NCBI GenBank assembly: GCA_030272155.1
Contig: CP126197.1
Coordinates: forward strand, 2,604,001 to 2,668,000
Length of the DNA stretch: 64,000 nucleotides
Reading direction: 5' to 3'
DNA from: Tetradesmus obliquus
Taxonomy: Eukaryota > Chlorophyta > Chlorophyceae > Sphaeropleales > Scenedesmaceae
In this document: one piece after another, positions 1-64,000 of the stretch
Position numbering within the stretch: the stretch's first letter is position 1
How the letters are laid out: every line of letters begins with the position of its first letter
Notes under the pieces: model-generated
Told to the model about the DNA's origin: nothing
Database searches by the model: none
Seen by the model: the letters and a program-made list of their open reading frames with translations, nothing else
Position numbers and translations under genes: made by a program

Positions 1-679
1 AACCTCCAAGGCATGGAACAACAATGCAGCGCAAGCAAGGCAGCAAGTATTGCAACCCAGTCCAGCCAATGGCTGGCTTTAGAACCCCTTCAGCCAGCCA
101 ATGGCTGGCTCCAAAACCCATTCACATCAGTCGATGTAAGCCTAGCGCCACTTTCACGCTCCCAGTGCAGATACCATTTGTTAGGTCATTGACGGGGCCA
201 TGGTCATGTTGAAGCCACCAACACCAGGCAGGCGCAAGGCCGTGCTCTTAGCGGCACACTGCCAGGATTCCTATGTTGCAAAACACATGCTGCTGTCCCC
301 CACCCAATACACACCATGAGCCTGTCCAATGCCACCTGCATGCTGCCCTTGCCACGGGGCTTGGGACATTTGCAAGCCGCATGATTACAGCAGCCCACCA
401 GCGAACTCACCATGCAGTGGCCATCACATTCAGCACAACACTGCACATGCACGCACAATGAACCACACCTCACTGGCAGCCTGGCACAGCAACCCAACCA
501 GCAAGCTGCTGCTGTAGCGACAACACTGTGCATCCCCGCCTCCCACCACCTGCGTCGCATGTCAAATTGCAATGCAGCCATCCGCAGCTGCTGCCCCTCA
601 CACTTGCCCCTACACTTCACACCCCAACCTGCAAGCCCTGCCACCAAAAACCCCACCCAACCCTGCTCATCGCACTACA
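1..679. other. 3' flank of the NT-C2 gene, no gene seen
   Basis: No convincing coding exon is visible here on either strand. The stretch lies downstream of the minus-strand NT-C2 gene that stops at 680. A TGTAA poly(A)-type motif on the minus strand lies at 385-389. Positions 61-120 hold two near-identical copies of a short segment containing the palindromic core CAGCCAATGGCTGG. The rest is C/A-rich and looks like 3' UTR plus intergenic DNA. Confidence 0.5.
385..389 (-). promoter_or_regulatory. Candidate TGTAA poly(A) signal of the NT-C2 gene
   Basis: TGTAA on the minus strand, about 290 nt past the stop codon at 680. TGTAA is the usual polyadenylation signal of chlorophyte algae. A pentamer is short, so this is suggestive only. 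Confidence 0.35.
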
Positions 680-915
680 TCACATCAGCCCCGTGCTCGC
701 GCCGCTCTCCGCGCGCACGATGGTGATGCGCCGCGAGCGCGGCACGCCCGCGCCCCACAGGTTGTGCAGCAGCTTGAAGCGCAGCGGCAGCGGCAGCCCT
801 GCGGACGGCTCGCCGCACAGCCCGCCCAGCGCGTCCAGCTCGTCCTCGCTGTCAGCGTCGTACTCCAGCCCGGGCTCCTCGCCAACCTCCACCTGAGCAG
901 GCAGCAGCAGCAGAC

Positions 916-947
<32 letters not shown>

Positions 948-3900
948 GCGGCACCATCGGTGAGGCAGAGTCAGAGGCAATGATGTCGACGACATCCTGT
1001 GCCACATCTTGTGCCTCATGTGGAAAGCTCCTGCAGCTCAAGGCAGCACACGACACAGCGTACACAAGCAGGCTGCCCACGCCATAGCCACACAGCGCCA
1101 CATCCCGCCTGCCTCCCCTCCTCGCACCTTCTCCATGGCCATGTCGTCGGTGGGCGAGTAGTAGGTGCACTCGCCCTCCACCTGCAGCCGCGGCGGCACG
1201 CTGACGTCGGCGCCGCCGGCCTGCTGCCGCAGCGCGCCCAGCACCTCGTAGGGGATGCCCTCGCGGCTGAAGTCGTCCGGCTGGAAGCGGTTGAGCATGA
1301 ACACCAGCGTGGGCAGCGCCAGCTGCGCGGAGGGGGGCAAGAGCACAGGCAGCACACGGCCAGCAAACAGGCAGCAAACAGACAGCAAGGGTGTGTTAAG
1401 TGATCTGCCAGTGTAGCAGCCTTGCAGCGTAGCCGTTCAACCAGCTGAAGCGGGAGCAGCAGTCGAGCATCAACTCCACCCTGCGGCAGCTGCACCTGCA
1501 GACAGCATGACACGTAGTCTGGCGGATGGCAAAGGTGCAGAGAGAATCCCCTGCACCTGCTCTTGGCCTCCCACACCGCACCCAGCTGCTGCGGCTTGTG
1601 CTGTGTGGCCCGCCACCCTCAGCCGCGCCGCCACTCACGTTCTCGCACATGTCTGAGCGGATGCCCTCCTCCAGCAGCAGGTCCTTGGGCATCATGAGCA
1701 GGTCGCTGGTGCTGCGCAGCAGCGGGAACAGGCTCTGGCCCTGCGCCGGCAGGTTGGCCCAGATCTCACGCATGCCGCCCTCGCCAAACGCCCACTGCTG
1801 GAACCTGCGGCAGCGCCAACAACAGCAGCAACAGTATGTGCCAGTCAGCTTGCTTGTGCCAGCGCATGTGAGCGGGGCTTGGCTGCTGCATGCCGCACAG
1901 CAGCACAACACTGCCAGGCTCCAGCTTCAGCCAGCTGCATCAACTGCTGCCCATACATCCACAGCATGCACACCCCACCTAGGGACAGCACAGCGAGTGC
2001 ATAAAACCTCTCTGCTCCCCTGCTCAGGACGATCCATGTGTACTTGGCGGTGCCAGCAACCAAACATCTAGCAGGCGGCACCACCAGCAACAGCCACATG
2101 CAGAGACACCTCTCCTTACACAAACAATAGACGACCCGATATGCAGACATTTCTTTCTCTTGTCGCGAACTAGCCGCACCTGGTGCAGGCCATCTTCAGG
2201 TGCATGCCTGTGCCAAACGTGAGCACGCCCCGCTGGAAGAACAGCATGCTGTCGTCCAGCATGGGCATGTTGGGGTTGAGCGGGTCGTGCAGCACCTGGC
2301 TGCTGGCTGCTGCCGCGTGGCTGGGGCTGCCGCCGTCCCTGCTGGCAGCACTGGACTCGCCAGGCGACAGCGGGCCGCCCGCGCCCGCGTTGCTGCTGCT
2401 GCCGCCCTCGCTGTTGCTGTCGGAGGGCGGCGTGATGAGGAAGTGGAAGATGAGGGTGTCCATGCGCTTCATCACCTCCAGCAGCACCTGGGGGCGGCAG
2501 CAGCAGCAGTAGCAACAAAGTAAACCCAAGCAGATCAGCTTTTGCACCAACCGCCTGTGCAAAAACACCAGGCATCTTGCATATCTCAAAGAAATTCCTC
2601 ACGCTGTGCAAACCCAGCCGGCCTTGCTGCTGCCATCCTTGTTTCCTGCCCACCCAAAACAAACAAACAAACAACACCAGCAAAACTCGCTCACCTGGTG
2701 CCGCAGCGTGCTCGTGTGGCCCTCCCGCCCCAGCCCCTTGAGTTGGCTGCTCACAGCCTCCAGCGCGCCCAGCCACTTGCGCAGCGCTGCCTCCTGCCCG
2801 CTGCGCTTCACCACACCTGCAGCCAGAGCGGCATTGGCCGGCCGCGCGCGACTGGCCGCCACCGCCGGCACAAAGGTGTGCGTCCACACGTAGCTCACCA
2901 GCTCGTCAAAGATGAACTTCTCCTGCTGCAGCAGCCGCGGCACAAACGCCTGCAGCAGTACACAGCAGCACACACAGCCAGGACAACCACGGTTCAGCCA
3001 AACCGAATGGTTTGGTCACCTATTGCACAACACGCAGCACACAGCACGCAGCCAGGACAGCAGCAGCTGGTCAACAGCTGCGGCAGACCAAGTGGAAGCT
3101 GGCCTCGATGACAATGCACCAGGCAAGCCAGCAGCCAGCGCCGCCTCACCTCTGCCGCCCAGTGGCGCGGGCCGCCCTCCTCCCCTGCTGCTTCAGCCAA
3201 GGCCAGGTTGAGGCTCTGCAGGAAGCCGCGCAGGTGCACCGCGTTGCTCCACCAGGTGGCCAGCCCGCGGATGTCGGAGCGCCCCGCCACCACGCACGCC
3301 GACAGCTGCCGCAGCGCCAGCTGGCCAAACGGCAGCCCGTCCTGCAGCAGAAGCAGCAGCAGCAGCAGCAAGGTGCGTCAGCCCACACGAGAAACAGCTT
3401 GAGACTGCATTTGGTAAACTAAGGGCCAAGGGGAGAACTCAAGGAGCTAAATGTTGGAGGATGAAATCAGCCGCAAGTCAGAAGCGCAACACTGCCGCCG
3501 CTGCTGTTGGTCACTGCCCACACTGCAGTCCCCAGCTCACACCCAGCATGCGCGCACCTGTCGGCCCAGGCAGACCAGCGTGCGTGCGATGCGGCGCGCG
3601 GGCGCATGCACGCTGCGGCTGGGCAGCCGGCCCGGGAGCAGCGGCCGCTGCGCGTTGTAGATGGCAAACTCGATGGCAGCCGACATCAGCAGCTCGTCCT
3701 GCACACCAGCAGCAGCGGCAGCAACAGCTTAGCACCATGTGCATGCACACCATTGACATACCACAGATCTGCATTGCTGGCACTGCTGCAAAACCGATGC
3801 GCATCACAGGCTACCCACAACCAGACTGCCCACTGCTGGTGCTCTGCCTCCGCCATACACACGCAACACGCGCCCAAGGCCCTGCTCCTGAACCGCCGTT

Positions 3901-6900
3901 GCACGAGGGGCCCCAAGCACTCGGCACTCGCGGGCACTGCAGGTCCCTGACGGTGGGGCAACTGCGTCTGACTGCCACTAATCTTCCTGTTCCCGCCGCC
4001 TGGCCTCACCTGCAGGCTGGTGACATCATCCAGCTGCGGCTCCACTTGGGTGATGTCTGCCAGCTCCGTCTGCGTAGCGCTGCAGGCACAGCACACAACA
4101 CAACATTCCATTCACAAGGTCAGCAGCACACAACACAACATTCCATTCACAAGGTCAGCAGCACCCAATTACGGACGAGAAACCAGACGCAGCACAGGCA
4201 CCGAGTCAGCAGCAAGTTGCTGTCCCTGCTGCCCGAACCCGCCGTGCAGGCTGCAACGACAATCCCCTGCACAGTGCCTGCCTGCATCCTTGCGTGCTGC
4301 TGCTGCTGCTGCTCACATGGTTTTGCTGGGCCGCGAGCTGCGTGAGCTGCTCTTCTCCATGCTGCGGCTCAGCCCAGCAGCACCAGCAGCATCCACGCCC
4401 TCCATGCGCCAGCGCCTGCACAAGCCATACAGCAAACAGGTCAGGCAGCAGTGCAAGGAAAGTCCGACAGAAACGCAACCTGGCCGAGCTACCAGCTGCC
4501 TGCAATGCTGTAGGCGCCAGAATCATCACTGCCCCTGCCATCCACAATGGCTGCCCTGTGCAAATATCTACCTGCTGCTATGTAGCACACACGCGGACAA
4601 CTGCAGGGCTGCCTCAGCTGCTCTGCTGCTGCTTGCGTAACACCGCTCACCTGCTACTGCTGCCTGCTGCTGCCATGTCTGCAGGGCCAGCCGGCGCTGC
4701 TGCGCCATCAGCGGCGCCACTGCCAACGCTGCGCACAGATGACGGCCCCATGCTGCTGCTGTAGCCCGGCACCTGCTGCGGCGGCAGCGGCAGTGGTGGC
4801 GGCTGCTGCTGGTGTGGTGATGGCGACTGCGCCGGCCTGCTGTGCTGCTGCCGCTGCGCTGGCGAGAACTCGTCGTCGTCGTGCAGGTTGAGCGCGCCCA
4901 CTGCGTCATACTCCAAGTCCTGCGCACCCCAACCTGAGCCTTCCCTGCAGCAGCAGCAGCAGCAGCGGCGGCAGCAGCAGCAGCACACCCACCCAAATGA
5001 GCAATTGAGTGAAATGCAGAACATGCTCCCTTTTCCCTGCTGCTTCACCAACCACTGCCAGGCACAGCACAGCCAGGCGTCACCAACAGCAGCCTGCATT
5101 GACCGCACGCATCCACCCCACTCACAGGCTGCCCCTGTTACTGTCCAGTCGAAGTCCTCTGCTTCCAAGCAGGCCCTAGACCCTCAACCCCCGCATTCAA
5201 GCACACGCATAGCCCGCCTCCCCACTCACAGGCTGCCCCTGTTGCTGTCAAAGTCCACGTCCTCCGCCTCCTGGAAGCCCTTGCCGCTGCTGGCGCCGCC
5301 GTCGCCGCTGCTGATGCGCGCCTGCCTGCTGCGGATGCCGCCGCCCTCGTCCTCGCCGCCCTCGTCCTCCCCGATGGTGGCCATGCTCGTGTCGCCGCCT
5401 GCAGCAGCGCGGCACGGCAACGCACACGCATGCAGCAGCCATGGCAGTTCTTGAGCAGAAGCAGTGACCGCGTGATGCGCAGCAAGGTGTCTGACATATC
5501 TGCAGCACACGCTGCCTCGCTCGGCAATCAAATAGCTGCTACAAAGCGCTCCTCGTGTGCCGTGTCCTGCTTGTTCCAGCGTGTCACTGCCCCAATGCGC
5601 GGCAAGTCTTCTACTGAGCCATTGCAGCTGCCGCACTGCCTTGTGTGCTGCTGCAAATCTGTGGCAGCAGTGTGCTGCTGTGCTGCTTGCAACAGCCACC
5701 AGCCAGCTAGCCGGCCGACCACAGCCACGCACCCTGGCCTGGCGCGAAGCCCTTGAGGTCCTGCTCTGTGCGCTTGTTGGCCTTGGCGCCCTTCCCCAGG
5801 CTGAAGAAGTCGCGGATGTTGGTGGCAAGGCCAGAGCCTGGCGCCAGCAGTAGCAGCAGCAGCGGCAGCAGCAATGCGATACGCAGAGTGAGTGGGTCTG
5901 AATTGTTGGTGTTGGCGCGCAGACTGCACAACAAGCACTCAAACTGAAATATAAAATGGCTGCTGCAGATGCTGCTCCTCCTGCTGCTGCTGTAAATGCT
6001 GCTGACTGGCTATTGCGTCTTGCCCCTGCACCCCCAGCAGCTGTGTGCCAGGGCCAGCTGCCGCACCTGTTGTGTCGGTGCTCATGGATGCCACCTCATC
6101 CTCTGTCATGTCAGCACCAGCCTTTTTCCAGTGGCACCTGGCAGCAGCAGGAATGACAGCAGAGTCCGCGCCTTGTTATGTGCTGCACAGAGGAACCCCA
6201 AACTGCAAGGCTGGCCTAGCGTGCCAACACGGCTGTTGCGGCGCCGGGCTACTGCCTTGACCACGCACTGCTGACATTCTGGCACACACGACCCTCAGAG
6301 CAAGCACGTCAGCAGCTGCAACTGGCTGCGTGTTTCAAGCATCATCATGTCAACTGCACAGCATGCGCTGCAGCCTGTTGATGCAAAAGCTGATGCAAAC
6401 CTTCATGCCAGCTGCAATCCTGGGTGTTTGTGTGTGCCTTGTACCAGGCAAGCTGCGCTGTCATGCAACTGGGGTTTCGTCAGTTGCACGGCAGTTGCCA
6501 CAGTAGGCTGTTCTGGGCAGCTGCACCTAGCTTGCAGGACACCCCTTTCAGCTGCTGACACGTCTCGCAGCCATGTTGAAACCCTCTGCTGCCCTGCCTG
6601 CTGTCCTGCAACACACCTGATGGTGACAGTCAGGTGAGGCTCGCCAACAGCTGCGTGGATGGACTTGTTGCAAGCCACTGCAAATGTGCGCAGCTCCTGA
6701 CCATCAATGGAAGCAAACTCTGACAGGTCAATGACAATCCTGCCGAGTGCTGCTGTGGCGTGTGTCCGGCCATCTGTCTCCAGCACAGCCAGGATGAGGC
6801 ACTTCTTCTTGAACGGACCCAACTGGCTGTTGCGGTCGGCGCCAGGCACCTGCATTGCCAGCAATGCATGTCAATCCTGCAACTAGAAGATGTATCAAAG

Positions 6901-7230
6901 ATGTAACAACATCACGTGCTCACTGCATGCAAGGGCCCCATGTCCCTGGTAGGGCTTCAAATTACTGTACTCTCCCCAGCCTGCTGCTGTGCAGCGCACC
7001 TTGTACAGAGAGGAGGTGAGCGTGAACTTCTCGTTCAGGCGCACAACAGTGCCCAGCTTGTCTTTGCTCGGCAGTGGCAGCACGCTGCTGGTCGCTCCAC
7101 GCCTCCTCTTGCCTCTCTGCCAGCCGATGGCCACTGCCTTTGAGCCAGCAGGCCATGGCTGCAGCGTGTGCACATGTATTGTAAACTCAAAACGCGTAGC
7201 ATTTATACGGTTTCTGAATTTCTGCAGCAT
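680..7230 (-). CDS. Plant-type NT-C2 domain protein (15 exons)
   Basis: Exons on the minus strand, 5' to 3': 7230-7000, 6849-6617, 6137-6067, 5837-5733, 5398-5230, 4944-4651, 4415-4317, 4079-4010, 3698-3558, 3341-3150, 2949-2695, 2487-2180, 1804-1639, 1322-1128, 892-680. All junctions are GT-AG and keep phase, giving about 913 residues. Residues 1-160 (FTIHVHTLQPWPAG... DLSEFA... HLTVTIRCHWKK) fit the N-terminal C2 domain of EEIG1/EHBP1 (PF10358), a likely membrane or cytoskeleton adaptor fold. The C-terminal half (ATWWSNAVHLRGFLQ, VLTFGTGMHLKM, DLLMMPKDLLLEEGIR, LNRFQPDDF) resembles, from memory, an Arabidopsis family annotated as gar2-related (AT2G42320/AT3G57780), which is reminiscent of the myosin DIL domain. 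The middle is acidic and low-complexity. Exact function is unknown. The intron after the exon ending at 5230 holds a partial copy of that exon border. Confidence 0.85.
4091..4161. repeat. 36-bp tandem duplication in an NT-C2 gene intron
   Basis: Two adjacent near-identical copies of a unit containing AACATTCCATTCACAAGGTC, just upstream (sense) of the exon 4079-4010. It looks like a recent slippage or tandem duplication, and no function is visible. Confidence 0.7.
5116..5170 (-). repeat. Exon-edge echo of NT-C2 exon 5 (donor side)
   Basis: A diverged copy of the last part of exon 5 with its donor (EAEDFDW... against EAEDVDFDS in the true exon, and the same CACTCACAGGCTGCCCCTGTT at the border). 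It lies about 105 bp downstream, inside the following intron. The decoy GTGAGT donor is preserved. Confidence 0.75.
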
Positions 7231-7402
7231 CTTGGCCTATTAGTCCATAAAAGCGTGTGCAGTATGAGCAGTTTACTGATGCACGGCAGCGCACGAGTGC
7301 CTCTTGCACGTAGCGGCGATTCAGAGTCGGACTGCACCCGGGAATGCTATGAAAGGTCGACGCCGAGCCACCCTGCCTCAAAATGTCATTTGCATGTCGC
7401 AG

Positions 7403-7774
7403 CAGGGGTGTTCCATTTCAGGTTTTTGGCTCCTCGTGAAAGAAATTTCATGAAATCTGAAATGAAATGAAAAGTGAAACGCGGAACGTGTAATAGTGAA
7501 AGATGGCTGAGCAGCAGCAACAACCAGCGGGCGGGCAAGTTCAAACTGCAAGCTAGGAGTGGCTGGACAGCATCATAGAAGACGAGCAGCAGCAGCAGCA
7601 GCAGCAGGGAGAGGGGGAGGAGCAGCAGCAGGGGTAGCGCAGCATGCTAGCTGGATCATGACACAAGATGAGCAGCAGCAGAGTGGCACTGAGCTGGGAA
7701 TGTGGCTTTGTTTTGCATATGTTCATGCTTGCTTGTGCTAACCGGTGATGTGTACAGTGATTGTTGGCATAAGT

Positions 7775-7849
<75 letters not shown>

Positions 7850-8170
7850 GTTGGTCTTGACAGGAGCGCCCTCCTGCCCCCCACGTGGCAGCAAGCTGCA
7901 GGGAGCGCCTTGCAGTTCACTGCAGTAGGTTGCTTTGCATGGGTTCCAGGGGCCTCTGCTATGCTGTAACCCCTAAAAGATATATTGCAATGCTAATCGA
8001 CTATTTCTGATATATCCTTGCGTGAGCCAACGCGTTCCTCGCTCTCCAAAAGCCCATTTCGCTGTCATTTCACTTCGCGCAGTGGAGCCCAGATCGATTG
8101 AAATTTGAAATGAAATTTCAGTGAAATTACTGAAACAACTAAAAGTGAAATCTGTAACGGCACACCCCTG
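7403..8170. mobile_element. Non-autonomous hAT-type DNA transposon (MITE-like)
   Basis: The element begins CAGGGGTGTTCC and ends with the inverted counterpart (CAGGGGTGTGCC on the other strand). It is flanked on both sides by the same 8-bp duplication TGTCGCAG (7395-7402 and 8171-8178). An 8-bp target duplication with CAGGGGTG-like termini is typical of the hAT superfamily. Both subterminal regions are rich in inverted ATTTCA/TGAAAT motifs, as in hAT transposase-binding regions. No transposase coding is visible in the 768 bp, so it would need a helper element. The interior holds a CAG run and a long GAT microsatellite. It starts about 170 bp upstream of the NT-C2 start codon and 530 bp upstream of the next gene, so it sits in a divergent promoter region. 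The perfect target duplication suggests a fairly recent insertion. Confidence 0.88.
7775..7849. repeat. (GAT)25 microsatellite
   Basis: A nearly pure run of about 25 GAT units inside the hAT element. Translations here (poly-His, poly-Ser and similar) are artefacts of the repeat. Confidence 0.95.
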
Positions 8171-8699
8171 TGTCGCAGAACCAACCGCTACTCCTCAATT
8201 GTGATAGGCTGCGGCAGCTCAAGTATCGTATCAGTGCTTTTGTTTGTTTCGACTGTGCTTTGGATCAAGGTTCCGACTGCTTGTGGCTGGGCATGCCTTG
8301 GACGTGTCAGGGCGTCATATGAACAATCACTTATCCACAGGGCTGGCTGCATCTTAATTGTATCAGTGCAGAGTTTGCTGTACTATAGAAGTTTGAAGTG
8401 GCATTCTGGCAGTGCACGCACCAACACAGGGATTTGCGAGAGCAGCAGCAGTACACTGCCTGGTGCATAGCATCTTTTAGTGACTTTGGGGCTGTGGCAG
8501 TGCTCGGACGAAGGCAAAGCAGTGATCCACAAAGATCGGGTTGGCTTGTAGACACAGGGCTGCATACTACGCGTTGTTACGCGTTGTTTCCTCCCTCCCA
8601 GCCAGTACTCTGCTGTAGATTCACTGCAGCATCGACCTGCAGCAGACACAGTGTTGCAGCAGCGTGATCCTGACACAGCTATACTCCTCAGTATTTACC

Positions 8700-11600
8700 A
8701 TGGCAGGCGACAGAGGGCGCAGTAGTAATGGCAGAGGCAGGGGCAGGGGCAGGGACACTCCTGGCAGAGGCACACCCCAGCAGGGCAGAGGCACGCCCCA
8801 GCAAGGCAGGGGTGCACATGCAGCATTCAGCCCAGCTGCAGACTACAACACCCCCGGCAACAGCAGCAGAGGCAGGGGCAGGGGACGTGGCGGCAGCAGC
8901 AGCAACAGCCCATGGTTTGGGGACAATCGCGGCACTCCCAGCTCTGCAGGCAGGGGCGCAGGCAGGGGCGCAGGTGGCCGCTTCACACCCCAGGCGCTAC
9001 AGTCCACACCATCAGCAGCACCAGCACCATCAGCAGTCAGTGGCACAGCAGCAGTTGATGCTGCTGACCGTGAGCTGCTGCTGATCAGCAGGGACGCCAA
9101 GATGCATCATGTGTGGGAGGTGAGGCTGGGGCGCTGCTGGCCTGCAGGCGCATGTTGCAGCCACACACATCGCACCTGCAGCACCAGCAACAGATAACTG
9201 ATATGGCATGCATGGACTTGGCACACGCCACATTCACACAACTTGATATTGGACAGTATCACACCATGCACATGCATGCACGGCTGTGACCAGCTGTTAA
9301 TTGAGCAGCAAACTGCAAGGCCAGCCGGCGAGTCATCCACAGCGCTCTGTACTTGCCTCCTCCGCTGCCACTCGTGGTATTTCTGCCCCGCGCCGCCTCT
9401 GCAGCTGCGTGTGCACCCCAGCCAGCGCTTTAGCGCTGCGTGGCTCGCAGCAGTAGACCGCTGGGCCCTCAACATGGCCAGCCAGCAGCAGCAGCAGCAG
9501 GGCCTGGCCATGCCACCCCCTCCACCACCCCCTCGCAGCCAGCCAGCAGCAGCAGCAGCAGGCGCTGCACCAGTGCCTGCAGAGCCCGCAGAGGTGCATG
9601 ATGATGACTATGAGTTTGACTCTGAAGAAACAGATTCAGACTACGAAGATGCAGCAGAGCAGGAGCAGGCGGCAGCAGGTGGCAGCGGAGACAGTGATGA
9701 CAGTGACGCCTCGGAGGATGATGCGTACGACATGGTGTCATACCTGAACAGGATGACGCTGCAGGACGACAGTGCTGCTGCTGCTGCTGGTGATGATGAT
9801 AACGACAGCCAGCACAGCGCAGACGACAACATCAGCACAGCAGCAACCGCAGGCAGCTCCGTTGCTGGCAGCCGGCGCCCTCGCTGGGGCCGCAACGGCG
9901 GCAGCAGCAGCAGCAAGCCACGCAGTGCAGCAGGCGGGTCTGCTGCTGCTGCTGCCAGGGCTGCAGGCATGGCTGATGACTCTGCTGCTGGCGGCTCTGG
10001 GGAGCTGGATGATGACTCAGGCTCAGGCAGCTGGGAGACAGACAGTGAGGCAGCAGAGGGTGATGACGATGCTGAACAGCAGCAGGCGCAAGGGGAGGCA
10101 CCAGCAGCAGCAGCAGCAGCAGCAGTAGGGCAGGGGGATGAAGGCAGCTCTGAGGAAGAGCAGGAAGGCAGCTCAGACAAGTCTGACACAGCAGCCATGG
10201 ATACTGCTTTGACAGCAGCAGAAGAGAAGGACTTGCTTGGCGAATACCAGCACGAGGAGCAGGAGGAAGCAGCAGCAGCATCAGCAGCAGCAGGGGTGGG
10301 CAGCCAGCGGCCACCCAAGCAGCGGCGTGGTGAGCGCAAGCGTGAGCGGTGGCAGGCGCAGCAGCAGGCGCAGCTGCTGGTCAGCCTGAGGCTGGAGAAG
10401 CAGGGGCTCACAGACAAAGAGGTGCGTTGGTGTGTGTGTATCTAAGACTGATGTTCTCTACAAGCGTTTCTGCATGGACTGTGTTTCTGTGGATACAGGT
10501 TGACCTGCAAGTCCTCCCAGCATGACTTATCGTGCCGGTGGGTGATTGAGGGCAGAACCTGACGGAATGGACGCGTTGCCTGCACATTGAAATGGCAGCG
10601 ATTGTGCACAGGGATGTTTTTATGGGCAGCAGGCTAAGTCGACAACAGTAGATGTCCAACGGCTCTGACGTTTTCAAACCCTGGTTGGCCATCTAGTGCT
10701 GTGTGTCTCTCCACCGTGTGTCTCATCAAGTTCTTAACACCAACTGCTGTGCGCACGCGCTACTGCTGCTGTGTTCCCACAGGCCCGGGTGATCGCCAGC
10801 TGGTATGCCAGCAGTGCGGGCGCGCAGCGCCTGGGGTTCGCCAAGCTGTGGCTGTTTGACAACTCACTGGGCGACGGCGCAGCGGCAGCACTGGCACCAC
10901 TCATAGGTGAGCACCGCTTGCTTCAGCCACATGCTGCTGCTGTGCTGGCACTGTGCTTCTTCTGCTTCACTAGGCAGGCATCGACTGATCACCAGCTTCA
11001 AACAGCCAGCATTGTTGTCAATCATTTGCAGCTCTACGCATCTGCCGTTGCACCAACATCGGCTTAATCTTTGTATCATCACACCTGAAATCCCGCAGGC
11101 CCCACCACCACAGAGATCCACCTGAGCCACAACCAGATCAGCGCAGCGGGCGCCAAGGCGCTGCTGGGGGCCGTGCCGCTGCAGCGCGCGCGTGGCGCCA
11201 AGCCGCTGTGGCTGCGCGTGGAGTGGAACCAGATCGATGAGGCGGAGCTGCGGCGCTACATACAGCAGGTGCGTGTTTTTGGTTAGCCACACTGCATGGA
11301 TGCAGGAGTTTTATGACTGGACACTGATAGGCCGTGCTGCAACAATGCGATTGCTGCCGAAGCAGCACGACCGTATGTGCTTGCGTAATGGAAGGATTCA
11401 TTTGGCATGTAGGGCAATGTGGCCGCAAAGCGTGTTGCGCTGGCCTGAGCAGCGGGTGCAGTCTGCCTGCAGCTGTGCTTGCGGCTTCACCTTGTGTGCA
11501 TGTTTTTGCAGTGCCCTCACCCTTGACAAGCTGCAGGATATCAAGTTCTGCGCGCCTGCTTGTCTTTCTGATCCTGGTCTCTGCCGCCTGCAGGACTGTG

Positions 11601-13121
11601 CTGCGTGCAAGCTGGTGGTGGACATTGCCAAGGAGCTGCAAGTTACAGAACCCATTCCTTCAAGTTTTTAAACCAAGGTTCTACGTCTGTGCTACTTTTG
11701 CCTGCTCCTTCATGCCTCCTGCAGGACTGTGCTGCGCGCAAGCTGGTGGTGGACATTGCAAAGGAGCTGCCAGTGGAGCAGCGCACACGCACCGACAGCA
11801 GGGGCAGGGAGCTCAACCTGGTGTGGTCGCTGCCCTGGCAGCAGGTGCACGTGCAGATGCCCTGGCTCAGCTGCCAGCGCGCAACACCAGCAGAGGCAGC
11901 AGTCCTGCAAGCAGCAAAGGCCATCTGGGCCAAAGCTCCGGCAGCAGCAGCAGGTGGCGCTGCCGGCGACAGCTCCCAGCAGCGCCGGCAGCAGCAGCAG
12001 CAGGCGGCGACGCCGGCATCTTTGGCCAGTGGCAGTGGTGGCAGGATGGCTGCTGTTGTAGCAGCTATGTCAGCTGAGTGTGCAGGAGGCGTGCGGCAGC
12101 AGCAGGATGACGCTGCAACGCTGCCATTCGTGCAGCAGCAGCAGCCCCCTCCACCCCCACCTCCCCCAGCACATGCAGTACAGCCCCAGCCGCCGCCACC
12201 TAGCCGCGTCTCATTCTCAGCAGCAGCTACCCCGGACTTATCTGCAGCGGCAGAGCCAGCCGGCGACAGCAGCAGCAGCAGCAGCGCTGCAGTGTCCTAC
12301 CAGGATGGCCCGCTGATGCTGTTTGTGGACACCTCAGCCTTCCTGTCCATGCTGGGCTGCCCCGGCAGTGTGGCCTCAGGCACCTGCCTCACCATGAAGC
12401 TGCTGCAGGCACTGGCTGGCTCAGGGAGGTTCGGCAGGGGTGAGTGAGCTGGTTTGGGTGCGGCTTTGTCCACTTTTGTTGCCCTCAGCTTGCCAAATGG
12501 TTGGTTCTGCTCAGAACATCAGTTGGGTTGCTGCGTGGCTGTGGCTGTTGTTGGCTGGCCGGCTGACTGGCTAGCAGACAGTGCTGTATCACCCTATGTT
12601 CACTTGCACCAGGCAGTGTGGCCTCCGGCACCTGCCTCACCATGAAGCTGCTGCAGGCACTGGCTGGCTCAGGGAGGTTCGGCAGGGGTGAGCGAGCCCA
12701 TTTTTTAGCTCAGAACTGCAGTGTGCTTGCCATGTACTGCTGCCTGCCGCGTCTGCTGCCCCATGAATGTAGCACGTAAGAACTGCAGTATGCCTGCCAC
12801 CTTGGTTGCTGTTTTCTTTTGCCACCGTTGTTGCTGTTTTTGCTGACATGCCTGCCTTACATCATCCCCCCCGCCTCTCTGCCACACACAGGCTTGGCCC
12901 CTGAGCAGCAGACCTTCATCGTGCTGGCTGTGATGTCTGCAACACCGCAACGTTCAATTGTCATTCTGGCTGCCCTAACATGCTGAACTGCTGCAGGCCT
13001 GGCCCCTGAGCAGCAGACCTTCATCGTGCTAGCTGACACAGTGCTGAAGCAGCTGGACAGCTGCAAGGCGGCAGAGGCGGGCGTGGGCGGGCCCGTGCGT
13101 AGGTGCGCAGCAACCAGTGGT

Positions 13122-13154
<33 letters not shown>

Positions 13155-15665
13155 CACAGGCTATGGTCGGCATCATAGTGAAGGCCGGAGTGCACATCAC
13201 AACTACTTGTGGTACAATCATGTTACGCTTTCAAGGTTGGACCTGGCATGCAGTACGTGCTGCTGCACATGCATGCGCATGCGCTGCAGCACGTGGCATC
13301 CCCACAAGGTGCAGCTGCACTAGGGTCAATGTTGTGCTCAGATCACCAACTCGTGCATTATAACTTGACGTACCGTGTGCCGTGTGGCTGCCGCCTCCCC
13401 TCAGGTTCCTTGACCGCGGGCTGGACGAGGCTGGCCCCAAGGGCCTGGACTTCCTCACAGTGCTGGCGGCACACGAGGGCGAGGGACTGGTGGTGGACAG
13501 GTGGGGGCAGTGCTTTCGCTGTGGCAGACAAGGGTTGGACTTAGCAGCAGACGACTTAGCAGCAGACAATCAGCAGTGCTGGCTGTGACAAGGGCGAGGG
13601 CCTGGTGGTGGACAGGTTGGGCGCTGCATGAGTCGGGTGGGAGGGGCTGAGGGTTGGGGTCAAGACCAAACCTTAAGCAGTAGCAGCAGCGGCAGCAGCA
13701 AGAGGAGTAGGGTACTAAGGCCTGGTGGTGGACAGGTGAGGCACTGTGGCAGCAACAGTACTATATATGCGTGTAAGCATGCCTGTGAATGGTGCGCATG
13801 ACGGGCTCGTTGTTGGTAGGTCTTCAGTGCTGTAACATGTTCCTTTGTCCTGTGATTGTGCGCCCATCGCTTCGTCCGCTCTGTATGCACATGTGCATTG
13901 CGAGCAAGCCGCAGTGGCAGTCTTCCGCAGCCCTCGCTTTGCCGGCAGCAGCGGCCAGCGCAGCAACTCTACTCAAGGCAACATGTCCTTTGCCCTGTCA
14001 TTACTCGCCTATGCTCTGTTTGCTCTGTATGTGTTGTGCTTGTGAAAATCGTGCTTCCAGCAACTCCTTATACTATGTATCCATGTATCGCAGGCAAGCC
14101 GCAGTGGCGGGCTCCCGCAGCCCTGCCTTTGCCGGCAGCAGCGGCCAGCGCAGCGACCTGGCCATCATTGAGGTGGCACTCTTCTTCAGGACAGAGCTGC
14201 TGGCGGCAGCAGCAGCAGCAGTAGCAGAGGCAACAGCAGCAGCCAGTGGGGCTTCAGAAGAGGCAGCTGCTGCAGCTGCACCCTGCACACCGACCCGGCA
14301 GCAGCAGGCTGCAGCGGCAGCTGCTGCTGAGGCGCAGCCGGTCATCCTTGTGACGAATGACAATGCGCAGCTGCAGCTGGCCAAGGCGCACGGCCTGCCT
14401 GCATTCAAACTGGCAGGTATGCACCGGCAGTGGGTCTGCGTCACCAGCTAGATCAACTACAGCATAATGTATCTGGCAACGCAGCAATGTTTATCTGTAG
14501 TCGCCTGGGCTGCTTTCTGCTGCATCATGTCACTCAGATGCCATTGTCTCCTGCTGCACTGCATTCGCACACATGTTTGATTGGTTGATTACTCCACATG
14601 CCGCATGCACACAGCATCCACCTCATGCTGCTGGCCACCCCCTGGCCGCCTGCTGTGCTGCCCCTGTGCCAGGTGCTGCTGGCTTTGAGGCCTCCCTGGG
14701 TGAGCTGATCAAGGGAGGGGCGGACCTGAGCAGCAGGCAGCTGCGGCAGCTTATGGCGCCAGCAGCAACAGCAGGCCTGGGGGCGGTGGCGGGCCGCAGC
14801 CTGCAGGTGCGTGGTGTGGTGTGGAGCATGAAGCCTGCGCTGTCGCAGCTGCCCGGCAGGGCTTGGTTCTCTATTGCCTTTAGCTGCTGACCAGGCATAC
14901 AGCTGTATGGAAATATTGCCGCAGACATCAGTTGATGTGTCTCACATCTCATGCTTATCGAGGGAACCACACGCATTATCATCTACCTGCACCTGCTTTC
15001 CAACCAATGCGCCTGTCGTGCTGCTGTGCTACCTCCGGGCTTGCTTCACACTACTGCCGATTCACCCTTTGGCACTGCAGGATGACTTTGACGGTGCTGT
15101 GTGCTGCACGCGTGGCCTGCTGGACGCCTACCAAGACCTCAGCGGGCTGCTGGCAAGGGTGAGGCAGCCAGCAGCAGAATATCATCAGTGACTCACAGAG
15201 CATGGGCCCGTTACAGTAGTGCTTATGCATGTTTTGTCGTTGTACCGCGGCAGCCCAACCGCTCTCCATTGCTACGCCATGACGCCACATGTAGCATGTG
15301 TCACCATGCTGCTGCTGCTGCTGCTGCTCCTGCTGCTGCTGCTGCTGCAGGTGAGCATGCTGGCGGCTGGTGCAGGTCCTGGCGAGGAGCCTGCTGCGCT
15401 GCAGGAGCTGCGGCAGCTGCTGCAGGACCACCAGCACACCGCACCCTTCGAGAGCAGCCCAAGCGGCGGCGGCTGCACCCCTGCTGCTGCTGCTGCTGGC
15501 GGCTGCGACAGCGGCAGTTCTGTGCTGGAAGTGGCACAATCCAACATTGCTGCTCTTGAGAGGAGCCTTGAGGGGTGGGAGGCGCGGGTGAGGGGCCGGC
15601 ACACGCCCAGCAGGGTGCTCAAGTGGGCCAGCAGCACAGGGCGCACGCCTGCTGGCCCTAGGTAG
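8700..15665 (+). CDS. RG-rich, LRR and PIN-domain protein, SWT1-like (11 exons)
   Basis: Exons: 8700-9119, 9405-10421, 10783-10906, 11099-11268, 11725-12439, 12997-13102, 13405-13500, 14094-14416, 14673-14806, 15081-15158, 15351-15665. All are in phase and give 1165 residues. Residues 1-140 are rich in RG/GRG boxes (RNA-binding type). Residues 170-470 are polyQ/P/A and strongly acidic, hence disordered. Residues 480-577 carry two ribonuclease-inhibitor-type leucine-rich repeats (LWLFDNSLGDGAAAALAPLI, IHLSHNQISAAGAKALL). The C-terminal half has PIN ribonuclease strands: LMLFVDTSAF (acidic D near 778), TFIVLADTVLKQLD (about 820-835) and VILVTNDNAQLQLAK (TND near 970). An insertion lies between the second and third strands, as in SWT1-type PIN proteins. 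A role in RNA surveillance or decay is inferred. Five introns or intron ends contain exon-edge echoes. Confidence 0.85.
11581..11640 (+). repeat. Exon-edge echo of PIN-gene exon 5 (acceptor side)
   Basis: A near-identical copy of the acceptor and first roughly 45 bases of exon 5 (GACTGTGCTGCGTGCAAGC against GACTGTGCTGCGCGCAAGC), about 130 bp upstream of the true acceptor at 11725. Splicing here would read DCAACKLVVDIAKELQ and then soon reach a stop. Confidence 0.85.
12611..12693 (+). repeat. Exon-edge echo of PIN-gene exon 5 (donor side)
   Basis: About 80 bp nearly identical to 12364-12445, covering the 3' end of exon 5 (LTMKLLQALAGSGRFGRG) and its GTGAG donor. It is placed about 250 bp downstream in the intron. 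Confidence 0.9.
12892..12934 (+). repeat. Exon-edge echo of PIN-gene exon 6 (acceptor side)
   Basis: A copy of the acceptor and start of exon 6 (LAPEQQTFIVLA) about 105 bp upstream of the true exon start at 12997, with an intact preceding CACACAG acceptor. Confidence 0.85.
13592..13740 (+). repeat. Two echoes of PIN-gene exon 7 end
   Basis: Copies of the exon 7 border (GAGGG-CTGGTGGTGGACAG followed by GT) at about 13592-13618 and 13719-13740, downstream of the true donor at 13500. Both keep a possible donor. Confidence 0.75.
13905..13968 (+). repeat. Exon-edge echo of PIN-gene exon 8 (acceptor side)
   Basis: About 60 bp similar to the start of exon 8 at 14094 (AAGCCGCAGTGGC... GCCGGCAGCAGCGGCCAGCG), placed about 190 bp upstream in the preceding intron. 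Confidence 0.85.
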
Positions 15666-16824
15666 AGCATCGGTTTGCTTTGAAGAGGGCGCTTGGCAAT
15701 CTTGGGAGTTGGTGTGGCTGTAGCATGTTGTGGGGTGGGTGCACAGGTGCCTGGTCAGGGGTGAGCTGCTATGATAGTGGGGCTGTTATGGTTGCACATC
15801 TCTGGCCCCCTAGGTGGACCAGGGGGTTTGGTAACAGGTGCAGTAAGGTAATTGGCAGTGCTAGGAGCTGTGCTGGACTGACTGTAGTTCGCTGTGGCTT
15901 GGTTGCTGTGACGTTGAGCTTGTTGCAGTAGTTGCAGTTGTCGGTTGGCAGTTGCGCAGCAGATGCAAGCAGAGGGCCGAAGCAGCAGAAGCGCTGCCTG
16001 CAGCATGTGGCACACTGGCAGGGCTTGGCTTGACCCAAGCCTGAGGCTACGCCGGGGTGGTGTTGAATCCAGCTGATGGGCTATGTGCCCTTAAGGGTGA
16101 CAAGCTTGTCACCCTTGCTTAGCAACATGAAGTTGTACAAGTCATTTGTGCATGGACTGCGGCAGGCAGGTGCCTGCCTTCAGCGTTGCGCTAGTGTGTT
16201 CCCCCCTGGCAGAGCTGATCACGTCTGGTGTAAGAAACGTTATTGTTTATCGCTCTTCATGGCGCTACTTGCATCACATAATGCATACATTACATTACAT
16301 TACATGCTCCACTCAACGAGGAGTGGGAACCCCAGTCAGGAGCCAACGAGAGGCTCATAGGGGGAGGAAACATCGAAGAACAACTCATCATCGTCCAAAC
16401 CGTCATGCAATTTGCACTGCGGGTATCCCATCCAGCCTGCTGCCAGCTGTACAAGAACTGACTTTCCACACGTCAGATGCACAGCAGGCATTGCACGCTT
16501 GATGAGCGGCTGATATCATAAATTGAAATGGTTATCCTGCAACCCTTGTAACATATAATTCCCGAGTTTCCTGCAACCCCTTGCTGCTGTCCCACAGCAG
16601 CATGGTGCTGACTCAGCTGCCACCTGGCAGATGCAGCGGGGCCTCCCACAAGCTCCTCCAGATCACTGCCTGTGTCAGGTTTTCAGCAGCAACCATCACC
16701 GTATTATTTGCTTCTTGTCACAGATGCAGCCAGTACTGCTCAGACGTGATGATGTTGCCGCAGTGATGTAGTAGCTGCTGACGTCCTCGGAAGCTCGGAA
16801 GAACCCTAAACAAGAACCACTCAC
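15666..16824. other. Intergenic stretch after the PIN gene
   Basis: No supported coding exon. A TGTAA motif at 16229-16233 could end the upstream transcript. A 24-bp perfect palindrome lies at 16093-16116, and a short TTACA microsatellite lies around 16287-16308. Confidence 0.5.
16093..16116. repeat. 24-bp perfect palindrome
   Basis: AAGGGTGAC, then AAGCTT, then GTCACCCTT: a perfect 24-bp inverted repeat with no spacer, about 430 bp past the PIN-gene stop. It could form a cruciform or bind a dimeric protein. No function is shown. Confidence 0.9.
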
Positions 16825-17430
16825 ATGCACGCAGTGGTCAAGGGGTTTGATGATCGGCTGTCATTGCTCGATGTTCGTTCACAGCTGAGGCGAGGTTGCT
16901 TGCCATCGTTTCGCACCACTTCACCCCCAAACCGTCAGCAGCAAGCATGGCTCTCGCAGCGTCCTCCAGCCGATGCATCAAGCCTGGTGTGGTTAGTGCA
17001 TGCTGCAGGACGAGGTGAGGTGACGTGGCTCAAGGCAGGCTGTCTGCACCAGGAGGCAAGCACTGCAGCTGCCTTTGCAGCAGCAGCAGCACAGGTCAAC
17101 ACGCAGCAGCAGCAACACGCAGCAGCAGCAGCAGCAGCAGCAGCAACACGCAGCAGCAGCAGCACAGGTCAACAGCAAACCATTTGTGTGTGGTCAAGGA
17201 CATGCAGTCGCCCAGCCAGGTTCGACCCGCTCACTGTGTGCGATGGTAACTTACATCACTATGATTTAGTGGCAGCAACAGTCAGTGCGACAGTGGCGGG
17301 GGCAACAGCAGTGGCAGTGCATCCTCTGCAGCGCTTGGCAGGCCCTTGTTGCACTTTGCAACACTTTCTATGCACTCATGCGTGTTCTCAGCTGTTTATT
17401 CATCAATGTTCTTGTGCTCTGTTTTCACAG

Positions 17431-17719
17431 CGTGCTTCGCTACACTTGTCCTGCGGCAGCAGCGAACAATGCACTGCTGAAGCCCTACTGCTGGACAACG
17501 CAACCACACAGCACCATCAGCACCTCTCCCTCGTCCAACCAGAGGAGGATCATTGCATGCGGTGTTGCTAAGCCACACAAGGAGGGTGCAGCACAGGCAG
17601 GAGATGACACCCAGGAGGCTGGCCTGCCAGACGCTGCTGCAGCAGCAGCAGCACTGGCACCAGCAGCACTGCAGATGGACCTGTCAGAGGTGGTTGGCAT
17701 GCTGTCAATGCCTGATGAC

Positions 17720-17755
<36 letters not shown>

Positions 17756-18678
17756 GGCAGCAGCTCCAGCAGTGACAGCGACTGCGACAGCAGCGATGAC
17801 AGGTGGGTGGCCGCGTCTGATTTCTGAACGGCAGCAGTGAGCGCCGCCTTGACGGCTGGTGGTGCTGCGTGGTTGTGCAGTGCACATGGCAACTGCGCTG
17901 TTGGCAGTCAACAAGCAACTAATCATTTGCATTTGTGAGCAATGCCTTTCATGTCCTCTGGTGTGCTGAGCAGCGTGAAACCCGCCGCCAGCAAAGCTTG
18001 TAGCACTGGCAAAGCTCACTGCACAGGCCGGCTGATGCTACCTGTATGCTCGTACCCGGCACCCTTCCGCCCTATACTTTGTCACTTGCCATCTGGCTGC
18101 AACGAACTCACTCTAGCAGCCGCTGTCTCTGCTTTGTCTCTGCTGCTGTCCCTGCTGCTGCCCGGCTTGACAGCAGTGATGAGGAGCAGGAGGGCGAGTG
18201 TGAGTGTGGCAAGGACAAGGTGCTGGACAAGGCGGCACGCGCACAGCTCAAAGCAGAGGAGAAGCAGCAGAAGGATACAGCCAAAGCTGAGGAGAAGCAG
18301 CAGAAGCAGGCCCTGAAGATGGAGAAGAAGCAGCACAAGGAGGAGGAGAGAGAGCAGAAGCAGGCTTTGAAAGCAGAGAAGAAGATGCACAAGGAGGAAA
18401 CGAAGGAGGAGAAGCAGATGCTGAAAGCAGAGAAGAAGAAGCACAAGGGGGAGGAGAAAGAGGAGAAGAAAAGGCTGAAGGCTGAGACGAAGCAGGCAGG
18501 GGAGCATGGAGCAGCGGCTGAGGGTGACGTGGCAGCAGCTGGCATGGCAGCAACTGCAGCTGGCATGGCAGCTGCTGGTATGCCGGCAATGGGTGCGGAT
18601 GCTTGTGACAGCAGCGACAGTGACAGTGACGGCGACAGCGACAGCAGCAGCTCTGGGAGTGACTCTGACTGCGAGTGA
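17431..18678 (+). CDS. Lys/Glu-rich (KEKE-type) acidic-tailed protein, 5' end unresolved
   Basis: Two exons are supported: about 17431-17802 and about 18174-18678, joined in phase (DCDSSDD then SDEEQEGECEC). The first carries a poly-Ala/Ser region and a (CAG)n-encoded Ser run. The second has nine or so imperfect repeats of the type LKAEEKQQK/MEKKQHKEEE, probably a long charged helix, then a Gly/Met/Ala linker and an acidic DSSDSDSDGDSD tail ending in DCE. The start codon is not clear. An open stretch beginning at ATG 16825 (MHAVVKGFDDRLSLLDVRSQ) may belong to an upstream exon, but I could not join it convincingly. I do not recognise the family. KEKE-type helices occur in protein-binding scaffolds and chaperone partners, so function is unknown. 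Confidence 0.55.
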
Positions 18679-20201
18679 TGGCGTCAGCTTGCTGATGGCT
18701 GACGAAGCTGACACGCGCGTGTGCTCCTGTGTACAGTGTGTGTGTCAGGCACATTGCTTAAACAGCTTGGTATGTGAGCCACAGCATGCACTGGAGATTA
18801 CTGCGGTACGCCCCGCCCGGCATGTGCACGCCTGCTCAGCCGCTATGCCCACTGCTATTGCCCCGTGCAGCGACTGGGTAATGGCTTGCCCATGCAGTGG
18901 ATGCTATGCAGGGCGCAGCTGGCACCGCAGCGGCAGCTCCCAAGCCGTGCTGATAGATGTGGCTGTTGAGGATGTGGATGGGTTGCGCTGTGATACTGCT
19001 TGTTGCTGGTTGACACTTTGTCTAGCTGCAGCGAATGCTGGCAGGCGCCTGGCTGCACGGCTGAGAATCGATCTCAGATTATTCTGCCGCCTGAGGCATG
19101 TCAGGCATATAGTGTGTCTGCTCAGTTTGAGCCGAAGCACGTAGCGGTGTATGTAGGGCTACTGGCTAGTAGCTGTTCCAGCCGCGGTGCATGCGGAAGT
19201 CTGCTTTGCCAGTGGCTTGGGTCTTGCGAGCTTGACAGTTTCGGCCCGGCCGGGCCCAGGGTGATCATTAGACAGGTGTCACTTCTCAGAGTTGCAGAGG
19301 ATATGATTACGAGTTGCTCTGCACACCATCTGACATGCAACTGATGTCCATTGTAGGATCTGTGCGGCACGTGAATGTTCAGTAAGCCACGCTGGAATGT
19401 GCAGCAGTTGCCGTGACAGCTATCAACGTTATGCAAAGTCCGCAATGCTGGTAGCACTGGGGTTTAGTGTGCGTGTTGACTTTGTTGCTGTGTATTCTTC
19501 TCAGAAGTGCTGACAGCATCATGCATCTGCGTGAAGCCGCACTTGCTGATGGCGTCTCTGGTGGACGCCATCAACTTGTACTGCTATCTTTGGTTTGTTG
19601 GCTGGCTGACATCAGCCGAGCTGCTGGGTGCAGCCCAATCCATTCATGACTTTCGTTGGCTAATCGTGGCTGACAGGACGTCAGTGGTGAAATCAGGCTT
19701 GCTGGCTTTTGCATCTGCTATCGGGTACAAGCTGTGGTATCACCAGCCAGTCACCACCGGTGGCGGGTGCACCAAGCTGCATTGCTGACGGGCCGGGAAT
19801 GTGCCAGGGAGTTATGAAGAGCGACAGTTGTGCCTGATTTGTGATCAATACTGAAACTGATGGTACGTAAAACAGAGGGCTGCCCGAAATTCATATCTGT
19901 TGTTCGTCTATTGAACACTCCGAACCTCTGAATTCGTGCCGACACCCACCTTCAGCAATACGCTAGCTTATTGATCGTCAGAAGATTAATTTTAAATTTA
20001 TTGCACTCGTCTGAACGCACACCTTGCACGCTTGCCTACTGCCAGCCTTGACGCTGTTCAGATTGAAGCACTGTCTGTCAAGGCAGTTGCTCGTATGGTG
20101 TATCAGTCAAAAGAGTTATAAATAACTTGAAGGAGGGGCGGCTGTGTCCAGTGGCGTTGCTGGCGTGGGCTGGACAGCCAGGGGCAGGGCAGGGGAACGT
20201 C
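18679..20201. other. Intergenic stretch, no gene seen
   Basis: No coding exon I can support on either strand. The segment 19940-20130 is relatively AT-rich and probably belongs to the promoter and 5' UTR of the transporter that follows. A GC palindrome GGCCCGGCCGGGCC lies near 19243-19256. Confidence 0.5.
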
Positions 20202-23163
20202 ATGCCAGCATGCAGCGATGAAGGCAGCCCATTGCAGGGTCCGAAATGCACATGGGGTCAGACGACATCTGCTTTGTTATCACTTCAGGTAGGCAGCTGG
20301 TTGTGCCATGCATGTGGTGCTTTGCTGCAGCAGCAGAGGTGCAAGGGACAGCAGCAGCTCCTTCGTTGCAAGCACACTTGTTGCATGCAGCTGTATACTT
20401 GTCATAAAACGAAGAAGACAACAAAAAAACGTTGTCCGTTCCCACCCTGCTGCTCTGCCATTTCTGCCACCTCCCGCTGCTGTCCTGCAACAGCTGGGCT
20501 GGGGTTTGTGGCTGTTCCCTGCTGCCTATGCTCGCTTGGGATGGATTCCTGGCATCGGCATCACACTGCTAATGGCGCTTACGTCAGTCTACTCGGGCAC
20601 GCTGTTCACACGGCTATACATGGCTGTGCCTGAAGCAGGTGGGCCGCAGCTGCACAGCATCAGATGCCCTTGCAGGAAGGGCGACAGCAGCGGCCACAGC
20701 AACAGCAATCATGTGCAAAGTACATGCTCTGCTCGACCTTGGAGGTTGCCATGCAACGCGCTCAGCAGCACTATGACATTGCTCAGCATGTGTCCTTCGC
20801 CAGCCTACATTAGCAAAGACATCACAAGCAGCTTGCGCTCTTCCCCATGCCTTCACATTCTCTTTTAAAGTCATGCTGCTGCTGGCCATGCTGCGCAGTG
20901 CTACTGGGAGACATAGGCAAGGCAGCCAGGGGAGAGGTGGGCAGGACGCTGGTCTACTGCGTCATCTACTCCCTGGACGCCACGCGCTGCATCATCCTGC
21001 AGCTGGCAGCCACGCAGAGCCTCAGCCATGCACTGGGTGCTGCTGCACCAGCCATGTGGCAGTGCGGGCTGGTGGTGGTGCTGCTGGCAGGCCTGCTGAG
21101 CCAGGTGAGGGCCGCAGCTTGCAGGACTGCCTGCTTGCGGCTGCTGACAAAGCACTAGGCAGGTGTGGCTGGTGTGGCAGTTGCCACCCCTACATTCAAG
21201 ATGGGCGCGTCTGCTGTTGTTGACAGTGCCTGGCCTGCTGAGCCAGGTGCGGAACTGCTTGCCTGCAGCTGCGCACTGCCTGGCAGCGCTGGGCTAAGTG
21301 TGGAAGGCCTTATGCAGCTGTGCATGCTGCTTGCTGGCAAGAACATGTCGAAGTGTGGCTGGCCGCTTGAGCTGATTTGGTACTACAGCAATCACCAACC
21401 ATCATGTTTGACCAGGATGTTTGACCAATATGTTCGGCTGCTGCTGTGCAGGTGCGCGCGCTGTCGCGCCTGAGCTCCTTCTTCCTGCTGGGCACCGTGT
21501 CGCAGCTGGCAGCCATCGGCATCGTGCTGTACGAGATGCTGCGCAGCCCCAGCCCTGATGCAGTCACGCAGCTGGCAGGCGACAGCAGCGAGCATGGTAC
21601 CTTCCATGAGGGCTTTGTGGCGGCCTTCTCCATCATCTTCGCCTTTGGCGGCCAGTGAGTGCCTTTCCTGCAAGCTGACAGCAGTAGTGGTGGGCGGTTG
21701 GGGAGCAGCAGGAGCTGCAGCAGGCTTCCGTGCCTGTCTGGCATTACGTCAGCATAGAACGGCAAGCAGCAGGCAATGCATCTGGCTGCTGAGCGTGCTG
21801 AGTGTTGTGCAGCAGCGTGCTGTTCCTGCTCTTCGTGTCTGTACTTACAGCTGCTACCCCACCTACAAGCTTGACAGATGTAGCCCACTGCTTGCTGGAC
21901 ATTGCAGAGGCTTGTGCTCACTGTTCCCTGACCAGCTGGCTGCCTGCTGCTGCTGATGATGATGATGTTGATGCATCTTGCGCCCTGCCCCCGTCCTGCA
22001 ACCAGGTTTGCCTTCTGCGAGCTGCTGGCAGACATGAAGGCGCCGCTGCTCTTCCCCAAAGCCATCAGCGTGTGCACAGCCATAATGGCGCCACTGTACA
22101 TACTGGTGGGAGCCACCGGCTACTGGTCCCGGGGCAACAGCGTCACTGACATTGTCATTTTCAGCCTGGGGGAAAGCTTGCAGGCGCGCATTGCAGCAGG
22201 ACTCATCTTGGTCCAGGTGGGTGCGGTTGTCATTGGATGCTGTTGGTGCAGTTGCTGCTGTAGCAGCGAATGCTCTGCAGGAAACCAACAGCGGCGGCTG
22301 CTGTGCAGGCCCGCCACGATACTGTGTCTTGTGCATATGTGTGTGCTGCATTGCTTTCTTCGGCTGTCCTGTGCATCTTCATCGAGGTCATGCACACAGC
22401 TGGCATGACATGCGTGCAGCTGTGCAGCGACCCAGATGCCTGGCTGACTCTTGCTGCTTGCTCTGCATTGCGCGGTGTGCCGCTCCCCCTGCCACCGCAG
22501 GCGCTGTCTCAGTACCTGGTCAACTTGAATGTGTGGAGCCACAACCTGCTGGTGCTGACAGCACGCACATACCGCAAGGCTGCAGCAGCAACAGCTGGCT
22601 CTTCACCAGATGCAAAGCCAGGCCCAGGCAGCGCAGTTGGCAGCGCCCTTGCACAGTCAGCAAATGCGCGCTCAGCAGCAGAGCACCAGCCGCTGCACTG
22701 GCTGGCTGCCAGCGGCTTTGTGGTGGCGTATTCGTATGCTGTCAGTAACATGATTCCGTACTTCTCCTGCATGGTGGGCATCGTCAGCAGCAGCACGTAC
22801 CTGGTCTGTGCCTACACGCTGCCTTGCTGGTTTGCTGTGAAGCTGCTGCATGGCAGCATGGCTCGAGCAGAAGTTGTGCTTGACTATGCTCTGCTGGGGC
22901 TGTCACTGCCGCTGTCACTGCTGGGCTTGAGTAGCAGCGTAACATCACTAGTGCGTAATCTGGGCTGCAAGAACTGCCGCTTTGAGCCGTGGGCGCTGCA
23001 GGCTGTGTTCTTGATGTGGCTGTTTGTGATGCTGAATGTGATCGGCTTCCGCTACAAGCGCGTGGCCAAGCAGCAGCTGAACAGGCAGTGCTGGATGCCG
23101 CTGCTTGAAAAGAGCAGGAACAGCACCGACAGCAGCAGCAACAGCAACCTTGTCGGCAGCTGA
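20202..23163 (+). CDS. Amino-acid transporter, AAAP family (6 exons)
   Basis: Exons 20202-20288, 20494-20638, 20899-21104, 21452-21654, 22006-22216, 22501-23163; all phases agree and give 504 residues. An in-frame upstream ATG at 20127 would add 25 residues. The start TWGQTTSALLSLQLGWGLWL followed by FPAAYARLGW is the family hallmark (Aa_trans, PF01490: first helix with the broken GxGxLxxP motif). GDIGKAARGEVGRTL, FAFGGQFAFCELLADMKAP and the many hydrophobic segments (about ten or eleven membrane helices) fit a proton-coupled amino-acid/auxin permease. The usual Gly-Leu-Pro of helix 1 is here GWGLWLFP. Substrate and membrane cannot be read from sequence. The C-terminal tail is Ser/Asn-rich. 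A weak exon-edge echo of exon 3 lies at 21226-21252. Confidence 0.88.
21226..21252 (+). repeat. Short echo of transporter exon 3 end
   Basis: Repeats GGCCTGCTGAGCCAGGTG from the exon 3 donor border (21090-21107) about 140 bp downstream. It is short, so weaker than the other echoes. Confidence 0.5.
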
Positions 23164-25160
23164 TGCTGCTGGGCTTCCACTGCACAGTCCGGCTGTCGGT
23201 GTTTGTTGTGGCACTGCAGCTGATGGTGATGCTGCACTGTGCGGTGTGTGCATTTAGAGCTTGACTGATGGGCTGCTCCAACCTTTTATGTTTGTGCTGA
23301 CAAGCACATGTTGCTGCCTAAACACAATCTTGCGTGGCATTACAGCAGTGCAAATTATGCACAGCAGGTGTACAGTGAACCCTCGATGCTGTGCTGCTGC
23401 AGCGTGCAGTGCATACAACGTGCATTGCTGCAACCCTACATCACACATGCAAAGGCAAGCCACTGCTGTTATAGCAGGGCTGTGTGTGGTGTGCAAGGAG
23501 GACTCAAACCTATTCAATGCTAGAGCAAACCTGAAGAACTCGTCATGTAGCTTGGTGGTGATATGCAGCATGCGGCATTGGCAGGATGTGTTGTTAACAG
23601 GCAAGTTGCAGAGTTCTTAGCATGTGGTGTCAAGATTGGTCTCAATGGTGCTGGGTACCAGGAAAGAACGCTGTGCATCAGCAATGTGCTACAGGATTAG
23701 GATTGGCATTTGGGTGGCTGCCAGCTTGGCTGCTATGGATTGATCTGCACCTGGACAAGGATAGTGATCATGCTCACGGAGGATTCAGGGGAGTCGCCGC
23801 AATTGGTCATGTCAGTCTGACACGGCACAGTTGTCTGAGCAGTGTGCCAGATGTGGCTGCATCAAGATGAGCCTCCAGAGCCGTGTCATGTGTGACTGAA
23901 GGGCTTCTAAGTGACCTGTATGTTGTTGCCACACATCACCATGTCCCGGAAGCACCGGAACAACCAATTACACATGCTGCACAGCAGCACGCATAGTGGC
24001 AGCAGCATTGAAGGCTAGGGACTGAATGCTGTGTTGTATTCATGCAGCTATCTGCTGGTTGTTGCCTCAAGCAGCGCTGGTGGCACCAGCATAGTGCACA
24101 TAGTGCACATGTTGGCTGCTGCTGCACCGCTGCGCTGCATATCTATTGTTTGGTGTGATGCTGTGTGCAATGCACTGCGGTAGGTGCCGTGCACGGCATG
24201 TGTGGCCATCACTTGGCGGGCGGGCAGCTCTGCCTGAGTTGGCGTGCACAGCAGCACACGTTTATCCCAGAACACTGCATGGCAGAGGATAATAGACAAG
24301 CGCCCCTCTTGGCGCAACACTTGAGCATCCTTCAACGAATGAGAACATGGCCCCAGGGTGCTGCAGGCTGCAGGGACAGCAGTTTGGCACCCCCTGCATG
24401 ATTGTTGTGGGGCATGAGCACGGCCCGTGGCACCGGGTGCCTGGTGCCTCTAGATCTCTTTCAGCTGGAACATGCTGCCGCGCAAGATTGCAGCATGCTG
24501 TGCAGGGGCGGAGTCGTTGGCCACTCAGCGATGCATTTGGCTCAAGTGCCACGTTCTTGTGGCATGGTGCGTACTGCTCTCTGTAAACGCACCCCAGAAA
24601 TTACATCTTACGTATTTTCTCAAAACCTTGGATCACATAGTATGTAGTCAACGGAATGCCAAAGAAGAAGATCGACTCGAATGTTACACGACTCCAAGCA
24701 AGCTGCTTAAGCGTCCAAGCTTGGATTGGCTACCAAATGACTTGCATTTGACGCCCCCACAGGAACAGCAACACAACCGAGGCCCCTACAACTTGATACT
24801 GAATGCACAATCACCGATCCCACGATAACATATGCCCCAAAGGTTGCATCACTGTACATCACCCTTCCGCCAATAACCTGCCATGGAGCCCAGTACACCC
24901 ACCACGGTGTTCCCTTGAAGCTGAGGCTGCTTTCGATATACACTTTGTTAGCCCATCAAACACTCAGCTTGAAACTGGCTGTGACAAGCGGCCTAGTCAG
25001 CCTTGGTCGCACATGCATGTGTTATGTATACTGCAATGATGTTATGTGTTTTGCCGTCAAGCTGGTGCTCGCCATGCTCAGTCAGAGCTGGTGGCGCCAG
25101 CACAGTGGCTGTGCTGCAAACTCACGGCTGGCAGTGCCCTGCTGGCAGCCGCCACGTGTC
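23164..25160. other. Convergent intergenic region, no gene seen
   Basis: Lies between the 3' ends of the plus-strand transporter and the minus-strand ML gene. I found no exon chain with sensible splice phases. A minus-strand TGTAA at 24684-24688 may be the poly(A) signal of the ML gene. A short direct duplication TAGTGCACA lies near 24093-24110. Confidence 0.5.
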
Positions 25161-26406
25161 TTAAACGTTGAAGGAGGCCCTCATGCACAGCACGTCGCTG
25201 CCGCTGCCGCTGCGCGCCACGACATCGACACCATACTTGCCCTACACAAGCAGCAACGCAGGCAGCAGCAGCAGCAGCGGCGGCGGCAGCAGCAGGAGAA
25301 GCAGGGCATCGCCCGATGGCGGTGCTTGTCAGCTGTGTTTTATATTGTCGGGCAATCCTGCTGCTGCTTCAAGTGCCGGAAACATGGCGCCAGTCCGCAC
25401 GCCGCAAACTGTGAGCACAGCCCAAAGTGCATGCAGCTGCCGCACAGTGCAGCAAGCTGGACCAGCTGTGCTTGCATGATGTGGCAGGCGAACTCAGCTG
25501 GTTTGGTCAGCTGCCAGTCCTGTGCTATTTTACCCAGCCTGCATGCCTCTTCCCTCTTCCTATTGGCTCAGACACAGCAATGGAGGATGGTGCAGCATTG
25601 CTTACAGGTGCGTAGCCATGCCTCTACTGTATAACACATATCTGAAGGTCGTCCTGCAACAACGGCAGGTGACTGCTGCTTACCCTGGGCACAAATGACG
25701 GCATGGTGTTCTCATATGTGGCTGTGATGGGCCCAGCCTTGATGGGGCAGCTCAGAAACTTGCACAGGCTCAGCGTCTGCTGTGCCACTTGCATGCCGGC
25801 CCAGCTGATCTTCACGCTGACGTCACCGTCTGCCACCTCAGCTCCTGATGAGAGCAAGCACAGCAGGCATAACAGACACATGCGCTTACTCTGACTTTCT
25901 GTCACTCGCTCTGGTTCAGATATGTTAGGCACGACTAGTGAACGGATGCTGCAATTTTCACACCGTTGTTCTGGATTGGATGCTGGTGTTACGCTGCATT
26001 TTTGTGTCTGTGGTTGACCTGCTAGCTTTACCCTGCTTGCTTGGAGGCTTACAGTGTATGCAGCTGCAAGCAACAGATTCAGCTATGCTGCTCATTCCAA
26101 ATAACAGCTGCCAAAACTGCAGTAGAGGTGCTGCTGCTGACAGCACTGTGTAGTGCAACAAGTCAATGCTGCAGTAAACAAACAGCTGGCTCGAGTCTGC
26201 AGCCTGGCCTGAATGGGCTTACCTGATGTGCCTAGAATCCTGATCTTGACCAGGCTGTTGGCTGTCGGAGGGTCGGGTGTCATCTCCACCTTGGACAGCT
26301 TAATCGCTGCGTTGGATTCATTGCAGCTTTCCCACGTCAAGGCGTTGCAGCTGAGCGCTCCCAAAAGCACCACAGCAAGGCATAGGCTGAACCGTGCTGA
26401 ATGCAT
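25161..26406 (-). CDS. Secreted ML-domain (NPC2-like) lipid-binding protein
   Basis: Exons 26406-26223, 25844-25684, 25241-25161 (minus strand), in phase and 141 residues long, the normal size for the family. Residues 1 to about 22 are a signal peptide (MHSARFSLCLAVVLLGALSC). The mature part begins with WESC and shows MD-2-related lipid-recognition features: conserved Cys residues (WESC; CKFLSCP; VLCM), the segment CPIKAGPITATYENTMPSFV, and the closing strand GKYGVDVVA... VLCMRASFNV. Members bind sterols, phospholipids or other lipids in the endomembrane lumen, vacuole or outside the cell. An upstream in-frame ATG at 26451 was not chosen because the signal peptide starts cleanly at 26406. The ligand is unknown. 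Confidence 0.85.
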
Positions 26407-27793
26407 CGTGCAGTGGTCAAAGGCAGAATGGACACAGTTTAACAGGTACACCGTTGTTTCTTTTCAGCCTGACAACTGTAGCGCTTGACTGAACGCACTA
26501 TTCACGCTCGTGTGCGCGGGAGTGGTGGTTGGCGCGGCTACGAAAGTAACAGGCGAGGAACCATCGCTCGACCAAAAGTCACTTATTTACCTTAACAAAG
26601 TTACGATGCTGGTGGATCGTCAGTGCCTTGTGTCTGTAACAAAATGAGTCACGGTCAATCGCCCGCAGGTGGTGTCCACGTGGGCAACACACACCGACAC
26701 ACTCGCGGACTGGCTGATCGTCACAACACGTGCAGACAAGACCGTATGTTATTGCCTTAAAGACACGTCTAATCAGTGCGACTGGATGCTGGCAGCACTC
26801 TACGCCAATCCATCAAGGTTGCCATGTGGGGCCATTGCATGCTTGATCGTGGCTTACACAGCACAGATCACACGGCTGGCTACAAACAACACCATAACGG
26901 CGATAGTATTGCTTAAAGGGTGGTAACAGATGCACCAACAGCCGGCCGAAATGCAGCAAGTATGACACAACGCTGACACTGTTGTTGACCAAGCGCCATC
27001 TATCAGACATGTTGGCAGCCACGCCATGAAGTACTTCCATGGCCTGAGGCGGTTGCACAAGCCAAGGTATCAACAGTCAAACAGGGCAGCACATCACCAT
27101 GCTGATGCCAGTCTGCTCAAGCTGTCACAGCAGGCCAGGATGGCCACGCACATGTGCACATGTGCATTCATACGCTGCGAGAAACATACGCTGCGTGTGA
27201 CATACACCTGTTGGCTGCTGACAGCTGCACGCATTGTAAAACCAGGTCATGCAGCAACATGGGCTGCACAGAATGGCACCGGCGGCTTCCGTTGCAGCTG
27301 ACAGGCCCTGGGTTCCCTGTAAGCCAAGGCAGCTCAGCTGACCGGTGACCAATCAACAGCCTGAGGATGCAGCTGCGGCTGCACGCCATGCATCAGCGTA
27401 TACAAGACACCGCCTGCCCCGCTGCAACCAAGCCAACCGCAACAAGGGCACCCGTATGCAGCGGCTGCTTGCACACTGATCGCGGGGCTGGAAGAAAAGC
27501 AAAAGTCAGCCTACCGAAGGCAGCAGACATTCGCTGCCTGCGGGCCTCGACGGCAAGCCTGCAGCAACACCGATGCAGCCACACCCCAACACAAGAGGCG
27601 CAGCTCGAGCTTCAGCAGCAACAAGCCAGAGCCTCCCCAACATACCATCAAACTCATCCCCATACACAGCACAATGCAGCAGCGGCAATCAAACTCACGA
27701 AGGTACAGATCACCGCCTGCGAGGGGCTGGCTCTGGCTCCTCCTCATCTTAAAACTCGCCATACTCGAACTCGTCATCATACAAAGCACACAT

Positions 27794-27845
<52 letters not shown>

Positions 27846-27857
27846 TTGACTCACAGC
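26407..27857. other. Intergenic stretch between ML and NAP1 genes
   Basis: Contains the ML-gene 5' flank and, at 27640-27843, echo copies of the NAP1 last exon and a CAG run (27797-27843). I see no independent gene. Confidence 0.5.
27640..27790 (-). repeat. Echoes of the NAP1 last exon
   Basis: A copy of about 70 bp at 27711-27786 (matching 27851-27945, the acidic tail YGDEF... EEEPEPAPRR and the GGTGA at its end) and a shorter one at 27637-27660 (YGDEFD). They lie downstream of the exon in the sense direction. The preserved GGCGGTGAtct leaves open that the TGA-containing border is also a donor. Confidence 0.75.
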
Positions 27858-30800
27858 TCACCGCCTGCGAGGGGCCGGCTCCGGCTCCTCCTCGTCCTCA
27901 AACTCGCCATACTCCCCGTCATCAAACTCATCACCATACAGAGGTGGCGCGGCCTCCCCAGTGAACCATTCCACTGCGCGCGGCACCAGGCTCTCGCGCA
28001 GCGCTGTGGCGATCTCGTAGTCCTCGTCCATCTGCTGCTGCAGCGCCTCCAGCTCCTCCTCGCTGAGGTCATCAGGGTTCTCAGGGACCACAGGCGTCCT
28101 GCTGGGGAAAGGGGTGGAGGGGGTGAACAGGACACCAGATGCCGAAATGTTGAGTGGGAGTGGAGGTAACAAACCGGGACATGTCGCTGGCCAGATGTTG
28201 ACCAGCGCAGACAAGCAACATCAACCAGGTACTCAGTGAAAGGCCAGCTGATGATGAGCAATTAATCATTGGAAATGTAACATAACAACACACGTCACGC
28301 ACTGTGCCGTTACGTGCATAAGGAGTCAGCTGTGCTGTGGCGCCGTCAGGTGTGGGCCTAGTGGCCAGTCATGTCATTGGGCGCAAGGCCCTGCAACAGA
28401 ATTCACCAATTACACAAGCATCATAGGGCGCCAAGGCACAGCTGAGCATCAAGCTCAACAACATTTAGCCTCCTTCATCAGCTTGTGAGTCATAGTAGAC
28501 ACTGCAGTGACCACTTTCTGAAGCTGTCCTTGTGAAGCAGCTGTTGCACATAGCTGTGCAATCGCTGCTACAGAAAGACGGCTACAAAAAATCGCAAAAA
28601 GGGTGCATCTCAGGCAGAGGGTCAGCTGTAGGAGAGTCCCACGCATGTGCCCCTTGGTCCTGGATGCATCAGCTCAGTGGCTGGTGTTGGCCACTCAGCG
28701 CATCAGTGACTGCCAGCAATGCATGTTTGGCAGAGGCATGGTTTGGCGAGGCCACACCAGCCATGCACACAAGAGCCTGATGAGGGCAGAAGAACAGCGG
28801 CTGCAACAAGCAAAACTGCCAACAACCCCACAAGTGCAGCTGTGCAAAGTTGCATCACCAGGGAAACACCTACTTGTTGCACTCACAATGCTGCTTCAAT
28901 CAAACAACACACACAGCATATTATTAACATCGTGTGCTGTGGCGCCGTCAGGTGTGGGCCTAGCGGCCAGTCATGTCATCGGGCACGAGGCCCTGCAACA
29001 GAATTCACCAATTACACAAGCATCATAGGGCGCCGATTGATGACTGGGCAGCACTTTTATAACAGCCAAGCCTCCTGCATCCACACGTGCAAAGCTGCAA
29101 TATGACCACAAAATCCAATAAGCTGCAGCGGCTGCTTGGGGGACACCTTGAGGAAGCTAGAATGACACTTTGTGACACTTTCAACACATGGCCAGCTGTG
29201 CAGCTGCCACACCACATGCTCCTTGGCCCTGGCTGAAATCTTACGGCTTACAGGCCAGTTGGGCAGCCCATGCAGCAGCTGCTTTGTCTGCAAGCACTGC
29301 ATGCTTTTCAGCAAGGAAGGTGGTGAAACTGCACCAAACAAGCTTGCTGCTCAACGTCTGCCGCTGCACGAGAATGTACCAGACAGCAGCACAGAGAGCA
29401 TGATGTGCGCGAAACGTCACCAGGAGACGTGCCATCTTATACCCACCCAAAAAAAACGACATAACAACAATGTTTTGTGCTGTGGCGCCGTCAGGTGTGG
29501 GCCTAGTGGCCAGTCATGTCATCGGGCGTAAGGCCCTGCAACAGAATTCACCAATTACACAAGCATCATAGGGCGCCACAGCCTTTTCAGATCCAAACCC
29601 CCAACCTTTTTAACTACGACAGTGCAATAGTTGATTCAAAAACTACTCACTCACTCACTCACTCACTCACTCACTCACTCACTCACTCACTCACACGCCG
29701 CACGCACTCACCCACACCCCTCGATTTACACACAAGCGCACACGCAGGATAGCACGAGCTCGAAGGCACTCACTTGAAGAAGTTGAAGAAGGAGTCGCAG
29801 GGCTTGGTCTGGTTGATGGTCACAGCGCCCTTGCCCTTGTTCTTCTTGTCCCCCACCTTCTTCTTGACCACGCTGACTGTGGTGTCCTTGCCGGCCGCCC
29901 AGTCGATGCTGCAGCCCACAAACTTGTCAGGCACAATCTCGTCCGGGTTCTCCATGTAGAACGTCTTCTCCAGCACCTGCAGCAGCAGCGGCAGCAGCAG
30001 CAGCACATGTTGGAATGCAGCTGGGTCAACATGTGAGTGCAGCTGGGTGTTTTGGAAAACCGAAGCAGTCAGCACACTACGTATACAGCATCACACACAG
30101 GGCATCAGCGGGATGCAGCCAGCGTGGCGTGCAGCGCCTCCCGCCCTCCCTTGTGTGTTGTTAGTTTGTGTTTGGTTGTTTCGTCGTACAACGCTTTGTT
30201 GTTTGTTTGCTTGTTATCCCTGGCCCTCACCTTGTTGCTGCATAAGGGCTTCTTTCTCAAATTAGAAGTCAGCCTGAAGCTGCCTGCCTGCTCACCAGTC
30301 AGGCTGGCGACCCAATAGATAGCAAGCTATACACTGGAACCTCTGGCAGAGTTTGACCCTGGCTCACCTTGTTCGTGAAGAAGGGGTTGTCCCTGAAGCT
30401 GAAGGTGAGCTTGAAGCTGCCCGCCTCCTCCCCGGTGAGGCTGGCCACGCGCACGTCAGCCAGGTACGACAGCACCTCCGCGTCACGCTCAGTCACGTAC
30501 TCGCCCAGCAGGTCGTGGTTGGTGATGGCCGTCAGCCAGAAGTCGGGGATGCCCTCGTCTGCGCAGCATAAGAAGATGCAGACTTTCAGTATGCAGTAAA
30601 TATTGTAAGCAGTCTAAGGGTGCAGAGCATCCTCTGTATAGGTGGTGTGTGTGCGGCATGTGCGCTGGCGTGCGCGGCATCGGCGGGCTGTGGCGTGTTG
30701 CATGTGCTCAGCAAATGCACGTCAGGGCAGGCCACGGATTGCTCACTATTTGCTGCAGTGCTGCCATCATAAAAGTTCCTGATCCCTTGTGCGTCTGCTA

Positions 30801-32093
30801 CTCTGGCCTCGATGACCTTGACTCACGTGCTGCACCTCACTTGGCTTGCTGCTGTCTGCGATGTGCTGAGCCATCTCCAGCAGTGCTCCAGCTCACCCCG
30901 CCCACGCCATGAAACCATGCTGCGACCACTACTAGCCTTCCTGGTCTCTGCTGTGTCTGCTTCGTGAAGATGTTTTGGAGGCACACTGGCTGCCTCACCT
31001 GGCTCGTTGCTGCGATTTGACCATGCTATGCCCAGCACTTGCCATCCTAATCTCTGCTTCCTGGAGCTGCTCTAGCAACACACTATGCTGCACCTCACCT
31101 GGCTCATCGCTGTCTGCGATGTCATATGCGCCCACCGTCTCCTCACCAGCCACCAGCCGCACGCGCTTGTCCATCATGGGCGCTGCAGCAGCAGCAGCAG
31201 CAGCAGCAGCAGAGGGAAAGCGGGATCAGACAGCAGCAAACCTGACCCGACACAAATACATGCACTTCACCAACAACTCCCTTTGCCCTTCTGCCCCACC
31301 TTGATGCAGCTGCTGCACCACACACTGCATCTTGCCAGCGTGCTCAGCATGCTCACCGCTGCCGCCTTGCAACTACTGCTTCGCCACATCTGCTTGGCTG
31401 GACACAGCATCCTTACTGGCAACAACACAGCAGAGCAAATGCACTCTCTCTTTCTGAGCTTGTATGCTCGCCCGGACCTGCCATCGCTGCTGCAGCTGGC
31501 ACATCCCGCATTTCTGAGCGCACATTTGCACACATACTCTGCTGCTGCTGCTGCTGCTCCTGCTGCTGCTGCTGCTGCTGCTGTGTGTCGCCCCCGTACC
31601 TGCTTGCTGCTCGTACTTTGCCTGCAGCTCTGCGCGCTCCTTGATGAACTGCTTTATGAGCTTGTCATAATCCTCCTGCACCTCACGCAGCGCTGCCACG
31701 CGCCGCTTGACTGGCACTGGCATGTCTTCTGTCCAGTCGATGTCCTCTGCAATGTCGCCCGCTGCAACTGCAGGAGGCGGCGCCAGCTGCAATGGAACAT
31801 GTGTTTGAACCGGTGGGAGGTGTTGAGTTTGGGTGATGTGGCCGGCTGCTAACTCAGAAACAAGGGTTTCGCGTGATCACAGCAGTTGCAGAAGTCTTGC
31901 GCTGGGCGTGATCTGTCACGGCATGCTTATGACATTTGTTTGACTATACTTTGTTATTGCATCCAGCACAAGCTGCAGGCATTGCATATGTCCTGGGTGA
32001 TCAGGATGCATGCAAGTGTACATGCAGCAACACCAGCACGGGACAAGGCGATGGACTCACCACGGCCCTGGAGGTGGTCAGTGTACGGCCCAT
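27858..32093 (-). CDS. NAP1: Nucleosome assembly protein 1 (NAP1) histone chaperone
   Basis: Minus-strand exons 32093-32061 (tentative), 31786-31600, 31182-31099, 30558-30368, 29976-29774, 28098-27858; all phases agree, about 312 residues. The protein shows the NAP order: helix VAALREVQEDYDKLIKQF, then MMDKRVRLVAGEE, GIPDFWLTAITNHDLLGEYV, ERDAEVLSYLADVRV, GSFKLTFSFRDNPFFTNK, SIDWAAGKD with a Lys-rich loop, SFFNFFKTPVVPENP, and an acidic tail. NAP1 carries H2A-H2B and supports nucleosome assembly. The longer Lys-rich loop favours NAP1 over SET. The first exon (MGRTLTTSRAV) is short and uncertain. The TGA at 27858 overlaps a donor-like sequence, so the tail could be longer. It is divergent from RFT1, 650 bp apart. 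The intron 28099-29773 hosts three snoRNA-like units. Confidence 0.88.
28331..28432 (-). ncRNA. Candidate C/D box snoRNA, copy 3 (intronic)
   Basis: A 102-bp unit in the sense strand of a NAP1 intron. Read on the minus strand it begins GGCGCC, then C-box-like ATGATGC two bases later, and ends with D box CTGA, one base, then GGCGCC. The two GGCGCC blocks pair as a terminal stem. An internal ATGACAT may be C' and CTGT may be D'. This is the expected layout of an intronic C/D snoRNA; the last C-box base departs from RUGAUGA. Two further copies lie in the same intron. Confidence 0.7.
28933..29034 (-). ncRNA. Candidate C/D box snoRNA, copy 2 (intronic)
   Basis: The same 102-bp length and layout as the unit at 28331, with stem, C box and D box intact. 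It differs at a handful of bases in the loop between the guides (including one in the GGCC-A/G-CTAGGCC segment). It is in the same orientation as the host gene. Confidence 0.7.
29476..29577 (-). ncRNA. Candidate C/D box snoRNA, copy 1 (intronic)
   Basis: The third 102-bp copy, nearest the upstream NAP1 exon. Stem GGCGCC/GGCGCC, ATGATGC and CTGA are all kept, and the substitutions again fall in the interior loop. Confidence 0.7.
29642..29695. repeat. (TCAC)n microsatellite
   Basis: About 13 units of ACTC/TCAC in the NAP1 intron, just downstream (sense) of the exon ending at 29774. Confidence 0.9.
30829..31010 (-). repeat. Echoes of NAP1 exon 3 end
   Basis: Copies of the exon 3 donor border (true: CACCTCACCTGGCTCATCGC at 31091-31110, plus strand) at about 30829-30866 and 30984-31010. 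Both lie in the downstream intron and both keep a possible donor (the first reads CTCAC, i.e. GTGAG in sense). Confidence 0.7.
31184..31583 (-). repeat. CAG/CTG-bracketed NAP1 intron 2
   Basis: In sense orientation the intron has a (CAG)n run just after its donor (plus 31541-31583) and a (CTG)n run directly before its acceptor (plus 31184-31212). The two runs are complementary in the pre-mRNA. Confidence 0.85.
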
Positions 32094-32743
32094 CCCACTG
32101 CGCAATGACATAACATGCAATTTAGCGCCTGATCTGCATCAAGGCAACACCCAGCCGAGCTGGTGCCTGGGCTGCTGCTGTCCTGGCAACCACACAAGCA
32201 AAGAACTGCCTCCTCACCTCAGAGCTGCAGGGCTAGCATAGTTGCATCTCCGCAATATATTGCTGACTGTGCGTGCTGCGAGGGCCATTCTGCTTGCGTC
32301 TGCAAGGTGCCCTTGTCAATCGCCGTCTGCGTGAAGAGGAATCAAACGAAGCAGACCCTGTCCTGCGTTGAGAACCTCTTTTTAAGTGTTTGACCCTTAT
32401 TAATTACTGCTACGACATCACGGAGCACTTGTAGTTCGCAACAATGGTAAGTAACAGGGCGGGACTGCTGGTGTGCCATGTTGTCCTGGCTGGGGCTCTA
32501 CACCCGGTTTGGAAGGCCCGTCTTGAGCGGATCTCCGTCTCGTTGGTTTTTCAACGATGTCAGCAGGGAAACTTGAAACCTCATCAGTTACCTGCTAATG
32601 GGCCTCACAGCTTGCTGTTGCAGTATGCAGTAGAGTGGTGGGGTGATGCTGCTTGTGTACTGCTGTTGAACTCCTCCCTGTGCTGCTTGAACGGAGTTTT
32701 GAAAACATAACAGCAGTGGGAACACGTTTCCCGGTAGCTCACC
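32094..32743. promoter_or_regulatory. Divergent NAP1/RFT1 intergenic region
   Basis: A 650-bp gap between the tentative NAP1 start and the RFT1 start on opposite strands. It must hold both promoters and 5' UTRs. An ATGGTAAGT at about 32443 has the look of a donor and may mark a 5' UTR exon of RFT1. No specific promoter element could be assigned. Confidence 0.5.
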
Positions 32744-33893
32744 ATGGCTCCTGCAGCAGCAGACCAGCTGCATGTCATGGCCTCTGGCTTCACAAAGCTC
32801 ATGGGTGGGTAGAACCGCAGTTTGCTTGTAGCACAGCAGCCGATACAATTGTCTGGGAAACGCCCCTTTCAAGCTACTTACAAAGCATCCATAGCTCTGG
32901 AGCCGACAGATCGCTGTACTGCTCATCCAACCGCCCGGCAACCGCCTGCTGCATGTCACCCAGCAGCTGCATGCAGCATCAAACCGGTTTGCAGCAGCAG
33001 CAGCACGCCCTGTTGATGTGCATGTTGCTGCATGCCGCTGCTTGCTGCTACTTGTTGGTGCGTGCTGCCGCAGTGTCCCAGGTGGCTACCCGGCTGGTGA
33101 CCTTCTGCATGAACCTGCTGGTGGCACGGCAGCTGTCACCCGAGGCCTACGGGGTGAGAGCAGCAGCAGCAGCAGCAGCAGTAGCAGCAGCAGCAGCAGT
33201 GGTTACAGCTGACGCTGGTCACTTGATGCAACATGTGCATTGTGCTGTCTGGGAGCCGGCTTCGCCTGCCTGCTTGGAGCACTGCATGTTGCTCAGCAGC
33301 GAGCTGTTGCTGGCGCCAGCACATTTGTAGGGCCATGCGCTGAATTAGGCACGCATACAACATTGTGCTGCTGCTCTGCTGCTGTGCTGGCTGCTGCACT
33401 GCGAGCAGCTGTCTGCGGTGCAGTTCCACCTGATCACCACGTCCATCCTATTCCTCAGCAGGGAGGGCTTCAGGCGGGGCGGCCTGCGCATCCAGGAGGA
33501 GCAGAGCAGCAAGGTGACCCGGCGGCAGCAGCAGCAGCAGCAGCAGTGCGGCCTGCCTGCAGATGATTGCAGCAGCGGACTGGCAAGATGCATGAGCAGC
33601 AGCAGCAGCAGCAGCTGTTGCACAACCTGCTTGAAGTTGGCGGCAGCAGCCGTCTCCACAGGCAGTACAGGGTGCGTACTGCAGCATTGCACGGCCGCAG
33701 ACAGCCTGTTTGAGACAGCTGTATCAGCCTGACACAACGCAAGGGAGGGGGAGCAGCACTGGCTGGCTTGCAGGCGCATGCAGCCCATCAACCCAGCAGC
33801 CAGTGCTGCCAGACACGCAGCACACCATCCTGCTGGCATTCAGGTGGCCATGTCACCATGTTGTTGTGTTTGTCAGCACGTGTCCACACCACC

Positions 33894-33925
<32 letters not shown>

Positions 33926-34487
33926 AGGAGAGCTCAACCACCGTGGCAGAGCGTGTGCTGCGCATGTCATGGCCCATCCTGCCCATAGGGGTGGTGCTGT
34001 CGACAGCTGTGTGTGGCTTCGTGCTGTGGCGCTCTGCTGCGCAGGGCGGTGACCTGGCATACCAGCAGGCTGTCGTCGCTCATGGTGCGCTGGCTGGTGC
34101 TGCAGCAGCTTAGGTGGAGCTAGGTGGCGCCACAGCAGGGATGCTGACATAGAGATTGCCTGGACTGACATGCAGCAGGGTGTATGGAGCTGCTGGGCTG
34201 AGCAGCATGGGTGAAGTTGGCTGGGGCTGCAGCAGACCGGCGCAGCACAGCAGCACCAGGCTGTTAGGCAACAATACATTTTCAATCGAAGGGTGTCAAC
34301 GGAATTGTGTGGGTTGTGATGACTGTGTCTTACATCTAGCAGTGGCTGGCGCTGTTCAGCTGCATGCCGCGCCCTGCTGCCCGCCCTGCTGCCTTCTCTG
34401 CAGGCGTGGCAGCAGTGCTGGAGCTGGCTATGTCTTACATCTAGCAGTGGCTCAGACTGTGCAGCCGCAAGCTTCACATTGCTGTCA

Positions 34488-34527
<40 letters not shown>

Positions 34528-37453
34528 CTTGTTCTGCAGGCGTGGCAGCAGTGCTGGAGCTGGCCAGTGAGCCGCGTGCACCAGCGCTGCTGAGCATTGC
34601 TGAGCCGCATGCACCACCTGGCTGCATTGGCTGCTGCCTTCTCTTCTGACCTGTTCTGCAGGCGTGGCAGCAGTGCTGGAGCTGGCCAGTGAGCCACTGT
34701 ACATCATCTCTAGCACCCGCCTGGAGTTTGGCCGCAGGGCAGGCATCGAGACAGCAGCCATGATCACCAAGTGCGGCGTGACGCTGCTGCTGGTGCTGGG
34801 GAGCAGCCTGCAGCCTGCGCTGGTGTTTGGCGCCTCGCAGCTGGCCTTCTCCTGTGTGGTGCTTGCGGGGTACCTCTGGTACGGCGCGCAGCTGTGGGCA
34901 CAGGTGGGTGATGCGAGTTTGGCGTTGTTTTTGCAGCGGCTGGACATGCAACCTAGTCAGTCCACAAAACATGAGCTGCCGCTGGCTGACTGCACGCTCT
35001 TGCCATGCATTTCGGCATTCATGAGGTGGTGTGCTTAGGGGCGGGCCTCACAGCTGGCCTTCTCCTGTGTGGTGCTGGGCGAGGGGGGGGGGGGGGGGGG
35101 TACCTCTGGTACGGCGCGCAGCTCTGGGCACAGGTGGGAAGTACTCATGGAGGATGAAGTTGTTGAAGTAGCTTGGCGTATGTGTTTGGCAGCCTCTGGT
35201 GTGGCGCGCGGCTCTGGTCACAGGTGGGCGATGCCAAGGGGTTCACCGCGCTGTTGTGAAGTACTTGAAGTGGCTGGGCATATATTATGCGAATGGCGCG
35301 AGCAGCAACTGATTTGTAGGCATGCTGCTGCAATGCAACTGCAATGCAGCTGCAATGCATCTATGAGGGTGAGTTTGCTGTGGAAAGCTGGGCACACCTC
35401 GCTGTACCTTGAGCAGGTTCAGTGCAGATGTATCATCCTGCTGCTGTGCATGCTTGTTGTTGGCTGGCCGCCGTGCTGCCTGCAGGGTCAGCTCAAGGTG
35501 CACAGCTGGCGGCTGGACAGTCAGGACAGGCAGACGCTGGCCATCACAGGGCTCTTCAGCATACAAGCGGTGCGTGCAAGCAGCGGAGGCAGCGGCAGCA
35601 GCAGCAAAGTGGCTGTAGTGTGTTTGTGCCAACATTTGTTGGGCGCTGTACTTGTTATGATTTCAAAAGGCGCCTACTGCAGCTTGCTATTTGCCTGACG
35701 GCCTGCAGACAGTGACGAAGGCGCATGCAGGCCGGGCGCTGCTGTTGGCTGTTCTGCCACCTTGAGGGTGCTGAGGTCTCAGAAGCTGAGAAGCTGCTGC
35801 TGGCTGGTTCCAGTTCTGCTGCTTGCTGAGCGCATTGCAGGCCGGGTTGCTGCTGCTGGCTGAGGGCAGCAAGTTCGGCGAGCACCTTGCTCGCTGACAA
35901 GGCTTATGCTGCTGCGCCTTGTGATTGCTGTGCGCGCTGCAGGCTGAGAAGCTGCTGCTGGATGAGGGCAGCAAGCTGTCCTAGTACTGCTTTTCTTCTG
36001 GTCTATTTTATACCTTCTGCTTGCTGTGGTTTCTCCTCGTGCCGCAGGCTGAGAAGCTGCTGCTGGCTGAGGGCAGCAAGCTGGCAAGACACCATTCAGG
36101 CTGCTGCTGAGGCCCTACTTTTGCTGCTTGCTGTGCTAACCCGCCACCCTGCCGCAGGACGAGAAGCTGCTGCTGGCTGAGGGCAGCAAGCTGGCTTAGC
36201 ACAATGCATGCAGGCTGCTGTTGACGCCTGTTCTGCTGCTTGCTGTGGGCTGCTATTGACACAGAGACTGCAGTTTGCGTGTAAGCAGGCAAGCAATGAT
36301 CGGCGGATAAGTCCTTGACCAAGATAGTAACCAACCAAGGTCCGCGCTGTGTGCCGCAGGCTGAGAAGCTGCTGCTGGCTGAGGGCAGCAAGCTGGCGCT
36401 GGTTGGATTTGAGAGCAGCTACAACCAGGGCGTGTACGGCCTGGTGGCAAACCTGGGGAGCCTGGTGGTGCGGCTGCTGTTCACGCCCGTGGAAGAGGCA
36501 GCGTTCACCGCCTTCAGCAGGTGGGTGGTGTTGTAGGCAGAACACAGTGACATCAGAGCATGCGGTGTTGCAGGCGGCACAGGAATGGCATGCTACGCTA
36601 TTTGCGGTTGTAACATGTGGGGGCTTCTTACGGCCTGCCAGTGGTGGCAAACCTTGGGAGTCTAGTGGTGCGGCTGCTGTTCAAGCCCCGTGGATGAGGC
36701 GGCCTTCACCGCCTTCCAGCAGTGATGTGGCGTGCAGCATGACTTGCTGGCTGTTGTGTGTGCAATTATTCTGGTGTTGCGTGGTTGTCGATGTACATGG
36801 CCAGCGCCTGGGCACCATAAGCACATCATTCTGCCTCACTGAAGCTGCCAAAAAACACCACAGAGTCCACCACACATGCACCGACACTCTTCACCTCAAG
36901 ATCTGCTGACAGTGCTGCTGCTGCTGCTGCTGCCTGCACTGCCCCGCTTCTCCTTCCCTTCCCTGCTTCCTCGTCACTGCCCTCACACACAGAGCTGGCC
37001 TGCGCGCTGCTGCTGAGCCAGCCTCACGGGGGGCCCTGGCGTCAGTGCTGGCTGTAGCAGTGAAGGCTGTAGCGCTGCTGGGGCTGCTGGCTGTTACTTT
37101 TGGGCCCTGCTACAGCTACACGCTGCTGCGGCTGGTGTATGGGCAGCGCTGGTCGGAGAGTGAGGCGCCCTTTGTGCTGGGCTGCTACACTGCTTACCTG
37201 CTGCTGCTGGCCGTGAATGGTGAGTGGGTGGTGGGGCTGAGCTGCTGGATGTGATGGGTGCGTGCAAGTAGGCAGATGTCACACCCAAGTCTGCCACACA
37301 CCACGGTCCTCATGGCCTTGTGTATTGCAGCTGGTCTGGCGCAGCTGCTGCCCTCATCACCAAACCACCCATTAGGCCATAGCAACAACCGCAGCTGCTG
37401 CCCTGTGTCTCCGACAAGTGTTGACCAAAAATATCAATACCATCAGTAAATCA

Positions 37454-37534
<81 letters not shown>

Positions 37535-38396
37535 GTACCACGATGCCCCAGGCATCACCGAGGCGTTTGTGCACGCGGTGCTTGAGCCGTCCACGCTCAA
37601 GGCAGCGAATGCACTGCTGGTGGTGTTCACAGCCGCACACGTGCTGTGCAGCATCGTGCTGGTCAAGGCTGGCGGCGCTGCTGGCCTGGTGCTGGCTGAT
37701 ACGGTCAATATGAGCCTGCGCATTGCCTTCTCGCTGTGGTGAGTGGCAGCTGCCAGGTTGTCTGTGTGCTGTTTCTGCCTGGTGGCTGACACAGTCAACA
37801 TGAGCGTGCGCATCGCGTTCTCGCTGTGGTGAGTGGCAGCTGCCAGCTGCGTGTGCAACAAGGCTTCAAGTGCTGTGTCTGCCTCGTGGTGCCTGGCGGT
37901 TGGTTGTGTGGTTGCTCGTTGTAAGCCTAGCCCGTGTGTGCCGATTCTTGGTGTCTTGCTTCATGGCAGCAGCGCTGAGTCCATCAACATGAGCCTGCGC
38001 ACCGCGTAGTTACTGTCGTAGCTGGCAGCTGGAAGTTGCTTGAGCCCAGCACAAAAACTGCCTGACTGTCTTTGCGCTGCTGCTGCTGCTGCTGCTGCCG
38101 CCGCTGCGTGCAGGTACATCCGGCGCTACTTCTCCACAGTGCCAGGCTTCAGCATACGGCAGCTGCTGCCAAGCAGTCAAGTGCTGCTTGCCTGCTGCGT
38201 CGTGTCCGGCTGCCTGGCCGCCTCCAACACAGCATTCATGGCACCGCAGCAGCTGGCCGCACACGGCTTCTGGCGGCAGGCTGCGCTGCATGTGGGTGTG
38301 GGCGTGTGCTGCTTGGGTGTGCTCGCCATGCGCATTGTCAGGGTGGAGCGCGCTACGATTGCACAGGTGTCAGGGCTTCGACACAAGCAGGAGTGA
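32744..38396 (+). CDS. RFT1: RFT1 family membrane protein of N-glycosylation (10 exons)
   Basis: Exons 32744-32804, 33074-33153, 33409-33513, 33928-34084, 34662-34903, 35486-35569, 36360-36520, 36993-37219, 37552-37738, 38114-38396; every junction keeps phase and the total is 528 residues, matching the family. Hallmarks are SQVATRLVTFCMNLLVARQL, YGLSAVQFHLITTSILFLSREGFRR, VLELASEPLYI, the block EGSKLALVGFESSYNQGVYG followed by LVANLGSLVVRLLFTPVEEA, and multiple membrane helices. RFT1 is an ER protein needed for lipid-linked oligosaccharide supply (long linked to Man5GlcNAc2-PP-dolichol flipping, a role still debated). The start MAPAAADQLHVMASGFTKLM has a good context (ACCATGG). Introns 4, 5, 6, 7 and 9 contain many exon-edge echoes, more than any other gene here. 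Confidence 0.93.
33161..33397 (+). repeat. CAG/CTG-bracketed RFT1 intron 2
   Basis: CAG units at 33161-33199 start six bases after the donor; CTG-rich sequence at 33368-33397 lies just before the acceptor at 33408. Confidence 0.8.
33525..33925 (+). repeat. CAG/CTG-bracketed RFT1 intron 3
   Basis: CAG units at 33525-33546 near the donor (another CAG run at 33596-33614) and a pure CTG run at 33895-33925 touching the acceptor. This gives about 7 and 10 complementary units. Confidence 0.9.
34394..34573 (+). repeat. Two echoes of RFT1 exon 5 acceptor side
   Basis: Copies at 34394-34430 and 34530-34573 of TCTGCAG plus GCGTGGCAGCAGTGCTGGAG, the border of the true exon 5 at 34662. Each keeps an AG acceptor, and a (CTG)n tract sits before the second. 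Spacing is about 130 bp. Confidence 0.9.
35047..35234 (+). repeat. Two echoes of RFT1 exon 5 donor side, with poly-G
   Basis: 35047-35142 repeats about 80 bp of the exon 5 end (CTGGCCTTCTCCTGTGTGGT... TACCTCTGGTACGGCGCGCA... CAGGTGGG), interrupted by a run of about 18 G at 35083-35100. 35192-35234 is a shorter, more diverged copy. Both keep CAGGTGGG as a decoy donor. Confidence 0.88.
35784..36195 (+). repeat. Five echoes of RFT1 exon 7 acceptor side
   Basis: Copies of the exon 7 start (AEKLLLAEGSKLA; true exon at 36360) at 35784-35808, 35841-35880, 35939-35980, 36041-36095 and 36151-36195. The last three have an intact GCAG acceptor and the same reading phase, but each runs into a stop within about 13-20 codons (for example KLS-stop and KLA-stop). 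They would act as poison acceptors if used. Confidence 0.92.
36624..36726 (+). repeat. Echo of RFT1 exon 7 donor side
   Basis: A diverged copy of about 100 bp of the exon 7 3' part (GTGGCAAAC... AGTGGTGCGGCTGCTGTTCA... GCCTTCACCGCCTTC), carrying indels so it no longer reads through, and with a weakened donor. Confidence 0.88.
37455..37533 (+). repeat. (CTG)26 run before RFT1 exon 9 acceptor
   Basis: A pure CTG microsatellite ending 18 bases before the acceptor of exon 9 at 37552. It takes the place of an ordinary pyrimidine tract. Confidence 0.95.
37771..38035 (+). repeat. Two echoes of RFT1 exon 9 donor side
   Basis: 37771-37850 copies the exon 9 end and intron start (GTCAACATGAGCGTGCGCAT... 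TTCTCGCTGTG plus GTGAGTGGCAGCTGCCAG). 37967-38035 is a more diverged copy without a clear donor. Confidence 0.88.
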
Positions 38397-39673
38397 GCGG
38401 CGGCTGACACGGCGCTGCTGGACTCATTCAAGGCAGCGATGTGGCAACCTTGTCCTTTTTGTCAAAGCCCGCTGCGTGTTATCTGTCGGGGAGACACTTG
38501 TGCAGCCAGTGCTGGCAGCAGCTAGCTGGTGGCGAAAGAGCTGCCCTGCTTTTCTAAGGGTCCTGGAGGGCTCCTTGGAGCTGCATGCTCAGCAGGCTCT
38601 GCAATCTGCTGCAGCAGCTCGCTAGCTCCCAGCACCTGCAGCGGCAGGTCCTGGCTGGGGGAAAAGCCTGCGCGGGGATGCTTCCTGCACCAGCAGCTGC
38701 GGGATGCAGAGGAGATTTTGTAAAAGACACAGTTATATGGCTCCTGTGCATCTGTAGAAGCTTTACACTTGGCTTTGTACTGTTGTCACCCTGTAAGAGC
38801 GACCATGCTTTGATATGCACCAGACAAAGCATTGGCATGTCCTGTTGGCATGTACCCTACATTACTGTGACGCTGTAGCCCGCAGGCTACCAGCTGGTGA
38901 CCCAAAAACCTGAGTGCAGCATGCGGCAGGTGGCATCAATGGGACCTAGAGGAAGCACAAGTACGACCCCTAAAGCACATGACAAGTATCATTTACCAAG
39001 GATCGTCAGCTGCCAACTGGTGAGGCATCTGTGGGTGGCTGTACCGGTGTCCGACACCAGGCTGAGCCTGACACCCTGGACTCAACGTGAGGCACCAACA
39101 GAAAAGCTGAGGCCAATGGCCAAAGCACACTTGGGCAGCCAATGCCCAACTATAAGTCCAGAACGTAATCAGCAGCTGTTCACCGCTTTGAGGACGAGAC
39201 CCATGGAGAGTCATCCAGCGGGGTGTTGCAGCACCAGGGCAAGTGCGATTGTCAACTTTCACTATGCGTCAGATGGGCGGATGCACAGCAACCGAAGGTT
39301 TCTTGTTGATTATAAAGGTTTAATAATGCCTCTAAAGTCAACTTAGCGTGACAGCAGAACAAGTGACAACTCATTAGGATCGATTACTTTCGATTCGCAC
39401 GAGTCTGTCCTTGTGACGGTCCCTTCTATTACTATAGCCCACTCACACATGCCTGCTTTCTGACGTGAACTCGCTTCGCACCTTGTACGAAGAGAGTTTT
39501 CTTGGCTCATCCTTGTTCCCTCCGGCACCGGCTTCAAGCATCGCGCGCGCATGCTCACTTTGGTGATCTTTGAAAGTTTTGGTATCTGATAGGACACTGT
39601 AAGGTCAGCCTGATCAGTGTTGCTAGCCTGTCGGAGTCTAGCCTCGGCCCGGCCAGGCTAGCAGGCGATCTGT
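38397..39673. other. Intergenic stretch after RFT1
   Basis: A TGTAA at 38719-38723, 323 nt past the RFT1 stop, is a plausible poly(A) signal. No gene is seen; the part after about 39300 is probably the promoter of the next gene. Confidence 0.5.
38719..38723 (+). promoter_or_regulatory. Candidate TGTAA poly(A) signal of RFT1
   Basis: TGTAA in the sense strand 323 nt after the stop codon, in a local AT-rich context. Confidence 0.4.
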
Positions 39674-39700
39674 TTGCCTGTCAGGCTTTCCGCGGCCATA

Positions 39701-40275
39701 ATGGATAGACAAATGGGGCATTCAGATGCGCTGCTGGCAGCATACTTCCAACACGAGCAGCAGACCCTGCAAAATGTGCAGGGCTCAGCACTGGGCGGGC
39801 ATTCGCTCATGCTGCCGGGCATGTCGCATGGCAGTGCCAACAGTCAAGCGTGTGCAGCAGCCATGGCGCTCCAGCAGCAGCGAAACGGGCTGTTCATGCA
39901 GGGCAGCAGCAATGGCTTGGGGCACATCAAGCAGGAGCAGTATGAAGCTAGTTCGAAGGACTCTGCTAGCACTGCAGCAGCTGCAGCGGCAGCTGCAATG
40001 GCAGAGCAGGCAGCAGCTGCTGCTGCAGCAGCTGCGACAAGGCAGGGCAGCAGCACAGCAGCCCCCACGTTTACTAGTGCGTTCAGCATGCCCAATGGCA
40101 TGATGCCAACTCCAGTCACTGCAGCTATGGGCATCAACCCAGCAGCACTCGGCATGCAGTTGCAGCAGCCCAACCCTGCCTGGTTCGCTGCGAGCGCTGC
40201 CAGCAGTGCAAGCAGCTTTGCAGCGGCACTGCAGCAGCAGCAACAGCAACTGCAGCAACAGCAGCTGCAGCAGGT

Positions 40276-40323
<48 letters not shown>

Positions 40324-42480
40324 GCAGCTCTTTAGCCGCGGCAGCTTCAGCAGCAGCACGCTGCCTGCAGGAAACCCGCTGCAAGCCGCGCCGGCCGCCG
40401 CTGCCAACGGCTTCGGCGGCCCCGCTGCTGCCGCTGCTGCTGCTGCTGCTGTTGCTGCGCGTGTGCACAGCCAGACCCTCAGTAGCACAGGCCTGCCTAC
40501 TCCGCTGCCAGCAGACGATGAGCCAGACCTCAGCCACCTGACTGTCATGCAGCGCTACCACGCGCGCCGCAAGCTTGCAGTGCAGCGCATGGAGCGGGAG
40601 GTGGAGGAGAAGATTGCGCAGCTGGCTCTGCTGGAGCAGGAGAACCGCAAGCTCAAGTGGCAGGCACACATCCTAGAGCACATGCTGCTGGATATTGACA
40701 AGCAGCTAGAGGTGATGGCGCATAGCGACGCCACACCAGATGCCTCCCAGTGGCTGACATTGTTAGGTATGGGGCAGCCAGGGAGTGCTGCAGGCGCCAG
40801 CAGGGTGGCGCGCACTGTGCATCGCATGCTGGAGGGGGCGGGCCAGGTCAGTGTGGCAGGCTGGACTGTGCAGGACTGCCGCAGGCGCTGGCTGGCATAC
40901 CTCGATGCGCTGCGGCCGCTGATGCAGCAGGCGGAGGCAGCACAGGCAGAGTACCGTGCTGCGCAGCAGTCTGCAGGGCCTGAGGCGGTGAGCGGTAGCG
41001 GCAGCGGCGGCGCGCGGCGCCCGCGGCGGGCGGCAGCAGCAGCGGCAGCGGCAGTGTTCCAGCAGGAGGCTGCTGACGTGTTGGGCGTTGTGCCGCTTCC
41101 TGCAAGCACAATTCCCGAGCCTCCAGCGCCGGCGTCAGCAGCGCCTAGCACCTCACAGCAGCAGCAGGGTGGCGACGTGGACATGCAGCAGCAGCAGCTG
41201 CCGCCGCCGCAGCGCACGCAGAGCGGCTGCAGCAGCGAGCACAGCCAGCAGGGCAGTGAGACCTCGCTGCCGACCGCGCACGCGCTCAGCGTGGAGGGCG
41301 TGCCGCAGGAGCTGCTGTCTCAGATCGAGCAGCTGGTGCTGGAGAACTTCTACTGGCTGCTGGCCATCATGACCAGCAACCCTGTGCTGACGTATGAGTT
41401 CATCAGCATGGATTTGTTAGAGGGCAGCAGGCCGCTGCCGCCGCAGGAGCACAGCATTTGGGCGGATGCGGTCGCGCATGTGCAGCCGACGCTGGGCCAG
41501 ATGCAGGAGTGCTCCACATGCATCCAGGTGGGTGGGGGTGGCTAGGGTTGTAGGGTTGTAGGCTTGTATAAGGCAAGCTGTGGTGTGTGCTGTGGTGTGT
41601 GGGTCACGTGTATGCAGGTGGGTGAGGGTGCGGCCGGGTTGCAGGGGTCGGGGTTGGTGGTGTGGTGTGTTGCCGGTTGGGCCGTGCTGCGGGCTGGGGC
41701 AAGCGAGCGTGGTTTGTGCGGCTGTGCGGCGTTTCAGCAGGGCTGGTCTGTGCATGTGTGAGTGTGTGCGTTGTGTGTATGTGCGACACCAGCGACTGTG
41801 CTGTGTGGCATCTTACGTGTGTCATGTGTTGCGTGCTGTGTATGCCACGCGCGCCAATATTTGCTTTGCTCTCAATCAAGCAGGCGTGTGCTCGTGTACT
41901 GCGTCTCTGCCAGTCCATCCATGACCTTTGCATGCGGCGAATTGGCTCAACATGACACGCATCCCTACACTCGATCATAATGCACGCCACACGTCACCAA
42001 CAGCACACCAACAGCACACCAACGGACACCTCCTGCCCTGTCCTGCTGCTGCTGCTGCTGCTGCTGCCGCCGCAGGTGTCGCGGCGCTGCATGGCCAAGG
42101 TGATGGAGGAGCGCGCAGAGATCCAGGAGTCCATGCACTGCAGCGTCGAATCCGAGATGCACACGCACCTCAGCGAGGATGTGCTGCAGCTCAACAGCAG
42201 GGACGCCGCAGTGGACCGCATGCGCGCCAACGTGCGCAAGGAAAGCGTGGTGCGCAACATGGTCGGCTTCTACTGCATCAACGTGTTGAGTTTATACCAG
42301 CTGGCAAAGGTCTCGCTGTCGTGTGCGCCGTGGTTCTGCATGGCGTGGCGCGTGATCGGTGCCATGGATGAGGCGCTGGCGGCGCAGCTGGCAGAGTCGG
42401 GCCGGCAGGCTGGCGGGCGCGGCCGCGCGGCTGGCGGGCACAACACGCGCGCCAGCGCGCGCATTGCGTCGCAGCGGTGA
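39701..42480 (+). CDS. PolyQ protein with bZIP-like coiled coil (2 exons)
   Basis: Exons 39701-41527 and 42076-42480, in phase, 743 residues; an in-frame ATG at 39674 would add nine. Residue numbers are approximate. There is an IKQE sumoylation-type motif near residue 75, Ala-rich tracts, and a Gln run at 174-215 encoded by CAG. At 279-335 a basic stretch RYHARRKLAVQRMEREVEEK runs into a leucine-heptad helix (IAQLALLEQENRKLKWQAHI). This looks like bZIP but lacks the invariant Asn of the basic region, so DNA binding is unproved. A Ser/Ala/Gln-rich linker follows, then a helical C-terminal domain (QIEQLVLENFYWLLAI, AKVMEERAEIQESMH, VVRNMVGFYCINVLSLYQLA) that I do not recognise. A transcription regulator is the best guess. 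Confidence 0.75.
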
Positions 42481-45411
42481 TTGATCATGCTGCGAGATGG
42501 TTATGCTGGTGAGGTGGTTGCAGCGTTGATGTAGTTGAGGTATTGCAGCAGCGCTGCTTGTTGTGCTGCCGCAAGGGTGGATTGCGCGCAGCTGGCGTGT
42601 CCTGGTTTGGTTTGGTTTGGTTTGTTGTGTAGCCTGTGTACTGTTGATGAACTCAGTTGTTGTCATCGCGCTGCTGTGCTTGCAGTGTGCTGCTGTTTTG
42701 CAGCCAATGCAGCCAGTCGCTGCTATTCTGCAACACAATCAACAGGGTATGGTGACAGTGTGTGTTTTCTGCATTGCTGTGCAGCTGGTTGATGTACAGC
42801 TGCAGCTGCTGTGTTGACACACTGCGTTGCTGCTGGTTGCGTAGGGAGTTGCTTTTGATGTGCTTATGATGTGCTTATGGTGGGAGGGCGAATGCAGACA
42901 CACTCGCAGGGGTGTTGGGAGTGCGTAGTAGGCAGTGCACATGAAACTCTACCCACGCGTTGCTTTCTGGGGTATTTTGGTAAGGCTGACTGGTTGTGCC
43001 GCAAGCAGCTGTTGCAGGTTGACCAAACACATCAGTTTGCCCCGGCAGCGGGTGGCTTGCTGGGCGCTTTTTTGAACCTGTGCTTGAACGTGTTGGTGCA
43101 TGCTGCTGCGGGTCACTTTGACCGCTGCTTCACAGCATGCTGAGAGGTGTCTGCAGCAGCACTGCAGCTGTTGCGGCTGTCAGGCGTATGGCGGACACCA
43201 TGTGCCCTTTGGTAGTATTGGCTGGCTTGTTGCAGAGGCCCTCTCTTTGGTTCCGCTCATGTTGACAACCCTTGTGTGGGAACAGCTGTAGTATCCTACG
43301 GCTGGTTGGAGTGCTTTGTGTTGATCCTCCAACCATGCTGTGCTGTCGGTTATTTTTGGGTGCTGTTGGTCTTCGTCTTTGGCGCTGGACAGTGTTGTTT
43401 GGGTGCACATCTGGCTGAAGTGGCGGCAGCATACTGTGGGGCCAGCAGTGGTATGTCCTGTAGGCTGTGCCCTGCTGCACCTGTTATGCAGTGTTGAGTT
43501 TGCACGGCACACCGGCTGTTGCAGACGCTGCCTGCTGTGCCCGGTGGCATTGCCACATGTGTTCCTGGCAGCCTTTTGTGGAGGTTTGTTGTGTGTTGTG
43601 CACACAGCTTTCTTGTTGCAATGGTGACACCTGCCACCCAGGTCGGTGCCCTCGGCGGTAGTAGCTCAGTTGATGGCCTGGTCTATCTGCATGACACCTG
43701 TTCAGCACACGCGCAGCTGGCTGTTAGGGTGTCTGTGCAGCGTTTGCCACGTATTGCTGGGGTACCGGCGGGGCAAAAGACTCTTGGCTGCTGTGTCAGC
43801 AGCTGCTGCATGCATGCTCACCATGGCACACATACACATGTTCTTCTAGGCCTACAGGGTTGTTTGTGTTGTTACCAACTTGTGTACTTGCACATGGGGA
43901 GTGCTCTGCTGCCCATTTGACCAGAGATTTCTCTGGTGTCGCGATTGCCCTTGTTGTGCATTTGGCGGGTTGCGCTGCTCAGCAGCACCCAAGGTGGAAC
44001 GCAAGTTTATGTGGTGCACCACTGGACGTTTGATTCTCTACATGTGTGTGTCTACTGCAGCGAAACAGATCTGTTGCGCGGTCCACATCTGTCACCCTTG
44101 CTTGGCTGCTATGCTTCTGGTACCATCGTACCTACTGGCTGGCTCTGCCGCAGGGTCTTTCATGAACCTTGGAGTACTTTGTGCAACATGCAGCCTGGGG
44201 CATCGGCACGTCACAGTTCGCTCTGCACGCAGCACATCTTTTAGCTTGTGTGTTTGCTGTCCGCTGCAGCAGCTATGGCCGCTGTTGTGTTCACGCCTAT
44301 ATGTAGTACTGCGGAGTATGCGGCACTTGTGCTGGTGTGCTTTTCTATTGCATGGCTGCAGCTGGTGTGTATTGGAGGTCGGTCTTGTGCCTGCCTGGTG
44401 AGCTGAGGATCATGTTTTGGGGTGGGATTGAAGGCTGCTGGTTCACACAGTCACTTTTCCTGCGTGAAACGAATGGAGTGATGCATGTTTGCGGTCAGTG
44501 CAGGCGGCTGAGGAGATCAGCGGCAGCTGTGCCTGGGACTGCGCAGCGTTGCTCAGGCGCTGCTGTGGAAGTGTGTGTTGCAGATGTTTGGTCGGACATG
44601 CACCAGGGTATGCTGCGCTTGCAGGACTACTGCATGGCACGGTGGCGGGGCTGCTGCGAGTACGGTCGATCAAGAGTGCCTTTGTTTCGAGTGTGCAACT
44701 GGCTGGTTGGACGGCCTATCAGTTGCCATTATTCAGTTGTGTTTGTCTGCTTGCATTGCTGCATGGGAAAACATGAGTGGGAGGCGTCCTAGGAGGTGCA
44801 AAAAAAAACACGCGTGGGCCTATCTTCAAACCTTCGTTTGCTGAAGAGTTTGTGCGGCTGTACTTGTGGGTGCGCCACTGTGCACAATTGACCGCCTGCA
44901 GTGGCAGGGCTGTGCAGTCAGGGAGTTTCTGGTGGACAGTGTCCTCTGTTTGAGACTCAACATGCTGGTAACAAACTACTTGACTCATTATGCATGAACA
45001 GTAGAAGAGGTTTAGTTCTTTATATAGGTTTTAGTGCTGAAGTCAAGGCTTGCGTCTCAACACTGCAGCTCAACTGTCCGCAGGCAAGCCAGCCACTGGC
45101 GGTTTGGCCTGGCCAGCAGTCTGCGACCTGTGCCCGTAATGCTGAAATAACACGCTTGCAGCGTTTGGTTTATGCAAGTACATTGACTCGCAAAGTCTGA
45201 CGGTTTGAAGTCGGGCACTGCAGAAAACGGCTAGTCGCGACCAGGACCGGTAACCTTGGAAGCGAGTCGAGTCAAAGGTAACGGCTCATCGCAGAACCAC
45301 GATACTGTTCTCCATACAGCGTGCAGCCCTTTATGTACTGTTTTTCAACACATTCTACTCTACTCCTGTCGCAGATTGCTGTCTCATTGAGAATTTGATC
45401 AGGCTGTTGAC
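42481..45411. other. 2.9-kb stretch without a supported gene
   Basis: Conspicuously rich in T and G on the plus strand, with many TTGTGT and GCTGTTG words. Open frames exist on both strands, but none forms an exon chain with good splice phases or a recognisable fold. It could be a long 3' UTR, a non-coding RNA or a fast-evolving gene. Confidence 0.4.
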
Positions 45412-48207
45412 ATGCTGCTGCATATCTTCTGCTTCGCCTTGGCCGTGTGGCCGGGTGCTGTGCACAACTTAGGGGCAGCAGCACAAACCACGGCACAAAG
45501 AAACATACTGCCTGCTGCTGCTGGCGGACGAGCTGGTGCCACCACCACAGCGGTGAATGGGAGGACATTCAGCAACACGCGCATCTTGGGGCAGGTAAGC
45601 TTGCATCACAGATCAAGCCAACAGTGAATATAACCATCGTTTATGCACATTTATATCTGCTAGAATACAGTATCACCCCTCAGGCACCCACGCCATGGTG
45701 TGTGTGCCGTGCATCGGGAGGCAGCAGCAGCTACACCAGCCTGTTGTACCAGCAGCAGAGTCGATCACCTTCCCAGATCATTGGCTACCACATGGCAACA
45801 GCAGCAGAGTCGATCACCTTCCCAGATCATTGGCTACCGCATGGCAACAAGCCTTGCACAGTGTGACACAGCTACTGTACGCACTTACCGCAACTGATCT
45901 GATCAAGGGCTTAAGCCAGGCAAAGCTTTGCCAGGACTGCAGCCGCACTTGCCTCTATGTCTGTGAGGGCAGCCATGCTCCTGCTGCTTCAAAGGTGCCT
46001 TTGACACGCCAGCGCCGCCAATGTCACTGCTCGCTGCTGCTGCTGCTACTGCTACTGCTGCTGCAGGTCTTGGTGTTGGATGTGGGCAGCCTGCATGCGC
46101 CTGAGCCAGCCACGCCAGGCACAGAGGCAGCAGCCGCTGCAGCAGCCAACCCAGAAGCCACAGCAGCCGCGGGCCTGTACATAAAGTCGGTGCAGGAGTG
46201 CTCGCTGCACTGCGCGCTGCTGCCCGGCTGCAACGCGTTCAGCTACTGCAGCACCACCACGGGCTGCGGTGCAGGCTGCGCAGAATGGGCTGCGCAACAC
46301 CCGCCAGGTGAACATCTGAAGTTGTCGGGCTGCTGTGACAGGGGGCGTGAGACAGGCAGCACATACGCGCCGTGTATTGTCAAGCTGTGAATTGCTTGGT
46401 CCACCTGGGGGGGTTTTGATGCAGCGTGCACCCCAGCTGCCTTTGACGGCGTACCCAGCCGCACTCCTGCATGCTGTGTATGGCAAGCGTGGGCGGCTGG
46501 CTGTGTGCAACTCCAACCACTGCTCCGCCACAATGGTTGCAGCAGAGCCCGATGGTTGAGGCTGTACGCCGTAGTGTGTGCCTCTCACTGCAGCAGCACC
46601 CAGTGTGAGTCCCTGTTTCGGTGAGCATGCAGGCAGCAGATCTCATTCATGCGCCATTGCCGCTGCCCTTCTTTGCCTGCTGTGTTGCAGTGAACGCCAC
46701 TGGCGGCGTCAAGGGTGATGCCAGCAGCTATTGGGTGCAGCTGCCCATCACAGGTGGGCCGGACAATGCTCAGCAATAGAGGCTCTAATGCACTTGCATA
46801 AAACAGCCAGTAATGCGCAGTCCAGCAAAACGGGCCTTCAAGCGGTTGCAGGCAACCGGCCAGCATGGCAGCCTGGTGCTGTATGATGCCCACAACCTTG
46901 TTGCACTGTGTTGCCTTTGATCGCTAGCTGTTGCAGAATTAGCAATGACACACGGCCGGGACACCCCCCTGTATACGACAAATAAGACACGGCTCGACAC
47001 GGTGAGCCGGGGAGTCCCCTGCTGCCGCCAAACACGCTGTGACGTGTTTCGGCGTGGCGCACAACGGCCGTGCTGGGACACACGAATACAAGAACGTACA
47101 CGTGTTCTAAGAACAGAGGCTCGTGCTGCTGTGTGCAGGCTTTGGCCCCTTCCTGCCCAAGGGCAGCAGCGGCTGCCATCCTAGCGGCGGCTGGCCGTAC
47201 GGCATGTGCTCCCTGGCTGCAGTGGAGGACCCTGCTGATGCTGTCATCCTTGCACAGGGTGCTGCAGGAGCAGGTGAGCCTGCAGCAGCAGCAACAGCTT
47301 GAAATAACCCGACTGCTGCCTGCTTGCCATGTAGTCTCTTGGCCTGCTGTTACTTTGTGACTGGCACTGCTGCTGGCACTGCAGTCACTGCCGACGGTCG
47401 TGTTTGCAACGCCTCCAAATGATTATCCTCAGCAGCCGATGGCACGATGATGCGGCTCGTTGTGCACACCCTTTGTCCAGTGCACAGGCAGCCGCCAAAG
47501 CCTACCAGGGAACTCACCGCCACAACTCACCTGCCTGCACTGCGCTGCCGCGGCACCTGTGCTCCTCTATGACACTTGTACCTGCTGCCAGGCTGGGTGT
47601 CTGGCGTGTTCACGCTGCCACCCGCCTGCACTGGCAGCTCTGCACGAGCCTGTGAGTCATGTGCTGGCGGGGCCAACGTGACTGGCTGCCTGGCCTGTGT
47701 GAACAGCACGCAGCAGGACGCTGCCAGCCTGGCCATCCGTGGCGTGTCAAACCTGCGGCAGCCTCAGGTGCGCTGCAATACAATTTGGTCGAAAGGTCTT
47801 TTACAATACATCTGCTATATGTGCATTTACCATATAGATATGTCATTTTAGATCTCAGGATTGAACCCTACCTCAGGCACAAGCCCTGCGGCAGCCTCGG
47901 GTGCGCTGCACATCGTGTGAAGGACAATTGTAGTCAGTAGATGCATGGCTAAGCACATGCAAGCAATGCTGTACCATGGTGTGGGAGCAGCAGTAGAAGC
48001 CATACTGGCTGGTGACGTGGTGTGCTGTGGCTTGATCCTTACTCTGGAGGTATTTCACAGAGCCATTTGATGTGGTTTTAGAATAGTGTACATCAGGGTG
48101 CGCCCCTTGGCAATGGCGCACAGGCGCTGTCCGTATCAAGCAGACACTGTGCAAGTGCCTAAAACACACCAGCTACATGTGCCCCATGCACCATATACCA
48201 TACCCTG

Positions 48208-48238
<31 letters not shown>

Positions 48239-48522
48239 GCCGCAGGACGGCTGCCGCAGCTGCTACAACAGCCGTGCGCCTGATGCGTGCATGGCATGCC
48301 TAGCCAACGACACACTGCCCTGCCACAGGTGTCCTGCTGAGGTAAGGGTGAATATGCAGCAGCAGCAGTAGCAGCAGCAGCAGCAAGTGACAGACCTCCG
48401 CCCGGCGCTGAGTCGTTGCACATGCAGAGAAGACGCAGCCCAACAGTCTTGAGCTGCTACACGCTGCAGCTGTCAGGGTGACAGGACAGCGCTGGCTCGT
48501 GCAAGTTGCACACTACATGCCA

Positions 48523-48556
<34 letters not shown>

Positions 48557-49332
48557 ACGGCAGGCTGTTGCGCCCACCGCAGACATGGACGCGTGCATCC
48601 CCTGCCTGAAGCAGCACGGCATCGCCCTTGCCAGCAGCTGCAGCAGCTGCGCACAGTCCAGCCAGCCGCAGCAGTGCACCGCCTGCCTCGCCAGCGCTGC
48701 AAAGAACTTCTGTGAGAACAGGCCCAAGTCGGGCAACTCTTCACAGCCGTTCAATGTGTCTGCAGCTGGGGATGATGAGCCAGGCAGCGGGCAATGCATT
48801 GGTGTGACGTCGCCCATCTGCCGGCTGTGCGTGGAGCGCTCCAACCAGAGAGACATGTGAGCCTGCTGGTGGTGTGAAAGGACGATGTTATACAGTAAAC
48901 TATGAATAGAGAATGCTTTGTTGCCAACCTTCAGTGAAGGTTGGCGAACAAGCATTTTTCATACATAGTTTGCTTGAAGCAAAGCTGATGTGCCACAGAG
49001 GTTTTTGGCAGGTCGCCCTGGTTGCCACTTGCTATGCACTACCCAACTGCCTCGGCTAAGCTTGGGCACACATTCTTATTGACTCTAAAAGCAAATCGTC
49101 AAGCCACCTCGGCCCAAGCTGGACTCCGTGCATCAGCAGCGTGCCCAGAGACACATTCATAGACACATCTTTACACCACCAACAAGCGCACAGCCTTGCA
49201 AGGCCTGTGGGACAAACTTGAGGCACATATCCATGCTCACAGCAGCCACTGCTATGCCAATGCAGACAAACCCGGTGGGCCATACTGCATGAGTTCCGTG
49301 TGCATGCGGTCAGTGCGCTGTCATCACTGCCC

Positions 49333-49417
<85 letters not shown>

Positions 49418-49767
49418 GCTGCAGGTGCCTGGCCTGCAGCAGTGCGGAGCGTTACAGCGCCGACTGCGAATACTGCGCACTGGAAGCAGACCCAGCCGCT
49501 GCTGCAGCCTGCTACAACTGCAGCGCCAGCCTGCAAAGCAGCAACGGCACCAGCCAAGCCTTCTGCTCCGGCTGCCTGAGCCTGACAGATTTGGAAGATA
49601 AGCAGCAGTGCCTGCAGTGCCTGGCGTCCCCTGCTGTCAGCAGCGGGGCAAAGCAGTGGTGCCTGGGGTGTGCGAATGCGGACAACAAGGGTGGCTGCTT
49701 TGAGTGTTTGAAGCGGCAGCTGAACAGCACTGAGGCATACAGGGCAAGGTGCCTGGTCCGACGCTGA
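45412..49767 (+). CDS. Secreted Cys-rich protein with PAN-like region (8 exons)
   Basis: Exons 45412-45594, 46067-46307, 46691-46753, 47139-47273, 47592-47767, 48246-48341, 48564-48856, 49425-49767; phases agree, 509 residues. The N-terminus MLLHIFCFALAVWPGAVHNL is a signal peptide. Around residues 98-135, CSLHCALLPGCNAFSYCSTT with further Cys resembles an algal PAN/Apple-type module. The rest is a ladder of short CxxC-type units (ACESCAGGANVTGCLACV, CRSCYNSRAPDACMACLAND, ACIPCLKQHG, CLACSSAERYSADCEYC, CLQCLASP) with N-glycosylation sites (NVT, NST, NDT, NCS). No membrane anchor is seen, so cell-wall or extracellular placement is inferred. Its role is unknown. Four introns end in CTG runs. 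Confidence 0.78.
45751..45848 (+). repeat. 49-bp tandem duplication in intron 1 of the Cys-rich gene
   Basis: Two copies of a 49-bp unit containing GTCGATCACCTTCCCAGATC, differing by about one base, so recent. Confidence 0.9.
47872..47912 (+). repeat. Echo of Cys-rich gene exon 5 end
   Basis: Repeats CTGCGGCAGCCTC-GGTGCGCTGCA from the exon 5 donor border (47752-47776) about 130 bp downstream. Confidence 0.7.
48356..48556 (+). repeat. CAG/CTG-bracketed intron 6 of the Cys-rich gene
   Basis: CAG units at 48356-48384 follow the donor at 48342 and CTG units at 48525-48556 precede the acceptor at 48563. Confidence 0.88.
48897..48971. repeat. 75-bp imperfect inverted repeat (hairpin) in intron 7
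   Basis: Two 37-nt arms around a single central base at 48934. 30 of 37 positions match, including a perfect 11-bp inner stem (CCAACCTTCA side) and an 8-bp outer stem (AAACTATG). It is either a short MITE relic or a hairpin RNA precursor in sense with the host gene. Confidence 0.85.
49334..49414 (+). repeat. (CTG)27 run before the last exon of the Cys-rich gene
   Basis: A long CTG microsatellite ending about 10 bases before the exon 8 acceptor at 49424. Confidence 0.95.
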
Positions 49768-52428
49768 TCGGAAGCAGACTGGTTGGTTGGTGGCTGATGC
49801 ATTGTCAGCAGGTTGTCAGCCGGTGCTTGTGCTGGCTGCCAACATAAATTTGCAAAGCAAAACTGCATGCGTGTGTAGCAGCCTGTGTATGTGTGTATGT
49901 TCTGTGCCAGGGGCTGGTGGCCAGCTTTGCCCAGGTGCCAGCTGCATGGCAGCAGCTGTCGGATGATGTTCTGCGTTGCTGAAGTGATGTTGGCGATGCA
50001 AACTGAACCCTGCTTTAGTTCAAACTGGGCAGCGCTACGTCATTGCAGTGATATGCCAACACCTGGTGTGCCACCATGATCAGCACAGTGCTGCTTGCTG
50101 TTTAAGCTACGCTTTCATGTCTGGCTAGCAGCATGGCAATGACTCATGAGCCCAATGCATCTGCATGGACATGTTTCACCTGCCAGTGGCACGGTCCTTC
50201 TGTGAGGCAGATGCTGCTGGCCCAGCGGCACTGCTGGCAGCTGTGCCCATCGCACTGGGCACAAAGCTGTGAGTGCAAGTGCGCTGCGGCTGTGGCTGGC
50301 AGGGGCATAGGCTAACAGCAGTCAAAATGCATAATGCATCATGCAAGATCACGCAGCATGACGCATACTGCACAATGCACAACAGCATACTGTGATCAGC
50401 CTGCGTGAGGGCTGCTTGCCATGTGCATGGTGCTGTCACAGCATCACTGATGCCAGTTGCTGCTATGTTTGTATTGTTCAGCACTGTTGTTTGATGAACC
50501 CGGACGGTGTTGAAGCGCCAAGGCGCTTGTCCATTGCGTTGTAAAATGACGAATTGACGTTGTGCAGGGCGGGGCGGGAGGGGGCCGTTCCTCACGCCAC
50601 AGAGAAGCATTGTACAAGCATCTACCTTCCGTTGTTTGGGTGGTCGGCTGCAGCATCTGGCGGTGCCCTCAATGCTAGTGACTCAGTTGCTGCCACTGGC
50701 GGAGCCAGCCCAGCATGCTGCCGCACTCGTGGTAGAGGTGTTCACATGGCGATGATTGTTGGTGTGTTGTCGTCAAGAAAAGTTGTAAAGTCACACTGCG
50801 TGAACAGTGCGCGCAAGTACGCCTATGTATTGGCACGTGTACGTAGTTGCAGGCGCACCCGCCTGTGGTCACCAGTGGTCAGCAGAACCCTACTGTCAAT
50901 AGCAAATGGTTGCAGCAGTTTGGTCTTCATGGCGGATAGTTACGCTGCCAGTGCACTGACAAGCATGTTGAGACATTCACACGGCCTGTGCCATGGCTGT
51001 GCCATGGCTGCGCCATATGCAATGGGCAGGTGACGTGCAAAACTGATGTCGGTCAACGTTGACGGCAGTTTACCAGAGCTGAAGTGGCGGCCATGTGTCT
51101 ACTGTGCTTCCAGCAGAACATGCATGTGCAGAGGCATGCAGCAGCGCTTGCTTGGGGACGGGTGGGGCGGTGTGAGACCTCACTTGCAAGCATGCACTGC
51201 TGTTTTTTTGTTACCAGGGGGGACGCAACATAACTGGCTAGTTACACGCAGCAGTCAGGCGAACCTGATTGCAGGGGGCACTGCGCCTGCACTGCTGCAG
51301 CAGCAGCTGTTCCTGTCAACATCTGCACACCTGCTAGCTGGGCGCTGCGTCAGGGCCTGCATGAGCATGTGGGCTTGCAGCTGCCCCCGAAGATATACGC
51401 TTCACTGCCAGTGAACAAAACGGTTGATTTCCTTTCAGTGGAGGTGCTAATAGATGCAGCCAACTTGCAGTGCCGCGTCCACAGCCCCCCATGCAAATCC
51501 ACCTGGCGTTAACTTGGCCAGTCACTGAGTGTTGTGTCGAGTTGAGCTGTAGCAGTTCCATGCACACGCTGCTGTTGAGGACAGCAATTGAAGGCAGCAG
51601 GTAAAGGAGTGTAACAGTAATTATGCCAGTTCGCACAGCGCTGGTTGCAGGCATTACATGTATAAAACCGCGAGCCCCCTCACCTGACTCAGCACTAGCC
51701 TGTGCAAAGGCACTACTGCAAACCGCAGCAGACCCAGAACCCACGCCACGCCACAGACTTATATCTGCACGTACTTCTTGCAGCTCGTAAACGAGTATTC
51801 TTCTGTCACTGTTCTGCAGTTTGCAGTTGTACTGCCATCTGCTGAGCTGGCGGCATGGAAGGTGGCATAGCATCATACACTCTCATCTCAGCGCAGTAGA
51901 TCACGCTCAAAATGCAATGAGTATTAGACGTTGGTCGCCATTCTGTTCTGCAATGTGCAAGCAGCAGCAGCAGCAGCAGTGACAGCAGCAGTGCATCCTG
52001 TGTGATGCTTGAGCCTGCCTCATAGGCTGCGGCAGCATAAGAACTGCTTGCAAGACGCGCACAGCGCTGTAAAATGCTCCGATCAGCACATTACCGCTAT
52101 GCTGTGCCCACTGTGCCATACACATGGGACACAACAAGCAGCTGCTGTTATAGTGTGACAGGGGTTCAGCAGTTTCCCTGCTTTCGTACTTGTTGGTTGC
52201 GTGGCCGCCCATTGGAAGCAAAGCAGTTGCGTCGAGTTTGATTTGACGGGTGCATGAAACGCAGCAGCTGTGTGCGTGCGAGACACTGTCGAACTGCTGC
52301 TTTGGCGTGGCCCTCCTTCGTGTGCATGCATCAGCTGAGGTCTTTTTCAAAACGATGAAGCGCTGGAGATCAAGTCATTTGTCTGTGTAGTTGACTGAGC
52401 CCATAGAGCCTGCATATAGCTAGCAATC
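49768..52428. other. 2.7-kb intergenic stretch, no gene seen
   Basis: No exon chain could be supported on either strand. A TGTAA at 50540-50544 is a distant poly(A) candidate for the Cys-rich gene. The last few hundred bases should hold the promoter of the phosphatase gene. Confidence 0.45.
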
Positions 52429-54285
52429 ATGGGTGCATACTTGTCTACCCCTGTCACGGACAAAGAGGTCTTCGAAGGGCAGGGGCAGTCCATCAACTAT
52501 GGTGGGGGCTCCATGCAGGGCTGGAGGCGCACCATGGAAGACGCCCACATCGCCGAGGTGGGGCTGTCGGGGGACCCAGGCTGTGCCATCTTCGGCGTCT
52601 TCGACGGCCACGGCGGGGCAGAGGTCGCCAAGTTCTGCCAGAAGTACCTGTCTCAGGAGGTGCAGAACCTAGAGCAGTTCGGGGCGGGTGCCGTCGAGGA
52701 CTCCCTGATCCAGGTCTTCCACCGCATGGATGACATGCTGCGCGATCACAAATACGCCGAGGAGCTGGAGCAGCTGAAGACCAAGGACGATGCAGACGAT
52801 GAGGAAAGCCGCGCTGAGGGCGACGGGGACAGTGCCATGTCCATGGACGCCCTGGAGATGATCAAGCGGGTCTTCCAAATCAAACGCTGGCAGGGGGAGC
52901 AGCCCGCAGGCTCAGACGGCAGCAGCGCTGGCACAGCAGAGGGTGAGGACAGCTTGGCTTCAGAGGCAGCAGCAGGAGGCAGCAGCGGCGCCGCAGCAGG
53001 CTCCAGCGGCAACGGCAGCGGCAGCAGCGCAGCAGCGCCGCCGCGTGTCATCGAGCCTGCTGACTCGCGCGTGCAGGCAGGCTGCACAGCTGTGGTTGCG
53101 GTCAAGTACGGCAACGAGCTGTTTGTTGCCAACGCTGGTGACTCGCGGGGCGTGCTGTGCCGCGGGGGCCAGGCAGTGGCGCTGTCAGAAGACCACAAGC
53201 CAGCACATGAAGTGGAGCGCAACCGCATCCTCAACGCAGGTGGGCCAGGATTGCAGGTCAAGGCTTTGGTAGCTTTGTCTGATGCATCTTGGATCTTGCA
53301 GCTGAAAAAGTTGCAGCTGGGCAGGGCAAGGGAACCGGGGAGTGTGAGCTGGGTGGTGGAGCGTCAACAGCAACAGCAGTAGGGTGAGTGGCGCCAGCAC
53401 AGCTGTGGTCCGTGCGGCAGGTCAGGTGTTTTGGGGCAGTGTGATGTGCCGCACGTCGAGCAGCGTCACTGCAGCAGCAGGCCTGTACACAAGGTAGAAG
53501 CTGCAGCCTTGCTCTGAAGCTGTAGGGCTGCATGTTAGCAGGGCTGTCACATGGCTGTGTCAGGGTCATCAAGGAAGCAGTGCATCCCAGCAGCAGCAGG
53601 CTGGTTCGCTTGCAATTATGGCATGGGCATATGGCTTGGCCAAAGTGCGGTGCTTTTTGGGGGAGTGATGCAGTGGTGCTTAGTGTTACTGTAATAATGT
53701 TGCAAGCAGTGCTGCTTTCCTGCAAGCAGCAGGTTGCCAGCCAGACACAGCAGTTGCACGCAATGCGTCCTGGCTGCATCTGCAGGGCACCCCGCGTGTG
53801 CCTGCTCCACTTCCCCTCTTTCCAAACCACTTCCCATCTTTCCAAACACCACCATCACAGCTTTCTCACTCTGCATGCTACCTCTTGCGCCTGCAGGCGG
53901 CTTCCTGAGCGAGATCGGCGGCGTGTGCCGCGTGAACGGCAACCTCAACCTCAGCCGCGCCATCGGGGACCTCAAGTACAAGGGCAACAATGAGCTGCCG
54001 CCCAAGGACCAGATCATCACTGCGCAGCCAGACGTGCGCCGCATCGCACTCAAGCCAGAAGACAGCTTCTTTGTGCTTGCTTGCGATGGCGTGTGGGATG
54101 TGATGAGCAACCAGGAGTGTGTGGACTTCATCTCCAAGCGGCTTGCAGGAGGCGATAAGCCTGCAGATGCGGCGTGCGCGCTGCTGGATGCGTGCCTTGC
54201 AGGAGACCCCAAGGCCGCGCGCGGTGTTGGGTGTGACAACATGACGGTGATTGTGGTGCAGCTGGAGCACCATGCTAGCTCCTGA
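52429..54285 (+). CDS. PP2C-type protein phosphatase (2 exons)
   Basis: Exons 52429-53239 and 53897-54285, in phase, 399 residues. The signature motifs of metal-dependent Ser/Thr phosphatases (PPM/PP2C, EC 3.1.3.16) are all present in order: SMQGWRRTMEDAH, IFGVFDGHGGAEVAKF (metal-binding Asp), AGCTAVVAV, LFVANAGDSRGVLCRGG, SEDHKP, VNGNLNLSRAIGDLKYK, FVLACDGVWDVMSNQE and GCDNMTVIVV. The N-terminus MGAYLSTP fits N-myristoylation and hence membrane attachment. An acidic and Gly/Ser/Ala-rich insertion of about 90 residues (about 115-205) splits the catalytic domain between the first metal motif and AGCTAVV, similar in place to some plant PP2Cs. It appears intact, and its targets are unknown. Confidence 0.93.
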
Positions 54286-56997
54286 CTGGCACGCCTGCTG
54301 CCCAGCCGCTCGCTGGCAGGGGTAGGAGCCCTGGTGAATGGGCTGCTGCTGCTGCACTGGGCGATGGCTTGCAAACGGTAGCCCCTGCTGAGGCATGCTA
54401 AGGCATGCTGATGTGTGTGCATTCGTGCGCTGCATCGGTGCACATATGCTTGGCGGGGCTGCGTTTGCCGCTTCTGCTGCTGTAACAGCGTGTTTGGTGA
54501 TGTGTGTTTGTATGTTGCTGCTCGGAGGAGGTGCTGGTGGCACGTGGGCAAAGCAACCTGCTGCAGGGGTTTTGCTGGTGGTTTTGAGGTGTGGCTGCAG
54601 CTGCCATAATTCATTCAAAGCAGTGCTGTTGTTTGTTACACACCTGTGGTTTGTGTGATCGTGCGTGTCAGGTTGATGCCGTGGCACTTATGTAGACTAA
54701 ACCTTCAGGGCTCTCTTGTTTGTGCTGCGCTGGACAGCAGGGGTGTTGCTGATAGTCCTGTCTTTGTACCACACCCGCTACAGCTGCTGCCAGGAGCTTA
54801 TTCTAGCCGCCTGCAGCAGCAGTATCACTGGCACCACCGCTGTGCCGGCTGGTTTCAAGCGGTTCCGACAACATTGATATGTATCGTCTTCCTTTGTTGT
54901 CTCAAAAAGCGTATGTGACAAAGTATGTGTCTGGCATCCGGGCACTGCAGCCTGCAGGCCTGCCGCCTTGTCCTTGCTCAGGGGCTGTGCGGCTGTGGTG
55001 TATGTATCCCGCTGGGGGCTGTGCGACTGTGGTGTTTGGGGTTGTTTCTGGGGTGTTGAGGTGGCTGTTGCAGCAGTAGGGTGGGCAGCAGGCGATGTGT
55101 TCAAGCGTGCTAGGCATGCTTGCGGGGGTTAAGTGCCCTGTGACGCAAGGGCGTGGATGCTGTAGGGCTTGGGTGGGGCTGGGTGCGGAGTTCTGGTTGG
55201 TGTGCTGCGCAAGTGGCGACACAGCCATGCATGGCGAGGGCAGGCTTGATGCGGCGATGTGGTGATGCAGGCTGCGTGATGTTGCAACATGTGATGCATG
55301 TGACAGCAGCGCCAACTGTTGCCTAGATGTCGCACACAGTGGGAGGCTGGCTTGCCAGCCTGGCACCGGCAGTTGTCTAGCATGTAGCAAGCATCTTGCA
55401 GCATGCATGCATGGCAGTAGCGTTTCATGCGGAGTCGCAGGCTGCACACCTTGTGGCAGTGCCAGTGGCGCCAGACTCAGCGTGCTGCTTTTGGCATCCC
55501 TTGCATATGTAATCAAGGCGCATTGCTGGCAGTTGGCGTTTCATGGCGTGCACACAGCACTGACCTAGTGCTGCTGTGCAGTATGTGCATGTGTGTGGCA
55601 TTGCTCGCACTTCTCTGTGTTTGCGGCCTGCTAGGTCAGTGCATGATGCCTTTTCAGGACGGCTGATACAGCCACAAGCAGATCTGCTGGCTGTGTCAGC
55701 AGTAGCCAATAACCACGGCACCTGCCATGTTGCACTTGCATGCAGCGTGTGCAGCAGGCAAAGGCGCTGTGGCTGGCTGCTGCAGCTTGTGACAACACCT
55801 GGCACGCGGTGCTGTTGCAGTACTGCTACAGGGGCTGTGTACAGCCACTCCATTGCATGGGGCCACACACTGGCTGGTTTGTGTGGTGGTGTGTACAACT
55901 TGCGCTGCCTTGCCTGCAGTTTCCATGCAGCAGTTTGCAGGCGTCACCTTGACTGCTTCAGAGGTGGGATGTCACACTATCGCAACACTATCCGTTCTTT
56001 GCATGCATCGGTGTGCAGATGCTTTGTATCTTTTTATAATGCTATAACATCAGAGGCGAGGTAGCTAAGGGCCTTAGCATTGCTGTGCTGCCTGCAGCAC
56101 GCGTATCAACATTCAATACATTGTATGGGGTAGCACACCGCATATGTGTGATCATTGTCACCATCACAGCTGCAGGCAGTCAGGCCTTTCGGCAGGTGCA
56201 TGGTAATGGTGTGGTTGAGTTTGTGGCAGCTGGACTGGCAGCAGCTGCAGGGTCAGGACAGTATTCCACAAAGGGCAACCACGACTATTATCACTGCCTT
56301 TACATGGGTACAGCAGCTAGCAGCACCTGTAGCAGTGGAGGACATGCCATGATCCCTTCTAGCAGGGTGCTCTGTCTTGGATTTCCGCTGCTTTGGATGT
56401 CCTGTTGGTATGTATGGCCAAGCGCTGATGCCAGTACTTAAGCTTATGTAACTCATGGGTTTCTTGCCAAGCTGCCCTGTATCAGTGCTTGCCAGCTGTG
56501 GTGTGCGCTGAAGTTCAGCTATAACTGGCTCTCACTTGCCGGCTGGGATGCTGTTGCTTTGCGACTAGTGAGAGCCGTTTGTCCAGGTTCTTTACCCAAA
56601 CGAGTCCTCAACCCCTGGGCAATTCTCTGTGTGAGCTGAGATTAGCAGCCTGGCCAGTCCCTCGCAGCCCTGTAGTTCGAACATGTCAGGATCATGTCAT
56701 GATCACTGCTTGAGTACAATCCCCAGTATTTAGGGTTTCGTACTGCCCCCGCGCCGTTCTCGCTGTTGTTGAAGATGAAGTTGCAAGTCTAATAGTCAAA
56801 TACGCTATATACAGACATCCGGGACTCTCCTGCCGTCTGATCTGGCTTCAACCAATACAGACGATATCTCTCAGCCGTTGTTTGCTCGCACAACGTCTGT
56901 ATAGGCCATTCGTATTACGGAGACGCTGAATAAGGCGTGGTATCTGACGTGTGGAAGGTGTTCACCGCATCCAGCAGGCAGCAGGGGCAGCAGCAGC
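54286..56997. other. 2.7-kb intergenic stretch, no gene seen
   Basis: TGTAA at 54481-54485 is a good poly(A) candidate for the phosphatase gene (196 nt after its stop). A 10-bp inverted repeat GGCTCTCACT/AGTGAGAGCC with a 30-base loop lies at 56527-56576. The rest shows no supported exon. Confidence 0.5.
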
Positions 56998-59900
56998 ATG
57001 GCCACAGCAACACAACTGCAGGTGGAGGAAGTCCCCCAGCAGCTCAACAGCTTGCAGCAGGCCATCAGCTCCAAAGTTTGTGCTCGAGTTGGGTTGTTGG
57101 GCAACCCCAGCGATGGTTTCTATGGCAAGACGATCTCCTTTTCCCTGGCAAACTTCTATGCTGAGGTGCGGACTGTGACAGACACTGCATGCGCGGCTAG
57201 GGCTGCATCCTTTGCACAAGCAGCAGCTTCTGTGGCAATTGGCCTGGGCAAAGTCATCAGCTACTCACCAGACCATTGTGTAAAGCGCAGCTCCATGCAC
57301 AGCAGACTCAGCAGCGGCTGACGCCAGGATGCCACACAGAAAGGTCCCTGCAAGGTCCCTGCAAGAACCCTGTAACTGATCATAGCACACGTGCTGCTTG
57401 TGACGGGGTATGCTGTGCAGGTCAAGCTGACGCCAGCAGCAGCAGGTGTGAGCTTCCAGCCGCACCCGCAGCATGACTCCTGCGAGTTTGACTCCCTGGG
57501 GGCCCTGGGGCACAGGCTGGACACACAAGGCTACTATGGAGGCATCAGGCTACTGATGGTGAGCTACGAGGCAGCTGTATTTCTTTTTTACTGCCCTGCT
57601 GCTTCAGCGCTGCACCTACTGCAGTGCTCTGCAATAGCTCCAGCTGCTGAGGCAGCAACAACAGCATGTGTCCTATGTTCGTCAGCACAAGCTCAAGCCA
57701 CTGCCTTGCCTTTTCTATTTCCTCATAGCTGGCGCATCATTTATTGTTAGATCACTCCACAACTCGCCCTGTGTATAATCACCTTCATTCAAATGAGTCT
57801 GCGGTGACAGATAGTATTGATTTGGGGTGCGCTTGCAGGCGCTGTGCAAGCGCTTCCACGCGCACTGCAGCAAGGCTGGGCTGACGCTGCCAGCCAAGGG
57901 CTTCAGCCTGTCATATGACACCAACATCCCGCGCCAGGCAGGCCTGTCAGGCTCATCAGCCATCATCTGCGCAGGTGGGGGGCAGGCCAGCAGCCTTTTA
58001 CATCGCAGCTGGTAAACGAGCTGTTCGCACCGTGCGTTTGGTGCCAGGCCCAACATAGGACTGGCTGCAGCCTGCAATTGTGCCAGGCGGGCCTGTCGGG
58101 CTCATCAGCCATCATCTGCGCAGGTGGGGCTTGGTGCAGGCCAGTAACACACTTGTTAGCCTATGTAAAGCAGCAACATACACAAAGTCCTGTTCCTAAG
58201 AATGGGCCAGGAAGCTGCCGGGCCTCACATGTAACTACCTGTATGAATATTGCAGGTCACACATTACAAGCACAATGCAACACAATGCGTACCTGTGTTT
58301 GTAGGAGCTGCAGCCGCATATGGCCCTGCACAGCTCTGCATGCATGCAAAGCAGGCTGGGCAACCCACCTTCACCTTTTGTGCAGCCCACCCTCTCCCGT
58401 TGTGCAGCCCACCCTCACCTGTTGTGCTCAGTAGGCGTTGTGCTGCTGTGCTGCTGCTGCTGCTGCTGCCTGTCCCGGCTGCTGCTGGTCAGGCCTCAAC
58501 TGCCTGCTGCAGTACTTCCAGGTGCCGGAGTCAGTGCTGCCGGTGCAGCAGCAGCCCTCGCTCATCCTGTCAGCAGAAGCAGAGCTGGGCATCACTGCAG
58601 GCTTGCAGGACAGAGTGATCCAGGTGGGCAGCGCTGCTGCTGCTGCAGCTGTCAGCACCAGCAGCGGCAACCGTGTGGCAGCAGCTGTGATCCAACACGT
58701 ATCGCACTGCTGGTGTCAGGCCATGTGTGGTACAGGTACCCCTATCAGCACTTTGTGCGCTGTGGCGCTGGATGTGCGGCTGGATGACCTGCAGCAAACT
58801 TGCCCTGTGCTTGAAGTCAATGCTGAACATGGCCTGCCTCACCACTGCCAATCCACCTCAACCGCCACTGCACGTGTGCCCATGCTGATGTACTTGCACC
58901 CCATCTGCTGCCACCTCCTAGGTGTATGGAGGTGTAGTGTGCATGGACTTTGACCAACAGCACATGGAGGCCTGCGGCTGCGGCATCTACGAATCTCTAG
59001 ACCCCGCGCTGCTGCCGCGGCTGTGGCTGGTGTGGTGCGACAACCCCTCTGACAGCGGGCGCGTGCACAGCACAGTGAAGCAGCGCTGGCTGGCTGGGGA
59101 TGCGGCTGTGCGGGAGGGCATGGCACGTGTGGCGCAGTGTGCTGAGAAGGGCAGGTGAGAGGCTGGAAGCTGTGCTTTGTTGGTGTGCAGTTGTGAGCCA
59201 CAACGCAGTAGAGGACCTCAAAAGACATATCACCGCTCTGTTGGCGTTTGGTGTCTTCTCAATGTCAAGCATGTCGCAGGGTTGCCTGCAGTTTATTGCA
59301 GATAGCCGAGCACAGCTGCTGTCAGCAGGTTGTTAATAATACGCGGCATAGGCACAACTCGTTGAGCTGCTTGAGCAGAGTTTTCCTGCAGGCTGTCCTG
59401 CAAGGCAGTGGGCGGGTGTGTATATAACATACACATTTCATAAACATGTGACCATACGCTTATTTGAAAGTGCCTGGTGTGTGTCCTGCAGGGCTGCGCT
59501 GCTGCAGCGTGACACCGCAGCGCTGGCGCAGCTGATGGACAGCAACTTTGACCTGCGGAGGTGGGTAGCTGCAGCAGCATTTTCTAAATGTTGCAAGTGG
59601 TGCCGGTGTTTTGTTGGGATCGTTTCTTTCCGGCAGCAGCATACCTTGGCCTGCTGCAGCAGCTTGGGGCTGCCAGCGGCTATGTGTAAACTGCACAGAT
59701 TGCATTCTGGGCCCATAATATTGCAGGTGGAGCCGCTGCCATGTTTATATCACTGTTTTCCGCTGTGAAGTTTTCGCTTGGGTTGCAGCCTGACCAGCTG
59801 TTGATGTGCCTGCTGTGCTTATGTATGCTGAATGGTACGACTGCTTCCCGCTGCGACGTGTCTTGTGCCATGCCCTTGCAGGCAGATGTTTGGCGATGCA

Positions 59901-60478
59901 GCGCTAGGCGAGACAAACCTGGCGATGATTGCAACGGCACGCTCTGTCGGGGCCGCAGCAAAGTTCACTGGAAGCGGAGGCGCCATTGTCGCCTACTGCC
60001 CTGAAGGGCAGCAGCAGGAGCAGCGACTGCAAGGTGAGCCCTGCTGCGGCTGCCTGGCAGCACACATTTAAATGCGGCTGTACAGCGGCCCTCCAAGGCT
60101 TGGCATGCTTGGCATGCTTGCAACTTCCTTTTGTATCGCCAAGCTACTGCGGCAGGCTGAAAGTGCCATCAATGTGAGCACTCTCCTGTGTTGGTGCGCC
60201 CATTTCCTCCCTAGAATAATGAGTGTATGAGAGTGATTCATGAAGCAAGGCTGCTGTTGTTCACTGCAGACATGCAGGCACTTAAGCTCAGGGTGTCCCT
60301 CAGGGGTAAGGTGTTGCTTGCAGGAAGCCTTTACGCTCATCACGGTCTGACGTATGTTCTGTGGCTGCCCCTGCTGTGTGTTACTGCTGCTGCAGAGGCG
60401 TGTGCTGCTGCTGGCTACCAGTGTGTGCTGGCTGAGGTGGCGCCAGCACGGCACCAGGCAGTGCCGGAGCGGAACTGA
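56998..60478 (+). CDS. GLCAK: Glucuronokinase (GHMP kinase family, 8 exons)
   Basis: Exons 56998-57165, 57421-57558, 57839-57974, 58493-58623, 58922-59154, 59492-59560, 59882-60033, 60396-60478; phases agree and give 369 residues (Arabidopsis enzymes are about 360). The enzyme phosphorylates D-glucuronate at C1 with ATP (EC 2.7.1.43), the salvage route to UDP-glucuronate for wall polysaccharides. Visible motifs are ARVGLLGNPSDGFYGKTISF (GHMP motif 1), the ATP-binding IPRQAGLSGSSAIICAG (motif 2), LSAEAELGITAGLQDRVIQ and VYGGVVCMDF, WCDNPSDSGRVHSTVKQRW, and KFTGSGGAIVAYCPEG (motif 3). It is probably cytosolic; no targeting peptide is seen. The exon 3 end and last exon have echo copies nearby. 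Confidence 0.93.
58081..58131 (+). repeat. Echo of glucuronokinase exon 3 end
   Basis: About 50 bp nearly identical to 57934-57984 (RQAGLSGSSAIICAG plus GTGGGG donor), placed about 150 bp downstream in the intron. Using the decoy donor would duplicate the ATP-binding motif. Confidence 0.92.
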
Positions 60479-61047
60479 GCAGCAAGGTGCTGTGGTGGAG
60501 GGTGTTTTGACATGTGACTGATCCTGTTTGAACAGTGTGATCCATGCTGACAGACGGATTGCAATTGATCGCATGTAAGCAGTCCACATGTGCCTGGCTG
60601 AGGTGGCGCCAGTGCGGCACCATGGTCAGGCAGTGCCGGAGCGAAGTGAGTGGCAAGACCTCCACGGAGGACGTTGTGTGACATATTACGAATGTTTTTT
60701 GTGCACGTTGGGCAGGCATTGATGGTGCAGGGGAACGGCTGCAAGAGTGTGAGGGCAAGCAGGAGTGAGAACTGTAACATGCCACACAGTGTTCAGGGCA
60801 CAAGACACCCAGCTTCTGCAGGCTTGGCGGGCAACCCACAATTGTTCCGTCAGCAGCATTAACCTTGAATGCGATCGTTACATCACAGTGTCAGATCGTC
60901 CTGCTTATGCTCATTTTGAACACGGACAAACAACAAGCACAACAACATCACCGACAGCACTCGCTGCGACAAATTCACCAATGATGATGCTTCCGGAAAC
61001 TACCTCCTAAATAGTTGGAAGGCCTAAACTCTCTGTGGCAGCGCAGC
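60479..61047. other. Intergenic stretch after glucuronokinase
   Basis: Contains an echo of the last glucuronokinase exon (60595-60652) and a TGTAA poly(A) candidate at 60773-60777. 60840-61040 is probably the promoter of the next gene. Confidence 0.55.
60595..60652 (+). repeat. Echo of the last glucuronokinase exon, in the 3' UTR
   Basis: Copies GGCTGAGGTGGCGCCAG... GGCACCA... CAGGCAGTGCCGGAGCG from 60430-60473 about 165 bp downstream, before the poly(A) motif, so probably within the 3' UTR rather than an intron. Confidence 0.85.
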
Positions 61048-63377
61048 ATGGAGGTTGAGGCAACACAGCAGCAGGTGCAGTCCAGTGCCAGCAGCAGCAT
61101 GCCTCAAAGGCATTAGCTTTCAAAGAGCCGCTTGCTGAACCACCACAACGCTTCTATTTATGCACTTGTAGGGCAACAAGCCTGGCAGCAAGGCTTCAGA
61201 GCGCCAGGCTCAGATCTCTCGCCTGGTTTCCCAATACAGGTTCGCAGGACAACTACAGCAGCAGCAGCAGTTGCATGTTGAACAATATGCAGCTGCTGCA
61301 TTTTGCAGCACATCTGCATAGAGTAACCTTAAGCAAACCAGTGGCTGGCAGTGGGTCCTGCAGCTGCTGGCACAAGCTGTTGCCTATGCAGCTGCTTGCA
61401 GTTGCGTCACCCGTTATCAAGCGACGCAAAGCAGATGATGGTCATGCAGCAGCTAGCTTGTTGTTGTGCCTGTATGGATTCAGCAGCCTTTGCTGCACAC
61501 ATCCGCTATCACCAACCCGCAGGGCTGAGGCCAACACGCTACTGAAGGATGTGCTGAAGCAGCAGCACCGCTGGCGCAACGAGCTGCAGGAACGCGGCGT
61601 GCTCACAGGCATACCCAACAGCAGGCCGTACGTGAAGACGCTGCCCCACGTGGTGCGTGCAGTAGCAGCAGCAGCAGCAACAGCGGCGGCATGGGGCACC
61701 CAGCAGCAGCCATGTGCTGTGCAGTATGCTGGTGCAAAGCATCCGCTCAGCAAGCAGCCTGCACTCATGATGCTCTCTCTCCGCCTGCAAGCAGCTTCTG
61801 CAACCGCTGGACTACCTGCTTGCCATCTGTGGATTGGTGAACACCACGCCCTCATACACGCTGTGCTGACGCATGCTGTGTTGTGCTTTGTTGTGCTGAC
61901 ATGTGCTGTGCGTTGCTGTGCTGCCATGTGGCCTGCAGCGCCGGCACCTGAGCTGGAAGCAGGCGGAGCGTGACGCGCTCAAGCGGCAGCTGCTGGGGCT
62001 GGGCCTGGGCCGCTGGAAGGAGGTGCGGCAGCAGCAGCAGTGGCAGTAGGCAGCGGCAGCAGCAGCGACACAGCCACAGTGACAAAGCTGAACAGCCACA
62101 GCCACCGCAAGCAGCAGCAGTGACACGCCAGACTGACAGAGCTAATGTTGCAGCAGCCAGCACAAGTGGCGGCCCAGCAGTTGTTGTGGAAGCTCAGCAC
62201 TGTGCATAGGCAGCACGGCTGATTGTGGAGCCGCTAACACCGCGACACAGGCACTGCCACACCTGCGGCTGTGACTTCTGTACGGCCATGAGCAAAATGC
62301 AGCGATGGTCTTTGTTGGTGTTGGCTTGATGTGTCGAGCACCTGCAGCTGTTAGTCACAGGCAACTGCAGCTGTGTTGCGCCATCCATACCTAGAGCTTT
62401 TGGTAATATGTACAGCTCTCCCAATCTATCACCGACCTCTCTCTGCTGCTGCTGCTGCACCGCAGATCCACTCCGCGCTGAGCGCCAGCCTGCAGCAGTT
62501 CAAGCACGGCCCCGGTGACGTGGAGGACGCCTGCTGGCAGCTGCTGTGCGAGCTGCAGCTGCTGCTGGCCACCCCAGAGGACCGGCTGTTTGTGGCGAGG
62601 CTGCTGGAGCCGGTCGCTGAGTGGTGCCCCATCAGCACGCCAGGTGCACCCTTCAGCAAGGTGAGATGTTAATGCAACTTGCAGCGTTGGCCAGTAGTGC
62701 GTAATCTGCACAGGGATGTGTTTCAGTAAAGATGTAGCACAGGTTTGAAAGAGGTGTTTGCTGTACACCGAGCACTTACTTTGCTTGATATGCTGTTGTT
62801 GGCGGGCGACGGGTGTTTCATCGTGTCATGTGTCATCGTGGTCGATCACAACGTAATCTTGACTTGGTGCATGCTATGTCTGTTCGCTGTTCTTGCTTTC
62901 TGTGTATGCAGCTGCAGAGCTGCGCCAAGAGCATCGCGCGCCGCCATTGTGGTCAATCACATACCCCTGATTTGCCGCCTGTTTGCTCGCTTGTTTGCTG
63001 TCGACATATGCAGCTGCTGGGCTCGGCCAAGAGCATCGTGCGCCGCTATTGTAGTTATAAATCCACCCCTGACTTGCAGCATACACTTCTTTTCTGTTTG
63101 CTGCCTGCACATGCAGCTGCAGGGCTCCGCCAAGAGCATCGTGCGGCGCCTGGCGCTGCTGCAGGACTTCAACCAGCTGCTGCCCTCCCTGCAGCGCAGC
63201 GAGGCAGTGGCAGGCATGTTCAGGGCCCTGGCAGCAGCAGCGCTGCCTGCTGCTGCTGCTCCTACCAGCTGGTGGGATGTGGAGTGTGACGTGGCGCTGA
63301 TGATTGGCATGCACCGGCACGGCTACGGCAACTTTGAGGCTGTGCGGCAGGACCCAGACCTGACTGCTGCCTTCCAG
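61048..63377 (+). CDS. CHD-like SANT/SLIDE-region protein, 3' end unresolved
   Basis: Six in-phase exons: 61048-61074, 61172-61239, 61523-61652, 61939-62022, 62466-62660, 63117-63377 (about 255 residues). The short first exon is tentative. The sequence LSWKQAERDALKRQLLGLGL, then GRWKE and GDVEDACWQLLCELQLL, resembles the SANT-SLIDE DNA-binding region of CHD/ISWI remodelers. TSWWDVECDVALMIGMHRHG followed by YGNFEAVRQDPDL closely matches a motif conserved in CHD1 and CHD6-9 proteins. No helicase domain is seen upstream, so either the gene starts much earlier in another form or this is a remodeler-derived accessory protein. After 63377 the donor GTGGGC implies another exon, but none is certain; CAG followed by QQSATPHCSITPDR-stop at about 63744-63788 is one possibility. 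Confidence 0.65.
62903..63048 (+). repeat. Two echoes of CHD-like exon 6 acceptor side
   Basis: Copies at 62903-62943 and 63006-63048 of the ATGCAGCTG...GCCAAGAGCATCG border of the true exon start at 63117, regularly about 105 bp apart. Each has an intact ATGCAG acceptor and each soon diverges (RRHCGQ, RRYCSYK against RRLALLQ). Confidence 0.9.
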
Positions 63378-63812
63378 GTGGGCGGCTTGACGGGTGCTGT
63401 TGACAGACAGTTTTCATGTAGCTGTGAGGTTGTTAACATTGGAGTTGTGCTTGCTTGCCTGCGGGTGTTTAGTGGGGGCTGCTTGGGGTCGTTCGGCTTG
63501 TATTCTTCATTACTCCCAACGAGGTGATGGAGTGGGGGAGGTGATGAAATGGGCCTGTCGTGTGCCTGTCACTGACATGGCGTGAAGGGGTTCAACCCCT
63601 ATTAGGAGTAGAAACCCCATTGGGCTTTTTTGTGCGCGGGAGCGCCCACGAATAAATTGCCGTGGAAACCTACAGACTCTTGCCACACGTTTCACCGCAA
63701 CTGCTTGCTATCCGTAGTACGTCTGGCTGTTCCACACTTGCAGCAGCAGTCTGCCACACCCCACTGCAGCATCACTCCTGATCGCTGATCTCAACTAGAT
63801 AGCACCAGCAGT

Positions 63813-63944
63813 ATGAAAGTTCGGGCGTCAGTGAAACGCATTTGCGAGTTCTGCTACGTTGCTAGACGGCGAGGAAAGCTGTTCGTCATCTGCAAGAAAA
63901 ATCCAAAAGTACGCCGCAGCAGAGGCCGTTTCAGCACGGCATAA
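63813..63944 (+). CDS. Ribosomal protein bL36 (probably mitochondrial)
   Basis: A 43-codon open frame, [20 protein letters not shown] followed by [20 protein letters not shown] and STA, is a clear bL36 (bacterial RpmJ type), a small zinc-ribbon protein of the large ribosomal subunit. Three zinc-ligand Cys are present (residues 11, 14, 27). The usual fourth ligand, His about five residues after the last Cys, is replaced in NPKVRRSRG. Green-algal plastids normally encode their own rpl36, so the nuclear copy is likely mitochondrial. An in-frame stop lies 27 bases upstream, so any targeting extension would need an upstream exon. TGTAA at 63973-63977 follows the stop by 29 nt. Confidence 0.85.
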
Positions 63945-63972
63945 ACGCTTTTGGACATATCAAACTGCTGAT

Positions 63973-63977
63973 TGTAA
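63973..63977 (+). promoter_or_regulatory. TGTAA poly(A) signal of bL36
   Basis: TGTAA 29 nt after the bL36 stop codon, the expected position for a chlorophyte polyadenylation signal. It supports bL36 being a gene of its own. Confidence 0.6.
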
Positions 63978-64000
63978 GAATTTAGGGACAGATCGGCTCA

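Follow-up and report, generated by a model that had tools for sequence, protein, structure and literature searches.

Direct copies of exon edges in neighbouring introns of Tetradesmus obliquus and a possible part for recurrent exchange in their upkeep

Results and discussion

Exon-edge copies exceed chance and extend beyond the window

Introns of Tetradesmus obliquus carry direct copies of the edge of the neighbouring exon (echoes, or decoys), which exceed chance, are real and extend beyond the window, the 64-kb stretch of contig CP126197.1 in which they were noticed. We read them, at what we judge to be even odds, as old tandem duplications that crossed coding borders, the exon part being held in step by recurrent exchange and the intron part drifting. 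The genome comprises 104.7 Mb in 17 contigs, and our main sample consisted of 264 kb from six contigs (the window, W, and blocks such as C1, C3 and C5), with exon borders predicted by a self-trained HMM from DNA sequence alone. Short-range repeats in this sample were direct in 207 cases and inverted in 8, and 18 dinucleotide-shuffled blocks yielded no near repeats. A direct echo was found on the intron side of 136 of 711 predicted exon borders (19%, about 1.7% being expected) and an inverted one at 8. Moreover, 20 of 30 families of at least 90% identity were edge-anchored, with one copy at a coding border and another on its noncoding side, where random shifting of the repeat families led us to expect 1.2. 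Together, the shuffled-block and edge-anchoring comparisons exclude chance.

Two 20-kb blocks from other contigs, added as a check with gene-finder parameters unchanged, gave 28 direct and 1 inverted and 17 direct and 0 inverted pairs, with alignments of the same kind, and border echoes occurred on all but one of the eight contigs sampled. Echo-bearing introns were unevenly distributed (13/82 in the window and 11/41, 0/39, 1/41, 9/50 and 20/60 in the other blocks), amounting to about one in six of those sampled, and, in line with the original prediction, were longer than introns lacking echoes (medians of 407 versus 259 nt among introns below 3 kb). An assembly artefact, such as haplotype sequences joined in tandem, is a very improbable source, given arrays reaching about five units, decoys with indels of their own, the long contigs and the spread over seven of eight of them. 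Nor are echoes ordinary minisatellites or short tandem repeats, since their placement is tied to exon borders: 15 of 24 arrays with periods of 90–159 nt crossed a border, compared with 4 of 98 with periods of 12–59 nt. BLAST self-comparison omits matches less than about 50 nt apart, and short periods were therefore counted with TRF. Duplications of echo size confined to noncoding DNA numbered 3 versus 12.5 expected in the set of at least 90% identity, and 2 versus 7.7 at 94% or more.

Anatomy of echoes, flanks and arrays

Copies were about 25–100 nt long with start-to-start distances mostly of 80–300 nt, much as predicted (about 25–100 bp, spaced about 100–250 bp), and the one to five copies foreseen per border were borne out by a maximum of five, at the RFT1 exon at 36360. 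Matches reached a median of 43–48 nt into the exon and about 8 nt into the intron. The claim that copies always lie on the intron side was nearly right, since this held at 52 of 56 borders. Three families, read by eye, end at a stop codon instead of a splice site, and the copy boundary thus seems to be the edge of the coding sequence. In a check independent of the HMM, 30 of 240 pair-strands shared a GT[AG]NG at 3–15 nt from the match 3' end, whereas the following two bins held 12 and 16; a shared YAG near the match 5' end gave little signal (95 versus 85 and 69 in the next bins).

If echoes were plain neutral tandem duplications across the border, with exon use intact and no later exchange, as originally proposed, intron and exon parts should have been copied alike, yet often they are not. 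In 20 single echoes the exon parts matched at 95% or better, yet 13 of these had intron flanks no more similar than the control's 95th percentile, and ordinary drift does not hide flanks, since dispersed noncoding repeats of 90–93% identity align end to end. Because of these flanks, the scarcity of noncoding-only duplications and the coding-like differences among decoys described below, we consider plain duplication improbable, even though the other seven of those 20 exceed the percentile, decoys lie mostly on the expected side and some full tandem units occur (C1 37297–37613, 83% over 157 nt at a distance of 163). Beyond the contiguous match, 11 of 36 singles showed residual flank similarity at p<0.05, where 1.8 would be expected, and in the other 25 it was not significant; for 18 of the 36 the best local flank match departed from collinearity by no more than 6 nt, a figure that stands without a control.

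In arrays and in a few pairs the duplicate covers the entire unit together with its intron part. Inside arrays the spacer is repeated exactly (flank identity about 1.0) and the terminal exon piece is followed by unrelated sequence (0.58–0.64), as at C1 19381 and C5 23658, a pattern that exchange between exon pieces would produce. At 94% identity or above, the sample contained no border-crossing duplicate of a full unit in two copies, so that the founding duplication was not caught young; one such two-copy unit (C5 1759–1971, period 110) lies inside predicted coding sequence.

Spacers share no repeat family

We rejected introners and transposons as the source of the spacers: when 47 spacers were compared with the 264 kb, most matches fell in their own arrays or in CTG/CAG runs, one spacer held a dispersed repeat, and a spacer searched genome-wide matched itself only. 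Patching together from nearby DNA was likewise rejected, the longest exact matches within ±3 kb averaging 13.1 (34 spacers) versus 11.0 (300 controls) in direct and 10.2 versus 10.0 in inverted orientation, with the direct excess probably stemming in part from arrays. For a before-and-after comparison through paralogous introns, two genome searches, each with 19.5 kb as query, returned, among the matches listed (39 candidates scored per search), only dispersed repeats and low-complexity sequence, and a tandem gene pair in the C3 block is too old for this purpose, its exons being only about 70–91% alike.

These spacers bear on a further account, in which a coding piece of 25–100 nt ending 0–15 nt past the splice site or stop codon would be copied in one step and pasted 50–150 nt away into adjoining noncoding DNA, the spacer being native intron and the process recognising the coding border or something coinciding with it. 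We regard this as possible and distinctly less probable than duplication followed by exchange. The absence of a repeat family among the 47 spacers and the self-only genome-wide match favour it, as do the many pairs whose matches end abruptly near the border with unrelated flanks (the 13 of 20 above) and the small number of copies confined to noncoding DNA, which persists at 94% identity and above. On the other hand, it would not by itself yield the exon–decoy omega reported below, and both the residual similarity in 11 of 36 singles and the better-than-random context of decoy acceptors speak against it. Equally tentative is the thought that the coding sequence itself directs the process, with border-anchored copying or exchange placing exon edges in adjacent noncoding DNA and continually renewing them, so that introns would be growing archives of their own exon edges.

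Decoys differ in a coding-like manner

In ten families with several decoys, differences between decoys comprised 33 synonymous and 28 nonsynonymous changes, giving an omega of 0.33 (0.24–0.49), where two dead copies would be expected to show 1. Between exon and decoy, omega was 0.28 (0.22–0.37) in 43 families, compared with about 0.55 expected, by our own estimate, for one dead copy. Differences at the three codon positions stood at 22:28:89 in 31 single-echo decoys; in frameshifted decoys (10 of 57 counted) they followed the neutral pattern (12:16:26), as though these copies had dropped out. A cruder first count over 50 exon/intron pairs (73:73:152) was compatible with a simply neutral decoy, and the stricter counts disagree with it. 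Synonymous decoy–decoy differences were zero in two of the ten families (W 36359 and C3 26083). Conversion tracts should make mismatches patchy; 10 of 70 reached p<0.05, a weak signal that may come from the ends of alignments.

Anatomy, sample frequency, direction, direct orientation, arrays, coding-like differences and the minority with residual flank similarity were all observed, and from them we infer exchange, its direction and selection acting through it. A short-range tandem duplication with a unit of about 95–150 bp would first arise across the point where coding sequence meets intron (or 3' UTR), its noncoding-side duplicate being tolerated because splicing, or the stop codon, would still use the outer copy. 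Both units would subsequently drift in their intron part, and local exchange between copies about 100–150 bp apart, whether by unequal exchange, slippage or gene conversion, would repeatedly bring the exon part of the decoy back into line with the live exon. Changes unfit for coding would be filtered out of decoys, since through exchange they can reach the exon, and further multiplication would produce arrays of the form X(sX)n, with X the exon piece and s the spacer.

Duplication with recurrent exchange is favoured by the coding-like omega values, the neutral frameshifted decoys, the residual flank similarity, the border arrays at periods of 90–159 nt and the boundaries at stop codons. It is disfavoured by the weak patchiness, the lack of a young full-unit duplicate in the sample, the crude codon-position count, the two families without synonymous decoy–decoy differences and the 25 singles without significant flank similarity. 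Conversion between homologies of 30–60 nt is also not known to be usual in other eukaryotes, a further point against it.

Splice sites in decoys

The original prediction that decoys mostly keep a usable AG or GT fits donors, which score like true ones; decoy acceptors score between true and random sites, in a context better than random (p=0.006). Conservation of many echoes for use as alternative exons or splice sites (tandem or mutually exclusive exon pieces) would suit the overall coding-like differences, although these are absent in the ten frameshifted decoys, and a PIN copy (12613–12687) is a possible 75-nt in-frame cassette exon. We nonetheless hold such use to be improbable: AG/GT is not in excess at inner decoy ends (20 versus 22 of 36; 9 versus 7 of 18), the distance between edge and echo is divisible by three in 18 of 56 cases, and frameshifts occur as noted. 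Decoys presumably go unused in splicing. Complete exon copies with both splice sites are not the rule, inner ends being arbitrary with exceptions such as 12609–12697, and cassette or mutually exclusive exons were rejected as a general account because the inner ends lack a splice-site excess.

Relation to known systems

Internal gene duplication, reportedly described by Gao and Lynch in 2009, reportedly creates introns or exons through cryptic sites; those duplications resemble the present ones in being short and interacting with splicing, and concerted decoys at borders are not known to belong to them. Closest is tandem genomic duplication at intron–exon borders, where, as here, a direct duplicate crosses the border (136 of 711 borders and 20 of 30 families in our data), a former exon piece turns intronic and splice signals come from the parental structure. 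The published case concerns one gene, with a new intron backed by phylogeny and RNA reads and a full unit including branch site and polypyrimidine tract, whereas the present case involves about one sampled intron in six, often mismatched intron parts and exon parts that look kept in step, seen in the DNA of one genome. In Drosophila, 25 novel intron positions in 31 genes across species arose by tandem duplication or sliding, some from duplicated proto-splice sites; exonic sequence is likewise duplicated and one copy intronised, but these are not repeated echoes of existing borders (PMC2891723). Introners, too, reflect a genome-wide process acting on intron content, but they are repeat families, some with 3–9-bp target duplications (PMC9860276), whereas here the 47 spacers formed no family in the 264 kb, there was no 3–9 bp target-site duplication, and the repeated flank consists of 24 to about 110 nt of exon. 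Among the titles and abstract openings listed by searches of the open PubMed Central literature, none describes copies of exon edges within introns as occurring genome-wide. For T. obliquus, a published table gives 57% GC and a mean intron of 462 bp, versus 230–302 bp in the other four algae tabulated (PMC5966456), which fits the genome sampled here.

If our reading is right, this is an unusual route of intron growth, and decoys in roughly one sampled intron in six provide many natural cases in which to study the lengthening of introns, a test bed for spliceosome choice among near-identical sites 100–250 nt apart, and a test of whether short repeats can keep a dead copy matched to the exon still in use. 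Echoes could also account for false exons and mis-called borders in the annotation of such genomes.

Echo loci in the window

Self-BLAST of the window recovered echoes in all seven genes named in the original prediction (Table 1). Pfam supports RFT1, NAP, PIN, the GHMP kinase and the amino-acid transporter; NT-C2 scored 20.6 bits, under the gathering score of 25.2 bits, and Cys-rich and CHD-like are labels taken over from that prediction.

Table 1. Exon edges and their echoes in the window (positions are those of the window).
Gene	Edge and echo	Extent	Strand	Identity	Distance (nt)	Source
NT-C2	true donor-side edge 5217–5271, echo 5113–5166	5113..5271	-	85% over 55 nt	104	BLAST, alignment
PIN	acceptor echo 11582–11643, true edge 11713–11774	11582..11774	+	94%	131	BLAST
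PIN	exon end 12361–12449, whole copy 12609–12697 with own acceptor and donor	12361..12697	+	97%	248	BLAST
PIN	acceptor echo 12889–12930, true edge 12994–13035	12889..13035	+	95%	105	alignment
PIN	true donor edge 13458–13506, echo 13574–13621	13458..13621	+	86%	116	BLAST
PIN	acceptor echo 13904–13967, true edge 14094–14157	13904..14157	+	91%	190	BLAST
NAP1	true donor edge 27853–27927, echo 27705–27782	27705..27927	-	86%	148	BLAST
NAP1	true donor edge 30357–30448, echo 30218–30311	30218..30448	-	74%	139	BLAST
NAP1	donor-side pair 30828–30864 / 31086–31122	30828..31122	-	86% over 37 nt	258	BLAST
RFT1	acceptor echoes upstream of true edge at 34662	34374..34695	+		122 and 258	BLAST
RFT1	donor edge at 34903, copies ending near 35133 and 35223	34832..35234	+			BLAST
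RFT1	acceptor echo array 35820–36247, true edge 36351–36397	35820..36397	+			BLAST
RFT1	true donor edge 36442–36520, echo 36642–36722	36442..36722	+	89%	200	BLAST
RFT1	true donor edge 37690–37756, echo 37780–37846	37690..38045	+	90%	90	BLAST
Cys-rich	donor edge 47752–47777, echo 47885–47910	47752..47910	+	96% over 26 nt	133	BLAST
Glucuronokinase-like	donor edge 57933–57980, echo 58082–58129	57933..58129	+	96%	149	BLAST
CHD-like	acceptor echoes upstream of true edge at 63117	62860..63150	+		103 and 205	BLAST; TRF period 102, 2.4 copies

At PIN 12889–13035, the upstream flanks of echo and edge are unrelated, yet both are acceptor-like. The gene finder predicts an exon end at both members of the NAP1 pair 30828–30864 and 31086–31122. 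One echo in the RFT1 array at 35820–36397 is identical to the edge over 47 nt at a distance of 312, and a weaker copy farther downstream in this gene (37984–38045) was matched to the echo at 37780–37846 (76%). By eye, the PIN donor edge at 13458–13506 has an extra short copy near 13716–13740. The weak echo suggested for the transporter is likewise visible by eye (about 21085–21108 and 21229–21250 are alike) but falls under the BLAST threshold.

Exon-edge copies in the window and in other contigs

The T. obliquus genome assembly comprises 104,662,953 bases in 17 contigs, with the window at C7:2604001-2668000; one published table lists a GC of 57% for the species (PMC5966456). Five further blocks of 40 kb, taken from contigs C1 to C5, brought the sample to 264 kb, and a later check on two blocks of 20 kb (C12 and C9) raised it to 304 kb. 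Exon borders were predicted with a self-trained two-strand gene-finding HMM, whose training converged on CTGCAG-like acceptors and GTG-type donors, and which merges genes and occasionally calls a decoy (the intron copy, or echo, of an adjoining exon edge) as a small exon. Among six predicted window protein pieces, Pfam backed RFT1 (PF04506, 9.8e-68), NAP (2.1e-70), an amino-acid transporter (1.3e-32) and likewise GHMP kinase and PIN, with NT-C2 below the cut-off. ARAGORN found no tRNA genes, and no Rfam match reached the gathering score, in window 1-64000.

The original prediction, that window introns hold partial copies of adjacent exon borders, was borne out: self-BLAST of the window yielded 35 direct pairs within 2 kb, with pairs in all seven genes named (NT-C2, PIN, NAP1, RFT1, Cys-rich, glucuronokinase-like and CHD-like). 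In 264 kb there were 207 direct and 8 inverted pairs within 1 kb, and neither kind occurred in 18 shuffled blocks. A direct echo lay on the intron side within 900 nt, a reach that may take in neighbouring exons, at 136 of 711 predicted borders (exons of at least 40 nt) and an inverted one at 8, versus ~1.7% and ~1.6% expected from unrelated loci; intron-internal segments had a direct copy in 32/550 and an inverted copy in 4/550. When only the adjacent intron was considered and small pseudo-exons were merged, echoes occurred in 54 of 313 introns. Of the 311 introns below 3 kb, the 53 echo-bearing ones were the longer group, with a median of 407 nt against 259 nt for the rest (p=8e-6). Their frequency was patchy, from 20/60 introns in the C5 block to 0/39 in the C2 block, and their presence may depend on genome region or base composition. 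The C12 and C9 check blocks, with HMM parameters unchanged, gave alignments of the same kind as the main sample. The finding is real and interesting.

Echoes are enriched at coding borders

In 304 kb we collected 30 gapped families (identity ≥90%, distance 60-300), with expectations obtained by random shifting. Twenty were anchored to a coding border and had their copy in the noncoding DNA beside it (1.2 expected), whereas in one the copy lay towards the exon (1.0 expected); three were noncoding only (12.5), four lay inside exons (4.9) and two were of other kinds (10.3). Arrays detected by Tandem Repeats Finder, after removal of low-complexity units, formed two populations by period: at 12-59 nt, 48 were coding, 46 noncoding and four border-crossing, versus three, six and 15 respectively at 90-159 nt, where two or more of the six noncoding calls are themselves echo arrays. 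One array had a period of 60-89 nt, and above 160 nt there were one noncoding and five border-crossing arrays.

Anatomy was examined at 56 borders whose echoes were gapped, with identity ≥80% and a match of ≤130 nt spanning ≤0.8 of the distance. The decoy lay on the intron side at 52 of them. Into the exon the match extended a median 43 nt at acceptors and 48 nt at donors, and into the intron a median 8 nt. Across 32 donor pairs, identity was 0.90 over the final five bases of the exon and had dropped to 0.35 by bases 11-15 of the intron (control, 0.26), and 150 of 229 echo matches reached the exon edge exactly. The inner ends of decoys are arbitrary, with AG nearby in 20/36 decoys vs 22/36 true copies, and GT in 9/18 vs 7/18. 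Since three families end at stop codons and not at splice sites, the echo boundary seems to follow coding sequence, beyond splicing alone. One predicted PIN exon may not be a decoy at all and may instead serve as a genuine cassette exon.

Table. Positions of individual echoes, repeats and blocks
Feature	Position	Observation
Stop-codon-ended family	C5 block 5402/5515	frame read by eye
Stop-codon-ended family	C4 block 25916/26028	frame read by eye
Stop-codon-ended family	C12 check block 14974-15646	frame read by eye
PIN exon starts	window 12889 vs 12994	95% alike; acceptor contexts can differ wholly
PIN predicted exon	window 12613-12687	75 nt; would repeat 25 residues in frame
Echo arrays called noncoding	window 36040; C5 23006	period 90-159 nt
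Block with no echo-bearing intron (0/39)	C2:1000001-1040000 (L006-L009)	GC 0.618, higher
Dispersed repeat, intergenic	window 7403-8170	~770 nt; 13 or more nearly complete copies elsewhere, 90-100% identity; partial copies too, split near window 7554
Perfect TGA repeat	window 7775-7849	25 units; inside the dispersed repeat
120-125-nt element	window 16281-16405	at least 14 copies elsewhere, 98-100% identity; another in a C5-block spacer
102-nt element	window 28331-28433, 28933-29034, 29476-29578	one predicted NAP1 intron; 96-98% identity; one more copy on C2 (91%)

Among decoys with unlike flanks, donors (scored at +4 to +7) resembled true ones (0.60, n=48, vs 0.68; random intron GTG, -0.48) and acceptors were intermediate (0.08, n=37; true, 1.98; random CAG, -1.15), the true-site scores being flattered because true sites were picked by the same matrix.

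Intron flanks and spacers

Plain tandem duplication across the border, as originally proposed, is probably not enough. A border-spanning unit copied in this way and left to drift should have intron flanks nearly as alike as the decoys, yet in 13 of 20 single-echo borders with exon parts ≥95% alike the flanks were background-like (identity ≤0.67, the control 95th percentile; control mean, 0.57), the other seven lying above. Dispersed noncoding repeats of 90-93% identity aligned end to end over ~770 nt, so drift by itself does not erase flank similarity. Over all pairs ≥95% alike, with arrays counted many times, mean flank identity was 0.76 and 55% exceeded the control 95th percentile. Compared with matched intron controls, flanks were similar (p<0.05) at 23/55 single-echo borders; once 18 borders with arrays or full units were set aside and the contiguous match was discounted, residual similarity persisted in 11/36. 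Echo flanks are therefore not foreign in every case. In arrays, exon piece and spacer alternate, with identical spacers and unrelated sequence after the last exon piece. A copying process anchored at the border is a candidate mechanism that we hold less likely than the one favoured below; the abrupt loss of identity beyond the exon edge speaks for it, the residual flank similarity against it.

When 47 spacers were compared with 264 kb they formed no family, most hits being to the arrays that they belong to or to CTG/CAG runs (one contains a dispersed 120-nt repeat), and one spacer searched genome-wide matched itself alone; introner insertion is therefore not supported.

Decoys diverge like coding sequence

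A first count of exon-decoy differences in 50 non-independent pairs gave 73:73:152 at codon positions 1:2:3, a pattern that could arise if a conserved exon is paired with a single dead copy. When no exon site was counted more than once, the ratio was 36:44:126 in the 41 families with decoys <15% predicted exon, 14:13:40 where decoys were partly (12 families) and 77:75:179 where mostly (71 families) predicted exon; single-echo decoys gave 22:28:89. By codon, 43 families (decoys <30% predicted exon) showed 124 synonymous and 90 nonsynonymous differences and two stops (omega 0.28, 0.22-0.37). Decoys compared with each other differed by 33 synonymous and 28 nonsynonymous changes in 10 families (omega 0.33, 0.24-0.49), whereas a value of 1 is expected for two dead copies. 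In the ten decoys whose frame is broken by indels, the pattern was neutral (12:16:26). Because the echo distance is divisible by three in only 18 of 56 cases (counted from anatomy lists), plain read-through of decoys is not generally possible. Patchy mismatches, a mark of conversion, were only weakly present (10/70).

We put at about even the chance that echoes are tandem duplications of some age whose sequence has kept pace with the exon; copies would follow the live exon up to the point where they are released by an indel or by additional divergence. A study of potato RdRp (PMC4974935) describes a tandem duplication spanning an intron-exon boundary that turned a former exon piece intronic, the whole unit being copied, with RNA support, and a Drosophila study (PMC2891723) describes coding sequence duplicated together with a proto-splice site. 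Compared with these cases, the algal echoes differ in frequency, border anchoring and coding-like decoy divergence, and our search of open papers found no description of the pattern.

Other repeats in the window

The intergenic repeat at window 7403-8170 is dispersed and partly very young. The 102-nt element in the predicted NAP1 intron is unrelated to exon edges.
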